This document shows positions 1-64,000 of a DNA stretch of 64,000 nt, one piece after another; position 1 is the stretch's first letter, and each line of letters starts with the position of its first letter. This stretch comes from Intrasporangiaceae bacterium URHB0013 (lineage in GTDB: Bacteria > Actinomycetota > Actinomycetes > Actinomycetales > Dermatophilaceae). The stretch is taken from assembly GCA_000620545.1 (NCBI GenBank), contig KK211150.1, positions 1 through 64,000 on the forward strand, read 5' to 3'. Under the pieces are notes generated by a model, which saw only the letters and a program-made list of their open reading frames with translations, made no database searches and had not been told where the DNA came from. Position numbers and translations under genes: made by a program.

Positions 1-330
1 CCCTCCACTCGAGTGGTCACTCCCGCACAGGCCCCCTCGGTACGGAACTGACCACTCGACGTTGACCGCTGAGGCGCGGACCCTCCACTCGAGGTCACTC
101 CCGCACAGGCCCCACCCGTACGGAACTGAGCACTCGACGTTGACCGCTGAGGCGCGGACCCGCCACTCGAGTGGTCACTCCCGCACAGGCCTCACCCGTA
201 CGGAACTGACCACTCGACGTTGACGCTGAGAAAGAGGCCAGTTCGCTCGAGTGGTCACTCCCGCACGGGGCTCACCGGTACGGAACTGAGCACTCGACGG
301 GGGGATCCCGTCGAGTGGGCAGTTCCCCAC
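1..330. repeat. Repeat family A, array 1 (cut by window start)
   Basis: About four units of roughly 79 bases. Each unit has CGAGTGGTCA on one side and TGACCACTCG (or TGAGCACTCG) on the other, with a TACGGAAC segment between, so each can fold into a hairpin. A GTTGACCGCTGAGGCGCGGACC-like spacer recurs at about 61, 140 and 221. The last copy, near 309-330, is a single inverted piece. No convincing gene lies here before the dehydrogenase start at 370. Related arrays lie at 8057, 13633 and 44707. Confidence 0.9.
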
Positions 331-369
331 CGCGGGTTTGAGCCCGGTGGCGGCGGGCAGGATGGGCCC

Positions 370-1386
370 ATGCGCGCGACGACGATCCATGCCCCCGGCG
401 ACATTCGCCTGACTGAGGTCCCCGACCCGACGATCGAGGCGCCGACCGACGCCATCGTGCGCGTCGTGGCCGGCTGTATCTGCGGCTCGGACCTCTGGCC
501 CTACCGGGGCGCCAACCCGATCACGGCCGGCTCGACCATCGGTCACGAGGCGGTCGGCGTCGTGGAGGAGGTCGGCGGCGACGTGCGCGAGATCAACAAG
601 GGCGACTTCGTCGTGATCCCGTTCGTCCACTGCGACAACACGTGCGCGCACTGCCGCGCCGGCATGACGTCGGTCTGCGACCACCAGGGCTGGACCGTCA
701 GTGGTCAGGCCGAGCTCGTCCGCGTCAACCAGGCCGACGGCAGCCTCGTGAAGACCGACGGCGTGCCCGACGATGCGCTCCTCCCGTCGCTGCTCACCCT
801 CGCCGACGTCATGGCGACCGGCTGGCACGCCGCGGTGTCCTCGCGGGTGCGCCCCGGTGGCACCGCCGTCGTCATCGGGGACGGCGCCGTCGGCCTCTGC
901 GGCGTCATCGCCGCCAAGGAGCTGGGCGCCGAGCGCATCGTCGCGATGTCGCGCCACGAGCCCCGACAGGCCCTGGCCCGCGAGTTCGGCGCGACGCATG
1001 TCATCGCCGAGCGCGACGACGCCGGCGTCGAGGCGGTCATAGAGCTGACCGACGGGGTCGGCGCCGACTCGGTACTCGAGTGCGTCGGCACCGACCAGTC
1101 GATGAAGACGGCCTTCCGCATCAGCCGCCCCGGCTCGACGGTTGGATTCGTCGGAGCCCCACACGGCGTCGAGCTGCCCGTCCGGCAGATGTTCGTCCGC
1201 AACGTCGGCCTCGCCGGTGGCATGGCCCCGGTCCGCACCTACCTGCCGGACCTGCTCGGGCGCGTCCTCGACGGCCGCATCGACCCGGGCCGGGTCTTCG
1301 ACCTGAGGCTCCCCCTCGACGAGGTCGCCGAGGGCTACCGCGCCATGGACGAGCGCCGCGCGATCAAGGTCTTCCTCCGCCCCTGA
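370..1386 (+). CDS. Zinc-dependent alcohol dehydrogenase (MDR family)
   Basis: A 338-residue medium-chain dehydrogenase/reductase, the usual length for this family. It should oxidise an alcohol (or reduce an aldehyde or ketone) with NAD(P) in the cytoplasm. The GHEAVGVVEEVG signature gives catalytic His59 and Glu60, and ICGSD gives Cys38. Four cysteines (88, 92, 95, 103) form the structural zinc lobe, with one extra residue between the first two. VVIGDGAVGL is the Rossmann glycine motif. The ATG at 370 is preceded by AGGA seven bases upstream; an in-frame extension back to 220 runs through repeat DNA and is rejected. Substrate cannot be read from sequence. Confidence 0.93.
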   Translation: MRATTIHAPGDIRLTEVPDPTIEAPTDAIVRVVAGCICGSDLWPYRGANPITAGSTIGHEAVGVVEEVGGDVREINKGDFVVIPFVHCDNTCAHCRAGMTSVCDHQGWTVSGQAELVRVNQADGSLVKTDGVPDDALLPSLLTLADVMATGWHAAVSSRVRPGGTAVVIGDGAVGLCGVIAAKELGAERIVAMSRHEPRQALAREFGATHVIAERDDAGVEAVIELTDGVGADSVLECVGTDQSMKTAFRISRPGSTVGFVGAPHGVELPVRQMFVRNVGLAGGMAPVRTYLPDLLGRVLDGRIDPGRVFDLRLPLDEVAEGYRAMDERRAIKVFLRP

Positions 1387-1466
1387 CCGACCCCGCCCGT
1401 GACCTCCCACGGGTGGACGCACTTCCCTCACGGCCGCCCGCTCCCGACCACGGAAGACCCGAGCGG

Positions 1467-1547
1467 GTATGCCGTGAGGGCACCAAGCCGTAGGCGCCCG
1501 CGCTCCGAAGCACCAGCGTGACCTGCCGACCCGAGCACACGGCATAC
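1467..1547. repeat. Inverted GTATGCCGT pair in intergenic DNA
   Basis: GGGTATGCCGTG at about 1465 and CACGGCATACCC at about 1538 are exact reverse complements separated by some 60 bases, between the dehydrogenase and the next hydrolase. They could form the base of a hairpin downstream of the dehydrogenase. The 1387-1576 gap otherwise shows no gene. See the finding on the GTATGCCGT nonamer. Confidence 0.7.
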
Positions 1548-1576
1548 CCAGTGGCACCCTCGACGACGGAGACGAC

Positions 1577-2251
1577 GTGACCCACGCCCGGCTCATCGAC
1601 ACGGCTGCCCCGAAGGCGCCGCGCGGCGTCGTGCTCGTGCTGCACGGAGGCGCAGCTCGACGAGAAGCCGCGCGGGTCAGCCCGACCCAGCTGTCGGTGC
1701 TGCGGATGGTGCCGATCGCCAGCCGGATCGCGCGGGCCGCGAAGGGCGAGCTGGCCGTGCAGCGGCTGCTCAACTCCACGCGCGGCTGGGACGCCCAACA
1801 CACGCCGGTCGACGACGTGCGCTGGGCCCTCGGCCAGGCCGTCGACCGCTTCGGCCCCGACCTGCCCGTGTGCCTCGTCGGGCACTCGCTCGGCGGGCGC
1901 GCCGCACTGCTCGCGGCCGGCGAGGGCTCCGTCGTCAGCGCCGTGGCGCTGAACCCGTGGGTCTACGCGAACGAGGGACGCCGCGACCTCACCGGCCGGC
2001 GGGTCCTCATCGTCCACGGCGCCGACGACCGCATCGCGCGGCCGACGAACTCGGCAGCCGTCGCCCGGGACCTTTCACGCACGGCGGACGTCGGCTACGT
2101 CACCGTCGAGGGCGGCAAGCACGCGATGCTGGGCCGCCGCAGCCTCTTCGACGGCCTCGCTGCCGACTTCGCCACCGCGACCCTCCTCGGTCGCGATCCC
2201 GGCGGCGTGGTCGCGCGGGTGCTCGACGGGGAGGCGTGGGTCGCCGTCTGA
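1577..2251 (+). CDS. Alpha/beta hydrolase
   Basis: A 224-residue hydrolase-fold protein with a complete likely triad: nucleophile Ser104 in GHSLGG, acid Asp150 (or Asp151) in HGADD, and His182 in GGKHAM. The N-terminal LVLHGG supplies the oxyanion region. No signal peptide, so cytoplasmic. The GTG start at 1577 has GGAG five bases before it. It is shorter than typical lipases and resembles dienelactone-hydrolase-like or carboxylesterase proteins; substrate unknown. It stands alone between the dehydrogenase and a DUF1801 gene on the same strand. Confidence 0.85.
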   Translation: MTHARLIDTAAPKAPRGVVLVLHGGAARREAARVSPTQLSVLRMVPIASRIARAAKGELAVQRLLNSTRGWDAQHTPVDDVRWALGQAVDRFGPDLPVCLVGHSLGGRAALLAAGEGSVVSAVALNPWVYANEGRRDLTGRRVLIVHGADDRIARPTNSAAVARDLSRTADVGYVTVEGGKHAMLGRRSLFDGLAADFATATLLGRDPGGVVARVLDGEAWVAV

Positions 2252-2435
2252 GGGCACATCACCGGCGGAGCGAGCACCGCACGATTTCCGGTTGAGCGCA
2301 CGGATAGGATGGTGTTTCGTAGGTTTATGACCGTTTGGTCAGCGAATGCGTGCTTACTTTGCAGTCGTCCGTTTCCCCGAATACAGTCGTACCACCCCTC
2401 CAACGACCGGTCCGGAACTGAAGTGAGGACCAGGA
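2252..2435 (+). promoter_or_regulatory. AT-richer promoter region with small inverted repeat
   Basis: This gap is markedly less GC-rich than its surroundings. At 2328-2341 it carries TGACC-gttt-GGTCA, a short perfect inverted repeat that could be an operator for the DUF1801 gene at 2436. No clear -35/-10 pair can be fixed. Confidence 0.35.
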
Positions 2436-2810
2436 TTGGCCCCGAGATTTGCGTCCGTCGATGACTACATCGCCTCCTACCCCGAGGAGACGCGAACTCA
2501 GCTTGCGGGGGTCCGCCGCACGATCCGCGAGGTAGCCCCTCACGCGGGCGAGAAGATCAGCTACGGCATGGCGACGTTCACGGTCGACGGCAAGCCGCTC
2601 ATCTACTACGCCGGCTGGAAGAACCACGTCGGCCTCTACCCGGTGCCGACGGGCGATGCGCAGTTCGAGGAGGCGATCAGCCCCTACCGCCGCGCCAAGG
2701 ACACCGTGCGTTTCCCGATCATCCGGCCGGTCCCGCTCCACCTCGTCTCCGAGATCACCGCGCTCTGCCTCAAGCGCCGGGCCGCGGTCTCCGAGGGCCA
2801 CGACGCCTGA
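2436..2810 (+). CDS. DUF1801 (YdhG-like) protein
   Basis: A 124-residue DUF1801 protein. Family features are the EKISYGMATF segment and the YYAGWKNHVGLYP core, followed by KDTVRFP. The fold is small and cytoplasmic with no proven reaction; relatives are linked to iron or stress responses without firm evidence. The start is a TTG at 2436, chosen because GAGGA ends six bases upstream and the domain begins at once; no ATG or GTG fits as well. A second family member lies at 40674-41063 on the other strand (about 35 percent similar by eye), so the genome keeps at least two. Confidence 0.85.
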   Translation: MAPRFASVDDYIASYPEETRTQLAGVRRTIREVAPHAGEKISYGMATFTVDGKPLIYYAGWKNHVGLYPVPTGDAQFEEAISPYRRAKDTVRFPIIRPVPLHLVSEITALCLKRRAAVSEGHDA

Positions 2811-2885
2811 CGCGTGACGCCTGGACGCCGGACCCGCTGCGGCGACAGGCGGCCGCGGCGATGGGGTCGAGCGCACCCTAGGGCG

Positions 2886-3269
2886 TCAGGTCTGGAGGAC
2901 GGACAGGACGTTGCCGGCGGGGTCGGTGAACCACGCGATGAGCGGGCCGCCCTTGCGGAAGATGCCCTTCGCGTCGGTCTCGCCCGGCGTGCCCTCGTAC
3001 TTCTCGAAGACGACGCCCCGGCGCGTCAGCTCATCGACGGCGGCCTCGATGTCGTCGACCGGGAAGTTGAGGATCGTGAAGGTCGCCGGCTCGTGGTTCG
3101 GCTTGGGGTAGATGAGGGTCGGGCGGTCGCCGCCTTCACCGGCGAGGTGGAGCGTGAGCATGCCGTTCTCCTCGGTGACGCGCAGCCCGAGGGTCTCGGC
3201 ATAGAACGCCTTGGCCGCGGGGATGTCGTCGACGGAGAAGCCGCTGAACGCGTGGGAGCTTGACAGCAC
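2886..3269 (-). CDS. VOC family (glyoxalase-like) protein
   Basis: A 127-residue vicinal-oxygen-chelate protein with the two beta-alpha-beta-beta-beta modules: [21 protein letters not shown] near the N-terminus and [18 protein letters not shown] in the middle, ending [14 protein letters not shown]. Such proteins bind a metal and act as lyases, dioxygenases or antibiotic-resistance proteins; which applies here cannot be told. The GTG start at 3269 has GAGAGGA about seven bases upstream. Its 3' end faces the DUF1801 gene, and its promoter shares the 3270-3503 gap with the CHRD gene. Confidence 0.88.
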
Positions 3270-3503
3270 GTCGGTCCTCTCTCCGGGGCGCGGTGCGCGC
3301 CCGCTGAGTCCCAGTCAAGACCTGCGGGTGTCGCGATGGTGCCGCTTCCGCCGAGATTCTGCAGGTCCAGGCCCTCATTTCGGTGGAACCCCAATCCAGC
3401 AGGGCCGCGGCGACGAACCCCCGCCCGGAGATGGTCGACGACGACCCCCGTCCGAGCACACGCACGATGGACGGCTTTGTCTCCTCGTCAAGGAGGAAAA
3501 CAG

Positions 3504-4283
3504 ATGCGCACGACCACCACTCGGATCGCCGGCGCCAGCTTCGCGGCAGCCGCCGCCCTGGCACTCAGCATCGGACCCGCGTTCGCGGCCGACGGCTTCG
3601 TCAGCGCCAACCTCAAGCCCGTCGCCGGCAACGGTGTCGACGGCAGTGGCACCGCCATGGTCGAGGTCCAGGGCAACAAGATCACCGTCACGATGGCTGC
3701 CAACGGCCTGCTCCCCGACAACCCGCACGCTGCGCACATCCACTTCGGCGCCGCAGCCCGCCACGAGTGCCCCGTCCTCTCCGACGACAAGAACGGCGAC
3801 GGCCACCTCAACACGACCGAGGGCGGCCCGGCCTACGGCGACGTCGTCGTCTCCCTCACGAAGACCGGCGACACGAGCCCCAAGTCGGCTCTGGCCATCG
3901 ACCGCTTCGACACCGCGCCCGGCGGCAAGCTGACCTACCAGCGTGGCAGCATCAAGGTCTCGAGCACCATCGCCAAGGCCATCACCGCCGGCGAGTCCGT
4001 CGTCGTCATCCACGGTGTCGACCACAACGAGGACGGCAAGTACTCCGGCGACACCAAGAGCGACCTCGACCCGAAGCTGCCGACCGAGGCGACCGACCCG
4101 GCCTTGTGTGGCGCCCTGCGCGTCGCGCCTGCGGGTGGCATGCACACCGGCGGTGGCGTCGCCGCTGACGGTCTCAAGAGCGGCGGTCAGAACGAGGCCC
4201 TCATGCTCGTCGGTGGCGGCGCACTGCTGGCCGCGGCCGGAACCGGCGCCTTCGCCGCCCGTCGCGCCCGCTCGCGCGCCTGA
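3504..4283 (+). CDS. Secreted CHRD-domain protein with C-terminal membrane anchor
   Basis: A 259-residue exported protein. Residues 1-28 form a signal peptide (RTTTTR, then a hydrophobic Ala-rich core, AFA-AD cleavage). The body is a CHRD domain with HAAHIHFG and the later SVVVIHGVDHNEDGKYSG segment. The C-terminus has a hydrophobic span (about 232-250) and an RRARSRA basic tail, as in sortase substrates, but I see no LPxTG motif before it. AGGAGG lies seven bases before the ATG. The next gene is a class F sortase, a pairing that suggests cell-wall display. Function of CHRD domains in bacteria is unknown. Confidence 0.88.
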   Translation: MRTTTTRIAGASFAAAAALALSIGPAFAADGFVSANLKPVAGNGVDGSGTAMVEVQGNKITVTMAANGLLPDNPHAAHIHFGAAARHECPVLSDDKNGDGHLNTTEGGPAYGDVVVSLTKTGDTSPKSALAIDRFDTAPGGKLTYQRGSIKVSSTIAKAITAGESVVVIHGVDHNEDGKYSGDTKSDLDPKLPTEATDPALCGALRVAPAGGMHTGGGVAADGLKSGGQNEALMLVGGGALLAAAGTGAFAARRARSRA

Positions 4284-4303
4284 TCGAGCGGACCGGATCC
4301 CCG

Positions 4304-5164
4304 ATGTCAGAGCCGTCAGATCTACCGGGGCCGTCCGGGCCGTCCGGGCCGTCCGGGCCGTCCGGGCGGTCCGGGCCGCGTGAGCCGCGTGAGCCGGCTC
4401 GGCGGTCGTCCGGTCGCCGCGTCGCACCCGGTGTCGCGGCGGCCCTGGCGGTCACGGTCGCGCTGCTCGTCGTCGCGGTCGTGGCGCTCGTGTCCGGGTC
4501 TCGGGGGACGCCCGGCCCGCCGCAGCCCGCGGCGGGCGAGGCGCTCCCGCTGTCCGCCCCAGCCTCCGCAGCCTCCGCCCCAGCCGGCCCGGCGCGTCCC
4601 ACCGACGCGGGCTCCCCGTCGGATTCCATGGGTGAGGGCGGGACACCGACAGCCGGCCTGCACTCCAGCACGAGCGGCGACGCGGCCGGCATCGGGGCCT
4701 TCCTCGCGGCGTCCGAGCCGACGTCGATCGAGATCCCGGCGATCGGGGTCAGCTCGAAGCGCTTCGTGCCGCTGACCGTCCAGCGCGACGGCACGATCTC
4801 GGTGCCGGGCACGGCCCAGGAGGTCGGGCTCTACGAGGCCGGCCCGACGCCGGGCCAGCTGGGGCCGTCGGTCCTCGCCGCGCACGTCGACACGCCCTCG
4901 GGGGTGCCGGGCATCTTCCACGAGCTCGGCAGGGTCGAGGCGGGCGACGTGATCACGGTGTCGCGCCGCGACGGGTCGAGCCTCACCTTCACCGTCGATG
5001 CGGTGTCGGCCTACAAGAAGTCGCAGTTCCCGACCGAGCTCGTCTACAAGGGCGACTTCACCAGGTCCGAGATCCGCCTCGTGACCTGTGGCGGCCCCAC
5101 CGACAGCCGCAACGAGTACCGGGACAACGTCGTGGTCTTCGGCCACCTGTCGAGCGCCACCTGA
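4304..5164 (+). CDS. Class F sortase
   Basis: A 286-residue membrane-anchored transpeptidase. Residues 9-24 are a GPS collagen-like tract, 41-64 one membrane span, 70-140 a Pro/Ala/Ser-rich stalk, and 141-286 the catalytic domain. The likely catalytic residues are His194 (AAHVD), Cys262 (LVTCGG) and Arg273 (YRDN). Sortases cut a sorting signal and link the substrate to peptidoglycan or pilin. It starts 20 bases after the CHRD gene and should be co-transcribed. The Shine-Dalgarno is weak, so coupling to the upstream gene is possible. The missing LPxTG in the neighbour leaves the substrate open. Confidence 0.9.
   Translation: MSEPSDLPGPSGPSGPSGPSGRSGPREPREPARRSSGRRVAPGVAAALAVTVALLVVAVVALVSGSRGTPGPPQPAAGEALPLSAPASAASAPAGPARPTDAGSPSDSMGEGGTPTAGLHSSTSGDAAGIGAFLAASEPTSIEIPAIGVSSKRFVPLTVQRDGTISVPGTAQEVGLYEAGPTPGQLGPSVLAAHVDTPSGVPGIFHELGRVEAGDVITVSRRDGSSLTFTVDAVSAYKKSQFPTELVYKGDFTRSEIRLVTCGGPTDSRNEYRDNVVVFGHLSSAT
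4327..4380 (+). repeat. 9-bp tandem repeat coding for Gly-Pro-Ser
   Basis: Five to six near-perfect copies of GGGCCGTCC, the last ones degenerate, encode the collagen-like GPSGPSG tract at the N-terminus of the sortase. Because the period is a multiple of three, copy number can change without breaking the frame. Confidence 0.9.
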
Positions 5165-5523
5165 CCAGCGCCACCTGACGAACGCCTTGGCGAGCGCCCT
5201 TGGCGAGCGCCCTTGGCGGTCGCCTGGCGAGTGCCACTGAGTCCCCACGTGCCGAGCGCCCGGGCGACTGTCGACCGTTCCCGGAGGTGAGCCCCTAAGC
5301 CCGCGTCCGCAACGCGCGGTGTACCCGCGGGTCGTGCCAGATACCGGCAAATCGGTGTGATCTGTGTCTCACCAAATAGAAGGTAAAGCGTTGGTATAGG
5401 CGGGCACATCGGACATTCAGGGACCTTCGTGGCGCGTCGTCGTTACCGTGGCGTGACATTTGCCAGTTGCCTCGTCTACTGTTCCGGGAGTCCGGCCACC
5501 AGGTCGGGCACTCGTGAGGTGGA
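5165..5523. other. Intergenic region upstream of the riboswitch
   Basis: No gene is visible. The first part (about 5180-5235) has three tandem GCGAGCGCCCTTG-like copies. Positions 5290-5480 are unusually AT-rich for this genome and should contain the promoter for the riboswitch transcript. A candidate is GTGACA at 5453 with TACTGT about 18 bases later, but this is a weak assignment. Confidence 0.5.
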
Positions 5524-5720
5524 CCGCCTAGTCCTGTCACCGCCTGACGAGAGGGATCAAATCTTGTGACAGGAGCGGAGGAACCACAGGTTTCTCCGGA
5601 CGTCCGGCGCAACGACTTCGGACGTCCTTGGGGTTAAGGCTTCACCCGCCACGCATCGTGCGGCGGGGGTGGCCCGGGCACCTCCCCGCCCGAACCCGAC
5701 AGCTAACTTCGTAGGCGCGG
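5524..5720 (+). promoter_or_regulatory. Cyclic di-AMP riboswitch (ydaO/yuaA type)
   Basis: The 3' half ends with CCCGAACCCGACAGCTAAC and TTCGTAGGC, the near-invariant hallmark of this class. The 5' half has GAGCGGAGGAACC followed by GGGGTTAAGGC, also class hallmarks. The outer P1 helix can form between CCGCCTA (5524-5530) and TAGGCG (5712-5717). The GGAGAGG ribosome site of the next gene directly abuts the P1 3' strand. Family knowledge: c-di-AMP binding turns expression off, and in actinobacteria these elements precede cell-wall hydrolase genes, which fits the gene at 5733. Confidence 0.95.
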
Positions 5721-5732
5721 AGAGGTACACGC

Positions 5733-6665
5733 GTGAACTCTGAGAACATTCGCGGTCGCCATCGTGCGCCCGGCCGCCACAACCCCCTCAACGAACTCAA
5801 GCTCCTCGCCCGTGAGTCGGCTCAGCCGGCCATGAAGGCGGGCGCCGTCGTCGCTGCCACCGGTGGACTGGTCGCCACCTTCGCCAACCCGGCGAGCGCC
5901 GACACCCTGTCACCCGCCTCGGGTGACGTCGCCGCTGCTGCCGGCATCGACTCGGCGGGCCCGGCCGTCGTCGGCCCCGCGAAGGCTGCTGCTCCGGCCG
6001 CGTCGACCGCGCTGTCCAAGATCGGCTACGCCCCGGCCGTGCAGAAGGCGGTCGCCCAGCGCGTCGGTCAGCCGAAGCCCCAGGTCATCGAGGACGTCAA
6101 GGTCAAGACCGAGCGCGCTGCCGCCAAGGCCGCCGCCACCAGGGCCGCCTCCAAGGCGGCCGCCGCCAAGGCTGCCGCGAAGAAGGCCGCTGCCGAGCGC
6201 AAGGCCACGACGGCGCGCGCCTCGCGTGACCTGACGCGCCGCACGCTGACGACGAGCACCTCGTCGAGGAAGGCGAGCAGCAACACCTCCGTCCCGCGCG
6301 CCTCCTCGGGCACGCACGCCTCGCGCAACTGGGCCACCCCGGGTCAGTGCACGTGGGGCGCCCTGAGCAAGTGGTACCAGTCCGAGGGGTACTACCCCGG
6401 CGGCTGGACCGGAAACGCCATGGCGTGGTCCTCGGGCGCAGCCTCGGCTGGCTACACCGTGAGCGGCACGCCGCGCACGCGCTCGATCCTCGTCATGCAG
6501 CCCGGCGTCCACGGCTCCTCGAGCGTCGGCCACGTCGCCTGGGTGACCGGCGTCAACGGCAACGAGGTGACGATCATCGAGATGAACGCCCTCGCCGGTG
6601 CGTACAACTACAACACGCGCACGCTGACCGACGGCCCCGGCATGAGGTACATCTACGCGCCGTGA
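5733..6665 (+). CDS. Exported CHAP-domain cell-wall hydrolase
   Basis: A 310-residue secreted protein. Its N-terminus is a long signal region (basic GRHRAPGRHNPLNELK, hydrophobic 36-55, cleavage near PASA). Residues 60-195 are an Ala/Lys-rich, probably coiled linker and a Ser/Thr-rich tract. Residues 199-310 form a CHAP amidase/endopeptidase domain with Cys206 (GQCTW), His267 (GHVAWV) and Glu283 (IIEMN). It should cut peptidoglycan peptides outside the cell. GTG start with GGAGAGG seven bases ahead. Control by the c-di-AMP riboswitch links its expression to cell-envelope state. A strong hairpin follows. Confidence 0.93.
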   Translation: MNSENIRGRHRAPGRHNPLNELKLLARESAQPAMKAGAVVAATGGLVATFANPASADTLSPASGDVAAAAGIDSAGPAVVGPAKAAAPAASTALSKIGYAPAVQKAVAQRVGQPKPQVIEDVKVKTERAAAKAAATRAASKAAAAKAAAKKAAAERKATTARASRDLTRRTLTTSTSSRKASSNTSVPRASSGTHASRNWATPGQCTWGALSKWYQSEGYYPGGWTGNAMAWSSGAASAGYTVSGTPRTRSILVMQPGVHGSSSVGHVAWVTGVNGNEVTIIEMNALAGAYNYNTRTLTDGPGMRYIYAP

Positions 6666-6701
6666 CCCACGTCGGGTTCCTCGCGAACTGACGCGCTCGT
6701 G

Positions 6702-6735
6702 CGAAGGGGAGGATGCTGCGGCATCCTCCCCTTCG
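6702..6735 (+). terminator. Strong hairpin terminator after the CHAP gene
   Basis: Perfect 15-bp stem (CGAAGGGGAGGATGC with its complement) closed by a 4-base loop, 36 bases after the stop codon. There is no clear T run, as is common in actinobacteria. The remaining 6736-6976 gap shows no gene; the promoter for the oxidoreductase must lie there. Confidence 0.92.
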
Positions 6736-6976
6736 TCATGCCCACAGTCCCGCGCCCGCTCCACCGTCGGGCCGCTCCATACCCCCTCACCTCCCAACCA
6801 TCACCTGCCGCGGTCTCTAGTGCGCCCCTCCCTGGGACGGCGTGGGATCGCCCACATCACGAACCCGGACAACAGGGAATGATCACCTCGCCGCGGGGCT
6901 TGTCGCCCACGTAGTTGAAGGCTCCACCATTCTCCGGCGGGGCCGCCGACCGTTTCCGACAGTGAGGAGCAGGCCT

Positions 6977-8065
6977 GTGTCCACGGCCTTCGAGAGCATC
7001 CGCATCGGCCGCTGGGACCTTCCCCAGCGTTTCGTCATGGCACCGCTGACGCGCAACCGCGCGGGGCAGGGCCAGGCGCCGACCACGCTCAACGCCGAGT
7101 ACTACGGCCAGCGCGCGAGCGCCGGCCTTCTCATCACCGAGGGCACCCAGCCGAGTGCCGTCGGCCAGGGCTACCTCGACACCCCCGGCCTGCACTCCGA
7201 CGAGCAGGTCGCCGGCTGGCGCCTCGTGGCCGACGCCGTGCACGCGGGCGGCGGTCACGTCGTCGTGCAGCTCATGCACGCCGGGCGGGTGGCCCACCCC
7301 GACAACAAGGGCGGGCTGGAGAGCGTGGCCCCGAGCGCCATCGCGGCCCCCGGGAAGATCGTGACCCCGAGCGGTGAGCAGCCGTATGCCGTCCCGCGCG
7401 CCCTCGAGACCGACGAGATCCCCGCGCTCGTGGCGGAGTTCGTCCACGCTGCGCGCCAGGCCGTCGCGGCCGGGCTCGACGGCGTCGAGATCCACGCCGC
7501 CAACGGCTACCTGCCGCACCAGTTCCTCGCGCCCTCGAGCAACGAGCGCACCGACGGCTACGGCGGCTCGCCCGAGGCGCGGGCCCGGCTCGTCGTCGAG
7601 ATCACGACGGCCGTGGCCGAGGCGATCGGCGCCGAGCGCGTCGGCATCCGCATCTCGCCCGCGCACAACATCCAGGGCGTCCTCGAGCAGGACGAGGCCG
7701 ACACCGCCGCGACCTACGAGTCGCTCGTCGAGGGCATCGCGCCGCTCGGGCTCGCCTACCTCAGCATCCTCGGCGACCCCGAGTCCGACATCGTCCGCGA
7801 CCTCCGCAAGCGCTTCGGCGGGCCGGTCATCCTCAACACCGGCTTCGGCAAGGTGACCGAGCTGGCCGACGTCGAGGACATCCTCGAGCGCGATCTCGGC
7901 GACCTCGTCGCGGTGGGGCGCGAGTTCCTCGCCAATCCGGACCTCGTCCGCCGGTGGCGCGAGGGCGCTCCCCTCAACGAGCCCAACCCGCAGACCTTCT
8001 ACGGCGGCGGCGCCGAGGGATACACCGACTACCCCGCCCTCCCTGAGGCACCCGTAGGAAGTTGA
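6977..8065 (+). CDS. Old Yellow Enzyme family ene-reductase (NemA-like)
   Basis: A 362-residue FMN-dependent oxidoreductase of normal family length. It should reduce activated C=C bonds of enones, nitro-alkenes or nitrate esters with NAD(P)H. MAPLTRNRA near residue 21 is the start of the FMN barrel. VEIHAANGYLPHQF gives the substrate-binding His173/Asn176 pair, followed by SSNERTDGYGGS. IGIRISP and the LNTGFGK phosphate-binding segment follow. The GTG at 6977 has GAGGAG seven bases upstream, so the longer in-frame extension is rejected. Its stop codon lies inside the first copy of repeat array 2. Confidence 0.93.
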   Translation: MSTAFESIRIGRWDLPQRFVMAPLTRNRAGQGQAPTTLNAEYYGQRASAGLLITEGTQPSAVGQGYLDTPGLHSDEQVAGWRLVADAVHAGGGHVVVQLMHAGRVAHPDNKGGLESVAPSAIAAPGKIVTPSGEQPYAVPRALETDEIPALVAEFVHAARQAVAAGLDGVEIHAANGYLPHQFLAPSSNERTDGYGGSPEARARLVVEITTAVAEAIGAERVGIRISPAHNIQGVLEQDEADTAATYESLVEGIAPLGLAYLSILGDPESDIVRDLRKRFGGPVILNTGFGKVTELADVEDILERDLGDLVAVGREFLANPDLVRRWREGAPLNEPNPQTFYGGGAEGYTDYPALPEAPVGS

Positions 8066-8290
8066 GCACTCGACGGGGACCCGCCCCGTCGAGTGCTCAA
8101 TTCCGTACGGCCCCGTCGACTGCTCACTTCCGTACGCCCCGTCGAGTGCTCAGTTCCGTACGCCCCCGTCGAGTGCTCAGTTCCGTACGCCCCGTCGAGT
8201 GCTCAGTCCGTGCGCCCCGTCGAGTGGTCAGTTGCGTACGTGCCCTCGAGGGGTCGGTTGCGGACCCGCACTCGAGTGGGCGCATCCGCC
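8057..8290. repeat. Repeat family A, array 2
   Basis: About eight copies of the core TCGAGTGCTCAGTTCCGTAC at 27-28 base spacing, mostly in one direction, with the first copy (8063-8075) inverted so that the outer parts can pair. It lies between two convergent genes, so it may serve as or surround a two-way terminator. Copies decay toward 8250-8290. Confidence 0.92.
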
Positions 8291-8302
8291 CGGCGGGGTG
8301 TA

Positions 8303-8839
8303 TCAGGTGGGTTCGGGTGGGTCCTCGCCCGAGACGATCGGGTCGCCGAGGGGACGCTGGACCCACGTGACGTCGTGCGAAGCGCCGAACTTCCAGCCGA
8401 TGTCGCGGTAGGTGCCGACCGGCTCGAAGCCCATCGCCGCGTGCAGCCGACCGCTCGCCTCGTTGGGCTGGGTCATCCCGGCGGCCGCCATCCGGTAGCC
8501 GCGGGCAGCAAGCCGTTCGAGCAGGGCCTCGTAGAGGCGGCGGCCACCCCCGCGTCCGCGCCGATCAGCCGCGAGGTAGATCGACACCTCGCACGACCAC
8601 CGGTACGCGGCGCGCTCCTTGAAGGGGCCGGCATACGCGTACCCGACGACCACGCCGTCGTCCTCGAGCACGAGGAACGCGTAGCGTTCCTGCGCCTTGG
8701 CGATTCGGCGCTCCAGCTCCGCGACGTCGGGCGGCTCCGTCTCGAAGGTGATCGTCGTCCCGGTGGCGTAAGGGGCGTAGATGGCGGCGCAGGCGGCCGC
8801 ATCCGCCGCGGTGGCGTCGCGGATCACTCGCTCGGGCAT
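8303..8839 (-). CDS. GNAT N-acetyltransferase (phosphinothricin acetyltransferase-like)
   Basis: A 178-residue GNAT enzyme of the PAT/MnaT branch. Its N-terminus IRDATAADAAACAAIYAPYA and TTITFETEPP match that group. The acetyl-CoA binding motif is RRGRGGGRRLYEALLERL, followed by NEASGRLHAAMGFEPVGTYRDIGWKFG. Members acetylate phosphinothricin, methionine sulfone or sulfoximine, or similar amino acids. The start ATG at 8839 has TAGCAT exactly six bases upstream, which suggests a leaderless message. Convergent with the Old Yellow Enzyme gene. Confidence 0.9.
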   Translation of the reverse strand: MPERVIRDATAADAAACAAIYAPYATGTTITFETEPPDVAELERRIAKAQERYAFLVLEDDGVVVGYAYAGPFKERAAYRWSCEVSIYLAADRRGRGGGRRLYEALLERLAARGYRMAAAGMTQPNEASGRLHAAMGFEPVGTYRDIGWKFGASHDVTWVQRPLGDPIVSGEDPPEPT

Positions 8840-8845
8840 TCCCGG

Positions 8846-8851
8846 ATGCTA
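8846..8851 (-). promoter_or_regulatory. -10 box (TAGCAT) of a leaderless transcript
   Basis: TAGCAT on the minus strand ends six bases before the ATG at 8839, the geometry of a leaderless actinobacterial promoter. Confidence 0.6.
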
Positions 8852-8913
8852 GGACGCTCGGGACATTGGGGTGAATCCGACCCACCGCCAAGGCGCTCGG
8901 ACACACTGACGTC

Positions 8914-9912
8914 ATGGACATGGGACTGCGGGCCAGGGTGCTGCCCGAGAACCAGCGGCGGTCCCTCGACGAGCTCACCTCCGAGCTCGACCTCAACGAG
9001 GGTGACGTCCTGGCCAAGCGCTCCGCCTACTGGACGATGCTCGTCCTGGCGTCGTGCATCGCCTGCGCAGGGATCGTCGCCGACTCGACGGCGACGGTGA
9101 TCGGCGCGATGATCATCGCCCCGCTCTCGACGCCGATCATGGGCACGGCGCTCGCGATCGTGAAGCGGGAGCGGATGGGCGCCCTCACCTACGTCGTGCT
9201 GGGCGCGCTGGTCGTCATTGCCGTCGGGCTCCTCTTCTCCCTCATCGTGCCCAGCTCGACCGTGCTCCTGGCCAACAGCCAGATCTCCAGCCGCACGAGC
9301 CCGCACCTCGTCGACCTCCTCACGGCGGTCGCGACGGGGTTCGCGGGAGCCATCGCACTCGCACGCCGCGACGTCGCCGCCATCCTGCCCGGGGTCGCCA
9401 TCTCGATCTCGCTCGTGCCGCCGCTCGGCGTCGTCGGCATCTGCCTCGGACAGGGACAGGTGGGTCTCGCGTTCGGGGCCCTCGTGCTCTTCCTGTTGAA
9501 CTTCCTCGCCCTCGTCTGCGCCGGCAGCCTCGTCTTCACCAGCCTCGGCTACACGGCCGAGGCCGGCCAGCGGGCGGGCCGCTCACACCGGTCGACCAAG
9601 GTCCTCTTCGGCGTGCTCGTGCTGCTCGTGCTCGTGCCGATGATCGTCAACTCAGCCCTGAGCTTCGCCTACGAAGCGATGGACGAACGCGTCACGGCCG
9701 CGTCCCAGCGGTGGATCGCCGGCACGCCGGGCGCGGAGGTCACCGGAGTCGGCAACCAGGGCTTCACCGTGACGATCCACGTCACGGCTCCCGGCGAGCT
9801 GCCGCCCGTCGACACCCTCATGGCCGAGCTGAGTGCCGGCCTGCCGTCCAACATCGCCGTCGTCGTCGAGCGCTCTGTCGGCGACCGCATCGAGGCGGGC
9901 GCGACGACCTGA
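8914..9912 (+). CDS. DUF389 (TIGR00341-like) membrane protein
   Basis: A 332-residue integral membrane protein of the DUF389 family. After a cytoplasmic N-terminus (SAYWTMLVLAS starts the first span) come about seven hydrophobic segments with the family core STATVIGAMIIAPLSTPIMG and the later ISISLVPPLGVVGI. The C-terminal 80 residues are soluble. Function is unknown; no transport activity has been shown that I can rely on. CACACT six bases ahead of the ATG could be a weak leaderless -10 box. It diverges from the GNAT gene and converges on the potassium channel gene. Confidence 0.9.
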   Translation: MDMGLRARVLPENQRRSLDELTSELDLNEGDVLAKRSAYWTMLVLASCIACAGIVADSTATVIGAMIIAPLSTPIMGTALAIVKRERMGALTYVVLGALVVIAVGLLFSLIVPSSTVLLANSQISSRTSPHLVDLLTAVATGFAGAIALARRDVAAILPGVAISISLVPPLGVVGICLGQGQVGLAFGALVLFLLNFLALVCAGSLVFTSLGYTAEAGQRAGRSHRSTKVLFGVLVLLVLVPMIVNSALSFAYEAMDERVTAASQRWIAGTPGAEVTGVGNQGFTVTIHVTAPGELPPVDTLMAELSAGLPSNIAVVVERSVGDRIEAGATT

Positions 9913-9914
9913 GG

Positions 9915-10994
9915 TCAGGCGGCGCCGCTGGGCGGGTCCTGTTCGGTCGCGCGCCGGGCTCCCGCAGCCGTGCCGTCCCCAGCCGTAACATCCCCGGCCC
10001 TGCCGTCCCCAGCCGTGCCGTCTCCGGCCCTGCCGTCCCCAGCCGTACCGTCGCCACCAGCCGCACCACGGTCAGCACCATCGTCGACGTCAGCTTCCGA
10101 GTCACCGTCTGCATCGCTGTCCGGGTCCGCGGCCTCGACGGGCGCATCCATGGAGAGCTGCGGCATACCGGAGGCGAAGCGGGACACGATGAGCGCGACG
10201 AACGTGACGAGGAAGACCTGTCCGATGACGGCCTCGCTGCCCGCGGCCATCCGGCCGAGGTCGGTCACCGCGGCGTAGTCGCCGTAGCCCACCGTCGAGA
10301 TGGTGACGAGGCTGAAGTACATGTAGGTCGTCGTGGAGACGGGCTCGCCGAAGAACTCGGTGGGCGAGAAGGCGTCGAGCGTCTGGAAGAGGAAGGCGTA
10401 GGCCACGGCCATCTGCAGGTAGGCCGCCACCGACCCCATGATCGTCTGGATGGTCACGACCCGGTGCTGCAGGACGCGCCGGGCGATGAGGACCGGGGTG
10501 AGGGCGGCCGCGAGCAGCCACGCCGTCTGGGGGGGCACGCCCGTGTCGGCCACGGCGTCTTGCTGCACCATGAGCGCCACGATGCTCACGAGGAGCGTCC
10601 CGAGGAAGAGAAGGTCGACGAGGCGGCGCCAGCGACGTCGGGCGCCCGAGGCCCGCGCTGCCGCGATGAGCGCGAGCCCGCTGATCGCGTGCGTGAAGAC
10701 CTGGGCGACCCGGGAGCCCGTGACGTCGATGAGGCCCTGCACCGCGATCGTCGCGAGGACGAGCACGAGCACGAGCTCGAAGCGGTCCAGCAGTCGGTTG
10801 CGCACGGGACCGCTGCCCCGGCGGGGAAGCCGTGCCCGGGCGCCCGTCCGGTCCCCAGCCGGGGCCGCAGTCGCGGCAGCCGTCGGGGCCCCAGTCACGG
10901 TCGCAGTCGGGGCATCCGCCGCGGCGGCTGTGGGAGCAGCGGTCGGTGCGGTTTCGGCACTCACGTCCCGCCGGCCCGCATCGGCTCCGGCCAT
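9915..10994 (-). CDS. Voltage-type ion channel (K+ channel pore domain)
   Basis: A 359-residue membrane protein with about five spans before the pore and one after. The pore loop carries TVGYGD (residues 234-239), the potassium selectivity filter. It probably conducts K+. An Ala/Thr-rich N-terminus (1-60) and an acidic C-terminus with GDGTAGDGRA repeats (about 300-345) are low-complexity. I choose the ATG at 10994 because AGGAGG lies four bases upstream; an ATG at 11027 is possible, and the longer in-frame extension to 11471 crosses repeat DNA. The stop nearly touches the DUF389 stop. Confidence 0.88.
   Translation of the reverse strand: MAGADAGRRDVSAETAPTAAPTAAAADAPTATVTGAPTAAATAAPAGDRTGARARLPRRGSGPVRNRLLDRFELVLVLVLATIAVQGLIDVTGSRVAQVFTHAISGLALIAAARASGARRRWRRLVDLLFLGTLLVSIVALMVQQDAVADTGVPPQTAWLLAAALTPVLIARRVLQHRVVTIQTIMGSVAAYLQMAVAYAFLFQTLDAFSPTEFFGEPVSTTTYMYFSLVTISTVGYGDYAAVTDLGRMAAGSEAVIGQVFLVTFVALIVSRFASGMPQLSMDAPVEAADPDSDADGDSEADVDDGADRGAAGGDGTAGDGRAGDGTAGDGRAGDVTAGDGTAAGARRATEQDPPSGAA
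9965..10070 (-). repeat. Tandem repeat coding for GDGTAGDGRA
   Basis: Repeats of CCCCAGCCGT and CTGCCGT units with a period of about 15-30 bases encode the acidic, glycine-rich tail of the channel. The period keeps frame. Confidence 0.8.
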
Positions 10995-11039
10995 GCTGCC
11001 TCCTCGGGTCGCGGGGCGAATGCCCATGACCCGAGGATA

Positions 11040-11485
11040 GGGCGGTGGGGCGGCCCCCGCGGGAGGTCGCCACACCCCGCTGAGCGACGCGACCGCGGGC
11101 GTATGCGTGGGCGACGACCCACGCGGCGGTTCCCGTGGCCCGTGAGCGCGGGGCGACCCGATGTCCCGGCCACACGGCATACGCCAGAGTGGGCGTATGC
11201 CGTCCCGTCCCGAGCTCGTGCTCACCGCCCCCCGAGTCGCGCGCTCGTGGCTGAAGCGCGCGATACCGCCGTCAAGCGCGTGAAGTTTGGCGCGCTCGGA
11301 CCCCGTTTCGCGCGCTCGGCACTGGAGCGCGCGAAACATCCGAGTGACGGAGTGCGGCGTCTCGAGGCCCGAGCGCGCGAAAGCGACCTGGTGCCGGACG
11401 CGCAGTCGGCGGCGGTCGGCGACCTGTGGCGAGGTCGGCCGCACGGTCCTGATGACCGCGCGACACGGCATACCTCGCCGCCGTC
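11040..11485. repeat. Repeat-rich divergent intergenic region (family B and GTATGCCGT hairpin)
   Basis: No gene is supported. At 11174-11203 ACGGCATACGCC and GGCGTATGCCGT form a perfect 12-bp inverted repeat with a 6-base loop. From 11237 to about 11385 there are several GCGCGCTC / GAGCGCGCGA inverted pieces (family B), one being nearly the same as 56956-56988. Another ACGGCATAC sits at 11465, just before the DinB promoter. The region separates two divergent genes. Confidence 0.85.
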
Positions 11486-11497
11486 GGAGGTCGCGTC

Positions 11498-11503
11498 TAG
11501 CGT
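11498..11503 (+). promoter_or_regulatory. -10 box (TAGCGT) of a leaderless transcript
   Basis: TAGCGT followed by seven bases and the GTG start at 11511. The same hexamer and spacing occur before the genes at 35228, 47911 and 53005. Confidence 0.65.
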
Positions 11504-11510
11504 GGACGAG

Positions 11511-12125
11511 GTGACTTCAGCGACGAGCACCACGACCGGGCCGGGCATCACGGAGGATCTCCTGCGCTACCTCCAGCAGGGGCGCGACGGGCTGATCCGA
11601 GCCCTTGAGGGGCTCGACGACTACGACGTGCGCCGCCCCCTGACGCCCAGCGGCAGCAACCTGATCGGCCTCGTCAAGCACGTCGCGGGCGTCGAGCTCG
11701 CCTACCTCGGCGACGCAGTCGGGCGACCGTCGGGCGAGCGGCTGTCCTGGGTCGAGGACGGCTCGATTTGGGAGTCCGCCGACATGTGGGCGACGGCGGA
11801 CGAGTCCCGGGACGACATCGTCGCGCTCTACCGCCGGGCGTGGGCGCACTGCGATGCCGTCGTGCGCGAGCTGCCCCTCGACGCGCCCGCAACCGTCGAC
11901 TGGTGGCCCGAGGAACGGCGGCACACGACGCTCGGCTCACTGCTCGTCCGCTGCGTGGCCGAGGTGTCGCAGCACGCCGGGCACGCCGACATCCTGCGCG
12001 AGTTGATCGACGGACGTGGCGGGCGGGACCAGGCCGACATGGGCGACGCCGCCTGGTGGACCTCCTACGTCGCCCGCATCCAGGCTGCCGCCGACGCCCA
12101 CCGACCCGCCGTGGCCGGCTCATGA
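11511..12125 (+). CDS. DinB/DUF664 family protein
   Basis: A 204-residue four-helix-bundle protein of the DinB-like (DUF664) group. LLRYLQQGRDGLIRALEGLDDYDVRRPLTPSG is the first helix pair, and the metal-binding histidine pattern includes His in VKHVAGVE and the later CVAEVSQHAGHADILRE. Relatives include mycothiol- or bacillithiol-dependent transferases. The GTG at 11511 fits a leaderless start; another in-frame GTG lies at 11502. The gene overlaps the sulfatase by four bases (ATGA). Confidence 0.88.
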   Translation: MTSATSTTTGPGITEDLLRYLQQGRDGLIRALEGLDDYDVRRPLTPSGSNLIGLVKHVAGVELAYLGDAVGRPSGERLSWVEDGSIWESADMWATADESRDDIVALYRRAWAHCDAVVRELPLDAPATVDWWPEERRHTTLGSLLVRCVAEVSQHAGHADILRELIDGRGGRDQADMGDAAWWTSYVARIQAAADAHRPAVAGS

Positions 12126-13615
12126 CCGCGCGCCGCCCCAACATCGTCTTCCTGCTCAGCGACGACCACGCCGCGCACGCCATCGGCACCTACGGTTCCG
12201 TCGTCAATCGCACACCGCACATCGACGCGGTCGCGGCCTCCGGCGTACGCCTCGACAACCTCTTCGCGACGAACTCGCTGTGCTCGCCGAGTCGGGCCTC
12301 GATCCTCACCGGCACCTACAGCCACGTCAACGGCGTGACGACGCTCGACACCTTCATCGACGCCTCCCAGCCCACGTTCGTCACCGCCCTGCGCGAGGCG
12401 GGCTACCGCACGGCGTTCGTCGGGAAGTGGCACATGGGTCAGGGCTCGAGCGACGGCGTCGACCACGACCCGCAGGGCTTCGACCGGTGGGACGCCCTCA
12501 TCGACCAGGGTGAGTACCACGACCCCCGGTTCCTCTCCCGCGACGGGCTGCGCGTCGAGCCGGGCTACGCGACCGACCGCATCACCGACCTCGCCATCGA
12601 CTGGGTCGAGTCGCTCGACGACTCCGGCAGCGACGCGCCGTGGTGCGTGCTCGTCTGGCACAAGGCGCCCCACCGGCCGTGGGAGCCCGACGCGGCCCAC
12701 GCGGGGTTGCATGCCGCCGACGGGCCTCTGGGTGGCACGCCGATCCCCGTGCCCGCGACGTTCACCGACGACCTGACCGGCCGGTCCGACACGGCGCGGC
12801 GGGCCGCCATGCGGGTCGCCGACCACCTCACGGCGGAGGACCTCAAGCAGCCGGTGCCACAGGGGCTCTCGCCCGACGAGGAGGCGCTGTGGAAGTACCA
12901 GCGCTACATGGAGGACTACCTCGCGTGCGTCGCGTCCGTCGATGACAACGTCGGGCGGCTGACGTCGTGGCTCGCCGACCGGGGCGAGCTCGACGACACG
13001 ATCGTCATCTACTCCTCGGACCAGGGTTTCTTCCTCGGCGACCACGGCTGGTTCGACAAGCGCTTCATGTACGAGGAGTCGATCCGGATGCCGTTCGTCC
13101 TGTCCTACCCGCGCGCCGTCGCGCCCGGGCAGGGGCTCGACCGAATCGTCACGAACGTCGACATCGCGGCGACCCTGCTCGAGGCGGCCGGGATCGAGGT
13201 GCCGGAACGGATGCAGGGCCGCTCGTTCTGGGGCGACCTCACGTCTCCGGCTGGGGCACCGCGTGACCGGGAGACGGAGGGCTTCTACTACCGCTACTGG
13301 ATGCACGACGACGGCAGCCACCAGGTCGGAGCCCACTACGGCTACCGCACGCACCGCTACACGCTGATCTTCTTCTACAACGACGGGCTGGGGCTGCCCG
13401 GCTGCTCGGACCGGCGGTTTGCGCAGGAGTGGGAGCTCTACGACCTCGATGCCGACCCGGAGGAGCTCGTCAACGTCGCCGACGACCCGGCCTACGCGGC
13501 CGTGCGCGACGAGCTGGAGGCGCGGTTGTGGCTGGCGCAGCACGAGCTCGGCGACGAGCCCCACCCCGACCAGCCCGTCCCCCGCCTCATCGCCGACGGC
13601 ACGCGCACCCCCTGA
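12122..13615 (+). CDS. Type I sulfatase
   Basis: A 497-residue sulfatase/alkaline-phosphatase-superfamily enzyme that hydrolyses sulfate esters. RRPNIVFLLSDDH gives the metal-binding Asp pair. LCSPSRASILTG is the signature in which Cys54 must be turned into formylglycine by a separate enzyme not in this window. GKWHMG and YSSDQGFFLGDHGWFDK supply further active-site residues. No signal peptide, so it acts in the cytoplasm, unlike many relatives. Its ATG overlaps the DinB stop, so translation is coupled. Choline-sulfatase or N-sulfoglucosamine-type substrates are possible. Array 3 follows the stop. Confidence 0.93.
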   Translation: MTARRPNIVFLLSDDHAAHAIGTYGSVVNRTPHIDAVAASGVRLDNLFATNSLCSPSRASILTGTYSHVNGVTTLDTFIDASQPTFVTALREAGYRTAFVGKWHMGQGSSDGVDHDPQGFDRWDALIDQGEYHDPRFLSRDGLRVEPGYATDRITDLAIDWVESLDDSGSDAPWCVLVWHKAPHRPWEPDAAHAGLHAADGPLGGTPIPVPATFTDDLTGRSDTARRAAMRVADHLTAEDLKQPVPQGLSPDEEALWKYQRYMEDYLACVASVDDNVGRLTSWLADRGELDDTIVIYSSDQGFFLGDHGWFDKRFMYEESIRMPFVLSYPRAVAPGQGLDRIVTNVDIAATLLEAAGIEVPERMQGRSFWGDLTSPAGAPRDRETEGFYYRYWMHDDGSHQVGAHYGYRTHRYTLIFFYNDGLGLPGCSDRRFAQEWELYDLDADPEELVNVADDPAYAAVRDELEARLWLAQHELGDEPHPDQPVPRLIADGTRTP

Positions 13616-13632
13616 CGCACCTGGACGCTCGA

Positions 13633-14008
13633 CAGCTCGAGTGGTCGTTTCCGTTCCGTCCGGGAGTGACCATTCGACGTGGAGGGACTCGAGTGGTCGT
13701 TTCCGTTCCGTCCGGGAGTGACCACTCGACCTGGACGGGAAAGGAAGTCGAGTGGTCGTTTCCGTTCCGTAGGAAAGTGAGCACTCGACGGGGTGGGGAC
13801 TCGAGTGGTCGTTTTCGGTTCCGTACGGGAGTGACCACTCGACGGGGACGGGGACTTGAGTGGGCGTTTCCGTTCCGTAGGAAAGTGAGCACTCGACGGG
13901 GAGGGGGCTCGAGTGGGCGTTTCCGTTCGGTACGGGAGTGAGCACTCGACGGGGACGGAGTCGAGTGGGCGTTTCCGTTCCGTAGGAAAGTGGGCACTCG
14001 ACGGGGTG
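13633..14008. repeat. Repeat family A, array 3
   Basis: Seven units of about 53 bases. Each reads CTCGAGTGG-TCGTTTCCGTTCCG, then a short bridge, then GTGACCACTCGAC, so each unit folds into a hairpin with 9-bp arms. The sequence between the arms differs from array 2 (TTTCCGTTCCGT instead of TCAGTTCCGTAC) while the outer arms are kept. It fills the gap between the convergent sulfatase and CHAD genes. Confidence 0.93.
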
Positions 14009-14065
14009 GGGGACGGAGCCCGGGGTGCGCGGGTGGTCTCGGCGGCCAGGCCCCGAGCCGCGGGG

Positions 14066-14953
14066 TCAGGCGAGGGCGGCGTCGATCGAGTCCCAGGCCC
14101 GCTGCTCGATCGCCGCCATCTCCCGCTGCTCGTCGGCGTCGAGGTGGCCGAGGAGGAACGCCGCGGCCTCGCCGACCGCCTCGTCGAGCGCGAGGTGTCG
14201 CAGCGTGGCCCGGGTCATGACGACGTCGTGGTAGGCGCCCAGGGCCGACTGGACCGCCTTGGCGCGCTTCCCGATCTGGCGGGTCTTCTTGCCGGTGACG
14301 GGGCGTGCGGTCTCCGCCGCGTAGCGCACCCGCTTCGCCGCCTTGCGCACCTCGTGGAGCCGGGCACCGTGCTCGGTCACGTCGTGCGGGGCGTCCGGGT
14401 CGGAGACGTCGACGGGCATCCGCGCAGCCTCCACGCGCTTGGCGAAGCGGCGCTGCTCGCGTCGCAGCCGCCGGCGGGCAACCTTCCGGGCGTCGAGCTC
14501 TGACGTGTCGGTCAGGGGCGGGCTCGAGACGAGCTCGTCGAGCCGGATGGTCATCGCGGCGTACCGCGTGGATCCGAGCGTCTCCTCGACGACGTCCCCC
14601 GCCGCCGCGGCATCGAGCCGCAGCCGGGCTCGCAGGCCGGCGACCGCCTCGTCCTCGAGGCCGACGTCGGCGGCCTCGAGCAGGCGGTCGGTGTGGTCCG
14701 TGGCCACCTCGGCGTCGCGGGCCTCCCCGAGCCGGCGCGAGGCCGACTTCAGCTCGTCGCGCATCGGCTCGGTCACGGCCGTGTCGAAGACCGGACGGTA
14801 CGTTGCGAGCAGGGAGCGCAGGCGGCGCATCGCCACCCGGAGGTCGTGCACACCGGTCGACCGGTCGCCGCCGCGGACGGCCGCCTCGGCCGCATCGAGG
14901 GCGTCCCGTTGGTCGACGAGGCGCTGCTGCACGAGGGTCCCGACGGACGGCAT
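14066..14953 (-). CDS. CHAD domain protein
   Basis: A 295-residue all-helical CHAD protein. VHDLRVAMRRLRSLLATYRPVF is the first conserved helix with basic residues, and LHEVRKAAKRVRYAAE the equivalent in the second half. CHAD domains bind polyphosphate through these arginines and histidines and localise to polyphosphate granules. No CYTH domain is attached. The ATG at 14953 sits inside an ACGGCATAC nonamer, and TAGATA lies six bases upstream, suggesting a leaderless message. Confidence 0.92.
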   Translation of the reverse strand: MPSVGTLVQQRLVDQRDALDAAEAAVRGGDRSTGVHDLRVAMRRLRSLLATYRPVFDTAVTEPMRDELKSASRRLGEARDAEVATDHTDRLLEAADVGLEDEAVAGLRARLRLDAAAAGDVVEETLGSTRYAAMTIRLDELVSSPPLTDTSELDARKVARRRLRREQRRFAKRVEAARMPVDVSDPDAPHDVTEHGARLHEVRKAAKRVRYAAETARPVTGKKTRQIGKRAKAVQSALGAYHDVVMTRATLRHLALDEAVGEAAAFLLGHLDADEQREMAAIEQRAWDSIDAALA

Positions 14954-15047
14954 ACCCCTTATCTACCCGTCGCCGGGGCGCACGTCCCCGGTTCCCGCGA
15001 TCCTGTGAAGTATCGACAAGCCACTGCCGCTCACGCCGATCGAAACG

Positions 15048-15053
15048 TACAGT
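15048..15053 (+). promoter_or_regulatory. -10 box (TACAGT) of a leaderless transcript
   Basis: TACAGT is followed by seven bases and the GTG start at 15061. Confidence 0.6.
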
Positions 15054-15060
15054 CGAAAAG

Positions 15061-15981
15061 GTGGCACGGGTCACCGCTCCTCCCACAGTCGACGCCGCCG
15101 TCGCCCCTGGCGCCAGGCTGCTGCTGGGTGCGCCCGTCCCGGAGCCCGAGGAACCTCCCCCACCCTCCCGGTGGCAGCGGCTCCGGGCCCGGCTGGCCGG
15201 GGTGCCGCGCCGCGTCTGGTGGGGCCTCGTCGCATTGCTCATCATCGTCGCGCTCGTGATGACGTATGCCGTCACGCGGCCTCCCGAGCCCCCCGTCGTC
15301 ACGCAGCGGGACGTCGAGACGAGCGTCCAGCGCGGGATCGAGAAGCAGGCCGAGGCGGATGCCGCCGCACCCGCCAACGGGTCGGTCGCGCACGCCGCGA
15401 TCGCACCATCGCTCGTGCTCATCACGACGCGTGACACCGTCGGCGGCAGCCAGCAGGAGGGTAGCGGCGCCGGCGTCGTCGTCAACGAGGACGGCACCAT
15501 CCTGACGGCGCTGCACGTCGTGGAAGGCTCGACGAGGATCACCGTCACCTTCGCGGACGGCACGAGCTCGCCGGCGAAGATCGCGAGTCAGAAGCCGGAG
15601 AGCGACATCGCGACCCTCACCCCGACGACCCTGCCGGAGACCGTCGTGCCGGCCGTGCTCGCGGGCGGGGTGCAGGTCGGGGCGCCAGTCTTTGCCGTCG
15701 GCCACCCGCTCGGCCTGACCGACTCGTTGTCGGCCGGGGTCGTGTCGGCCCTCGACCGGACGGTGCGCGTGCAGGGCAACCGCCGGCTCGAGCACCTCAT
15801 CCAGATCGACGCCGCCGTCAACCCCGGCAACTCGGGCGGCCCGCTGCTCAACAAGGCCGGTCAGGTCGTCGGCATCGTCACCGGCCTGGCCAACCCGACC
15901 GACCAGACGCTCTTCGTCGGCATCGGCTTCGCGGTCCCGATCGCGACCGCAGGAGGGGCGGCGGGCAGCCCACCGCGGTGA
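15061..15981 (+). CDS. Membrane-anchored HtrA-like trypsin protease
   Basis: A 306-residue S1C protease. A Pro-rich cytoplasmic N-terminus is followed by one membrane span (52-72), so the catalytic domain is outside. The triad is His152 (TALHVVEG), Asp182 (ESDIATL) and Ser258 (NPGNSGGPL). The protein ends about 40 residues after the catalytic serine and lacks the PDZ domain of full HtrA/DegP proteins, as in some other actinobacterial members. Likely role: extracytoplasmic protein quality control or processing. The GTG at 15061 fits a leaderless start. Confidence 0.92.
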   Translation: MARVTAPPTVDAAVAPGARLLLGAPVPEPEEPPPPSRWQRLRARLAGVPRRVWWGLVALLIIVALVMTYAVTRPPEPPVVTQRDVETSVQRGIEKQAEADAAAPANGSVAHAAIAPSLVLITTRDTVGGSQQEGSGAGVVVNEDGTILTALHVVEGSTRITVTFADGTSSPAKIASQKPESDIATLTPTTLPETVVPAVLAGGVQVGAPVFAVGHPLGLTDSLSAGVVSALDRTVRVQGNRRLEHLIQIDAAVNPGNSGGPLLNKAGQVVGIVTGLANPTDQTLFVGIGFAVPIATAGGAAGSPPR

Positions 15982-16075
15982 CGCAGCGTCGCCCCGACGC
16001 CACCACACCGCATGCACGACCGGCAGACACGATCGGGAGACGCGATCGGCACACGTGATCGACGAGGAGGACGGC

Positions 16076-17227
16076 ATGGACGGACAGGCACCAGTCGGTC
16101 AGCAAGGTCAACAGGGTCAGCAAGGTCTGCCGGCTCGGCACGCGCTCGAGCAGGCGCTCTACGAGGTGAAGCGGACGATCGTCGGGCAGGACGTGCTCGT
16201 CGAGCGGATGCTCGTCGCGCTGCTCGCGCGGGGGCACTTGCTCGTCGAGGGTGTGCCGGGGCTGGCCAAGACGATGGCGATCAAGACGCTCGCGCAGGCC
16301 ATCGGCGGTGACTTCCAGCGGATCCAGTTCACGCCCGACCTCGTGCCGGCCGACCTCGTCGGGACGCGCATCTACAACCAGAAGGACGGCGAGTTCCAGG
16401 TCTCCCTCGGGCCCGTCTTTGCCAACCTGGTCCTCGCCGACGAGATCAACCGCGCGCCGGCGAAGGTGCAGAGCGCGCTGCTCGAGGTGATGCAGGAGCG
16501 GCAGGTGACGATCGGGCGCCAGACGTTCCCGGCGCCTGACCCGTTCCTCGTCATGGCCACGCAGAACCCCATCGAGTCGGAGGGGACGTATGCGCTGCCC
16601 GAGGCGCAGGTCGACCGCTTCATGCTCAAGGTGCTCATCGGATATCCCTCTGCCGCTGAGGAGTTCGTCGTCGTCGAGCGGCAGATCTCCGCGGCGGTGG
16701 CCACCGTCAAGGTGCTCGACCCCGAGATGCTGCGCGGCTTCCAGCGCGAGGCGGACGCCGTCTACGTCGACCCCGCGGTCATCGAGTATGCCGTCCGGCT
16801 GGCCACCGCGACCCGCGAGCCGGCCAGCGTGGGCCGGGACGACCTGGCTCGGTTGCTGACGTACGGCGCCAGCCCCCGCGCGTCCATCAACCTCGTGCTC
16901 GCGGCTCGTGCCCTGGCGTTCCTGCGGGGCCGGGACTACGCGCTGCCCGACGACGTGCGGGACCTCGCGCGCGACGTGCTGCGGCACCGGATCGTGCTGT
17001 CTTACGAGGCGCTGGCGGAGGACCTGTCGGCCGACGACCTGCTGACGCCGATCCTCCAGGCGGTGCCGGTGCCGACGGCTCCGCTGCGGGAGCGGGTTGG
17101 TGGCTCCATCGGTTCTGATGGGTCTGCCCCTGTGGCAGGCGCGTTCGGGGCCGATCCGGGGGGTGGGACTGGCGGCGTCGGGCCTGCTGGTGGCGGTGAC
17201 GCGACATGGGCGCGACCGCCCCGCTGA
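16076..17227 (+). CDS. MoxR family AAA+ ATPase
   Basis: A 383-residue MoxR-type AAA+ chaperone. Walker A is GVPGLAKT (59-66), Walker B ends in LADEINRAP (Asp122, Glu123), and ATQNPIESEGTYALPEAQVDRF is the sensor 1 and arginine-finger region. It likely remodels or loads metal or partner onto the VWA proteins encoded next. The first 18 residues are Gln/Gly-rich. I choose the ATG at 16076 because GAGGAGG lies five bases ahead; a GTG at 16055 is in frame. It overlaps the DUF58 gene by 22 bases and starts a four-gene operon. Confidence 0.94.
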   Translation: MDGQAPVGQQGQQGQQGLPARHALEQALYEVKRTIVGQDVLVERMLVALLARGHLLVEGVPGLAKTMAIKTLAQAIGGDFQRIQFTPDLVPADLVGTRIYNQKDGEFQVSLGPVFANLVLADEINRAPAKVQSALLEVMQERQVTIGRQTFPAPDPFLVMATQNPIESEGTYALPEAQVDRFMLKVLIGYPSAAEEFVVVERQISAAVATVKVLDPEMLRGFQREADAVYVDPAVIEYAVRLATATREPASVGRDDLARLLTYGASPRASINLVLAARALAFLRGRDYALPDDVRDLARDVLRHRIVLSYEALAEDLSADDLLTPILQAVPVPTAPLRERVGGSIGSDGSAPVAGAFGADPGGGTGGVGPAGGGDATWARPPR

Positions 17228-18228
17228 GCGCCGAGAGCCTGCTGCGACGCCTGGAGTGGAGGGTGGTGCGGCGGCTCGACGGGCGACTCCAGGGCGACTA
17301 CCGCACCCTCTTCCGGGGGGCCGGACTCGACTTCACCGACCTGCGCGAGTACGTGCCGGGCGACGACCTGCGCCACATCGAGTGGAACGTGACCGCACGG
17401 CTCGACGAGCCCTACGTGCGGGAGTTCGTCGAGGACCGCGAGCTGACGGCCTGGCTGCTGCTCGACCACTCGGCGTCGATGGGGTTCGGCCCCGTCGACC
17501 GGCAGAAGGACCTCGTGCTCGCCGAGGTGGCGACGACGCTCGCGCACGTGCTGACCCGTGGCGGAAGCCGGGTCGGGGCGATGGTCATGGACACCGGCGT
17601 CGACACGGTCATCCCACCGGCCTCGGGCCGCACCCAGGTGCTGCGGATCGCGAAGACGCTGCTCGACCGGCGTGAGGCTCGGGCTGCTCAGGACGAGGAG
17701 GCTGCGGTTGCCGGGTCTGGGGGGCGACGTGCCCAGGGGCGCGGCTTGTTCGGTCGGCGCGGGGCGCGGACCGGGCGGGGGCGCGGACCGCGCGGGACGG
17801 CATACGACCTCGGTGCGGTGACCGACCTGTCGGTGCTGCTGGCGGCGGCCTACGGGATCGCGCGGCGACGGTCGCTGGTGCTCGTCGTGTCGGACTTCAT
17901 CACGACGGACGGCTGGGAGGCGCCGCTGTCACGGCTGGCGCGCCGGCACGAGGTGGTCGCGATCCAGGTGATCGACCCGCGCGAGAGCGAGCTGCCCGAC
18001 GCGGGCGCCGTCTACGTCGAGGACGCGGAGACGGGCGAGCAGATCTTCGTCGACACGAGTGACGTCGGTTTCCGGGTGCGGTTGGCGGCGGCCTCCGAGG
18101 CACGGCAGGCCGACCTCGAGGCGCGTGCCCGCAAGGCAGGGGTCGACCTCTATCGGGTCCGGACGGACGACGACCTCGTGCGGTCGCTCCTGCGGATCTC
18201 CGAGCTGCGTCGCCGGAGACGGCGATGA
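17206..18228 (+). CDS. DUF58 domain protein (VWA-like)
   Basis: A 340-residue soluble DUF58 protein. The family signature LREYVPGDDLRHIEWNVTARLDEPYVREF is at about 45-72. A VWA-like half follows with LLDHSASMGFG (a DxSxS-type metal site) and LVLVVSDFITTDGWE. Residues 165-190 form a basic Arg/Gly insert. DUF58 proteins always accompany MoxR ATPases and VWA proteins and are thought to be part of the same assembly machine. The ATG overlaps the MoxR 3' end. Confidence 0.92.
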   Translation: MGATAPLSAESLLRRLEWRVVRRLDGRLQGDYRTLFRGAGLDFTDLREYVPGDDLRHIEWNVTARLDEPYVREFVEDRELTAWLLLDHSASMGFGPVDRQKDLVLAEVATTLAHVLTRGGSRVGAMVMDTGVDTVIPPASGRTQVLRIAKTLLDRREARAAQDEEAAVAGSGGRRAQGRGLFGRRGARTGRGRGPRGTAYDLGAVTDLSVLLAAAYGIARRRSLVLVVSDFITTDGWEAPLSRLARRHEVVAIQVIDPRESELPDAGAVYVEDAETGEQIFVDTSDVGFRVRLAAASEARQADLEARARKAGVDLYRVRTDDDLVRSLLRISELRRRRRR

Positions 18229-18273
18229 GCGCGCGATGGGTGGCGGCGATGAGCGCGGGACGGGGTGGCGGCG

Positions 18274-19263
18274 ATGAGTGAGCTGTCGCTGTTGTGGCCG
18301 TGGGCGCTGCTGGGGCTGCTCGTCATTCCGCTGCTCGTCATCGGGTACCGGCGGGTCCTGCGGGTGCAGGAGGCGCGCCGGGCGGCGCTGGCGGCCGACG
18401 GACTCGTCATGCCCGCGCCGCGCCGGCGATGGCGTCACCTGGGGCCGGCGCTGCTCATCGCGGCCCTGGCGGTCATGGTGCTGTCGCTGACCCGGCCGGT
18501 GGCGTCGGTCGCGGAGCCGCACCGGGAGGGCACGGTCGTGCTCGCGTTCGACGTGTCCAACAGCATGGGGGCGACGGACGTGAAGCCGACACGGCTCGAG
18601 GCGGCGAAGGCGGCGGCCCGGGCGTTCGTGGCGAGGCAGCCGGCGTCGGTGCGCATCGCGGTCGTCGCGTTCGGCGCGACGGGGCTCGTGACGCAGCGCC
18701 CGACGGACGACCGGACCGCGGTGCTGGCGGCGGTGGCGCGGCTGCGGGCGTCCGGGGACACCTCCCTGAGCGACGGCATCCTCGGCGGGCTGAGCGCGAT
18801 CGTCGGCAAGCCGGTCAAGGCACCGGGCGACGCGGAGAAGGGTGCGGCCGAGGAGTCGCCGATCGGCTACCACGGCGGGACGGCGATCGTGCTGCTGACC
18901 GACGGCGAGGACACGACGGACCGCGAGCCTTCTGGTGCAGCCGAGCTCGCGTCGGCGGCGGGGGTGCGGATCGAGCCGATCGGGCTCGGGACGCCGGCGG
19001 GGACGACGATCCAGGTGGACGGTTTCAGCATCGCGACGGCGCTCGACGAGTCGTCGCTGCAGGAGGTCGCGGAGACGACGGGCGGGACGTATCGGCGCGC
19101 GTCGGATGCCGCGACGCTCGCGGCGGTGTATGACGCGATCGAGCTGCAGTGGACGACGCGGACGGTGCCGCACGAGGTGACGTCGTGGGTGGCTGCCTTC
19201 GGCGCGTTGTTGCTGCTCGGTGGGGCGACCGTGTCGGTGCTGCGGCAGGGGCGGGTGATCTGA
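18274..19263 (+). CDS. Membrane VWA protein (BatA-like)
   Basis: About 329 residues. Two N-terminal spans (8-27 and 57-73) flank a basic loop, a VWA domain follows with an intact metal site DVSNSMGATD (Asp93, Ser95, Ser97) and LLTDGEDTTD, and a final span (about 305-322) ends the protein. Third gene of the MoxR operon. An in-frame GTG at 18265 could also start it. Just upstream, GCGATGAGCGCG and GGTGGCGGCGATGAG are nearly duplicated, so the ribosome meets three ATGAG triplets in a row. Confidence 0.92.
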   Translation: MSELSLLWPWALLGLLVIPLLVIGYRRVLRVQEARRAALAADGLVMPAPRRRWRHLGPALLIAALAVMVLSLTRPVASVAEPHREGTVVLAFDVSNSMGATDVKPTRLEAAKAAARAFVARQPASVRIAVVAFGATGLVTQRPTDDRTAVLAAVARLRASGDTSLSDGILGGLSAIVGKPVKAPGDAEKGAAEESPIGYHGGTAIVLLTDGEDTTDREPSGAAELASAAGVRIEPIGLGTPAGTTIQVDGFSIATALDESSLQEVAETTGGTYRRASDAATLAAVYDAIELQWTTRTVPHEVTSWVAAFGALLLLGGATVSVLRQGRVI

Positions 19264-19264
19264 G

Positions 19265-20395
19265 GTGTCGTTCGGTCTGCCGTTGCTGCTGCTGGTGCTC
19301 CTCTTCGTGCCGGTGCTGCTCGGGATCTATGTGTGGCAGCTGCGCCGTCGGCGACGGCAGGCCGTGCGCTACTCCAACGTCGCCCTGCTGCGGACTGCGG
19401 GTGCCGGGTCGGCGTCGTGGCGGCGGCACGTGCCCATCGCCCTGGTGCTGTGCGCACTGGGCCTCCTGGGGCTGGCGAGCGCGCGGCCGACGGTGCGCGC
19501 CTCGGTGCCGACATCGAGCTCGACGATCATCCTCGCCCTGGATGTCTCGGGGTCGATGTGCGCCACCGATGTTTCGCCGAACCGGTTGGGCGCGGCGCAG
19601 GCGGCGGTGCGGACGTTCATCGAGGGGCAGGACGACGAGACGAAGGTCGGGCTCGTCGTCTTCTCGGGCTTTGCGCAGCTGGCGGTGGCGCCGACCAGCG
19701 ATCGGGACGAGCTGCTGGCGGCGCTGGAAGCCGTGACGACCGGGCGCGGGACGACGATCGGGGCGGCGATCCTGCGGTCGATCGACGCCATCGCCGAGCT
19801 GGATCCGAGCGTCGCGCCGGCGGATGCGGTGGACGAGCCGACGACGGACGGGCCAGGTCTCGCGGATCCGGCGCCGACGCCTACGCCTTCGGCTGGTTCC
19901 GGTGGTGGCAGTGGCGGCACTGGTGGTGAGGCGCCGGACGTGGCGCCGGAGATCATCGTGCTGCTGACGGACGGCGCCAACACCCGTGGGGTGACGCCGG
20001 CCCAGGCGGCCGAGCAGGCGGCGGCGCGCGGGGTGCGGGTCTACCCGATCGGCTTCGGCACGACGAACCCCACGCAGATGGCGTGCACGCGCGACCAGTA
20101 CGGCGGCTTCCCGCCCCGAGCTCGCGACTTCAGTGGTGCAGGCGGCGGGTCGATGGGCGGCCGCAACTTCCTGGTCGTTGATGAGGCGGCCTTGAAGGGG
20201 GTCGCCCAGACGACGGGTGGCGAGTACTTCGCGGCCACGGATGCGGACGGCCTGACCAACGTCTTGGCCGACCTGCCCAAACACGTCACGGTCACCGAGC
20301 AGGACGTCGACCTCAGCGCCGCGTTCGGCCTGCTGGCTGCGGTGCTCCTGGTCATCGGGCTGGGGTGGTCTGTGCGCGCCTCGCGCCGCTCCTGA
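19265..20395 (+). CDS. Membrane VWA protein (BatB-like)
   Basis: A 376-residue protein with the same plan as the previous gene: span 4-24, span 56-73, VWA domain with DVSGSMCATD (Asp93, Ser95, Ser97), and a C-terminal span. A Gly/Ser/Pro-rich insert (about 195-222) splits the VWA domain. It starts one base after the previous stop. The two proteins probably form a membrane VWA pair acted on by the MoxR ATPase, as in the aerotolerance-type Bat systems of other bacteria. Last gene of the operon. Confidence 0.92.
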   Translation: MSFGLPLLLLVLLFVPVLLGIYVWQLRRRRRQAVRYSNVALLRTAGAGSASWRRHVPIALVLCALGLLGLASARPTVRASVPTSSSTIILALDVSGSMCATDVSPNRLGAAQAAVRTFIEGQDDETKVGLVVFSGFAQLAVAPTSDRDELLAALEAVTTGRGTTIGAAILRSIDAIAELDPSVAPADAVDEPTTDGPGLADPAPTPTPSAGSGGGSGGTGGEAPDVAPEIIVLLTDGANTRGVTPAQAAEQAAARGVRVYPIGFGTTNPTQMACTRDQYGGFPPRARDFSGAGGGSMGGRNFLVVDEAALKGVAQTTGGEYFAATDADGLTNVLADLPKHVTVTEQDVDLSAAFGLLAAVLLVIGLGWSVRASRRS

Positions 20396-20474
20396 GTGCT
20401 GCGCCAAGGCCGGGACGGCGCTGTCACGATGCCTTTCCCTCACGCTCGATCCCAATGAGCCCGTCTCGCCGCGG

Positions 20475-20481
20475 GTAAGAT
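20475..20481 (+). promoter_or_regulatory. Possible -10 box (TAAGAT)
   Basis: GGGTAAGATG in the gap between the VWA operon and the DUF6056 gene is close to the consensus -10. A transcript from about 20488 would carry a 60-base leader to the ATG at 20547. The -35 is unclear. Confidence 0.4.
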
Positions 20482-20546
20482 GTCAGCCGTTCACGTCCGT
20501 CAGGTCGTGCTCGTGGCCGCCAGTCCGTCGAGGGGGTCCCGATCGG

Positions 20547-22166
20547 ATGAATTCTTCTGCCCCTGTTGGGGCCGAGCGCGCCACAGAAACGTCGGCCGCC
20601 GACGACGAGCGGTCATCCGGCCGAAGCCGGCGGCGGCCGTGGCTGTGGGCGCTGCTGATGCTTCCGCCCGCCATCGTGGCGGTGCACTTGCTCGCTCTGG
20701 GCGCATTCGCCAGCCCGGCCGTTCGCCTGGCGGCGGATGACTGGTGCGCGGCCGCACGGATCCGCGACTACGGCTCCCTGGGGTTCATCGACTACTACTA
20801 CTTCAAGGTGAACGGCCGGCTGGTCTACCATCTGGCCCAGCTCCTGGTCTTCTTCCCGGAGGGGCTCCGTGGCGCTCGCGTGCTGCCGTTCGTCCTGATC
20901 GTCACGCTGACGGTCGGGATCTTCACCATGTTGTACCTGGCGCTGCGCCACCTGCACTGGCGTTGGCCCGCGGCGGCGGCTGGATTCCTGGCGGTCGTCG
21001 TGTCGGCGCTCACGTTCTTCGCCGGCAACGCGGTGTACCAGATCCTCTTCTGGTCGGCTGCCACCGTCACGCATACGCTCCCGGTGGTCCTGGGCATCTG
21101 GAACGTCGTCATCCTCATGGTCGCGGCACGCAGCCCGCGGCGGTGGGTGCGAGTCACGGCGGTCGTGCTCGCGTTGTTCATGGGCTTCGCGGTCGGATCG
21201 CTCGGTGAGGCGTTCTTCGTGGTGAGCGGCGTGTATGCGGGGACGGCCCTGCTGCTTGCCCTGCTGGCGTGGCCTGACCGCCGGTCGCGCTTCCCGATCA
21301 CGTGGCTCGCTGTGTGGCTCATGGGTATGCTCGTCGGGTTCGCCGTCCTGTACTTCTCGCCCGGACAGGCCCTGCGGACCGAACTGTCGTACAGGCAAGA
21401 ACAGCCGCCGCTGTTGTCGGTCGGCGGCCTCTCGGAGGCCGTTCACGGATGGCTCAGATCTTGGGAGATCATCCTTTCCCAGCCCGCGTACTACGCAGCG
21501 ATCGCCGCCGGGCTCCTGGTCGGTCTGCTCGCCAGCAGGGCGGCTCTGCGCAGGACGTCGCTGCCGTTCGCCGGCGGCTCGTGGACCCTTCCGCGCAAGC
21601 TGCTGGTGGCGGTGCTGCCGGCCGTCCTGGTGGTGATCGCATCGTTCGGCGTCATCGCCGGGTTGCGGTATGGCTACGGACCGGGCGGCTGGCGGTTCCA
21701 GCGCGCCTGGACGAGCTTCCTGATCCCGGCCATCGTGACCGCCGCCCTCTACGGTGCCGCGGCCGGTTACTGGTTGGGCCGCCGCGGAAGGGGCTGGGAG
21801 CGGAACGTGGCGGTTCCGGCCATGGTGGCGCTACTCGGGGTGTCGGCCCTGTTCAGCACGGTGTTGCTGGGGTCCATCGTGCCGCGGAACACCGGGCTCG
21901 TACACCAGATGACCGTCCGCGCGAAGGCTTGGGACAAGAACAACGGAGCCGTTGAACGACAGATTCGGGAGGGCAAGCGCACCGTGCGGTTCACGCCTAC
22001 TCCGATTGCCGACTCGACGGAGCCGTTCCGCCACACCACCCAGCCTGACTGGGCCGCCAAGTGCGCCGCGGTCTACTACGGCGTCGCCAAAGTGATCCCT
22101 TCCGAGGAATGGCTGTCGACACCGGCCTCCGCCGCTTGGCGGGAGAAGTACCCAGGGGTGCGATAA
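20547..22166 (+). CDS. Multi-spanning membrane protein, DUF6056-like
   Basis: A 539-residue protein with about twelve hydrophobic segments and a short soluble C-terminus. Near the N-terminus the first loop has AADDWCAAARIRDYGSLGF, matching the ADDxC feature of DUF6056 proteins, which resemble GT-C glycosyltransferases; I have no proof of enzyme activity. GAGGGGG is about ten bases before the ATG. Codon usage is slightly less GC-extreme than in the VWA operon, and the gene begins a stretch that lacks the GTATGCCGT nonamer. Confidence 0.75.
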   Translation: MNSSAPVGAERATETSAADDERSSGRSRRRPWLWALLMLPPAIVAVHLLALGAFASPAVRLAADDWCAAARIRDYGSLGFIDYYYFKVNGRLVYHLAQLLVFFPEGLRGARVLPFVLIVTLTVGIFTMLYLALRHLHWRWPAAAAGFLAVVVSALTFFAGNAVYQILFWSAATVTHTLPVVLGIWNVVILMVAARSPRRWVRVTAVVLALFMGFAVGSLGEAFFVVSGVYAGTALLLALLAWPDRRSRFPITWLAVWLMGMLVGFAVLYFSPGQALRTELSYRQEQPPLLSVGGLSEAVHGWLRSWEIILSQPAYYAAIAAGLLVGLLASRAALRRTSLPFAGGSWTLPRKLLVAVLPAVLVVIASFGVIAGLRYGYGPGGWRFQRAWTSFLIPAIVTAALYGAAAGYWLGRRGRGWERNVAVPAMVALLGVSALFSTVLLGSIVPRNTGLVHQMTVRAKAWDKNNGAVERQIREGKRTVRFTPTPIADSTEPFRHTTQPDWAAKCAAVYYGVAKVIPSEEWLSTPASAAWREKYPGVR

Positions 22167-22266
22167 GCGCACCGGGCGGCCCCGTCGGCCGCCATAACGG
22201 CTCGACCGATCTGGAAGGGCTACGTGTGAACGCGTCGAGGCCCGTCCATCCACGGATCCCGCGAAA

Positions 22267-22299
22267 CGGCCCTGCGATTCGATGAGGAATGCAGGGCCG
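22267..22299. terminator. Bidirectional hairpin terminator
   Basis: CGGCCCTGC and GCAGGGCCG form a 9-bp stem around a 15-base loop between two convergent genes (stop at 22166 plus, stop at 22331 minus). Confidence 0.8.
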
Positions 22300-22330
22300 C
22301 TTCAGTGTCGAAGGAATGAGGACTAGGGCC

Positions 22331-23146
22331 TTACTTCACCGCGACGAACGTGTCATCGGACAGCATGTCGGGCGAAACAGAGAGGACGCCTTCTTCCCAA
22401 CCCTTCGCCGGCACCTCGAGCATGTCGTTGCCCGTCACGGACGCGCCCTTGAACACCTTGTCGAGCGAAGCGAACTGGTCCTTCGGAATGAACATCGTCG
22501 AGCCGCTGGTGGAGTCGATCGTGTTGCCCTGGGCGGTAACGAACTTGACGACCGCGAAGGCCGATGACCCCTGCGCGTCGTCGCCGTTGTAGGTGGCGGT
22601 CAGATTGACGACCAGAAGCTTCTTGCCAGCCGCAGGCCTCTGCCCCAGCGAGTCCTTGTCTGCGGTCTTGACAGAGTTGATGGTGACCGTCCAGTCGCCC
22701 CCGGTGATCGCGGACCCGATGGGAGCAGGCTTCTCCCGAGACGCCCCCAGTTCCTCGTCAGCTGCGGCGGCGGCGTTCGAGGCCGCCGGTGCCTTGACGC
22801 TCGTGTCCACGGTGGTCTTGACCGCCTCATCCACGGCGTTGACGAAGGCGACGTTGACGACGATCGCGATGACCACCGCGAGCACACCGAGAATGAGTCC
22901 GGTGAGTGCGAGACCCTTGCCCGTAGCCACCTTCTTCGACTTCGCCAGGCCGACGGCGGCAAGAATGGCGCCGAGCACACCGAGGATCAATCCGACGATG
23001 TTGAGCACGGGGATCCACGAGGCGAGCAATCCGAGCAGGCCAAGCACAAAGCCAGCTGTGGCAAGACCGTTGCTGCCATTCACATGTGGAGGTCCCGACA
23101 GGCCCGGCTGGGTTGGTGGGGACTGCGGAATCTGGGTGTCGGACAT
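22331..23146 (-). CDS. DUF4190/DUF4352 membrane protein
   Basis: A 271-residue protein. A Pro/Gln-rich N-terminus is followed by two hydrophobic segments (about 28-63) and a third (75-97), the DUF4190 pattern, then an extracellular DUF4352 immunoglobulin-like domain with GDWTVTINSVKTAD and KKLLVVNLTATYNGDDAQ. It likely displays a small beta domain outside the membrane; the role is unknown. The ATG at 23146 has GAGGG five bases upstream. Confidence 0.85.
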   Translation of the reverse strand: MSDTQIPQSPPTQPGLSGPPHVNGSNGLATAGFVLGLLGLLASWIPVLNIVGLILGVLGAILAAVGLAKSKKVATGKGLALTGLILGVLAVVIAIVVNVAFVNAVDEAVKTTVDTSVKAPAASNAAAAADEELGASREKPAPIGSAITGGDWTVTINSVKTADKDSLGQRPAAGKKLLVVNLTATYNGDDAQGSSAFAVVKFVTAQGNTIDSTSGSTMFIPKDQFASLDKVFKGASVTGNDMLEVPAKGWEEGVLSVSPDMLSDDTFVAVK

Positions 23147-23648
23147 GGTTCCCTCTGTCTGTCGTATCGCTAGGTCTAGGCCTCCGGGGGTCAGCGACGT
23201 CTCTCCCGATCGGCGAATGGGAGGATACCGGGACAGAAAGGTCAATGTGCGAGAACCCGAAATCGGCTCATGATGGCCTGTCACGCTCTCTGCCACCGAG
23301 CCCTGCGGGCATCCGCTGCCCACCCGTCAGGTGCAAGCCTTGAGCGGCACGGAGCGCTCCGCCGAGGTCGCTCGAATTGCAGCCACGGTCGGCGCAGTCG
23401 CAGGTTGGGCCTGAGTTAACGAGCCGGCGGGTCGGTTTGGCGCCGCGCGACGAAGAGGGCGAATAGATTGCGTGCCTGAGCATCGAGTCTACGGGCGATG
23501 CTGTGGTGTTCGGGCGATCCACATTCGCGGTCAAGTCCGGATCGGCGGTGTACGACGGTGATCCGGACTTGACCGTGCGTCCAGCCCGCCTGAAGGACAG
23601 GTCAATGGCCGGTGGATTACTCAATCCGCGCGGCTCTGGGTCGATTGA
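23147..23648. other. 502-base gene-free region
   Basis: No gene is supported on either strand. Composition is less GC-rich than neighbouring genes. It holds the promoter for the DUF4352 gene near 23160-23280 and a large hairpin at 23529-23576. I looked for tRNA-like and transposon-end sequences and found none I could defend. Confidence 0.6.
23529..23576. terminator. Perfect 16-bp inverted repeat
   Basis: CGGTCAAGTCCGGATC and its exact complement, separated by 16 bases, lie about 75 bases past the stop of the winged-helix gene. A terminator is the simplest reading; an operator or element end cannot be ruled out. Confidence 0.75.
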
Positions 23649-24767
23649 TCACTGCACGGCCACTTTCACCTGCAGGTCCCTCCCGAGGATGGCAGCCAGT
23701 CGCGCGGCCTCCTGATCGATGGCCTCCCGCGGTGCCCGTCGCCGCTCCTGCCAGGTGATCGTGAGCTCATCGTCCTTCCTCGACCAGGAACCGGCGACCA
23801 CACCGCCAACGATCAGCGGATTGGCCTTGCGGGTCACGGCGTCCCGAAGTCGTGGTGGGGTGACATGGACGTCCTTGGTGCCGGAACCCATCACCCACTG
23901 GTCATGACCGGGAAGGAACCGTACGGCCTCGGATGGTGAGGCGGCGCCGAGCGAGTCGACGTCCTCGCGCACGACGAACGCGGTTGTGCCCTCGATGTCG
24001 ATGGCAGCGAGCCCGTCGCGCAAGCCTGATATCCACGTGTCGAGCCGTCTCCGGCCAGCGCTCAAGCCGTGGCCGAGCCAGTAGTCGAGGTGTTCCCGTG
24101 TCGCCGGCCCGTAGGTCCGCAGGTATGCGGTGACGGCGCGCGGACCGGCGTCGTCGAGGTCGGGAATGCCCGACCACAGCGGGTTGTGGTCGAGGCGCTG
24201 AAAGGTGTGCTGTCCGTCGCGTGGTGGACCGAAGCTCATGTCCCCTTGCCACGTCAACGGCTTGATCAGCGTTCCCGCACCCTCCTCGAAGACCGGTTTC
24301 AGGTGCCGGTACGCCCGGCGCCGCGTCAGCACCGCACCGAGCTCGGCGATGGTCATCGGTCCGTCGCTCAGCGCGTCGCGCACCGCCGCCCGGAAGGCTG
24401 GCCAAGCGTCGGGTTCGAGCCGGTAGTACTCCACCCAGCTCGGCAGCTCCCACTGCCGCCCAGCCGCGCGCAGCGCGAGGTAGATGCCGCCTTCCTCGGG
24501 CGAGAGGTAGTGCATTGACCCACGGAACGCGAACACCTTGATCACCGTCCCGTCCGCCAAGGCCCCGGCCAGCTCGCCGGGAGCCGAGGACGTGCTCCGG
24601 GTTCTCACGGCCAGCTCGGCGAGCGACTCGTCCATCGACAGGACGGCACCGAGCCGGCGGACGACGTCGGCCGCGGATGCGGCCCCAACCGGTTCGAGCA
24701 GGTGTCGCTCCATCCGCCATGCCAGTGCCTGGCTCCATGTGGCCGTGGCCTCGATCGAGGTGGTCAT
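23649..24767 (-). CDS. Winged-helix DNA-binding protein (HTH_42, AlkZ/YcaQ-like)
   Basis: A 372-residue member of the HTH_42 superfamily, which includes DNA glycosylases AlkZ and YcaQ. RGSMHYLSPEEG, TIAELGAVLTRR and FLPGHDQWVMGSG are family landmarks. The position where catalytic members carry Gln-x-Gln or Gln-x-Asp reads LSMDESLAELAVRTR, so the first glutamine is missing and activity is uncertain. The ATG at 24767 is chosen because the domain begins there; an in-frame extension to 24821 adds a poor 18 residues. Divergent from the ArsR gene. Confidence 0.85.
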   Translation of the reverse strand: MTTSIEATATWSQALAWRMERHLLEPVGAASAADVVRRLGAVLSMDESLAELAVRTRSTSSAPGELAGALADGTVIKVFAFRGSMHYLSPEEGGIYLALRAAGRQWELPSWVEYYRLEPDAWPAFRAAVRDALSDGPMTIAELGAVLTRRRAYRHLKPVFEEGAGTLIKPLTWQGDMSFGPPRDGQHTFQRLDHNPLWSGIPDLDDAGPRAVTAYLRTYGPATREHLDYWLGHGLSAGRRRLDTWISGLRDGLAAIDIEGTTAFVVREDVDSLGAASPSEAVRFLPGHDQWVMGSGTKDVHVTPPRLRDAVTRKANPLIVGGVVAGSWSRKDDELTITWQERRRAPREAIDQEAARLAAILGRDLQVKVAVQ

Positions 24768-24935
24768 TTCCGCATCGTCGCACCCAGCCCGGACAAACAA
24801 CGGTCGTGATGTTCGCAGCACGTTCGGGCCCTACACGGCACCTCGACCGTGAGCCGCTGAGCCCGTGTCCACACTCGCCGCCTGAGCGGCCGAGGGCGAC
24901 CCGTACACCTCCGCTCACCTTGTTGAGGTGACCTA

Positions 24936-24955
24936 TTGACAAGTTTTGTTGTCAA
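24936..24955. promoter_or_regulatory. ArsR operator candidate
   Basis: TTGACAA-gttttg-TTGTCAA is a perfect 7-bp inverted repeat 15 bases before the ArsR start, and its left arm is itself a consensus-like -35. A regulator bound here would block its own promoter. It also lies about 170 bases from the divergent winged-helix start. Confidence 0.75.
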
Positions 24956-24970
24956 GAGCATGGTGGCGAT

Positions 24971-25549
24971 ATGCAGGACGTCGAGGTCATCGAGAGCGCA
25001 GAGGCAGCCGCCGCCGCGCTGGATCCAGTTCGGGCCCGGCTGCTTGGAGAACTGGCCGTCCCGGCCTCCGCCGCCGGGCTCGCCGCCAAGGTCGGCATCG
25101 CGCGCCAGAAGGTCAACTACCACCTCAAGGCGCTCGAGGAGCACCGCCTGGTGGAGTTGTCCGAGGAGCGGCGGCACGGGGGCATCATCGAGCGGGTGCT
25201 CCAGGCGTCGGCGGCGACATACGTCGTGTCGCCTGCGGCCGTCAGCGCGTCCGCCGCCGACCCTGACGCCAACGCCGACCATTTGTCGGCAGGCTACCTC
25301 GTCGCGCTGGCCGGCCGGCTAGTGCGCGAGGTCGGCGATCTGGCGCGCCGGGCCGGCGCGTCGGGAAGGGCCCTGCCAACGCTCACCATCGACACGCAGA
25401 TCGGCTTCCGGTCGGCCGCCGAGCGCGCTGCCTTCGCGGATGACCTGACCGCCGCGGTGCTCGACCTGGCCGCGCGCTACCACCACGACGACGGGCGCCC
25501 GCACCGGCTCGTCGTCGCCGCCCACCCCCTTCCTGAGGAGAACCCATGA
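24971..25549 (+). CDS. ArsR-family transcriptional regulator
   Basis: A 192-residue regulator. Residues 1-75 are a winged helix: DPVRARLLGELAVPASAAGLAAKVGIARQKVNYHLKALEEHRLVE, with recognition helix around QKVNYHLKAL. The C-terminal 110 residues resemble those of regulators paired with SRPBCC genes. No metal-binding ELxVCDL motif is seen, so it probably does not sense arsenic. It overlaps the next gene by four bases and likely controls both from the palindrome at 24936. Confidence 0.9.
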   Translation: MQDVEVIESAEAAAAALDPVRARLLGELAVPASAAGLAAKVGIARQKVNYHLKALEEHRLVELSEERRHGGIIERVLQASAATYVVSPAAVSASAADPDANADHLSAGYLVALAGRLVREVGDLARRAGASGRALPTLTIDTQIGFRSAAERAAFADDLTAAVLDLAARYHHDDGRPHRLVVAAHPLPEENP

Positions 25550-26337
25550 GCACCACCCCGAACGTCCCGTACCGCCTGGAGTTCAGCGTCGAGGTCCCGG
25601 GCACACCGGATCAGGTCTGGCAAGCCATCGCCACCGCCAAGGGCATGAGCGCCTGGTTCACGCCGACCGAGATGGAGGAGCGGCAAGGCGGCTCCCTGCA
25701 CTTCACCATGGGCCCTGAGATGGGCTCGGACGGCCAGGTCACCGCATGGGAGCCGCCGCGCCGCCTCGTCTACGAGGAGGACTGGGCCGCCCTCATGGGC
25801 AAGGACGCCGATGCGCTCAGCCCGCTGACATCGGAGTTCCTCGTCGAGGCGCAGTCCGGCGGAACCTGCATCGTGCGCGTCACCAGCAGCGGCTTCGGGA
25901 CCGGCGCCGCCTGGGAGTCGGAGTTCTGGGACACGATGGGCCCCGGCTGGATGCCGTTCTTCGACAACCTGCGCCTCTACCTGTCGCACTTCCCCGGCCA
26001 GGAGGCCACCCACCTGGAGGCCAGCGCCTCCCATCCCGGCGACGCGGAGGCACTCTGGTCGACCCTGCACGACGTGCTCGGGCTCGGCGGGGAGGGCGCG
26101 ACGGTCGAGGTACGCGGCGCCACCGGCACGGTCGAGCGCGTCGGTGAGCGGCAGACGCTCGTCCGGCTCACCGCGCCGCTCCCCGGAATGCTCAGCGTCT
26201 TCGCGTGGGACGAAGGCGGCGGCAAGGCGACGGCGGGCGTACGGGCCTATCTGTTCTCCGCAGACGCGGCGGACTACGTGCGGCGCGAAGAGCCGGCCTG
26301 GCAGGCATGGCTGCAGCAACTCTCCGTCGCTGCCTGA
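25546..26337 (+). CDS. SRPBCC (AHSA1-like) domain protein
   Basis: A 263-residue protein with an N-terminal SRPBCC/AHSA1 fold: VEVPGTPDQVWQAIATAKGMSAWF opens it and EFWDTMGPGWMPFFDNLRLYLSHF closes it at about 150. The last 110 residues form a second, weaker SRPBCC-like half. Such proteins bind hydrophobic ligands. The ATG overlaps the ArsR stop (ATGA). ArsR-SRPBCC pairs are common; the ligand is unknown. Confidence 0.88.
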   Translation: MSTTPNVPYRLEFSVEVPGTPDQVWQAIATAKGMSAWFTPTEMEERQGGSLHFTMGPEMGSDGQVTAWEPPRRLVYEEDWAALMGKDADALSPLTSEFLVEAQSGGTCIVRVTSSGFGTGAAWESEFWDTMGPGWMPFFDNLRLYLSHFPGQEATHLEASASHPGDAEALWSTLHDVLGLGGEGATVEVRGATGTVERVGERQTLVRLTAPLPGMLSVFAWDEGGGKATAGVRAYLFSADAADYVRREEPAWQAWLQQLSVAA

Positions 26338-26575
26338 CCTTCTGCCGGGATCGAGGGCGGTCCCCGATCCAGGTGCGTCACTACGCCGCCTGCCAGACTC
26401 CGGAACGGGAAACGGTGCACGGTCGAGGCGTCCAAACACCGGCCCGTGTTTGCGGCGAGCGGGGTCTGGCGAGCTGCGCGGACGACAGCTGGTAGTCGGC
26501 GCGTCGGGACATTGGCCGCCGTCGCGCCCATGCGAAGGTGAAATGGCACTCCGTCACCAACCCCAGGAAGCCGCC

Positions 26576-35227: not shown

Positions 35228-36325
35228 ATGGCGGTCCACCAGCTCAGCGTCGACGAGGCGCGCCGCATCGCGGTGCATGCGCAGCTGCTCGACCTGCCGC
35301 GCCCCACCGACCTCGTGCAGACCGTGGAACGCCTGACGTTCCTGCAGATCGACCCCACCGCGGCGATCGCGCCCAACGCCGACCTCGTTCTCTGGAGCCG
35401 GCTCGGCAACACCTACGACCCCGCCGACCTCACCACGGCGATCGAGCACGACCACACCCTCGTCGAGACCGTCGCCTACATCCGCAGCCCGCAGGACGTC
35501 CCGGCCGTCATCACCGAGGTCCGCGACGCCGAGCCCTACCCCTACATGGCCAGGTGGCTGGCCGCCAACGACTCCTTCCGCCGCGACATCCTCGCCAAGC
35601 TCGCGGCCGACGGTCCGCTCCTCTCCCGCGACATCCCCGACACGAGCGTCGTTCCCTGGCCCTCGACCGGCTGGACGAACAACCGCAACATCACCAAGAT
35701 GCTCGAGGCCCTCGCCCTCCGCGGCGAGGTCGCCATCGCCGGACGCAAGGGCCGCCAGCGCTACTTCGACCTGCCCGAGCGCGTCTACCCGCCCGACCTG
35801 CCGACCCTCACCCTCGAGCAGGCCATCACGCACCGCAACCAGCGCCGCCTCGCCGCCCTCGGCATCACCCGCGCCACGGGACCGGTCGGGCCGAGCGAGG
35901 ACCCCTACGCGGGCGACGCCGGTGAGCCCGCCGAGGTCGAAGGGGTGCCGGGCACGTGGCGCGTCCACCCGGCATACCTCGACCTTCCGGAGTTCCGGGG
36001 ACGCACCGCGCTGCTGTCCCCGTTCGACCGGCTCATCCACGACCGTGTGCGGGCCGAGCAGCTCTTCGGATTCGAGTACATCCTCGAGATGTACAAGCCC
36101 AAGGACAAACGCCGCTGGGGCTACTTCGCGCTGCCGATCCTCCACCACGACCGGCTCGTCGGGAAGCTCGACGCCCAGGCCGACCGCAAGGCCGGCACGC
36201 TCGTCGTCAACGCCACCCACGAGGACGTCCGCTTCACCAAGGCCATCAAGACCGCCGTCCGCCGCGAGATCGCCGACCTCGCGGAGTGGCTCGGCCTCAC
36301 CGTCAGCGGCCCAGCCGCACCCTAG
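35228..36325 (+). CDS. YcaQ family DNA glycosylase
   Basis: A 365-residue HTH_42 protein of the YcaQ branch. FLQIDPTAAIAPN puts the catalytic Gln-x-Asp at Gln40 and Asp42. Family members such as E. coli YcaQ unhook DNA interstrand crosslinks and remove alkylated bases. RKGRQRYFDLPERVYP and PFDRLIHDRVRAEQLFGFEYILEMYKPKDKRRWGYFALPIL are conserved later blocks. Compare the gene at 23649, where the first glutamine is lost. It runs straight into the RibD-like gene with a seven-base gap. Confidence 0.92.
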   Translation: MAVHQLSVDEARRIAVHAQLLDLPRPTDLVQTVERLTFLQIDPTAAIAPNADLVLWSRLGNTYDPADLTTAIEHDHTLVETVAYIRSPQDVPAVITEVRDAEPYPYMARWLAANDSFRRDILAKLAADGPLLSRDIPDTSVVPWPSTGWTNNRNITKMLEALALRGEVAIAGRKGRQRYFDLPERVYPPDLPTLTLEQAITHRNQRRLAALGITRATGPVGPSEDPYAGDAGEPAEVEGVPGTWRVHPAYLDLPEFRGRTALLSPFDRLIHDRVRAEQLFGFEYILEMYKPKDKRRWGYFALPILHHDRLVGKLDAQADRKAGTLVVNATHEDVRFTKAIKTAVRREIADLAEWLGLTVSGPAAP

Positions 36326-36332
36326 GAGAGCC

Positions 36333-36941
36333 GTGCGCCGCATCGTCGTCTACGCCATCACCTCGCTCGACGGCTCCGTCGACGACCCCACGCGCTGCTT
36401 CCCGCCCGACGTCGACCCCGACAAGCCGCAGCCGCCGACCTTCGACGACGTCCTCATCGAGCGCGAGGCCCGCCTCATCGCACGCCAGGACGCCGTCCTG
36501 CTCGGCCGGCACATGTACGACGAGTGGTCGCGCTACTGGCCCACATCCGACGAGCGGCCCTTCGCCGACTTCATCAACGGCGTCAAGAAGTACGTCGTGA
36601 CCTCCACCCCGCTCACCACCGCCACCGGGGAGTGGGGCGACGCCGAGGCCGTCTCCGGCCCGCTGACCGACATCGTCCGGGACCTCAAAGCCTTGCCCGG
36701 CAACGACATCGGCGTCCACGGCAGCATCGAGCTTGCCCAGTCCCTGCTCGCCGAAGGCCTCGTCGACGAGCTGCAGCTCGCCGTCGCGCCGGTGATCGAC
36801 CCCGAGGGCCGGCGCCTCTTCGACGGCGTCCCCGAGCTGCGACGTCTGACCCTGCACAGCGCGACCTCCACGCCCAGCGGCGCGCTGTGGCTCGTCTACC
36901 GCCCGGCGGAGCGGGACGCCGACGAGCCGTCGGCGCGGTAG
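36333..36941 (+). CDS. RibD C-terminal/dihydrofolate-reductase-like protein
   Basis: A 202-residue DHFR-fold reductase of the RibD C-terminal group: VVYAITSLDGSVDD opens the fold, then DAVLLGRHMYDEWSRYWP and the NADPH-binding DIGVHGSIELAQSLLAEGLVDEL. Such proteins reduce small heterocycles. The GTG at 36333 has AGGAG five bases upstream, overlapping the YcaQ stop, so the two are co-translated. Its last 46 bases overlap the antisense gene 36896-37213. A paralogue is at 43379. Confidence 0.9.
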   Translation: MRRIVVYAITSLDGSVDDPTRCFPPDVDPDKPQPPTFDDVLIEREARLIARQDAVLLGRHMYDEWSRYWPTSDERPFADFINGVKKYVVTSTPLTTATGEWGDAEAVSGPLTDIVRDLKALPGNDIGVHGSIELAQSLLAEGLVDELQLAVAPVIDPEGRRLFDGVPELRRLTLHSATSTPSGALWLVYRPAERDADEPSAR

Positions 36942-37213
36942 CCGCGCACCGCCCGCCTCGACCTCGCCGACAGCACCGACCGGTCGCTCCGGTGCGAGAG
37001 CGCCGACCCCATCGACTGGCTCGACAGCAGCGACCCTGCGCTCATCGAGGACCCCATCGACAGGAACGACGCGAACGAGGCCACGCTGCCGACCGACAGC
37101 ACCGACCCGACACTCCCGATCGAGAGCACCGAGCCCACCGACCCGATCGACAGGAACGAGTCCTTCGACCCGATCGACCACGTCCCGCGCAACGACCTGG
37201 GCAGCTCAGCCAT
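36896..37213 (-). CDS. Ser-Gly repeat protein (SIGSVGS repeats)
   Basis: A 105-residue protein made of an N-terminal LPRSLRGTWSIGSKDS and then serial five- to seven-residue SIGSVGSVL-type repeats (about 13-60), ending in a basic tail. The periodic Ser, Gly and hydrophobic residues suggest a small beta-solenoid. I have seen similar conserved actinobacterial proteins but know no function. TAGGCT lies six bases before the ATG, supporting a leaderless message. The 3' end overlaps the DHFR-like gene. Confidence 0.75.
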   Translation of the reverse strand: MAELPRSLRGTWSIGSKDSFLSIGSVGSVLSIGSVGSVLSVGSVASFASFLSMGSSMSAGSLLSSQSMGSALSHRSDRSVLSARSRRAVRGYRADGSSASRSAGR

Positions 37214-37219
37214 GACCGC

Positions 37220-37225
37220 AGCCTA
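37220..37225 (-). promoter_or_regulatory. -10 box (TAGGCT) of a leaderless transcript
   Basis: TAGGCT on the minus strand ends six bases before the ATG at 37213. The gap 37226-37382 also carries a GTATGCCGT nonamer at 37252. Confidence 0.55.
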
Positions 37226-37382
37226 GGCACGCGTACCCGTTTCCGGGGGCGTATGCCGTCCGCCGCCCTCCCGCACGTATCACTCCTGCCGCCCGCTCCT
37301 CCTCCCCTGCAACGGCGCCGACCCGCACGACCGGGGTGGCTGCCCTCGGCCCCACCCACCGCAGGCCCCTCAGGAGCACCCC

Positions 37383-38501
37383 GTGAGCAGCACCTTCGCC
37401 TTCACCGTCCACCCGCGAGCCCGCCTCGGCGAGGACCTCGCCCGCATCTGGTCGCCGCTGGCCCGGGTGCCCGACTCTGTCTACGACACGGCCCTTCGAC
37501 GACTCCCGCTGCCGCCCGTCACCATGGCCGGCATCGACATCGGCGGCGAGCACGTGGGCCACGTCGTCCTCGTGCCCTACGGCGCACGACACCTGTTGGG
37601 GTCACCCGGCGAGGGACGCGCCCGCGTTCACCGTGCGGTCGACAAGGCCCGGGCCCTCGGCTGCGACGTCGTGGGGCTCGGCGCCCTGACCGCCACGGTG
37701 ACCGCGGGCGGGGTGTCCCTCCGCAGCCGCACCGACATCGGCGTCACGAACGGCAACGCCTTCACCGCCGCCATCGTCGACGACCAGGCCCGCCGCCTGC
37801 TGCGCAGCGCCGTGGACCACGCGGCCGACCCGCACGTCGCGATCGTCGGAGCCACGGGCAGCGTCGGCGCCGCGGTCACCCGACTCCTCGCCCGCGACCG
37901 GGCCGCCGCCCGCCTCACCCTCGTCGCCCGCGCGACCGGCCGCCTCGACGCACTCGCCGCCGAGGTCGGCAGCCAGGTGCCCACGACCACCTCGACGACC
38001 ATGGACGCCGTCGCGACCGCCGACCTCGTCATCCTCCTCACGGCCTCAGCCGACGCACTCCTCGGCGCGCAGCACCTCGCGCCCGGAGCCGTCGTGCTCG
38101 ACGCCACGCAGCCCCGCAACACCTCGCCCTCGCTCCTCGACGAGCGGCCCGACGTGCTCGTCGTCGACGGCGGCGTCGTCGACATCCCGAGCCTGCGCCT
38201 CGTCGGCGGCAACATCGGCCTCCCCGACGGCCGCTCCTACGCGTGCTTCGCCGAGACCGCGCTCCTCGCGCTCACCGGCCACCGCGGCCACTTCTCCATC
38301 GGGGTCCCGACCGTCGAGCTCGTCGACCGGACGCGCGGAATGGCCGCCGACCTCGCCCACTTGGGTTTCCGTGCCGCGGAGCCGACGACCTTCGGACGCC
38401 CCGTCACCCTCGGCCGGGCCGTCGCCGCCAACAGGCTGGGCACCACGGTTGGTACCACCCGCGGCACCAACGTCGGCGCCGCACTGGAGCTGGCGTCATG
38501 A
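37383..38501 (+). CDS. Acyl-ACP-reductase-like NAD(P)-binding protein
   Basis: A 372-residue protein whose layout matches cyanobacterial acyl-ACP reductase (AAR): GCDVVGLGALTATVTAGG in the N-terminal half, then a Rossmann fold with VAIVGATGSVGAAV, LILLTASADALL, VLDATQPRN and VVDGGVVDIPSL. YACFAETALLALTG contains Cys288 at the place where AAR carries its acylated catalytic cysteine. If correct it makes fatty aldehydes from acyl thioesters. No aldehyde-deformylating oxygenase gene is seen nearby. CAGGAG lies six to seven bases before the GTG. It overlaps the next flavoprotein by four bases. Confidence 0.7.
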   Translation: MSSTFAFTVHPRARLGEDLARIWSPLARVPDSVYDTALRRLPLPPVTMAGIDIGGEHVGHVVLVPYGARHLLGSPGEGRARVHRAVDKARALGCDVVGLGALTATVTAGGVSLRSRTDIGVTNGNAFTAAIVDDQARRLLRSAVDHAADPHVAIVGATGSVGAAVTRLLARDRAAARLTLVARATGRLDALAAEVGSQVPTTTSTTMDAVATADLVILLTASADALLGAQHLAPGAVVLDATQPRNTSPSLLDERPDVLVVDGGVVDIPSLRLVGGNIGLPDGRSYACFAETALLALTGHRGHFSIGVPTVELVDRTRGMAADLAHLGFRAAEPTTFGRPVTLGRAVAANRLGTTVGTTRGTNVGAALELAS

Positions 38502-39778
38502 CGACGCTGATCCGCGGCGGACACCGGGCCCGTCACCGCGTCGTCCTCCTCGGCGGCGGCTACGTCACCCTCCACGCGTATGCCGGCCTGATGCGCCACG
38601 CCGGGCGTGCCGTCCGCAGCGGCGGCGTCCAGGTCGTCGTCATCAGCACCGACGACGCGCACAGCTTCCACGGCTTCACCGGCGAGGTGCTCGCAGGCCT
38701 GCTCCCCTACGACCGCACGCGTACGCCGCTCGTCGACGCGATGCCGCACGCGAACGTCATCCTCGGGCGGGCGACGGCGATCGACGCCGAGCACCGGCTC
38801 GTCCGCTACGAGCTGGCCGACGACCCCGGCGAGCGCGTCCTCGACTACGACGCCCTCGTCGTCGGCACCGGTGGCCGCGAGCCCGCCACCGCGGTGCCGG
38901 GCCTGGCCGAGCACGGTTTCACCCTGCGAGCACCCGGCGACATCGCCGTCCTCGCCGAACACGTCCGACAGGCAGCGACCCACCACGATCGCCAGCCGCA
39001 CACCGTGGTCATCGCCGGAGGAGGCATGGCCGGGGTCGAGATGGCAGCCGCCCTCGCCGACCTGGGCGGCGCGCGGGTCCACGTCGAGCTCGTCCACTCG
39101 GGCGACGCGATCCTCCCCGAGCTCCGCGACGACCAGCCGGGTCTGGCTCGCCGCGCGGAGCGGGAGCTGAAGCGACTGGGCGTCCGCGTCCGGCTGGGAG
39201 TGCGCCTCGCCTCGGTGACCGAGGACCACGCATACCTCTCCGACGGGACCAGCCTGCCGGCGAGCACTGTCGTCGGAACCATCGGCCAGCGGCCGGTGCA
39301 GGTCCCCGGCCTCGACGCCCACCGTGACCCGCGCGGCCGGCTCGTCACGCGCCCCGACCTCTCCGTCGTCGACGGCGTATGGGCTGCCGGCGACGCCGCG
39401 TGCGTCGTGCACCCGACGAGCGGAGAGCCCGTGCCGGCCAACGCGCTGTGGGCCATCAAGGGCGGCGAGCACGTCGGACGCAACCTCGCGCGGACCCTCC
39501 GCGGTCGCTCGACCAAGCCGTTCGCGTACCGCGGGCTCGGGCAGGCCGCCTCCTTCGGTTTCGGCCGGTCGATCTCCGAGCTTTACGGCATCCCCTTCAC
39601 CGGGTGGCTGGCGTGGGTGCTGCGCCTGACCTTCTTCCTGCGCTTCATGCCGTCCCGGCGCAAGGCGGCCCAGGTGCTCGGCGACTTTGCCCGCCACGCC
39701 GCATACGGCCGCAGCGCATCCGGCTCGGCACCCGTCGAAGCGACGGTCGCCGACCTCGCGCCCGCCCGGACCGCGTAG
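38498..39778 (+). CDS. NDH-2-like FAD oxidoreductase
   Basis: A 426-residue two-dinucleotide-binding flavoprotein. VVLLGGGYVTLHAY binds FAD, VVIAGGGMAGVEMAAALA binds NAD(P)H, and VWAAGDAACVVHP closes the FAD site. FHGFTGEVLAGLL resembles the quinone-side segment of type II NADH dehydrogenases. The C-terminal part has a hydrophobic stretch (WLAWVLRLTFFLRFM) for membrane contact. Its ATG overlaps the AAR-like stop (TCATGA), so both are one unit, and it may supply or remove reducing power for that enzyme. Confidence 0.88.
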   Translation: MTTLIRGGHRARHRVVLLGGGYVTLHAYAGLMRHAGRAVRSGGVQVVVISTDDAHSFHGFTGEVLAGLLPYDRTRTPLVDAMPHANVILGRATAIDAEHRLVRYELADDPGERVLDYDALVVGTGGREPATAVPGLAEHGFTLRAPGDIAVLAEHVRQAATHHDRQPHTVVIAGGGMAGVEMAAALADLGGARVHVELVHSGDAILPELRDDQPGLARRAERELKRLGVRVRLGVRLASVTEDHAYLSDGTSLPASTVVGTIGQRPVQVPGLDAHRDPRGRLVTRPDLSVVDGVWAAGDAACVVHPTSGEPVPANALWAIKGGEHVGRNLARTLRGRSTKPFAYRGLGQAASFGFGRSISELYGIPFTGWLAWVLRLTFFLRFMPSRRKAAQVLGDFARHAAYGRSASGSAPVEATVADLAPARTA

Positions 39779-39847
39779 TCCTCCGCCCCGCGGTGAGCCA
39801 GGCCCGGAACCGTGTCGAGATCGGTGCGCACCGTTCGACGTGTGGGC

Positions 39848-40114
39848 ATGACGACCACTTCAGAAGCAGGTGTGACCACCCAGCCCGCCGGCAAGCCAGC
39901 CCCCAAGGGGCCGGCCTCGTACTTCCCCTCGATCGAGAAGACCTACGGCCAGCCGGTCGGGCACTGGATCGGCCTCGTCCGGGAGCAGCATGCCGCCGGC
40001 ACCGTCAAGCACGGCGAGCTCGTCACGTGGCTCAAGGCAGGGCACGCCCTCGGGCACGGGCACGCGAACGCCGTCGTGGCCCACACGCTCGGCCTCATCC
40101 AGGCCGCCGCGTAG
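39848..40114 (+). CDS. DUF4287 protein
   Basis: An 88-residue protein. SYFPSIEKTYGQPVGHWIGLVREQ and HGELVTWLKAGHALGHGHANAVVAHTL are the DUF4287 signature, a small helical domain of unknown function often found in stress-related loci. A Pro/Lys-rich N-terminus precedes it. No operon partner is obvious. Confidence 0.88.
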   Translation: MTTTSEAGVTTQPAGKPAPKGPASYFPSIEKTYGQPVGHWIGLVREQHAAGTVKHGELVTWLKAGHALGHGHANAVVAHTLGLIQAAA

Positions 40115-40336
40115 ACGACGGCCTCACGCAGAGTCCTTCCTCGTCGGGTCGGTGACGCACGTCCGGGCGGCTCGTTCGTGCTGTCCCACCCTGATGCTGA
40201 AGGTCGCTCCTCACGGTGTCGCCGGGCTCGCCCGCTCGGCGGCCTCGGCTGTCGAACCTTTCGGAAGGAATCCGCCCGGTCCGCGGTTGTCACCAGGGAC
40301 GTCCCCACCCGGGGCCTGACCGATGAGGAGCTCAGC

Positions 40337-40618
40337 GTGCGCGCGATCTGGAACGGCAAGGTCATCGCCGAGAGCGACGACACCGTGGTCGTCGAGGGCA
40401 ACCACTACTTCCCCCGCGAGTCCGTCGACAGCGCGGTGCTCGTCGACAGCAGCACCCACACGACGTGCCCGTGGAAGGGGGAAGCGTCGTACTTCTCCCT
40501 CGCCGTCGACGGCGAGACGAACCGCGACGCCGCGTGGTACTACCCGAGCCCGAAGAGGGCGGCCGCGAACATCCAGGACCGCGTCGCGTTCTGGCGCGGC
40601 GTCACCGTCACCGACTGA
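40337..40618 (+). CDS. DUF427 protein
   Basis: A 93-residue DUF427 protein: VRAIWNGKVIAESDDTVVVEGNHYFPRESV and TCPWKGEASYFSLAVDGETNRDAAWYYPSPKRAAANIQDRVAFW. The fold is a small beta barrel of unknown role. GAGGAG lies six bases before the GTG. It converges on the DUF1801 gene. Confidence 0.93.
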   Translation: MRAIWNGKVIAESDDTVVVEGNHYFPRESVDSAVLVDSSTHTTCPWKGEASYFSLAVDGETNRDAAWYYPSPKRAAANIQDRVAFWRGVTVTD

Positions 40619-40673
40619 CCACGGGCTGAGTCCGCGTGGCTGAGCCCCGGCCAGGCGATGTCAGCCAAGGTCG

Positions 40674-41063
40674 TCAGGCGGTGTGGCGCGCCGCGAGCGC
40701 CAGGGCGACCCGCTCGATGAGGTCGTACGGCACGGGGTCCTTGTAGAAGAACTGCACCGTGTCCTTCCTCGCCCGGTGCGGCGCCACCTCCGCCTCGAGG
40801 GCGGGGTCGAGCTCCCCGACGGGGTACAGCCCGACGTGCTTCTTCCACCCCGCGAAGTGGATGCCGTAGCGGTCGGCGAACATGATCGCCGGCATGCCGT
40901 AGCGGATCTTCTCCTCGCCGTCGGGCACCGCCCGACGGAGCGCAGCATGAACCTGCTCGAGCACCTCCCGCGGCCCGTCGGGAAAGCCGCTGACGTATGC
41001 CGCCACGGTCGTCGGTGTCCCCGTGCCCGTCGTCGTCGTGCGCGCGGTCTCCGGCTCGCTCAT
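40674..41063 (-). CDS. DUF1801 protein (second copy)
   Basis: A 129-residue DUF1801 protein with EEKIRYGMPAIMFADRYGIHFAGWKKHVGLYP and the KDTVQFFYK segment. A Thr-rich N-terminus of about 20 residues precedes the domain. GAGGGGG is five bases before the ATG at 41063. It resembles the DUF1801 gene at 2436 in the AGWK-HVGLYPV core. Confidence 0.9.
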   Translation of the reverse strand: MSEPETARTTTTGTGTPTTVAAYVSGFPDGPREVLEQVHAALRRAVPDGEEKIRYGMPAIMFADRYGIHFAGWKKHVGLYPVGELDPALEAEVAPHRARKDTVQFFYKDPVPYDLIERVALALAARHTA

Positions 41064-41198
41064 CGGTCCCCCTCGTCGTGGGTGCGGTGACCCAGCCCAG
41101 TGTGGCCGACAGCCATGCGCTCGGCCATGGTCGATTCGTCGGACAGGGCGGTGGCGATCACCTACGGTGATCCGAACACCAGGGGATCAGGGAGCACG

Positions 41199-42227
41199 AT
41201 GCGCAGCCGCACGACCAACGGACTCGTCACCATTGCTGCCCTCGTGGCACTGGCCGCGGTCGGCGGCACCGCAGCGCGAGGGTCCGACGACGTCCCTTCC
41301 GCTGTCTCCGTGACGGTGACTCCCATCCCGCCGCGGTCGGCTGCCGAGACGGCCACGACCGATGGCGATGCCGCTCGGCGGGCGGCCGAGGCCAAGGCTG
41401 CTGCGGACCGGGCTGCCGCGGACCAGGCAGCCGCGGACCAGGCTGCCGCCGACCAAGCAGCCGCGGACCAGGCTGCCGCGGATCAGGCAGCAGCAGCGAA
41501 GAAGGCTGCCGACGCCAAGGCTGCCGCTGCGCGCGCGGCCGCCGCGAAGGCGGCTGCTGACGCAGCAGCCAGATCCAAGGCCGCCGCCGCGGCGAAGGCC
41601 AGGGCCGCCGCCACCTGGTCCGTGACGAAGGTCGTCGACGGCGACACGGTCTGGGTATCCCGGGCCGGGGTCACCAACAAGATCCGTGTCATCGGCATCG
41701 ACACCCCAGAGACGGGCCAATGCGGCTTCACCGAGGCCCGCAACGCCCTGCGCGGCATCATCGGCGGCCAGCGCGTGACCCTCACCGCCGGCGCCCAGGA
41801 CGACGTCGACCGTTACGGCCGGCTGCTTCGCTATGTCGACGTCAACGGCGTCGACGCCGGCCTGCGCCTCATCAAGAAGGGGTATGCCGTCGCCCGCTAC
41901 GACTCGCGCGACGGCTACGGTCCGCATGCCAGAGAGACGGCCTACGTCCGGGCCGACGCCGCCAGCCCCAAGGCGGCCTGCACCGATCCGGATGCGGGTA
42001 CCACCGACGGCGGCACCGGAAGCACCGGCGGGAGCGGCTTCACCGGCTCGTGGCCGCAGGCGGGCGACACGTCCCCGTGCCCCCGGTCGCGACCCGTCAA
42101 GGGCAACGAGAACTCGATGATCGCGCACGAGCCGAGCGACCGGTACTACAACGTCACCAAGCCCGAGCAGTGCTTCGCGACGATGGACGACGCCGTGGCC
42201 GCCGGCTTCCGCCCCGCCAAGGTCTGA
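41199..42227 (+). CDS. Secreted thermonuclease-like nuclease with Ala-rich stalk
   Basis: A 342-residue exported protein. Residues 1-28 look like a signal peptide, 60-138 are an Ala-rich stalk that includes five AADQA-type repeats, and 139-255 form a staphylococcal-nuclease domain with VVDGDTVWV, Arg163 (IRVIGIDTPE), Glu171 and Arg208 (GRLLRY). Calcium-dependent nucleic-acid cleavage outside the cell is likely. A Gly/Thr/Ser linker leads to a C-terminal block (SPCPRSRPVKGNENSMIAH and PEQCFATMDDAVAAGFRPAKV) resembling Excalibur-type or nuclease-associated domains. Start ATG has GGGAG four bases before it. Confidence 0.9.
   Translation: MRSRTTNGLVTIAALVALAAVGGTAARGSDDVPSAVSVTVTPIPPRSAAETATTDGDAARRAAEAKAAADRAAADQAAADQAAADQAAADQAAADQAAAAKKAADAKAAAARAAAAKAAADAAARSKAAAAAKARAAATWSVTKVVDGDTVWVSRAGVTNKIRVIGIDTPETGQCGFTEARNALRGIIGGQRVTLTAGAQDDVDRYGRLLRYVDVNGVDAGLRLIKKGYAVARYDSRDGYGPHARETAYVRADAASPKAACTDPDAGTTDGGTGSTGGSGFTGSWPQAGDTSPCPRSRPVKGNENSMIAHEPSDRYYNVTKPEQCFATMDDAVAAGFRPAKV
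41398..41500 (+). repeat. 15-bp tandem repeat coding for AADQA
   Basis: Six near-copies of GCAGCCGCGGACCAG, in frame, form the Ala-rich stalk of the nuclease. Confidence 0.9.
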
Positions 42228-42284
42228 CAAGCCGCAGCGTCGAAGCCGTCGAGCGCCCGCGCGGTCATGCGACGCACCTCAACG

Positions 42285-42548
42285 CCCCGAAACACACCCG
42301 TAACGGTCAACGCGACCGAGTTGCAACCACCGAGACCTGACCGCTTCCGGGCGTGTTGCCGACTGAGCGGCCTGGCACCGGACCCCGACCCGGGATGGCC
42401 CGGCCCCGATCCACCCACCCCAACGCCCGGCAACACACCCGGTATCGGTCAAGGCGATTCGGTTGCAACCACCGCGACCTGACCGTTGCCGGGTGTGTTG
42501 CCGACCGAGCAGCCCGGCACCGAGCCCAGACCCGGGATGGCCGGACCC
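42285..42548. repeat. Repeat family C, two tandem copies
   Basis: Two copies about 145 bases apart. Each has AACACACCCGG-like DNA, then GTCAACGCGA, then the palindrome GGTTGCAACC (copy 1 differs at the first base), then CCGGGTGTGTT-like DNA, so the outer parts pair. A CCGGACCCGACCCGGGATGGCC block follows each. They fill the gap between the convergent nuclease and GNAT genes. A third copy is at 46401-46475. Confidence 0.88.
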
Positions 42549-42564
42549 GGTCTGGCCGGCGGAG

Positions 42565-43329
42565 TCAGTCGTCGAGCTCGAGGATGCAGGCGGTGCCGAC
42601 GTCGACGAAGCCGATCCGGCGGTAGATGTCGACCGCGGCGTCGGACCCGGCCGACAGGAAGACGACCTCGACGCCCTGCTCGCGACAGACCGCGACGAGC
42701 GTGCTGGTGATCGCCGTCCCGTGGCCACGCCCCCGGTGGCCGGGCGGCACGGCGATCCCCATCAGCTCGGCCACGTCACCCCGCGGCGCGGCGGACCCGG
42801 CGCCACAGAGACGGTTGCCCTCGAACGAGGCGACGACGACGAGGTCGCCGCTCTCCATCAGCTCGGGCCGCTTGCCCGGGTCCTTCGGCTCGACCTCGTC
42901 GCGCCCGGCGAAGCCCGCCGACACCGACCCGAGGGCCAGCGACAGGTGCGGCTCGGCCGGGTGCAGCGCCCGGGCCCGCGGGTCAGCGACCACTGCGACG
43001 TCGGACGGCATGACGAGCAGTGGGTAGCGGTGCGGCTCGTGGCCGGCCGATCGCAGGGCGGGGAGCAACGACGGAGTCACCTCGTCCACCCACTCGACCG
43101 CCCGCGGCACGTCCAGCTCCCGCTGGCGCTCGAGCACACGGCATACGTCCTCGCGGGTGAGCACGCCGTGGGCACCGAGCCGCGGCCGCGCGTAGAACTG
43201 CCACCCCGTCCCCTCGTCCGCGACGAAGAGGGTGAACGGGCCGACCTCCTCGACCGTCGCGGCGGTGCGCGGGACGCAGTCGTAGTACGCCTCGATGCCG
43301 TCCAGCCGCGCGTCGTGAGCTCGCCCCAT
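42565..43329 (-). CDS. GNAT N-acetyltransferase
   Basis: A 254-residue protein. The first 120 residues are a divergent GNAT-like half, and the last 100 a canonical GNAT domain with VAELMGIAVPPGHRGRGHGTAITSTLVA and LSAGSDAAVDIYRRIGFVDVGTACI. The substrate is unknown. The ATG at 43329 is the first that keeps the N-terminal half; the in-frame extension upstream to 43569 is antisense to the DHFR-like gene and rejected. Confidence 0.88.
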   Translation of the reverse strand: MGRAHDARLDGIEAYYDCVPRTAATVEEVGPFTLFVADEGTGWQFYARPRLGAHGVLTREDVCRVLERQRELDVPRAVEWVDEVTPSLLPALRSAGHEPHRYPLLVMPSDVAVVADPRARALHPAEPHLSLALGSVSAGFAGRDEVEPKDPGKRPELMESGDLVVVASFEGNRLCGAGSAAPRGDVAELMGIAVPPGHRGRGHGTAITSTLVAVCREQGVEVVFLSAGSDAAVDIYRRIGFVDVGTACILELDD

Positions 43330-43378
43330 CGAGCCACCATGACAGCCGGTGGCGGGCGCGAGCGACCGGATTACGGCG

Positions 43379-43972
43379 TCAGCCGCGCAGCACCGGGTAG
43401 ACGAGGTGCGTGACGCGCTCGCCCTCGACGACGGTCGTCGGGTTGCCGAGCACGACCTGGCCGGCGGCCTCGGTGAAGTAGGGCCGCCCCACGCCGAGGA
43501 AGCACGGGACGAGGTCGATCGCCACCTCGTCGAGCAGGTTCTCGGCGAGGCACTGGCTCGCGATCTCACCGGCCGCGACCCCCACGTCAGCGTCGCCCGC
43601 GATCTCCCGCGCCCGGCCCACCGCCGCGTGCACGCCGCCGGTCACGAACTCGACCGTGCCGCCGGGATATCCCCAGCCGACCGGCGGCTCGTGGGTCAGC
43701 ACGACGACGGGAACGCCGAGCGGATGCGTGCCCTTCCACCCGTCGGTGAGGTCGAAGAGTCGCCGCCCGACGACCAGCGCACCGAGCCGGCCCACCCACT
43801 CGCGCCAGTAGTCCGCGTCGGTCTGCGTCAGGTGGAAGGTCATGTCGCCGCCTGCCGACTCCCACGGGACGTCGCCGGCCTCGTACCAGTCGAAAAGCGG
43901 CCCCACCTCGTCGTTCGGTCCGGCGACGAAACCGTCCAGCGACGTCGATGCCGACGACACGACCTTGCCCAT
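43379..43972 (-). CDS. DHFR/RibD C-terminal-like reductase
   Basis: A 197-residue reductase: VSSASTSLDGFVAGPNDEVGPLFDWY, GALVVGRRLFDLTDGWKG and VAAGEIASQCLAENLLDEVAIDLVPCFLGVGRPYF are family blocks. It should use NADPH. AGGAG lies six bases before the ATG. Just upstream, 43978-44020 carries four tandem GGCTCTGCG units. Confidence 0.9.
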   Translation of the reverse strand: MGKVVSSASTSLDGFVAGPNDEVGPLFDWYEAGDVPWESAGGDMTFHLTQTDADYWREWVGRLGALVVGRRLFDLTDGWKGTHPLGVPVVVLTHEPPVGWGYPGGTVEFVTGGVHAAVGRAREIAGDADVGVAAGEIASQCLAENLLDEVAIDLVPCFLGVGRPYFTEAAGQVVLGNPTTVVEGERVTHLVYPVLRG

Positions 43973-43979
43973 GGCACTC

Positions 43980-44020
43980 TCCTGGCTCTGCGGCTCTGCG
44001 GCTCTGTGGCTCTGCGGCTC
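43980..44020. repeat. Short tandem repeat (GCGGCTCTG)
   Basis: Four to five copies of a 9-10 base unit, CTCTGCGG, between the VWA gene and the DHFR-like gene. It lies in the region where the DHFR-like promoter should be. Confidence 0.8.
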
Positions 44021-44032
44021 TCGCGGTTTCGG

Positions 44033-46381
44033 TCAGCGGCGTCCGCGCCGGGTGCGCAGGTAGTCGGCGACGACGTACTCGCCGAGCCGCGAGATGTCGG
44101 GCGTGAAGACGCGGCCACCGGCTCGCCGGGCCACCGCGTCGACGAACCGCGCCAGGCCTGGGTCGTCGCCGAGCATGAAGACGTTGAGCTGCGCCCCCGC
44201 GCGCCGCAGCTCGTCGACCTGCGCGACCGTCGCGCGGATGGTCTCCTGCGTCGCCGGCCAGTGGAACGACGGCCGTCCGTCCACCTCGATGTGCGCCGTC
44301 GGCTCACCGTCGGTCACGACGAGGACGACCGGCTCGGCGTCGGGGTGCCGCCGCAGGTGCCGCGACGCGAGCATGAGCGCGTGCTGGAGGTTGGTCCCCT
44401 GCACCCATTCCGGCTCGGCCTCGGCCAGCTCGGTCGGCGTCAGCTTGCGAGCCGCGAGGTTGAAACCGATGATCTGCAGCGCGTCGTGCCGGAACCGGGT
44501 CTGCACGAGATGCGAGAGCGCCAGCGCGGTCTGTTTCATCGGCCCCCACCGCCCCTCGTGCAGCATCGAGAACGACATGTCGACGCACAGCGCCACTGCC
44601 GCGACCGAGCGCCGCTCCGTCTCTGCCACCTCGAAGTCCTCGACGAGCAGCTCCACCCCGCCGCTCGGTGAGGCCGGTGCTCCGCGCCGGTATGCCGTGT
44701 GCCCGGCCCCCGTACCGAAGTGACCACTCGACGCGGCGGGGGCCACCGGCTCCGTACCGAAGTGACCACTCGACGCGGCAGGGGCCACCTGGCCCGTACC
44801 GAAGTGACCACTCGACGCGGCAGAGTCCACCGGGCCCGTACCGAAGTGACCACTCGACGCGGCAGGGGCCACGGGCTCCGTACCGAAGTGAGCACTCGAC
44901 GCGGCAGAGTCCACCTGGCCCGTACCGAAGTGAGCACTCGACGCGGCAGGGGCCACGGGCTCCGTGCCGAAGTGAGCACTCGACGCGGCAGGCCCTGCCG
45001 TGCGCTCACTCGAGTGGTCGGTTCGGTGCGCTCGGGCGCTGCGCTGCACGGCGTTCGAGACGGTCCGGACCGTGTCGATCGGCAGCTCGTCACCGAACTC
45101 CCACTGTCGCGTCAGTCCGGTCGGCTCGTCGGCCTGGCCGGCGGCCCGGTCGTCGTGGTCGCCCCGACCAGCGGCCTCGACCCGCTCGAAGACGCGCTTG
45201 AGGGCGGTCTCGCCGAGACGCCGCACGGCCCGGGGCGTGAGGCGCAACCCGTCGTCGCCGCGCGAGACGTAGCCCTGGCGTTCGAGCTCGCGCTCGAGCT
45301 GGCGCAGCGCCTCCATGTCGCGGGCGGCGTCGGCGCCGAGGTACTGCTCGAGCCGTTCGACGTCGACGTCGTCGAGGGTCGCGCCGAAGTAGCCCTGGCC
45401 GAGCTGTTCGCCAAGCTGCTCGAGGTCGGCGAGCTCGGCGACGGCGCCGACGGCGTCGCCGTAGCCCATCGGCTCCCCACCCTGACCCGGCTGCACCGGA
45501 CTGCGCCGGTCGAGCCCGGGTCGCAGCGCGCGGAGGTTGTCGGAGAGCTGCGCCATCTGCGAGGCGAGGTCCGGGTCACCGAGCGCGTCGGACATGAGCT
45601 GGCCCAGCTGCTCGCGCTGCTCGCGGGTGAGGGACGCCATGAGCCGGTCGGCGGCGGCCTGCCGCCGCGCCAGGGCGTCGATGAGCTCGTCGACGTTCTC
45701 GGGCCGCTCGGGGAAGAGGTCGCCGTGCTTGTCCATGAACTCGCGGAACTGGTCCTCGGTGTCCTCCCCGCGGGCGTGCGCGGCGAGGAGCTGGTTGAGA
45801 TCGGCGAGCATGTCCTTGACGGCCTGCATCGCCTCGGGGTCGTTGCCCGACAGCACCTGCTTGAGCCCCTCGAACTGTGCGCCCACGACCTCACGCTGGA
45901 GCATCTGCTGGATCTGCTCGTAGGTCTGCTGCGCCTCCGGCGAGTGCCACTCGTAGTCCGCGAGCGCGCGCACCGCACCGGCGACGTCGTCGGGGATCGT
46001 CGCGAGGTCCATCTCGGCAAGGCGGGCGTCGTCACCGTCCTCGCCGGCGAGGGTGTCGCGCTCCTCGGCGAGCGCCTGGTCGAGCATCGCGCGCACCTGG
46101 TCGAGCGTGCCGCCGAGGTCACCGCGTCGACGCGCGGCCTCGCGCAGACGGCGTACGCGTTCGGCGAGGTCGTCGAGTCCGCGGCGCCCGTCCATGCCCC
46201 GGCGCATCAGCTCGCGCAGCGCCTCTCGCAGGGACCCACCCGACAGGACGTCCTGCCCGACCTCGTCGAGCACGGAGCGCACGTCGAAGGGCGGGGCGAG
46301 CGGGTCGGGGCCCCCGGACCACGGCGCGTACCGGAACCGCCCGTGCACCTCGTCCCCGTCGCGCGGCGTCACCGTGCCCAC
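44033..46381 (-). CDS. VWA-domain protein, partner of the AAA ATPase; carries family A repeats in frame
   Basis: A 782-residue soluble protein. Residues 35-410 are a long helical region like that of CoxE/ViaA-type proteins. Residues 464-558 hold seven 14-residue repeats (AASSAHFGTEPVAP and variants). Residues 575-782 are a VWA domain with a metal site DMSFS (Asp601, Ser603, Ser605), VVLVVTDGEPTAH and VFMLGDDPGLARFVD. With the ATPase gene upstream it should form a MoxR/chelatase-like remodelling pair. The 42-base repeats match the intergenic family A element, so the repeat has entered a gene. GTG start. Confidence 0.88.
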   Translation of the reverse strand: MGTVTPRDGDEVHGRFRYAPWSGGPDPLAPPFDVRSVLDEVGQDVLSGGSLREALRELMRRGMDGRRGLDDLAERVRRLREAARRRGDLGGTLDQVRAMLDQALAEERDTLAGEDGDDARLAEMDLATIPDDVAGAVRALADYEWHSPEAQQTYEQIQQMLQREVVGAQFEGLKQVLSGNDPEAMQAVKDMLADLNQLLAAHARGEDTEDQFREFMDKHGDLFPERPENVDELIDALARRQAAADRLMASLTREQREQLGQLMSDALGDPDLASQMAQLSDNLRALRPGLDRRSPVQPGQGGEPMGYGDAVGAVAELADLEQLGEQLGQGYFGATLDDVDVERLEQYLGADAARDMEALRQLERELERQGYVSRGDDGLRLTPRAVRRLGETALKRVFERVEAAGRGDHDDRAAGQADEPTGLTRQWEFGDELPIDTVRTVSNAVQRSARAHRTDHSSERTAGPAASSAHFGTEPVAPAASSAHFGTGQVDSAASSAHFGTEPVAPAASSGHFGTGPVDSAASSGHFGTGQVAPAASSGHFGTEPVAPAASSGHFGTGAGHTAYRRGAPASPSGGVELLVEDFEVAETERRSVAAVALCVDMSFSMLHEGRWGPMKQTALALSHLVQTRFRHDALQIIGFNLAARKLTPTELAEAEPEWVQGTNLQHALMLASRHLRRHPDAEPVVLVVTDGEPTAHIEVDGRPSFHWPATQETIRATVAQVDELRRAGAQLNVFMLGDDPGLARFVDAVARRAGGRVFTPDISRLGEYVVADYLRTRRGRR
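44707..45026 (-). repeat. Repeat family A, array 4 (inside the VWA gene)
   Basis: Seven units of 42 bases, each with CCGTACCGAAGTGACCACTC or the GAGCACTC variant, then GACGCGGCA and a bridge. On the coding strand each reads AASSxHFGTxPVxx. A partial extra copy at 45000-45026 (CTCGAGTGGTCGGTTCG) encodes HRTDHSSERT. Because 42 is a multiple of three, the reading frame is kept. Confidence 0.93.
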
Positions 46382-46400
46382 CGCCCGGGCCGCGACGCCC

Positions 46401-46475
46401 GCAACACACCCGGAAGCGGGCAGCTCGCCGCGGTTGCAACCGCGCGAGCTGGCAACTGCTCGGTGTGTTGCGGGA
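46401..46475. repeat. Repeat family C, third copy
   Basis: GCAACACACCCGG, then the palindrome CGGTTGCAACCG (46431-46442), then CGGTGTGTTGCGG. It sits in the 132-base gap between the ATPase and VWA genes, so inside a presumed operon. Confidence 0.85.
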
Positions 46476-46513
46476 CGAGACGGGCGGGGCGATCGGCCGC
46501 GACGGGCATGGCG

Positions 46514-47911
46514 TCAAGCCCCGTAGACGGTGCGGCCGGCGACGGAGTCCTTGTCGATGCGACGCGTCAGGTGCAGGCCCTCGAGCACGAACTCGACCGC
46601 CGCCGCGACCTGACCTGGCGACGCGTCGTCGCCGTGGCCCAGGCGGTCGAGCACCTTGGACAGTCCCGGCACCGTGCCCACCTGGGCGAGCAGGTCCGCG
46701 CCCGGCACGAGGTCACCCGTCTCGACGACGGCGCCCTCGGCGAAGAGGTTGGTGAAGCCGGTGAGGTCGAGCCCCGACAGCCGCGACCGGTAGGTCTCGG
46801 CGACGGCGAGGCGCAGCAGGTGCGTCAGCACGTCGCGCTCCCGCCCCTCCTCGCCCATCTCGAACTCGACCTTGCCCAGCAGGGTGGGCACCACGGTGGG
46901 GACGTCGCAGACGCGGGCGACGGCATACGCCTCCCCCGACCGGGCTGCGCGGCGCAGCGCGGAGCCGGCCACCCCCTCGGCCCCCGCGATCGCGAACCGC
47001 GCCGACACGCCGGAGCGCTGGTCCACGGCGGAGGACTCGCGCAACCCACGCGTGAAGCGTGCGACGACCTCGAGCAGGTGCTCGGGCACGTCGGCGACGA
47101 GATTGGACTCCTGCGCTATCAGGGCAACCTCGTCGCTGACCTCGCTCGGGTAGTGCGTGCGGATCTCGGCGCCGAAACGGTCCTTGAGCGGCGTGATGAT
47201 GCGGCCGCGGTTCGTGTAGTCCTCGGGGTTGGCCGTCGCGACGAGCAGGACGTCGAGCGGCAGCCGGAGCGAGTAGCCACGGATCTGGATGTCGCGCTCC
47301 TCGAGCACGTTGAAGAGGGCGACCTGGATGCGCTCGGCGAGGTCGGGCAGCTCGTTGAGGCCGAAGATGCCGCGGTTGCTGCGCGGCACGAGTCCGTAGT
47401 GCACCGTCTCCGGGTCGCCGAGCGTGCGGCCCTGCGCGACCTTGACGGGGTCGACGTCACCGACGAGGTCACCGACGCTCGTGTCGGGCGTCGCGAGCTT
47501 CTCGGTGTAGCGCTCGCTGCGGTGGCGCCACGCGACGGGCAGGTCGTCGCCGAGCTCGCCGGCCAGCCGTCGGCACCGCGTGCACGACGGCTCGTGCGGG
47601 TCGTCGCCGATCTCGCACGCCTGGACGACCGGGCTCCACTCGTCGAGCAGCCCAGCGAGGGTGCGCATCAGCCGGGTCTTGCCCTGACCGCGCTCGCCGA
47701 GCAGCACGAGGTCGTGGCCGGCCAGCAGCGCCGTCTCGAGCTCGGGCAGGACGGTCTCGTCGAATCCGACCATCCCCGGGAACGCGTCGTCGCCGGCCCG
47801 CAGCCGGGCCAGCAGGTTCTCGCGGATCTCGCTCTTGACGCTGCGGTGGACGTGGCCGGAGGCGCGCAGCTCGCCGAGGGTGGTGGCACGACCGGTGTCG
47901 GGGTGGGTCAT
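46514..47911 (-). CDS. MoxR/BchI-like AAA+ ATPase
   Basis: A 465-residue AAA+ protein. Walker A is LGERGQGKT (71-79), Walker B is around GIFGLNELPDLAERIQ, and VLLVATANPEDYTNRGRIITPLKDRF is the sensor 1 and finger region. Cys99, Cys110 and Cys113 with nearby histidine could bind zinc. In other bacteria such ATPases act with the VWA protein encoded next, in chelatase or chaperone roles. TAGCGT six bases before the ATG marks a leaderless message. This is the second AAA/VWA system in the window. Confidence 0.92.
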   Translation of the reverse strand: MTHPDTGRATTLGELRASGHVHRSVKSEIRENLLARLRAGDDAFPGMVGFDETVLPELETALLAGHDLVLLGERGQGKTRLMRTLAGLLDEWSPVVQACEIGDDPHEPSCTRCRRLAGELGDDLPVAWRHRSERYTEKLATPDTSVGDLVGDVDPVKVAQGRTLGDPETVHYGLVPRSNRGIFGLNELPDLAERIQVALFNVLEERDIQIRGYSLRLPLDVLLVATANPEDYTNRGRIITPLKDRFGAEIRTHYPSEVSDEVALIAQESNLVADVPEHLLEVVARFTRGLRESSAVDQRSGVSARFAIAGAEGVAGSALRRAARSGEAYAVARVCDVPTVVPTLLGKVEFEMGEEGRERDVLTHLLRLAVAETYRSRLSGLDLTGFTNLFAEGAVVETGDLVPGADLLAQVGTVPGLSKVLDRLGHGDDASPGQVAAAVEFVLEGLHLTRRIDKDSVAGRTVYGA

Positions 47912-47917
47912 TGCTTC

Positions 47918-47923
47918 ACGCTA
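47918..47923 (-). promoter_or_regulatory. -10 box (TAGCGT) of a leaderless transcript
   Basis: TAGCGT on the minus strand ends six bases before the ATG at 47911. Confidence 0.65.
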
Positions 47924-48032
47924 CGTCCGACTCCCGACGCTGTCGAAGGGTGCGTATGCCGTGTGCCCGGCTCGGGAGCACCGCGCACCGCCCGGCCCGA
48001 CCCGTCGTCGCGGGATGCGCTTGAGTGGTCCC

Positions 48033-48917
48033 ATGGACAGGGACGTGCGTCGGCGGATCCGCGAGCTCGCCGACGAGCTGTCGACGGCGCAGCCGGGCAC
48101 GACCGATGGGGAGGTCGCCCCGGCACTTGCGCACAGCATCGCCTCCCTGCGTCGCCTCGACGAGGTGCTCGAGCGGCAGACGGGGGCGGCCGCGCCGACG
48201 ATGCACCAGCCGGCGCCGGTCGAGGTCGTCGTACCGGTGCTCGGGCTCGATGCCTGCTCGGCCGGCTGGGTCGGGGCGCTCCTCGAGCCCGCGGCACCGC
48301 GCCCGCGGATCGTCGTCGCCCCGACCGTCGCCGACCTCGTCGCCATGGTCCGCGAGTCCACCGGCATCCGCGTGGTCGGCATCGACATCCCGATCGGCTT
48401 GCCGGACAGCACGATTCGTCAGGCCGACGTCCTCGCCCGCCGCGCACTTCCCGGCAAGGCATCCTCGGTCTTCTCGACGCTGACCCGCTCGGCCTACAGC
48501 GCTGCGACCCGCGTCGAAGCCGATGCCGTCAATCGCGGTCTCGTCGGCCAGGGCGTGGGTGCGCAGGCGTTCGGGCTGCGCGACAAGATCGTCGAGGTCG
48601 ACGCCTGGCTGCGCACCCGCCCCACCGTCACCGTCATCGAGGTGCACCCGGAGGTGTCGTTCGCCGCGATGACGGGGTCTCCGATCCTGGTGAGCAAGAA
48701 GACCGACGAGGGCAGGTCCCAACGCCTGGAGGCACTCGCCGCCGCGGGCATCCCCCGACCGTCCGTGCTCCAGGGCCAGGGGTATGCCGTCGACGACGTC
48801 CTCGACGCCTGTGCGGTTGCGTGGTCGGCCGCCCGTCACGCCGCGGGGCTGGCCCGGCCGCTGCCGGACCCGCCGGAGGTCTTCTCCGACGGCATCCCGG
48901 CCGCGATCTGGGCCTGA
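48033..48917 (+). CDS. DUF429 protein
   Basis: A 294-residue protein. The DUF429 domain occupies about 70-285: LGLDACSAGWVGALLEP, VVGIDIPIGLPDS, SSVFSTLTRSAYSAATRVEADA, VIEVHPEVSFAAMTG and YAVDDVLDACAVAWSA. The first 68 residues are an extra helical region. It has an RNase H-like fold with conserved acids suggestive of a nuclease, not proven. TTGAGT six bases before the ATG may be a weak -10 box. Family D hairpins follow. Confidence 0.88.
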   Translation: MDRDVRRRIRELADELSTAQPGTTDGEVAPALAHSIASLRRLDEVLERQTGAAAPTMHQPAPVEVVVPVLGLDACSAGWVGALLEPAAPRPRIVVAPTVADLVAMVRESTGIRVVGIDIPIGLPDSTIRQADVLARRALPGKASSVFSTLTRSAYSAATRVEADAVNRGLVGQGVGAQAFGLRDKIVEVDAWLRTRPTVTVIEVHPEVSFAAMTGSPILVSKKTDEGRSQRLEALAAAGIPRPSVLQGQGYAVDDVLDACAVAWSAARHAAGLARPLPDPPEVFSDGIPAAIWA

Positions 48918-48929
48918 GCGACCCGCGGT

Positions 48930-49032
48930 TCGAGGTGTTTCTCGGCGATATCCCGCGACGTCTCACCTCGACCAGGCGCACCACGACGTGATCGAGGTAT
49001 GCCGTCGCGACCGGACGCGACGGCACACCTCG
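48930..49032. repeat. Two family-D-like hairpins between convergent genes
   Basis: First, TCGAGGTG (48930) and CACCTCGA (ending 48971) enclose GCGATATCCCGCGA. Second, CGAGGTATGCCGTCGCG (48993-49009) pairs with CGCGACGGCACACCTCG (49016-49032) with one mismatch and a 6-base loop; it contains a GTATGCCGT nonamer. Both may terminate the convergent DUF429 and SGNH genes. Confidence 0.8.
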
Positions 49033-49062
49033 TCCCAGCGGGGCTGGCTCGCCCCGCGGACC

Positions 49063-50187
49063 TCAGCCGGTGACGGCGACCCGGAGGGCTCGTGTGGTCG
49101 CGTCCCAGCCGGGCTGGGTCGGGTGGACGAACTCGGCGACGTCACGGCCGGGCGTGCCGACCGGCACGAGCCACGCCGTCGAGTTGTCGGCGACGACGTG
49201 CGGGTCGAGCCCGTGGACGCGACCGCCCCACGCCGCCTTCACGGTGTCGACGAAGTGATAGCGGTCGGGGCCGGTCTCGGCGTTGAGCTCGGCGATGCCG
49301 CGCGCCTGGAGGTCGTCGCCGAGCCGCTGGAGGTCGTTGAGTGCGCGACCGGCGTCGTAGACGGGCGCGACCTCGGGGATCGCGTAGCTCTCCGTGTTGG
49401 CGAGGAACGGGTAGCTCAGCAGGTAGACCTGGGCTTGCCCGCCGGAGCGTGCGACGACGGCCCGCAGCGCGTCCTTGGTGCGGTCGACCATCTCGGGCGC
49501 CTTCGCGCTGGCCGCCTCGAGCGACTGGCGGCAGCTCGACGGGTCGCGCAGCGTCAGGCAGTTGACGACGATCGTGGAGAAGCCGATGTCGTTGCCGCCG
49601 ATGGTGAGGAAGACGAGGTCGGTGTCAGGAGTGACCGAGTCGATCTGCGGGCGCGTGACGAGCTGGCACGAGACGGTGCCGGTGTAGAGGCTGTTCACGC
49701 CGACGCCCGCGACGAAGGAGTACGTGTACGAGAAGTCCGGCTGGGCCGGCACACCGCAGAGGCGTGCGGTCTGTGCCCGCCGGAGCCACTCCGCCCTCCG
49801 GTCGGGGTGACGCGCGGGGTCGATCGAGTAGGTTGCCGTTCGCGCAAAGGCGTCACCGAGCTCGCGTGGCTCGAGGATGTCGGCGACCACCCCACCGCTG
49901 CACGCCGCGTCGGTGTAGCGCGCGCCGATCGAGGCCGCGACCTGGGACCCGTAGTTGTCGGGCGAGCGGTAGCAGCTGCGCTCCTCGTAGGTGCCCGTGC
50001 CGTTGCCCGCCGAGTACGAGTCGCCGAGCTGGACGACCTGTGGCACATCAGTCACGACACCGGGAGCCGCGGTGGCGACTCCACCGGTGGCGAGCGCGGC
50101 CGCCGTGGCGAGCGCCGCGACCGCGGCGAACGCCGTGACGAGGGAGGTGGGTCGGGCACGTCGGGTGGTGCGCGAGGAACGGGGCAC
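49063..50187 (-). CDS. Secreted SGNH-family esterase/lipase
   Basis: A 374-residue exported hydrolase. A signal peptide covers about 1-41. GDSYSAGNGTGTY holds catalytic Ser57, IGGNDIGF the oxyanion Gly and Asn, and EFVHPTQPG the catalytic His355; the usual Asp three residues before the histidine is Glu352. Six cysteines probably form disulfides. Closest by style to actinomycete secreted lipases and esterases. The gene converges on DUF429 and is separated from the hydrolase gene by a family D repeat. Confidence 0.92.
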   Translation of the reverse strand: MPRSSRTTRRARPTSLVTAFAAVAALATAAALATGGVATAAPGVVTDVPQVVQLGDSYSAGNGTGTYEERSCYRSPDNYGSQVAASIGARYTDAACSGGVVADILEPRELGDAFARTATYSIDPARHPDRRAEWLRRAQTARLCGVPAQPDFSYTYSFVAGVGVNSLYTGTVSCQLVTRPQIDSVTPDTDLVFLTIGGNDIGFSTIVVNCLTLRDPSSCRQSLEAASAKAPEMVDRTKDALRAVVARSGGQAQVYLLSYPFLANTESYAIPEVAPVYDAGRALNDLQRLGDDLQARGIAELNAETGPDRYHFVDTVKAAWGGRVHGLDPHVVADNSTAWLVPVGTPGRDVAEFVHPTQPGWDATTRALRVAVTG

Positions 50188-50273
50188 GGCGGGACTCCTT
50201 CGTCCGGTTCGGTCTCGTCGGTCAACGAGTCACGACGGACGAGGTCACGCGCGCGCTCGCCCGCGGCCCCGTG

Positions 50274-50317
50274 TCGAGGTGATGCCGACACCCACCTCAC
50301 TCCCGCGATCACCTCGA
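50274..50317. repeat. Repeat family D, copy 1
   Basis: TCGAGGTGAT at one end and ATCACCTCGA at the other of a 44-base palindromic element. The middle reads GCCGACACCCACCTCACTCCCGCG. The near twin is at 55444-55487. Confidence 0.88.
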
Positions 50318-50337
50318 ACCGGCTCGGGGCTCGGGGC

Positions 50338-51228
50338 TCAGGAGCTCCGGACGGCCCGGGCCAGCCAGGAGAGGGCATCCTCGGCGGTGCTCAGCACGGA
50401 GATGTGGCCCTCGCCGGGCCGGAGCCACAGTTCTGCGCCCGGGACTCGAGCCGCCAGCCATTGGCCGTGCGACGCCGGCACGATGCGGTCCGCCCCACCG
50501 TGCACGACGAGGGCGGGGACGGCAACGTCGGCCGGGTCGAAGTGCCAGTCGGACACGTAGGCGAGGTCGTCGTCGATGAGCGCGGCCGGACCAGCCGCCA
50601 AGGCCGGGCCGACCACCGAGCCGAACCAGCCCCACGGACCGGCGAAGGCTGCCTCGTCCGCCGCGACGAAACCGGGGTCGGCCTGGGCCGCAGCGGGCGA
50701 CGCCTCGTACGCCTCCTTGACCGCACGCCTGGCCGCGGCCGCCCGCAGGGACGCCTCCCCACCCGGGGCCATGCCGGCGAACCAGTCGAGGCCCGAGGCG
50801 GCGAAGGGAGCCACCCCGGAGACGCTCACGACCCCGCGCACCCGGTCACCGAGCAGCGCTGCGGATGCCAGCGCATGCGTTCCACCCCCCGAATGGCCCA
50901 TCACGGCAAACGAACCCACGCCGAGATGGTCAGCCACCGCTGCGACGTCTCGCGCTGCCGAGGCGATGTCGCGACCGGGCCGTGCGGTCGATCCCCCATA
51001 GCCGGGCCGGTCGTACGACACCCACCGGATGCCGAGCCGGGCAGCGGCACCGAAGAGGGGCAGTGGCGGCGCACCGATGTTGGGGGTGCCGTGGTGCCAC
51101 ACGACGACGAGCGGCTCGACATCGCCGGCGAGGGCTTCGGGCGCGCCCGTGTCGTAGACGTGCAGCACGTGCCCGTCGCCGAGGTCGACATCGCTCTCGG
51201 TGACGGGCTGCGTCGGAGTGCCGTTCAC
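50338..51228 (-). CDS. Alpha/beta hydrolase
   Basis: A 296-residue hydrolase. WHHGTPNIGAPP gives the oxyanion loop, GHSGGG nucleophile Ser113, HGGADRI the acid and GEGHISV the histidine. Resembles proline-iminopeptidase-like or haloalkane-type esterases; substrate unknown. The GTG start at 51228 overlaps the sigma factor stop by four bases (GTGA), so it is the last gene of the YciI-ECF-hydrolase operon. Confidence 0.9.
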   Translation of the reverse strand: MNGTPTQPVTESDVDLGDGHVLHVYDTGAPEALAGDVEPLVVVWHHGTPNIGAPPLPLFGAAARLGIRWVSYDRPGYGGSTARPGRDIASAARDVAAVADHLGVGSFAVMGHSGGGTHALASAALLGDRVRGVVSVSGVAPFAASGLDWFAGMAPGGEASLRAAAARRAVKEAYEASPAAAQADPGFVAADEAAFAGPWGWFGSVVGPALAAGPAALIDDDLAYVSDWHFDPADVAVPALVVHGGADRIVPASHGQWLAARVPGAELWLRPGEGHISVLSTAEDALSWLARAVRSS

Positions 51229-52463
51229 AGGGCTTCGGCCTTTCGTCGGAGGTGGTCCTGCTCCGGGATGCTCGTCGTCAGTCGCGAGGCGAGCAGGTAG
51301 CTGGCACGGGCCTGCTCCGTGTCGCACGCCATCTCGAGCAGATGCGCCCGCACGGCGTGGAGGCGGTGGTGGCGGGCGAGGCGCTTGTCCTGCTCGAGGT
51401 CGGCCAGGACCGCGAGCCCGGCCGCGGGCCCCTCGACCATGGCGAGGGCGACGGCACGGTTGAGGGACACGACCGGGCCGGGGGTGAGCTGCTCGAGCAG
51501 CCCGTAGAGCGCGAGCACCTGCTCCCAGTCGGTGTCCGACGCGGTCGGCGCCTCGTCGTGCACCGCAGCGATCGCCGCCTGCACCTGGTAGGGCCCGAGG
51601 CGGGTGCGGGTCAGCGCCTCGGTCACGAGGGCGACGCCTTCGCCGATGTATGCCGTGTCCCACCGTGACCGGTCCTGCTCGGCGAGCGGCACGAGCTCTC
51701 CCGCCTCGTTCGTGCGGGCCGGACGCCGCGCCTCGGTGAGGAGCATGAGGGCGAGGAGCCCGGCGACCTCGCCGTCGTCCGGCAGGAGCGCGTGGGTCTG
51801 GCGGGCGAGAGGGATCGCCTCTGCCGTCAGGTCGACCCGGTGCAGGGCGTCGCCACTGCTGGCGGTGTGCCCCTCGGTGAAGACGAGGTAGAGCACGTGG
51901 AGCACCTCGCGCAACCGACCTGGCACGTCGTCGGGCGCCGGCATCCGGAACTCGGCACCGGACTCGCGGATGCGCTGCTTCGCGCGACTGATCCGCTGAG
52001 CCATCGTCGCCTCCGGCACGAGGAACGCATGAGCGATCTGGGCGGTCGATAGACCGCCGACGGCCCTCAGCGTCAAGGCGATGCGCGATGCCGGCGCGAG
52101 CGCCGGGTGGCAGCAGAGGAGGAGCAGCGTGAGGGTGTCGTCGTGGTCACCGGGCGCAGCGGCATACGCCGGCGGACTGACGAGGTCGTCCGCGGGGACA
52201 CGGGTCGCCTCGGCGAGCTCACGCCGGGCCCGCGCCCCGTCGCTGCGCAGGCCGTCGATGAGCCGTCGCGAGCCGACCCGGATGAGCCATGCCTTGGGGT
52301 CGTCCGGGACGCCGTCCTCGGGCCACTGGGCCGCGGCGGCGAGCAGCGCCTCCTGCGCGGCCTCCTCGGCCCGGTCGAAGTCGCGGTAGCGACGCACGAG
52401 CGCGCCGATGACCTGTGGCGTCACGCTGCGCCACAGGTCATCGGTCAAGACGGATCCGCCCAC
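51225..52463 (-). CDS. ECF sigma factor with C-terminal extension (ECF42 type)
   Basis: A 412-residue sigma factor. Sigma region 2 is at about 10-75 (VRRYRDFDRAEEAAQEALLAAAAQWP), region 4 at about 115-170 (ALAPASRIALTLRAVGGLSTAQIAHAFLVPEATMAQRISRAKQRI), and the C-terminal 230 residues form the DUF6596/TPR-like helical extension seen in ECF42 members. Such sigma factors are encoded next to YciI/DGPF genes and have no anti-sigma factor, as here. GTG start. The extension presumably controls activity. Confidence 0.93.
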   Translation of the reverse strand: MGGSVLTDDLWRSVTPQVIGALVRRYRDFDRAEEAAQEALLAAAAQWPEDGVPDDPKAWLIRVGSRRLIDGLRSDGARARRELAEATRVPADDLVSPPAYAAAPGDHDDTLTLLLLCCHPALAPASRIALTLRAVGGLSTAQIAHAFLVPEATMAQRISRAKQRIRESGAEFRMPAPDDVPGRLREVLHVLYLVFTEGHTASSGDALHRVDLTAEAIPLARQTHALLPDDGEVAGLLALMLLTEARRPARTNEAGELVPLAEQDRSRWDTAYIGEGVALVTEALTRTRLGPYQVQAAIAAVHDEAPTASDTDWEQVLALYGLLEQLTPGPVVSLNRAVALAMVEGPAAGLAVLADLEQDKRLARHHRLHAVRAHLLEMACDTEQARASYLLASRLTTSIPEQDHLRRKAEAL

Positions 52464-52466
52464 GGC

Positions 52467-52862
52467 TCAAAGGTCCTCGGCCGAGCCGCCCATGAGCGGT
52501 CGCACCTCGACCGCGGCGAAGCGGGCGTCGGGGAAGCGACCGGCGATCTCCTCCGCTCGCTCGGGCGTCGCGCAGTCGACGACGAAGTAGCCGGCCATCT
52601 GCTCCTTCGACTCGACGAACGGTCCCTCGGTGACGAGGCTCTCGCCCCCGCGGACGCGGACGCTCCGAGCCGTCAAGGGGTCGGCGAGCGCCTGGGCGGA
52701 GACGAGCTCGCCCGACTCGCTGATCTCGCCCATCAGCGTCTCGAAGTCGCGCAGCATCCCCGCGCGCTCGTCGTCGGTCATGGCCGCAGCCTCGGGCGTG
52801 CGCAGGAAGATCGGGTGCCCCCACGTCTGCGGGTTGCTCCAGATCATGAGCAGGTACTTCAC
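52467..52862 (-). CDS. YciI (YCII/DGPF) protein, sigma-linked
   Basis: A 131-residue YCII protein: KYLLMIWSNPQTWGHP opens it, the active-site-like TEGPFVESKEQMAGYFVVDCATPERAEEIAGRFP contains the GPF motif. It starts the operon; its stop is three bases from the ECF sigma start. AAGGAG is six bases before the GTG. DGPF proteins are the usual targets and partners of ECF42 sigma factors. A paralogue without sigma is at 27671. Confidence 0.92.
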   Translation of the reverse strand: MKYLLMIWSNPQTWGHPIFLRTPEAAAMTDDERAGMLRDFETLMGEISESGELVSAQALADPLTARSVRVRGGESLVTEGPFVESKEQMAGYFVVDCATPERAEEIAGRFPDARFAAVEVRPLMGGSAEDL

Positions 52863-52992
52863 GTCGACTCCTTCGTCCTGGCGCCATCCTCGCGGCGGCC
52901 GGTTCCCGTCTTGCCATGGGACGTCGGAGTCATGGCCGCGATCTCGACACCGTCCCGACCCTTCCACAGTCCGGTGGCGGCGGGGGCCGCGG

Positions 52993-52998
52993 TAGCGT
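52993..52998 (+). promoter_or_regulatory. -10 box (TAGCGT) of a leaderless transcript
   Basis: TAGCGT followed by six bases and the GTG at 53005. Confidence 0.65.
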
Positions 52999-53004
52999 CG
53001 CAGC

Positions 53005-54138
53005 GTGTCCGCCGGCGACGTCACGACCCGTCCCCCGAGCGCCCTCGACGAGCGAGCCGCCGAGGCCGAGCGGTCCGTCACCGCACTCTTCGCCGGCCGA
53101 CTCGGGGGTATGCCGCTGACCCACCTTGCGCGGGTCGTGCACCCACCGCCAGCCGGTTCGCGGGGGTTCGGCGGGCTCCGCGGCCCGTGGCACTACTGGT
53201 GGCAGGCGCACTACCTCGACGCGATCGTCGACGCGGGCCTGCGCGCCCTGCGGACCGGGGACCCGGCAGGCGCGCAGCTGCGCGCGGGACGAGGCGATCG
53301 GCTGCTCTCCACGATCCGGCTGCGCAACCGGGCGCGCTGGGTGAACGCCTTCTACGACGACATGGCCTGGCTCGCCCTCGCCTCGGCCAGACTGCAGGCC
53401 CTCCACGACGCGCTCGGCCGTACGGCCCGGCGCCGACGCCTCCGCTCGGCTTCTCGCCACCTGACCGAGCAGCTCCGCTCGGCGCACACGGACGACGTCG
53501 GCGGCGGCCTCTTCTGGAGCCGCGACCGCGACTTCAAGAACAGCCCCGCCACTGGCCCTGCTGCCCTGCACCTGGCCCGTCTCGGGGCGACCGACGAGGC
53601 GCGTCGGCTCGTCGACTGGCTCTACGCGCGCCTGTGGTCGGCGGAGAGCGGACTCGTGCTCGACGGCATACGGCTGCGTGGTGGTGACGAGGTGCTCGTC
53701 CCGGACGTGTGGTCCTACAACCAGGGCACCGTGCTCGGCGCGCTCGTGACCCTCGGCGACGGCGAGAGCCTCGCCCGGGCGGCGGCCCTCGTCGCCGCGG
53801 TCGACACGCACCTGACGGTCGAGGTCGACGGCAGACGCGCGCTCCGCACGCACGGCGGAGGCGACGGTGGCCTCTTCACCGGGATCCTCGTGCGGTACCT
53901 AGCCCTGGCGGCCGACACGTCCGACCTGGACGCCGAGGCGAGGCGCACCGCCCGACGACTCGTCGCCGACACGGCCGACGCGCTGTGGTGCGGTCGCGTG
54001 ACCCTGGCGGTCGCTGGACGGCGCGACCCGTCGGTCTTCCCACTCGAGCCGGGCGGCGCAGCCCCAGGACCGCCGCTCGAGCTGTCGCCACAGCTTCAGG
54101 CCTGGACCACCATCGAGGTCGCCGCCACCCTCCCCTGA
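53005..54138 (+). CDS. Glycoside hydrolase family 76 (alpha-mannanase-like)
   Basis: A 377-residue GH76 protein: WHYWWQAHYLDAIVDAG, then FYDDMAWLALA with the catalytic Asp118-Asp119 pair, GGGLFWSRDRDFKNSPATGPAALHLARL, YNQGTVLGALVTL and DGGLFTGILVRYLA. GH76 enzymes cut alpha-1,6-mannan or act on mannan lipids. There is no signal peptide, so it is either cytoplasmic or the start is not the real one. The GTG fits a leaderless promoter. Confidence 0.92.
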   Translation: MSAGDVTTRPPSALDERAAEAERSVTALFAGRLGGMPLTHLARVVHPPPAGSRGFGGLRGPWHYWWQAHYLDAIVDAGLRALRTGDPAGAQLRAGRGDRLLSTIRLRNRARWVNAFYDDMAWLALASARLQALHDALGRTARRRRLRSASRHLTEQLRSAHTDDVGGGLFWSRDRDFKNSPATGPAALHLARLGATDEARRLVDWLYARLWSAESGLVLDGIRLRGGDEVLVPDVWSYNQGTVLGALVTLGDGESLARAAALVAAVDTHLTVEVDGRRALRTHGGGDGGLFTGILVRYLALAADTSDLDAEARRTARRLVADTADALWCGRVTLAVAGRRDPSVFPLEPGGAAPGPPLELSPQLQAWTTIEVAATLP

Positions 54139-54263
54139 CCTGCCTGGTGGCGAGCGCACGCTGTCCCCGGCGGAGACGGCAAGCAGGCACCCGAGGTCTC
54201 GGATCGGGCACGAAGACTGGGAGCGGGCTGGGAATCCGGGCCGTCCCGGGTGAGACTCGAAGG

Positions 54264-55385
54264 GTGCGCACCCCACGAGCTCTCGGCGCCCACCTGACCG
54301 CGGCCCTCACTGCCGGTCTGCTGCTCGGCGCGTGCACGGCCGGTCCGAGCGCGCCCGAGACCGGCCGCCCCGGGTCGCGCACGGCAGATGCCAGCGCTGC
54401 CGAGAGCCCGACCGCGAACGCGACGGTCCCCGAGTCCACACGGGCTGCACCGACGACCGAGGGGCGCCCGGCCCCGACGTCGAGTGCGCCGAAGCCCGCG
54501 CCGAAGCCCGCCCCGGACCCGGCCTCGATCGAGGCGCTCATCGCGACCCAGTACGAGGGTGGCAACCTCAGGCTCGGGGCCGAACGGGGAAGCACCGACG
54601 CCTACCGGCAGTACTACGCGACCTACGAGAGCAACGGGCTGACGATCTCGGGGCGCATCAACATCCCGCGGGGAAAGGGGCCCTTCCCCGCCGTGGTCCT
54701 CGCGCACGGCTACGTCGACCCAGCCGCCTACACGAACGGCCAGACGATGCTCCGCGAGCGTGACTACCTCGCCCGCCAGGGCTACGTGACGCTGCACATC
54801 GACTACCGCAACCACGCGCAGTCCGACCGAGACCCCCGCAACGACGCCAACCTCCGAGGCGGTTACACCGTCGACGCGATCAACGCCGGACTCGCCCTGA
54901 AGAAGTCACAGGTCGTCGACCCCGACCGCGTCGCGCTCATCGGCCGGTCGATGGGTGGCGGGGTCGTCTACAACGCCCTGGTGGTACGCCCGGGGCTGTT
55001 CCGCGCGGCCGTGGCCTACGCGCCGGTGAGCTCCGACAGCGTCGACAACTTCAACAAGTGGGTGCGGCGCGACGCCTCGCGATCGGGCGCGGCGCGTGCC
55101 GTCATCGGCCGGCTGGGCACCCCTGAGGCGAAGCCGGCGGCGTGGGCCGCGACGAGCCCGCGCACCTACTTCGGGCGCATCACCGAGCCGCTGCTCATCC
55201 ACCACGGCACGGTCGACGAGGACTGCCCGCTGTCGTGGTCGCAGGAGTCGGTGGCAGCGCTCGAGGCCAAGGGCAAGGACGTCGAGCTGCGCATCTATCC
55301 CGGCGGGCGCCACACCCTGACGTCACCGCAGTGGGACACCTCGATCCGTCGCACCGAGGCGTTCCTCGACAAGCACCTGACCTGA
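54264..55385 (+). CDS. Lipoprotein alpha/beta hydrolase (prolyl-oligopeptidase/dienelactone-like)
   Basis: A 373-residue lipoprotein. The lipobox LLGAC puts the lipidated Cys at 24, followed by a Ser/Ala/Pro/Thr-rich linker (25-88). The catalytic domain has GYVDPAAYTNG and IGRSMGGG (Ser229), HGTVDEDCPLSW (Asp318 or Asp320) and GGRHTL (His350). It resembles acyl-peptide or S9-like hydrolases and would act outside the membrane. The GTG at 54264 is the start that gives a proper signal; the longer in-frame extension is rejected. Confidence 0.9.
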   Translation: MRTPRALGAHLTAALTAGLLLGACTAGPSAPETGRPGSRTADASAAESPTANATVPESTRAAPTTEGRPAPTSSAPKPAPKPAPDPASIEALIATQYEGGNLRLGAERGSTDAYRQYYATYESNGLTISGRINIPRGKGPFPAVVLAHGYVDPAAYTNGQTMLRERDYLARQGYVTLHIDYRNHAQSDRDPRNDANLRGGYTVDAINAGLALKKSQVVDPDRVALIGRSMGGGVVYNALVVRPGLFRAAVAYAPVSSDSVDNFNKWVRRDASRSGAARAVIGRLGTPEAKPAAWAATSPRTYFGRITEPLLIHHGTVDEDCPLSWSQESVAALEAKGKDVELRIYPGGRHTLTSPQWDTSIRRTEAFLDKHLT

Positions 55386-55443
55386 CGCGCGCGGGACTTC
55401 TCCCGCGGCCCCCCTCCTCCCGCGGCTCCGCTTCTCCCGCGGT

Positions 55444-55487
55444 TCGAGGTGATGGCGGCACCCACGTGGGTGCCGCGATCACCTCGA
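55444..55487. repeat. Repeat family D, copy 2
   Basis: A 44-base element, TCGAGGTGATGGCGGCACCC then ACGTGGGTGCCGCGATCACCTCGA. This copy is a far better palindrome than copy 1. It lies between convergent genes and may be a two-way terminator. Confidence 0.9.
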
Positions 55488-55518
55488 CCCGGCGTAGGCA
55501 GGAGGGCGGCGGCGGCGC

Positions 55519-56853
55519 TCAGCCGGCGAGGGCGCCCATCGGGTCCCACGCGGGCAGCACGATCGGGTCCTGGCCGAGGGCCTCCTGCAGCTCGGCGGGA
55601 AGGGCGTCACGGCGCACGGCGACCTCGAAGACGAACTCGGCGAACCAGCTGTCGTTCATCGTCATGAAGCCCTTGTCGCCCTTCTCGGTGCCCCAGCTGT
55701 TCTCGACGCGCCAGCGCCGCGGCACGTCGTCGAGCAGGTCGACGCCGGTGAAGAGCATCGCGTGCGTCATGAGCGACTCGTGGTGCGTGAGGCGGTCGGC
55801 CTTGCCGAGGGTCGGCTCGGTGCCGTAGATCGAGGCGCGGTCGAAGAGCCCGGCGTCCCAGAGGCCGAGGTTGGCGTTGGACATCTGGCCGGTGTCGCAC
55901 CCGAACCACACCGGCTCGCCGCCCGTGATCGCCTGCGCCGTCAGGGTCTTCATGAGGTCGGGCTCGACGTTGAGGTAGGTGACGGGAGGCGCGCCCACGA
56001 CGTTGCCGAGGTGCTCGACGGTGAAGGTGCGGCCGTAAGGGCTGCTCGGGCGCGGGTCGTTGACGAGGCAGACGTAGTCCTCGAGCGGGACGGTGACGTA
56101 GCGCTCGGCGAACTCGAGCGGCGTCATCGTGCCGTCGCGGTGGAAACCACCATCGGTGTCCTTCCACTGCCAGACGAAGGACTCCGGCGGCGTGCCGAGG
56201 TGGATGCAGAGCAGCCGGTGGACCGTCGCGAGCACCTGCTCCTTGGCATCCTCGAGGTCGTCGGCGCCCGCCCCGTCGGTGGCCCGGGCCCGCAGGTCGC
56301 GCGCGGCCTGGCGCAGGATCGTGCTGAGGTCGCGGTTCATCTGGCCGGTGTTGCTCGAGCTCTTCGTCTCGGGCATCGCGACCTTCGGCACGAGCCCGTG
56401 CTTGACGACGAGGGCGACGAACATGTTCCACTGCCCGCCGTCCTCGGCCGGCGTGGCGAGCAGGTGCGCCACCGTGCGGTCGTCGACGTCGCGGTCGGCG
56501 GTGGCGATGATCGACTCGAGCCAGTGGTTGGCCTTCTCGAACTTGTCCCAGAAGAGGAGGTGGTTCTGCGAGAACTCGAAGTCCTTGACCTCGAGCTTCT
56601 GGCGGGCTCCCGCACGCAGCAGGTTGGTGCCGGCGAAGAGCCAGCAGCGGCCGCTCTTCTCCTGCGACGTCGCGGACCAGTCGTCGAGCAGGTTCGACAC
56701 CGAGTGGTCGATGCTCGTCACCACCCGGCGGTCGAGGGCGATGTCGTCGACCGACGTCGTGGTGACGGCGTTCTGCAGCATCCGGGCAGTGGGGTCGGCC
56801 TCGAACGCCTTGGTGAGGCGCTCGACGAGGTCTGGGGCGAGGTCGCGCGGCAT
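55519..56853 (-). CDS. pepC: C1 family aminopeptidase (PepC/bleomycin hydrolase)
   Basis: A 444-residue cysteine peptidase. The catalytic residues are Cys70 (SGRCWLFAG), His364 (LMTHAMLF) and Asn385 (VENSWGTEKGDKG), each in its family context, as is QNHLLFWDKFEKANHWLE. Length matches PepC. It is cytoplasmic and trims peptides. AAGGAG is seven bases before the ATG at 56853. Confidence 0.93.
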   Translation of the reverse strand: MPRDLAPDLVERLTKAFEADPTARMLQNAVTTTSVDDIALDRRVVTSIDHSVSNLLDDWSATSQEKSGRCWLFAGTNLLRAGARQKLEVKDFEFSQNHLLFWDKFEKANHWLESIIATADRDVDDRTVAHLLATPAEDGGQWNMFVALVVKHGLVPKVAMPETKSSSNTGQMNRDLSTILRQAARDLRARATDGAGADDLEDAKEQVLATVHRLLCIHLGTPPESFVWQWKDTDGGFHRDGTMTPLEFAERYVTVPLEDYVCLVNDPRPSSPYGRTFTVEHLGNVVGAPPVTYLNVEPDLMKTLTAQAITGGEPVWFGCDTGQMSNANLGLWDAGLFDRASIYGTEPTLGKADRLTHHESLMTHAMLFTGVDLLDDVPRRWRVENSWGTEKGDKGFMTMNDSWFAEFVFEVAVRRDALPAELQEALGQDPIVLPAWDPMGALAG

Positions 56854-56889
56854 GGGCCACTCCTTCGAGCTTTTCGGGATCCCAGCATC

Positions 56890-57008
56890 GTATGCCGTGT
56901 GCCCGGGGCGCCCCCGTCACGTGGCGGAGGGCGCCCGCCGGGGGCCGATCCCGAATCGCGCGCTCATGGCTGGAGCGCGCGATACCGCGAGCCGGCCACA
57001 CGGCATAC
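56890..57008. repeat. Family B repeat flanked by inverted GTATGCCGT nonamers
   Basis: GTATGCCGTGTG at 56890 and CACACGGCATAC at about 56997 are reverse complements flanking a TCGCGCGCTC-ATGGCTG-GAGCGCGCGATACC element (56956-56988), which is nearly the same as 11237-11269. It lies between the divergent PepC and hemerythrin genes. Confidence 0.88.
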
Positions 57009-57096
57009 CCAAGTCGCTCGCAAGAGCGGCACTAGTGGCGACCCCGACTCTGGAGGCAGGCCGCAGCTCCGCGGCACCCCACCGACGGAGGCCACC

Positions 57097-57810
57097 ATGA
57101 CCACCACGAGCCACGAGCAGGTCTCGTTCCCCGGCCAGGCGTACGTCGCCCACGGGCCGCACGACCAGACCGGCATGTACTTCATGCACCACGCCCTGCG
57201 ACGGGACCTCGCGCGCTTCGAGTCCGCCGTGCGGGCCACCCCGATCGGCGCCGCCGACACGTGGAAGGCGCTGGCCGATCGCTGGGCCCGCTTCGGCGAG
57301 ATCCTGCACCACCACCACTCCGTCGAGGACGACGCGCTCTGGCCGGTGCTGACGGCTCACGCCGAGTGCCTCGGGGACGAGGCGGCGCTGACGATGCTCG
57401 CCGACATGGAGGCCGAGCACGGCGTCATCGACCCGACGCTGAAGGCGGTCACCTCCGGCTTCGCGGCGATGCGCGAGCACCCGTGCGCCGACCACCGCAA
57501 CGCGCTGGACGTGCACGTCACCGCCGCTCGTGCCGCCCTGCTCGACCACCTCGCCCACGAGGAGACCGAGGCGCTGCCCTTCCTCCAGCGCGTCGTCACC
57601 GTCGAGGAGAACGCCGTCTTCGAGGCCGCCGCCAAGAAGGCCTACGGTCCCCGGGTGCTCGTGTTCCTCGTGCCGTGGGCGGCCGAGGACGTGCCGCCCG
57701 AGCTGGCCCAGCGGATCCTCGAGGACGCCGGCAAGCCGTTCGCCGGGCTGCTCCGGCTCACGCGGGGCCGCTACGAGCGCGCGACACGCAAGGCGTTCGC
57801 CTTCGCCTGA
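57097..57810 (+). CDS. Hemerythrin HHE-domain protein
   Basis: A 237-residue helical protein. The HHE cation-binding pattern is spread over MYFMHHALRRDL, ILHHHHSVEDDALWPVL, AEHGVIDPTL and HLAHEETEALPFLQ, giving a di-iron site for O2 or for sensing NO or iron. A C-terminal 60-residue extension follows. GGAGG is six bases before the ATG. It converges on the AfsR-like gene with only 25 bases between stops. Confidence 0.9.
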   Translation: MTTTSHEQVSFPGQAYVAHGPHDQTGMYFMHHALRRDLARFESAVRATPIGAADTWKALADRWARFGEILHHHHSVEDDALWPVLTAHAECLGDEAALTMLADMEAEHGVIDPTLKAVTSGFAAMREHPCADHRNALDVHVTAARAALLDHLAHEETEALPFLQRVVTVEENAVFEAAAKKAYGPRVLVFLVPWAAEDVPPELAQRILEDAGKPFAGLLRLTRGRYERATRKAFAFA

Positions 57811-57820
57811 CGTCGCGACG

Positions 57821-57859
57821 GACGTCGGGGCCGCCTCAGTCCGGGGTGGCCCCGACGTC
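57821..57859. terminator. Bidirectional hairpin terminator overlapping a stop codon
   Basis: GACGTCGGGGCC (57821-57832) and GGCCCCGACGTC (57848-57859) form a perfect 12-bp stem between the convergent hemerythrin and AfsR-like genes. The stem covers the last codons of the AfsR-like gene. Confidence 0.85.
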
Positions 57860-60800
57860 CACGCCGAGGCGTTCGAGCTGGCGCGCCAGCCACCCCTCGT
57901 ATGCCGTGAAGCCCCACCGACGCGCCTCCGCCAGGGCGCGTCGGGCGCTGAGGACGGCGCCAGCGGGATCGCCGGCCGTGACCTGCGCGAGGGCGAGGTA
58001 GCCGTCGACCGGGCCGATGACGATGGACACCCCGGAGAGCGCTTCCCGGCCCGACCACGGCGCGAGCTCGGTGACCGCCCGCCGCGCGAGTGCCGCGTCG
58101 CCGATGTAGCTCGCGGCCTCGGCCTCGAGACACTCCGTCAGGAGGGTCTGCCAGTTCTCGTGCACCCGGACGTACGGATGGTTGCGCACCTCCTCGGCCA
58201 CGAGGTCGGTGCGCCCGGCCCGGCCGAGCAGCGCGTGCGCCGTCGGACGCGCCATCACGTCGTTGGCCATGAGCTGGAAGAAGGCCACGTCCGCCTCGGT
58301 GGGCAGTCGCCACACGCGGGTGAGCAAGGAGATGACGGGTTTGGCCAGGTGCTCCGCGGGCAGCGCCACCTGCGAGGCGAGGTCCAGGGCCGCGTCCGCG
58401 CGGCGTAGCGCCCCGGCGTCGTTGCCGCGCAGCGCCTCGAGGGCCAGCTCGACCCAGTTGTACGTGTAGAGCACGAAGGGCAGGCGCTCGCGGAGGCCGA
58501 TCCGCTCTGCCTGGCCCGCGAGGCGTGACCACTCGTCGACGTGGCCGAGCTCGAGGTGGTCGGTGGCGAGCGCCATGAGCGAGACCGCTTCTGCGACATG
58601 GTCGCCCGCAGTGCGTGCCGCGGCCACTCCCTCTGCGGCCATCGCGAGACGCGCCTCGGTGCGCGACGGGCTCCACGACGCGAGCCACGCGGCGCGGGTG
58701 GCCCACGAGAGCAGCGCCGGGTCGCCGATGCGACGCGCCACGGCGAGCCCGGCCTCGACGAGAGCCTCGCGCTCGGCAGGGGCCGTCTCGTCGTAGTAGA
58801 GCTCGACCGCCAGGGACAGCAGGAGCAGGGCGCGCGTCGGGGAGTCGCTCTCGGGCAGGGTGCGCAGCGCCCAACGCAGGTCGTCGACGGCGTCCTCGAG
58901 GACCTCGAGCCACCCGTGCGGGAGCCAGACGCCGTAGTGCGAGATGGCGGCCGCGGCCCGGGCGACGCGGTCGGGTGAGGCGAGCGAACGGCCCAGCGCC
59001 ATGGCGTCGACGGCCGCGTCGACGACCTGCGGCCACTGCGCCGCGTAGGCCGCATCCCGGGCGAGCTCGAGCAGCAGGTCCCAGCGCTCCTCCTCGCTCG
59101 CCCCGGGGACGCGCCGGTGGGCCGCCACGCCATCCGCCCGGAGCTGCATGGCCTCGCGGTAGGCGGCGGCTCCCCGCGCCTGGTCCGCGGCGGAACGGGC
59201 GGCGCGCCAGGCCTGCTCGGAGTGCGTGGGCCCGCTCGCGAGCCAGTGTCGGGCGAGCTCCGCCGTCAACTCATCGGCGGTCAGCGCCGTCCGCAGGGAC
59301 GAGTCGGTCGCGAGGGCGTGCGCGATCTGCGCGTGCAACCGGGCCCGTCGCCGTTGCGGGATGGAGAGGTAGACCGCGTCGCGGGCCAGGGCGTGCACGA
59401 ACGCATACCCGTCGTCCCCGTGGTCGACGAGCAGGCCTGCGCCTCTGGCCGGCTCGAGCATCACCTCCACGGCGTCCGCGTCGTCCTGGACCGCGGCGGC
59501 GACCGTCTCGACGCGGAACGAACGGCCCACGACGGCAGCGGTGCCCAGAGCCGCCACGGTGGTCGAGGGCAGCGTCGCCACACGCCGCATGACGACTTCG
59601 CGGACCGTCGCGGGGACGGTGTGGTCGAGCTCTGCGGCTTCACCCGAGGTCCCGAGGCGGGCGAGCTCGAGGAGGAAGAACGGGTTGCCTCCGGTGCGCG
59701 CACGCCACGCGCTCGTGACGGCGTCGGGCACGTCGGCGGACACCCCACGGACGAGTGCAGCGGCGTCGGCGTCGGGCAGCCCGGTCAGGTCGAGACGGAC
59801 GGCCTGCCGGCGGGCGAACGCCTCACCCACCTGGGCAAGTGGCCCGGTCGGCTCGGGGTGCGACCGGCGGGAGCCGACGACGACGAGCCGCGTGGACGGC
59901 GGTGTCACGTCGAGCAGGTGGCGGAGCGTGCGCAGGGTCGCGTCGTCGGCCCAGTGCAGGTCGTCGAGGACCACGAGCACGGGATGGTCGCCTGCCGCGG
60001 CGAGCACGGCCGAGGCGATCCGGTCCCAGGTCTGGAAGGCGGACTGCCCGGGCCCGAGAGCCCCCGCGTCGGCGACGAGGTCGGCCAGACCGCCCCGGGA
60101 CGACAGGTGGAATGGCGTGGCGCCCGGCTCGCCCCCCGGCTCGCCCCCCGGCTCGGCCCGGGGCTCGGCCCCCGGCTCGGCCCCCGGCTCGGCGCCCGGC
60201 TCGGCGCCCGGCTCGGCGACCCGCGGCTCGTCCCCCGAGACAGCGGCTCCGGGCTCGCCTGCAGGTGCGGCGGCTCCGGGCCGGGCGTTGCCGTCGAGGG
60301 CGCGCAGCACGGACAGCCACGGCCACAGCGGAGGCGCACCCTCGTCCTGCGAGCAGACTCCAGCGGCGACGAGGAAGCCGAGGTCGCGCGCCCGGTGGGC
60401 CAGGTCGCGCGCGAGCCACGACTTGCCGATGCCCGGCTCGCCGACGAGGAGCGCCGACCCGGCCCGCCCAGCCAGCGCCTCGTCGAGCAGCCCTGCCAGC
60501 GCAGCGCGTTCCCGCGAACGAGCGACCGGCTCGTCGCGCGCCTCGGCCGGTGGCGCCGCGCGTTGCTCGGCGGCTCGCGCAGAGGTCGGGACGGCGGTCT
60601 CCGCGAGCGGTCGTGCCCCGCCCGGCGCCGGCACCCGAGTGGCAGCCGGCGCGGGTCGGAGCCACTCGAGCAGCCCGGGATCCTGACGGAGAACGGCCTG
60701 CTCGAGGTCGCGCAGTTCGGCCCCGGGATCGAGGCCGAGCTCGTCGGAGAGCTGTTCGCGCACCCTGCGCAGGTGGTCGAGCGCCTCGGCCTGACGGCCG

Positions 60801-61534
60801 CCGCGCACCAGTGCCAGGGCGTGCAGTGCGTGGAGCCGCTCGCGGGTGGGGTGCAGCTCGGTGAGCGGCTCGGTCGTCGCGAGGACGTTGACGTGCTCGC
60901 CCAGGGCGAGCAGACCGAGCAGCCGGGTCTCCTCGGCGGCGCCACGCAGGCGTGCCAGCGACGCCCGCTCCGCGAGCACGTCGGGGTGGTCGGGCAGGTC
61001 GGCATACGGCTCGCCCACCCACAGCGCGAACACCTCGTCGAGCCGGTCCAGCGTGCCGGCCACGTCGGCACGCGACGGCCAGCCCGGCGTCGCGCCGGCG
61101 CCGAGCTGCGAGGCCAGGGGTGCGAGCAGCCGCTCCGCGTCACGGGCCGCGCGCGCGAAGCGGTGCGCATCGACGGCATCCGGCGGGACGGAGAGCGCGT
61201 AGCCGTGGTCGGTGCGCGCCAGCACGGAGGGCTCCGTGCGCGCGCGACGCCCGGGTTCGATCGCCTTGCGCAGGCCAGAGATGTACGCGTGCAGGGCGCC
61301 GTGCGCAGCCGGTGGCGGCTCGCCCGCCCAGACGAGGTCGGCCAGCAGGTCGACGGACACGGCCCGGCCCGGGCGCATGGCGAGTGCTGCCACGATCGAC
61401 CGGGGCTTGCGCGCCCCGAGGTCGACCGGCTCGACGGCGTCCGGGTCCAGCGGCCGGCCCCCCGCCGATCCCTCGGGGCCGGACGAAGCGACGGCCCGCT
61501 CGGCCCGGCTCCCGCCGAGGACGAAGACGCGCAT
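57836..61534 (-). CDS. AfsR/SARP-like regulator with AAA domain
   Basis: A 1232-residue regulator. Residues 36-115 are an OmpR-like winged helix, 120-275 a BTAD domain, 335-620 an AAA/STAND ATPase with Walker A GEPGIGKS (365-372) and Walker B VVLDDLHWAD (521-530), and the rest TPR-like repeats. Residues 439-472 are a low-complexity AEPGAEP insert within the ATPase. Such regulators activate secondary-metabolite or stress genes. TACCTT six bases before the ATG suggests a leaderless message. No cluster target is next to it. Confidence 0.93.
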   Translation of the reverse strand: MRVFVLGGSRAERAVASSGPEGSAGGRPLDPDAVEPVDLGARKPRSIVAALAMRPGRAVSVDLLADLVWAGEPPPAAHGALHAYISGLRKAIEPGRRARTEPSVLARTDHGYALSVPPDAVDAHRFARAARDAERLLAPLASQLGAGATPGWPSRADVAGTLDRLDEVFALWVGEPYADLPDHPDVLAERASLARLRGAAEETRLLGLLALGEHVNVLATTEPLTELHPTRERLHALHALALVRGGRQAEALDHLRRVREQLSDELGLDPGAELRDLEQAVLRQDPGLLEWLRPAPAATRVPAPGGARPLAETAVPTSARAAEQRAAPPAEARDEPVARSRERAALAGLLDEALAGRAGSALLVGEPGIGKSWLARDLAHRARDLGFLVAAGVCSQDEGAPPLWPWLSVLRALDGNARPGAAAPAGEPGAAVSGDEPRVAEPGAEPGAEPGAEPGAEPRAEPGGEPGGEPGATPFHLSSRGGLADLVADAGALGPGQSAFQTWDRIASAVLAAAGDHPVLVVLDDLHWADDATLRTLRHLLDVTPPSTRLVVVGSRRSHPEPTGPLAQVGEAFARRQAVRLDLTGLPDADAAALVRGVSADVPDAVTSAWRARTGGNPFFLLELARLGTSGEAAELDHTVPATVREVVMRRVATLPSTTVAALGTAAVVGRSFRVETVAAAVQDDADAVEVMLEPARGAGLLVDHGDDGYAFVHALARDAVYLSIPQRRRARLHAQIAHALATDSSLRTALTADELTAELARHWLASGPTHSEQAWRAARSAADQARGAAAYREAMQLRADGVAAHRRVPGASEEERWDLLLELARDAAYAAQWPQVVDAAVDAMALGRSLASPDRVARAAAAISHYGVWLPHGWLEVLEDAVDDLRWALRTLPESDSPTRALLLLSLAVELYYDETAPAEREALVEAGLAVARRIGDPALLSWATRAAWLASWSPSRTEARLAMAAEGVAAARTAGDHVAEAVSLMALATDHLELGHVDEWSRLAGQAERIGLRERLPFVLYTYNWVELALEALRGNDAGALRRADAALDLASQVALPAEHLAKPVISLLTRVWRLPTEADVAFFQLMANDVMARPTAHALLGRAGRTDLVAEEVRNHPYVRVHENWQTLLTECLEAEAASYIGDAALARRAVTELAPWSGREALSGVSIVIGPVDGYLALAQVTAGDPAGAVLSARRALAEARRWGFTAYEGWLARQLERLGVDVGATPD
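60120..60228 (-). repeat. Tandem repeat coding for AEPG
   Basis: Ten or so CCCGGCTCG units of 12 bases encode the AEPG/GEPG insert. Frame is kept. Confidence 0.88.
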
Positions 61535-61540
61535 GTCGTC

Positions 61541-61546
61541 AAGGTA
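61541..61546 (-). promoter_or_regulatory. -10 box (TACCTT) of a leaderless transcript
   Basis: TACCTT on the minus strand ends six bases before the ATG at 61534. Confidence 0.55.
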
Positions 61547-61681
61547 GCCAGCGCAGCCGGCTCACGGACCCGATCGCGCGTGGCCGCCCTAGCCGGATGC
61601 AAGTCCGACCCAAGAGCGTCAAGGCACCGTGGTGCCCGGACGACCCTTCGGAGGGTCGCAGAACCGTGAGGAGCACCCATC

Positions 61682-62137
61682 ATGACCGCGACCCTGAGGA
61701 CGACTGCCGACGTCGGTCGTCGCGAAGCCGCAACCCGCACCCGAGGCCGGCTCGTCGTCGCCCAGCTCACCCTGCTCGGCGTCGACGTCGTCGGCGGGCT
61801 CCTGGCCGTGACAGCGGGTGTCAACACGTGGTCGGAGGCCTGGGGACCGGCCGCGCTGCTCGCCGCGCCGCTGCCGATGATGGTCGGCCAGGCCGTCCTC
61901 GTCCTGCTCGCCGTCTCGACGCCTCGCCGCTGGGGCGCGATCCCGGCGGGGCTGCTCGCGCTCGCGTGCTTCGTGAGCATCGCGTCGGGCTTCTTCGACG
62001 GTGGTATCGGCAACGCATGTCTGACCGGCTGGCTGACGGCCTACCAGGCGCTGCTGCTCGTCGTGACGGGCATCGTCGGGCTGCTCGCGCTGCTCAGGGC
62101 CCGAGACCTGCTGCGCGGCGTGACCACGACGCCCTGA
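61682..62137 (+). CDS. Four-span membrane protein, unknown
   Basis: A 151-residue protein with four hydrophobic segments (about 26-47, 55-79, 84-105, 117-138) and a short basic end. No family recognised. GTGAGGAGC lies about nine bases before the ATG. It diverges from the AfsR-like gene and precedes the epimerase-like gene. Confidence 0.75.
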   Translation: MTATLRTTADVGRREAATRTRGRLVVAQLTLLGVDVVGGLLAVTAGVNTWSEAWGPAALLAAPLPMMVGQAVLVLLAVSTPRRWGAIPAGLLALACFVSIASGFFDGGIGNACLTGWLTAYQALLLVVTGIVGLLALLRARDLLRGVTTTP

Positions 62138-62201
62138 CCGGCGCGGTGCCGACGGCTCACGCCGTGGGCGAAGGGGCCTTGGCTCAGGGACCGCTCCCGG
62201 C

Positions 62202-62207
62202 CAAGAT
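62202..62207 (+). promoter_or_regulatory. Possible -10 box (CAAGAT)
   Basis: CAAGAT followed by seven bases and the ATG at 62215. The same hexamer occurs six bases before the GTG at 63761. Confidence 0.45.
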
Positions 62208-62214
62208 CGTCACC

Positions 62215-63210
62215 ATGAGACTCCTCGTGCTCGGAGGCACCCACCACGTCGGCCGCGCGTTCGTCGAGGCCGCCCTCGCCAGAGGTGACTCGGTTACCAC
62301 GGTGACCCGCGGCATCAGCGGCCACCCCGTCGACGGGGCCGAGGCCCGGCACGCCGACCGCCTCGACGAGGACGCGCTGCGCGCGGCCCTGGGCGACGAC
62401 GAGTGGGACGCCGTCGTGGACACGTGGTCGGCGGCCCCGGTCGCGGTCCAGACGTCGGCCCGCCTCCTCAGCCGCCGAGCCGCGCACTACACGTACATCT
62501 CGTCGTGCTCCGTCTACACGTGGCCGATCGAGCCGGGCACCGACGAGGGCGCGCCCGTGGTCGAGGGCGAACCGTCGTCGACGGACGGCTCAGACTACGC
62601 CGCGGCCAAGCGTGGCGGCGAGCTCGCCGTCCTCGCGGAGTTCGACGGAGACGTCGCCATCGCGCGGGCCGGGCTGATCCTCGGCCCGTACGAGATCGTC
62701 GGTCGGATGCCCTTCTGGCTGAACCGGATCGCCGCGGGAGGTCGCGTGCCGGCACCAGGTCCGTACGACCGGCCGCTGCAGTACGTCGACTGCCGCGACA
62801 TCGCGGACTGGGTACTGGGGTCGCAGCCGATCGGCACCTTCAACACCGTGAGCCGGCCCGGGCACACGACGATCGGTGCGATGCTCGACGAGGTGCGCGC
62901 CGTGACGGGCAGCGATGCCGAGCTCGTCTGGCTCGACCCGGCGACCATCGAGGCCGCGGGCGTCGAGCCGTGGACCGAGCTCCCGATCTGGGTCCCACCG
63001 GCCGGCGAGCTCGCCGGTCTCCACTCGCTCGGGGTGTCGGCCGCGACGTCGGCGGGCCTGCGCTGCCGACCCATGCCCGAGACCGTCGCCGACACGTGGG
63101 CCTGGCTCCAGCGGGAGGGCCTTCCCGAGCGGCCGACCAACCGCGGCGGCGGCCCCATGGACGCCGACGCCGAGGCCCGCCTCTGGGCCGCCCACGAGGC
63201 CACCGCCTGA
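62215..63210 (+). CDS. NAD-dependent epimerase/dehydratase-like protein
   Basis: A 331-residue SDR-type protein. LVLGGTHHVGRA is the dinucleotide-binding motif, YISSCSVYTWP contains the active-site serine, and DYAAAKRGGELA has the Tyr and Lys pair. It resembles SDR proteins that act on sugar nucleotides or as reductases; substrate unknown. The ATG at 62215 starts the Rossmann fold directly. The longer in-frame upstream extension is antisense to the regulator gene and rejected. Confidence 0.9.
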   Translation: MRLLVLGGTHHVGRAFVEAALARGDSVTTVTRGISGHPVDGAEARHADRLDEDALRAALGDDEWDAVVDTWSAAPVAVQTSARLLSRRAAHYTYISSCSVYTWPIEPGTDEGAPVVEGEPSSTDGSDYAAAKRGGELAVLAEFDGDVAIARAGLILGPYEIVGRMPFWLNRIAAGGRVPAPGPYDRPLQYVDCRDIADWVLGSQPIGTFNTVSRPGHTTIGAMLDEVRAVTGSDAELVWLDPATIEAAGVEPWTELPIWVPPAGELAGLHSLGVSAATSAGLRCRPMPETVADTWAWLQREGLPERPTNRGGGPMDADAEARLWAAHEATA

Positions 63211-63212
63211 CG

Positions 63213-63235
63213 GGACCCCCCGAGTGGCGGGGTCG
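63213..63235. terminator. Short hairpin between convergent genes
   Basis: GACCCC and GGGGTC pair around a CCGAGTGGC loop after the epimerase stop, facing the zinc-protease gene. Confidence 0.55.
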
Positions 63236-63284
63236 CTCCGGATGCCGTCGCGATGGGGAGATCCCGGGGCGGGCGTCCGGGCGG

Positions 63285-63761
63285 TCAGTGACCGCGGTTG
63301 CGGCGGCGCACGTCCTTGGGGGGCTTGCCACCGACGTACGACCGTGAGGGGTCGACGACGTAGCCCTGGCGCAGCGCCTCGCGCCCGATGAGCATGCGGA
63401 AGCCCATTCGGTCGCGCTTGCTCAGCGTCACCTCGGCGGGAACCGTGCGGCCACCGAGCGCGACGTCGAGGCGCACGACGAGGCGCTTCGTCACGTGCCC
63501 CGAGGAGCTGCGCACGCTGCGGCGGTCGTGGACGGCGCACTCGATGGTCCGGGGGTCGTCGGTGGCGTCCTGCCACGGGTGCAGCGTGAAGCGCACCCAC
63601 GGCTCGCCGTCGCGGTCGAACTCCTCGACGTCCTCGGCGTGGAGCGAGGACGTGCGGGCGCCGGTGTCGACCTTGGCCTTGAGCCACGGCAGGCCGATGC
63701 CGGGCATGCCGACCCACTCCCTCCACCCGACGGGAGTGCTTAGATGGGCCGGCCCAGACAC
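63285..63761 (-). CDS. RimK-linked putative zinc/aspartyl protease (PF05618)
   Basis: A 158-residue retropepsin-like protein: KVDTGARTSSLHAEDVEEF is the DTGA active site, followed by CAVHDRRSVRSSSGHVTKRLVVRLDV and MLIGREALRQGYVVDPSRSYVGG. In other bacteria it is encoded with RimK-type ligases and acts on the same tails. I choose the GTG at 63761 because CAAGAT lies six bases upstream; the ATG at 63788 would overlap the RimK start. Confidence 0.88.
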   Translation of the reverse strand: MSGPAHLSTPVGWREWVGMPGIGLPWLKAKVDTGARTSSLHAEDVEEFDRDGEPWVRFTLHPWQDATDDPRTIECAVHDRRSVRSSSGHVTKRLVVRLDVALGGRTVPAEVTLSKRDRMGFRMLIGREALRQGYVVDPSRSYVGGKPPKDVRRRNRGH

Positions 63762-63786
63762 CCGCTCATCTTGGCAGGACCCCTGC

Positions 63787-64000
63787 ATGAAACTCGCGAT
63801 CCTCTCGCGCGCGCCGCGTGCCTACTCGACGCAGCGCCTGCGCACGGCCGCGCTCGACCGCGGACACCACGTGCGGGTGCTCAACACGCTGCGCTTCGCC
63901 ATCGACCTGTCGGGGCCGGAGCCGGACCTGCAGTTCCGCGGCCGTCCGATCTCCGACTACGACGCGGTGCTGCCTCGCATCGGCAACTCGATCACCTACT
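63787..64000 (+). CDS. rimK: RimK-type ATP-grasp ligase (partial, cut by window end)
   Basis: The first 71 residues of a RimK-type glutamate ligase: KLAILSRAPRAYSTQRLRTAALDRGHHVRVLNTLRFAIDL and DAVLPRIGNSITYY. RimK-type ligases add amino acids, typically glutamate, to protein or peptide tails. AGGA lies about eight bases before the ATG. Divergent from the zinc-protease gene. Confidence 0.9.
   Translation, partial: MKLAILSRAPRAYSTQRLRTAALDRGHHVRVLNTLRFAIDLSGPEPDLQFRGRPISDYDAVLPRIGNSITY

Follow-up and report, generated by a model that had tools for sequence, protein, structure and literature searches.

What are the repeat arrays of a bacterial chromosome, and what spreads them? The question is raised by a stretch of 64,000 nucleotides (positions 1 to 64,000 of contig KK211150.1, hereafter the window) of the source Terrabacter genome, Intrasporangiaceae bacterium URHB0013, in which a short core recurs in four arrays. 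An original prediction made from the letters alone had seen there a hairpin-forming family that behaves like REP/BIME elements. Among REP-like repeats some, including the CGTC class, have no RAYT, and how these are moved is an open question (PMC3733652).

The repeat family

Allowing up to three mismatches, the core TCGAGTGSTCANTTCCGTAC has 34 matches in the window against 0.05 expected from 100 shuffles, and all four arrays lie where they had been predicted. The unit lengths proposed for them (79, 28, 53 and 42 bp) were recovered by TRF as 80, 26–27, 52 and 42 bp. The genome-wide core search that had been suggested as a check gives 139 matches in the source genome, and the family is therefore genome-wide; both repeat dialects are present among the other arrays of this genome. 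The repeat unit is an asymmetric site of about 20 bp, whose neighbours stand in inverted, everted or direct order. Its consensus, of about 20–22 bp, is G-TCGAGTG-NN-CA-S-TT-Y-C-NNN-C-G, and its end differs between dialects (GTAC, CGAC, TGCC and others). An order-wide search detected inverted pairs in 6 of 396 genomes; a class-wide search for the direct-order pattern returned 1 of 394, the source genome itself, from a sample nearly devoid of array-rich relatives.

The repeats had not been recognised as a known element, and an Rfam scan of the window agrees, its sole match being a c-di-AMP riboswitch. The open-licence literature searched, in the parts available, names no element matching the family, and the matches listed from that literature include no report of the 20-bp repeats or of their nuclease partner. 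An origin from phages or plasmids was considered and rejected, array 3 having no match in the 'phages' and 'plasmids' sets. In the viral_contigs set, three patterns found 0, 2 and 3 stretches, the two being single sites and the three being unlike the repeat family outside the core. No relative of the nuclease described below was confirmed there.

The four arrays and their genes

Under the looser of two site definitions, arrays 1 to 4 hold 8, 9, 14 and 8 sites, respectively. The neighbouring genes are our own codon-usage calls, as opposed to a curated annotation. Array 1 (1..330), of dialect A, is interrupted by the start of contig C9, that of the window; its 8 sites (+--+-+-+) form 80-bp units with inward pairs 31 bp apart, and it adjoins a zinc alcohol dehydrogenase (ADH)-like gene (370..1386, plus strand). 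At the orthologous place, genomes G001 and G005 carry arrays and G003 none. Contig C10 likewise starts inside an array of this kind, with a pirin gene beside it. Since a single array separates the ADH and pirin orthologues of G001 and G005, array 1 is probably part of one larger array.

Two arrays had been placed between convergent genes, which is true of arrays 2 and 3. Array 2 (8054..8291) opens with a single minus copy, after which come 8 plus copies with a period of 25–27 bp (two units making 53 bp). It lies between an NADH:flavin oxidoreductase gene (6977..8065, plus strand), whose end is overlapped by the first copy, and a GNAT acetyltransferase gene (8303..8839, minus strand); the corresponding place has 1 site in G001, 2 in G005 and 0 in G003. 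Array 3 (13637..14001) consists of 14 alternating sites between a sulfatase gene (12122..13615, plus strand) and a CHAD-domain gene (14066..14953, minus strand). Its inward spacing is 21–22 bp and its outward spacing mostly 31–33 bp, with one of 38, in units of 52–53 bp, and it is missing from the corresponding gaps of six genomes (G003, G007, G006, G008, G005 and G002).

Array 4 (44712..45029, minus strand) comprises 7 direct copies with a period of 42 bp and one inverted copy. It sits within the coding sequence of a vWA-domain protein gene (44033..46381, minus strand; 782 aa from the called start), where it forms an in-frame repeat of 14 aa in the linker, and is hence not intergenic. Among eight congeners, six have no sites in this gene, G005 has one founder pair and G004 a possible relic.

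Spacing by helical turns

Neighbouring sites are mostly separated by whole helical turns. The phasing was computed first with a strict site definition and later with the looser one, adopted because the strict site missed copies in array 3. For 141 distances of 23–75 bp, defined by the looser site and deduplicated within arrays, R is 0.498 at 10.5 bp, with a peak of 0.505 at 10.8, and the value of 0.498 was reached by none of 20000 uniform and none of 20000 jittered sets; with the strict site, the periodicity peaks at 10.5. The dominant mode of 31–33 bp was considered as the sole source of this periodicity and rejected, since longer distances (36–75 bp) are phased with that mode as well: 36 of 53 fall within 2 bp of its phase against 20 expected, with a best period of 10.5. 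Direct pairs also show helical phasing. Exceptions to the phasing are array 2, at 26 bp, and some distances in array 1 (49 and 78 bp); for outward pairs at 36–75 bp it is almost nil (V=0.11, n=14).

Placement and gains

Convergent gaps contain 30 of 59 arrays, against 173 of 926 gaps overall, and divergent gaps contain 2 of 59. The median distance from stop codon to array is 29 bp, and 5 of 66 arrays lie within called genes. Array gains between species are seen, for example arrays 3 and 4. This bears out the original view of a dispersed family that amplifies locally, is gained at new loci and is placed like REP/BIME elements, with its 139 matches, its location at 3' gene ends and its preference for convergent gaps.

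A candidate partner nuclease

The original prediction had also stated that no transposase is present. This holds among the window genes scanned, and for RAYTs, but a candidate gene for a cognate enzyme exists elsewhere in the genome. Indeed, the source genome has two predicted nuclease genes outside the window (C9:85,354-86,352 and C14:110,612-111,628), and the former, framed by repeats, lies 21 kb past the window's end. An all-against-all BLAST of 245 array-near genes yielded as recurrent families only ordinary genes and shared positions; the nuclease did not appear there because its ORF is skipped or truncated in the codon-usage calls.

The predicted nuclease is encoded by a single gene that combines an AbiEi-like N-terminal part with weak C-terminal matches of MTES_1575/DUF559 and Vsr type, those to MTES_1575 falling below Pfam's cut-off. 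The AbiEi models of PADLOC match residues 8–200 in 9 of 10 members scanned singly and recognise up to 22 of the 41 members, with E-values of 1e-2 to 3e-7. The best PDB profile match, 3r3p ('Mobile intron protein'), is weak (E=0.15); we take this C-terminal similarity to be that of the EDxHD homing endonuclease group. E196, D229 and E240 are conserved in all 41 aligned proteins, and Q242, replacing the usual K, in 36 of them. Such matches hint at a C-terminal domain of PD-(D/E)XK type, a predicted Vsr-like nuclease. AlphaFold, run on a 313-aa truncated relative with no relatives in the input, gave a pLDDT of 33.

The wider nuclease family occurs in 145 of 186 genomes searched of this bacterial family at E<=1e-15, array-poor ones included. 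Several genera have their orthologous nuclease loci at matching chromosomal positions, which implies that the gene itself moves rarely, and the B nucleases from two genera form one clade (100/99).

Framing, dialect and co-occurrence

The ten best nuclease homologues, from nine genomes, all have inward-pointing sites on both sides. A script limited to 800 bp finds this in 9 of the 10, against 2 of 830 control genes; the tenth, in G023, is framed too, its called start lying within the left array. In the wider family, 41 of 50 loci have an inverted pair of TCGA-type 16-mers, compared with 124 of 838 control genes; the framing repeats of other lineages are different ones, and some members have only a single site per side.

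The repeat dialect, as far as sequence comparison reveals, follows the nuclease lineage. In the source genome, sites of the GGTCACTCCCGTAC type flank nuclease A on both sides, and those of the CCCACTTCCCGAC type flank nuclease B. Nuclease distances correlate with flank-repeat distances (Mantel r=0.526, reached in 0 of 5000 permutations), and flank repeats share 46% identity between paralogues of the same genome (15 pairs) versus 75% between orthologues across genomes (35 pairs). In a ranking of hosts, G000a, G000b and G087a have flank dialects closer to the arrays of other genomes than to the mixed set of their own host.

All 9 genomes that have the top nuclease lineage carry at least four inverted pairs, versus 3 of 177 without it (p=4e-13), the lineage line of 430 bits (in a gap from 434 to 403) and the four-pair line having been set after the data were seen. 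At least one pair is present in 9 of 9 versus 8 of 177. Within the wider family, arrays are tracked by the top-scoring lineage only. The three exceptions with at least four pairs are G002 (74%) and G070 (58%), both incomplete, and G034, which is not; in G087, two of the four pairs resemble the repeats of its second nuclease and not dialect B.

Proposed mechanism

The reading that we prefer, with a probability of about 0.7, builds on what the genomes themselves display, i.e. the repeat family, its phasing, placement, gains and in-frame insertion, and the framing, dialect co-variation and co-occurrence that link it to the nuclease. The arrays would be putative clusters of binding sites of the repeat-framed AbiEi-like nuclease, which would bind, cut and mobilise the repeats and so spread them, the two making a REP/RAYT-like pair. 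The partner protein would occupy one DNA face, binding cooperatively to the repeats, its nuclease domain would nick or cut at or near the sites, and repair would duplicate sites within the array and now and then seed new arrays. The placement at 3' gene ends may be what selection tolerates. Such a pair would work as REP and RAYT do, with a nuclease of another superfamily replacing the HUH transposase.

A more general claim, for which we see about even chances, is that of an HUH-independent partnership, in which each lineage of an AbiEi-like PD-(D/E)XK family would have its own TCGA-type repeats, co-evolve with them and spread their arrays. As parts of this joint claim, one or two lineages in some genomes would have made phased chromosome-wide arrays, enzyme and dialect would switch in place at orthologous loci, and new in-frame peptide repeats would arise in proteins.

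Alternative explanations

It is possible, though unlikely, that the AbiEi/Vsr-like protein uses the repeats as binding sites for its own regulation, perhaps in a defence or toxin–antitoxin-like function, the arrays being unmobilised decoys, self-marks or remnants. The AbiEi matches in the N-terminal part, weak matches of some members to the Hhe or PDC-S37 defence models and the stable place of the nuclease loci over genera all fit this idea. Against it, the arrays lie at 3' ends and in convergent gaps and not in promoters; both ends of the gene are framed, even in single-site members; and array gains, those of arrays 3 and 4 for instance, are left unexplained.

It is rather improbable that the arrays act as transcribed RNA hairpins, for instance by ending transcription in both directions or by stabilising 3' ends, roles suggested for REPs, with the nuclease link being secondary. 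The short distance from stop codons fits such a role, as does the strong folding of alternating arrays (z to -15). Furthermore, with the looser site just 12 of the 66 multi-site arrays are uniform in orientation, so that most have both (four of the 12 have at most two sites, and six of the other eight frame a nuclease gene). In two other families there are near-perfect palindromes of 58–59 bp in low copy number, 4 of the 6 seen lying between convergent called genes. Against this, array 4 and the arrays L075 and L088 have folds that hardly or not at all surpass those of shuffles; each 20-mer is not palindromic, and some arrays fold like shuffles while others truly fold. In the window, inverted pairs make up only arrays 1 and 3, and 'hairpin-forming' is not a general description because arrays 2 and 4 are chiefly direct copies. 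The arms of 52 distinct inward pairs differ at a mean of 3.4 of 20 positions, three pairs being identical; covariation between arms is at most a weak effect, their likeness being slightly above chance (p=0.033). As direct pairs are phased too, hairpin formation is not supported as the conserved feature of the arrays. The comparison with REP/BIME elements thus stands for behaviour (3' gene ends, convergent gaps, amplification, gains) and fails for the hairpin unit.

A chance landing of nuclease genes in array-prone gaps is very improbable: arrays are common in these genomes, and the nuclease locus of G119 and G122 is an array site in G088, so that such gaps can be hot spots, but the framing far exceeds that of control genes, dialect tracks nuclease lineage and other lineages have other framing repeats. 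Mobilisation by an IS200-type HUH transposase can be practically dismissed. The repeats are BIME-like in copy number, in their alternating clusters and in lying at 3' ends (PMC3733652, PMC2817692), but the suggested search for a RAYT-type transposase (PF01797) gave no match in any of 14 chosen genomes, of which 12 bear arrays. In a 58-genome sample, a search in which 5 of 14 control genomes gave a signal, there was none in the genomes of the same genus or family, and two genomes of other families had it. Moreover, the repeats have no conserved GTAG tag, and their CGTC-type start has no 8–9 bp stem after it.

Significance

The Terrabacter-group repeats and their nuclease look like REP/transposase pairs built from other parts. 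Here the genetic link of a RAYT-less REP-like family to its partner, an enzyme of an unrelated superfamily, is strong. With several natural dialects, and with named strains of the genus in culture collections, specificity is directly testable. If the preferred reading is true, DUF559/MTES_1575-like genes of unknown role would gain a concrete candidate DNA target, and a route would lead from intergenic repeats to protein repeats.

Comparison with known systems

The inverted flank repeats at 41 of 50 nuclease loci recall an autonomous insertion sequence, yet orthologues keep the same chromosomal places. MIRU/VNTR-type tandem repeats and Rickettsia palindromic elements form intergenic tandem arrays and insert in frame in genes, respectively, and the present repeats are alike by description in both regards. 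AbiEi, a type IV antitoxin and DNA-binding regulator, binds long inverted repeats; the PADLOC models relate it to the N-terminal part of the Terrabacter-type nuclease, which has in addition a C-terminal nuclease-like domain. Vsr-like/EDxHD homing endonucleases (3r3p) share with this nuclease a weak C-terminal profile similarity (E=0.15 only) and conserved E, D, E, H and D residues, but the Terrabacter nuclease is framed by repeats and has an AbiEi-like N-terminal part.

The CGTC-tagged REPs, according to Di Nocera (2013, PMC3733652), have a stem of 8–9 bp and a loop of 4–5 nt and are reported from Proteobacteria, Chlorobi, Bacteroidetes, Spirochaetes and Thermotogae. Like the present family they are REP-like, have no known RAYT partner and lie in part within genes, and CG directly precedes TCGAGTG in 133 of 263 Terrabacter sites; unlike them, the Terrabacter 20-mer has no such stem, the CG-preceded start being followed, by inspection, by one of at most 4–5 bp with a 2-nt loop.

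REP/BIME/REPIN elements with their RAYT (TnpA-REP) differ from the present system by their HUH/Y1 enzyme, not found here, where the partner is a predicted PD-(D/E)XK nuclease, and by the present unit, which is itself no hairpin, occurs in direct-order arrays with helical-turn spacing and has no GTAG tag. Both systems have in common more than 100 short dispersed copies, alternating clusters, placement at 3' ends and in convergent gaps, a partner gene framed by repeats at a stable locus, and several types of repeat in a genome, each served by its own enzyme, here from another enzyme family.

A dispersed asymmetric repeat

The four arrays of a common core announced by the original prediction are borne out, since TCGAGTGSTCANTTCCGTAC occurs 34 times in the window at ≤3 mismatches vs 0.05 expected. 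Arrays 1-4 (1-330, 8054-8291, 13637-14001 and 44712-45029) have units of 80, 26-27, 52 and 42 bp and, including degenerate copies, hold 8, 9, 14 and 8 sites. A genome-wide search with the slightly wider core TCGAGTGNNCANTTCCGTAC gives 139 matches at ≤3 mismatches in the own genome (G000; 4.57 Mb, 17 contigs, with the window at C9:1-64000) and nine for the reversed pattern. The site is an asymmetric 20-mer that comes in three arrangements: inverted (inward), everted (outward) and direct. Arrays 1 and 3 are chiefly alternating, arrays 2 and 4 chiefly direct. Its consensus, G-TCGAGTG-NN-CA-S-TT-Y-C-NNN-C-G, derives from 263 sites of ten genomes, deduplicated within arrays, TCGAGTG and CA being imposed by the search and the remaining positions free. 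Genus dialects include GT/CT..CCGTAC, GC..TCGTAC, CC..CCCGAC, TG..CCTGCC and GG..CGTCAC. The inverted-pair pattern is present in 17 of the 186 genomes of the bacterial family (9/53 genera), the reversed control in none.

Two contigs begin within an array (window 1-330 and G000:C10:1-307), and these are probably a single array that broke the assembly. The window also carries a c-di-AMP riboswitch (ydaO/yuaA leader, RF00379) at 5545-5729 (+), immediately 5' of a CHAP-domain hydrolase gene at 5733.

Arrays frame a predicted nuclease

At two places of the own genome (stretches L086 and L075), arrays face each other around one segment, and both segments contain homologous ORFs, 53% identical to each other. 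A homologue in genome G001 is 75% identical to the second of these, and all three ORFs lie between arrays. They encode a predicted nuclease. The two own-genome copies differ in their framing sites: those around copy A (C9:85,354-86,352) are of the GGTCACTCCCGTAC type, those around copy B (C14:110,612-111,628) of the CCCACTTCCCGAC type. A profile built from all three ORFs finds relatives in 145/186 family genomes (E≤1e-15), with matches >430 bits in G000 (two), G001, G087, G088, G024, G005, G071, G023 and G137. All ten of these nucleases are framed by inward-pointing sites (9/10 by script, which missed G023, where the called start falls within the left array), vs 2/830 control genes (700-1500 bp, fetched stretches). 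Furthermore, with both the 430-bit and the four-pair lines drawn post hoc, at least four inverted pairs occur in 9/9 genomes carrying the >430-bit lineage vs 3/177 lacking it (G002, G070 and G034; p=4e-13); at least one pair occurs in 9/9 vs 8/177 (p=4e-11). The G002 and G070 assemblies are 74% and 58% complete. Two of the four inverted pairs of G087 resemble the repeats framing its second nuclease, possibly one more lineage whose copies are dispersed. Sites of the TCGAGTGGCCA... kind, away from the TT-C type and like those same framing repeats, are seen in two G087 stretches (L207, L209).

Most members of the nuclease family are 300-350 aa long. Residues S193, E196, D229, E240, G243 and R259 are invariant among 41 aligned members of 51 loci, a pattern that a PD-(D/E)XK nuclease would be expected to show. 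Pfam matches are weak (MTES_1575 in 12/41 members, DUF559 in 4/41); MTES_1575 is reported in PMC3710099 to be a Vsr-family REase. PADLOC AbiEi models match at most 22/41 members, within residues 8-200 in 9/10 scanned singly, and the best PDB profile match is 3r3p, 'Mobile intron protein' (E=0.15).

From genus to genus, nuclease orthologues retain their neighbouring chromosomal genes, as RAYTs, the REP-associated transposases, likewise do. No RAYT-type partner was found, PF01797 occurring in 0/14 chosen genomes. In G000 and G001 the A element occupies the rplI-LacI gap, which contains a different sequence in G003 and G005. A DUF4262 companion gene (L221 2508-3014; L222 about 980-1488, G001) adjoins the nuclease in the A-lineage loci of G000, G001, G024 and G137; the G001 gene matches in two pieces, in different frames.

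The dialect follows the enzyme

Across 41 loci, selected for having a repeat pair, protein identity correlates with flank-repeat identity (Mantel r=0.526, reached in 0/5000 permutations). An inverted TCGA-type pair flanks 41/50 nuclease loci, some of the 41 looking like chance, vs 124/838 control genes, and 11-mers shared across the nuclease gene are moderately more often inverted than direct in the same loci (median 7 vs 2, p=0.014, n=47). More distant nuclease lineages have other framing repeats: TCGAGAGGCCACGTCCGGCC in G006 and G007, TCGAAAGAGCAGTTCG in G023 and G089, TCGAGTGAACAGAACACGCC in G193. A third own-genome nuclease (L251 2461-3450, G000:C14), also of a more distant lineage, lies between TCGARAGGCCAAMGTT runs of 32-bp spacing, a repeat type matched once in the 256 kb of further own-genome stretches.

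Among the 20 own-genome arrays away from nucleases, 14 are nearer A, three nearer B and three tie, some margins being small. The B nucleases of G000, G005, G087 and G088 form one clade (support 100/99) in a tree of 50 of the 51 proteins, a 240-aa one being left out. When hosts are ranked, flank dialects are nearest their own host in G001, G005, G071, G023 (one site only) and G137; the own host is second by ≤0.2 in G024 and G088, and G000a, G000b and G087a are nearer other genomes.

Sites are helically phased and not primarily hairpins

The start-to-start spacing of inward pairs concentrates at 19-21, 28-31 and 50-52 bp, that of outward pairs at 31-34 and 41-44 bp, and that of direct pairs at 22, 31-34, 42-44 and 51-55 bp. 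With each distance class counted once per array (169 distances, 84 arrays, nine genomes), R for the 141 distances between 23 and 75 bp is 0.498 at a period of 10.5 bp (peak 0.505 at 10.8), a value matched by 0/20000 uniform and 0/20000 jittered sets; strict sites peak at 10.5 (0.5-bp grid). Because the 31-33 bp mode dominates, the 53 longer distances were tested against it: 36 lie ≤2 bp off whole turns from this mode (20 expected), with a best period of 10.5 bp. Direct pairs show this phasing strongly (V=0.59, n=28), inward pairs moderately (0.35, n=11) and outward ones hardly at all (V=0.11, n=14). Inward palindromes are 39-41 or 49-52 bp long in 81 of 85 cases (the first places listed per genome, several sharing one array; three unrelated-looking ones from G139 and G191 excluded). 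Within the window, the 26-bp spacing of array 2 and the 49- and 78-bp spacings in array 1 are exceptions.

The hairpin-forming character first proposed for the element holds in part. Alternating arrays do fold strongly as RNA, and array 2, L087 and L141 fold better than shuffles, but folding is absent or weak in array 4, L075 and L088, and the arms of the 52 distinct inward pairs differ at 3.4/20 positions (three pairs identical). Compared with partners shuffled inside each genome, inward pairs show 395 identities at variable positions vs 379.6 +/- 8.2 (p=0.033), and direct neighbours 690 vs 581 +/- 14. Arrays therefore grow by local tandem duplication; apart from a weak effect, complementarity between inward arms is not maintained. 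Under a loose site, 12/66 arrays have a single orientation; four of these hold ≤2 sites, and six of the other eight frame a nuclease gene. The repeat is not primarily a hairpin.

Near-perfect palindromes of 58-59 bp with TCGAGTGNNCASTTC arms as here, low in copy number, occur in two other families (G266:C2:1073167; G488:C2:735345; G463:C1:550116 and 1791182; G398:C1:502567 and 2925337). In the G266 and G463 copies with common neighbour genes, both arms differ together.

Placement and gain of arrays

The stretches of five genomes contain 66 multi-site arrays: 59 in called gaps, five in genes and two at contig edges. The median distance to a stop codon is 29 bp. Gap arrays are convergent in 30/59 cases vs 173/926 gaps (p=7e-9) and divergent in 2/59, the G000, G001 and G023 stretches being mostly picked around arrays. 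In the contiguous 400 kb of G024 and G088, convergent shares are 1/7 and 6/12; the enrichment therefore does not show in G024.

Some array positions are common to different genera. Array 3 (about 370 bp) is missing from all six corresponding gaps compared. In the ADH-pirin gap, G000 (at contig ends), G001 and G005 have arrays whose dialects differ; G003 has no array there. Array 4 lies in the linker of a vWA protein (44033-46381, minus strand) whose own-genome open frame is 826 aa (782 from the called start). Without sites, this protein has 666-683 aa (G001, G002, G003, G006, G007, G008); that of G005 has 704 aa and a founder pair of different dialect, and that of G004 749 aa and a possible relic of sites. 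A second such case is an in-frame inverted pair (L076 3712-3783, G000:C9) located within an 885-codon ORF, in its C-terminal linker. A G088 array (L120 16872-16956) occupies a gap that holds an other-lineage nuclease in G119 and G122.

Possible mechanism and comparison with known systems

A DNA-binding nuclease recognising the 20-mer is the simplest account, because sites are phased in several orientations, frame the enzyme and match it in dialect. We infer that the predicted nuclease may bind the sites and cut, thereby multiplying the arrays. In the main rival explanation, the nuclease would be purely regulatory or defensive and the arrays its by-products. Set beside REP/RAYT systems, the family is like them in behaviour but fails the enzyme and hairpin tests that define them.
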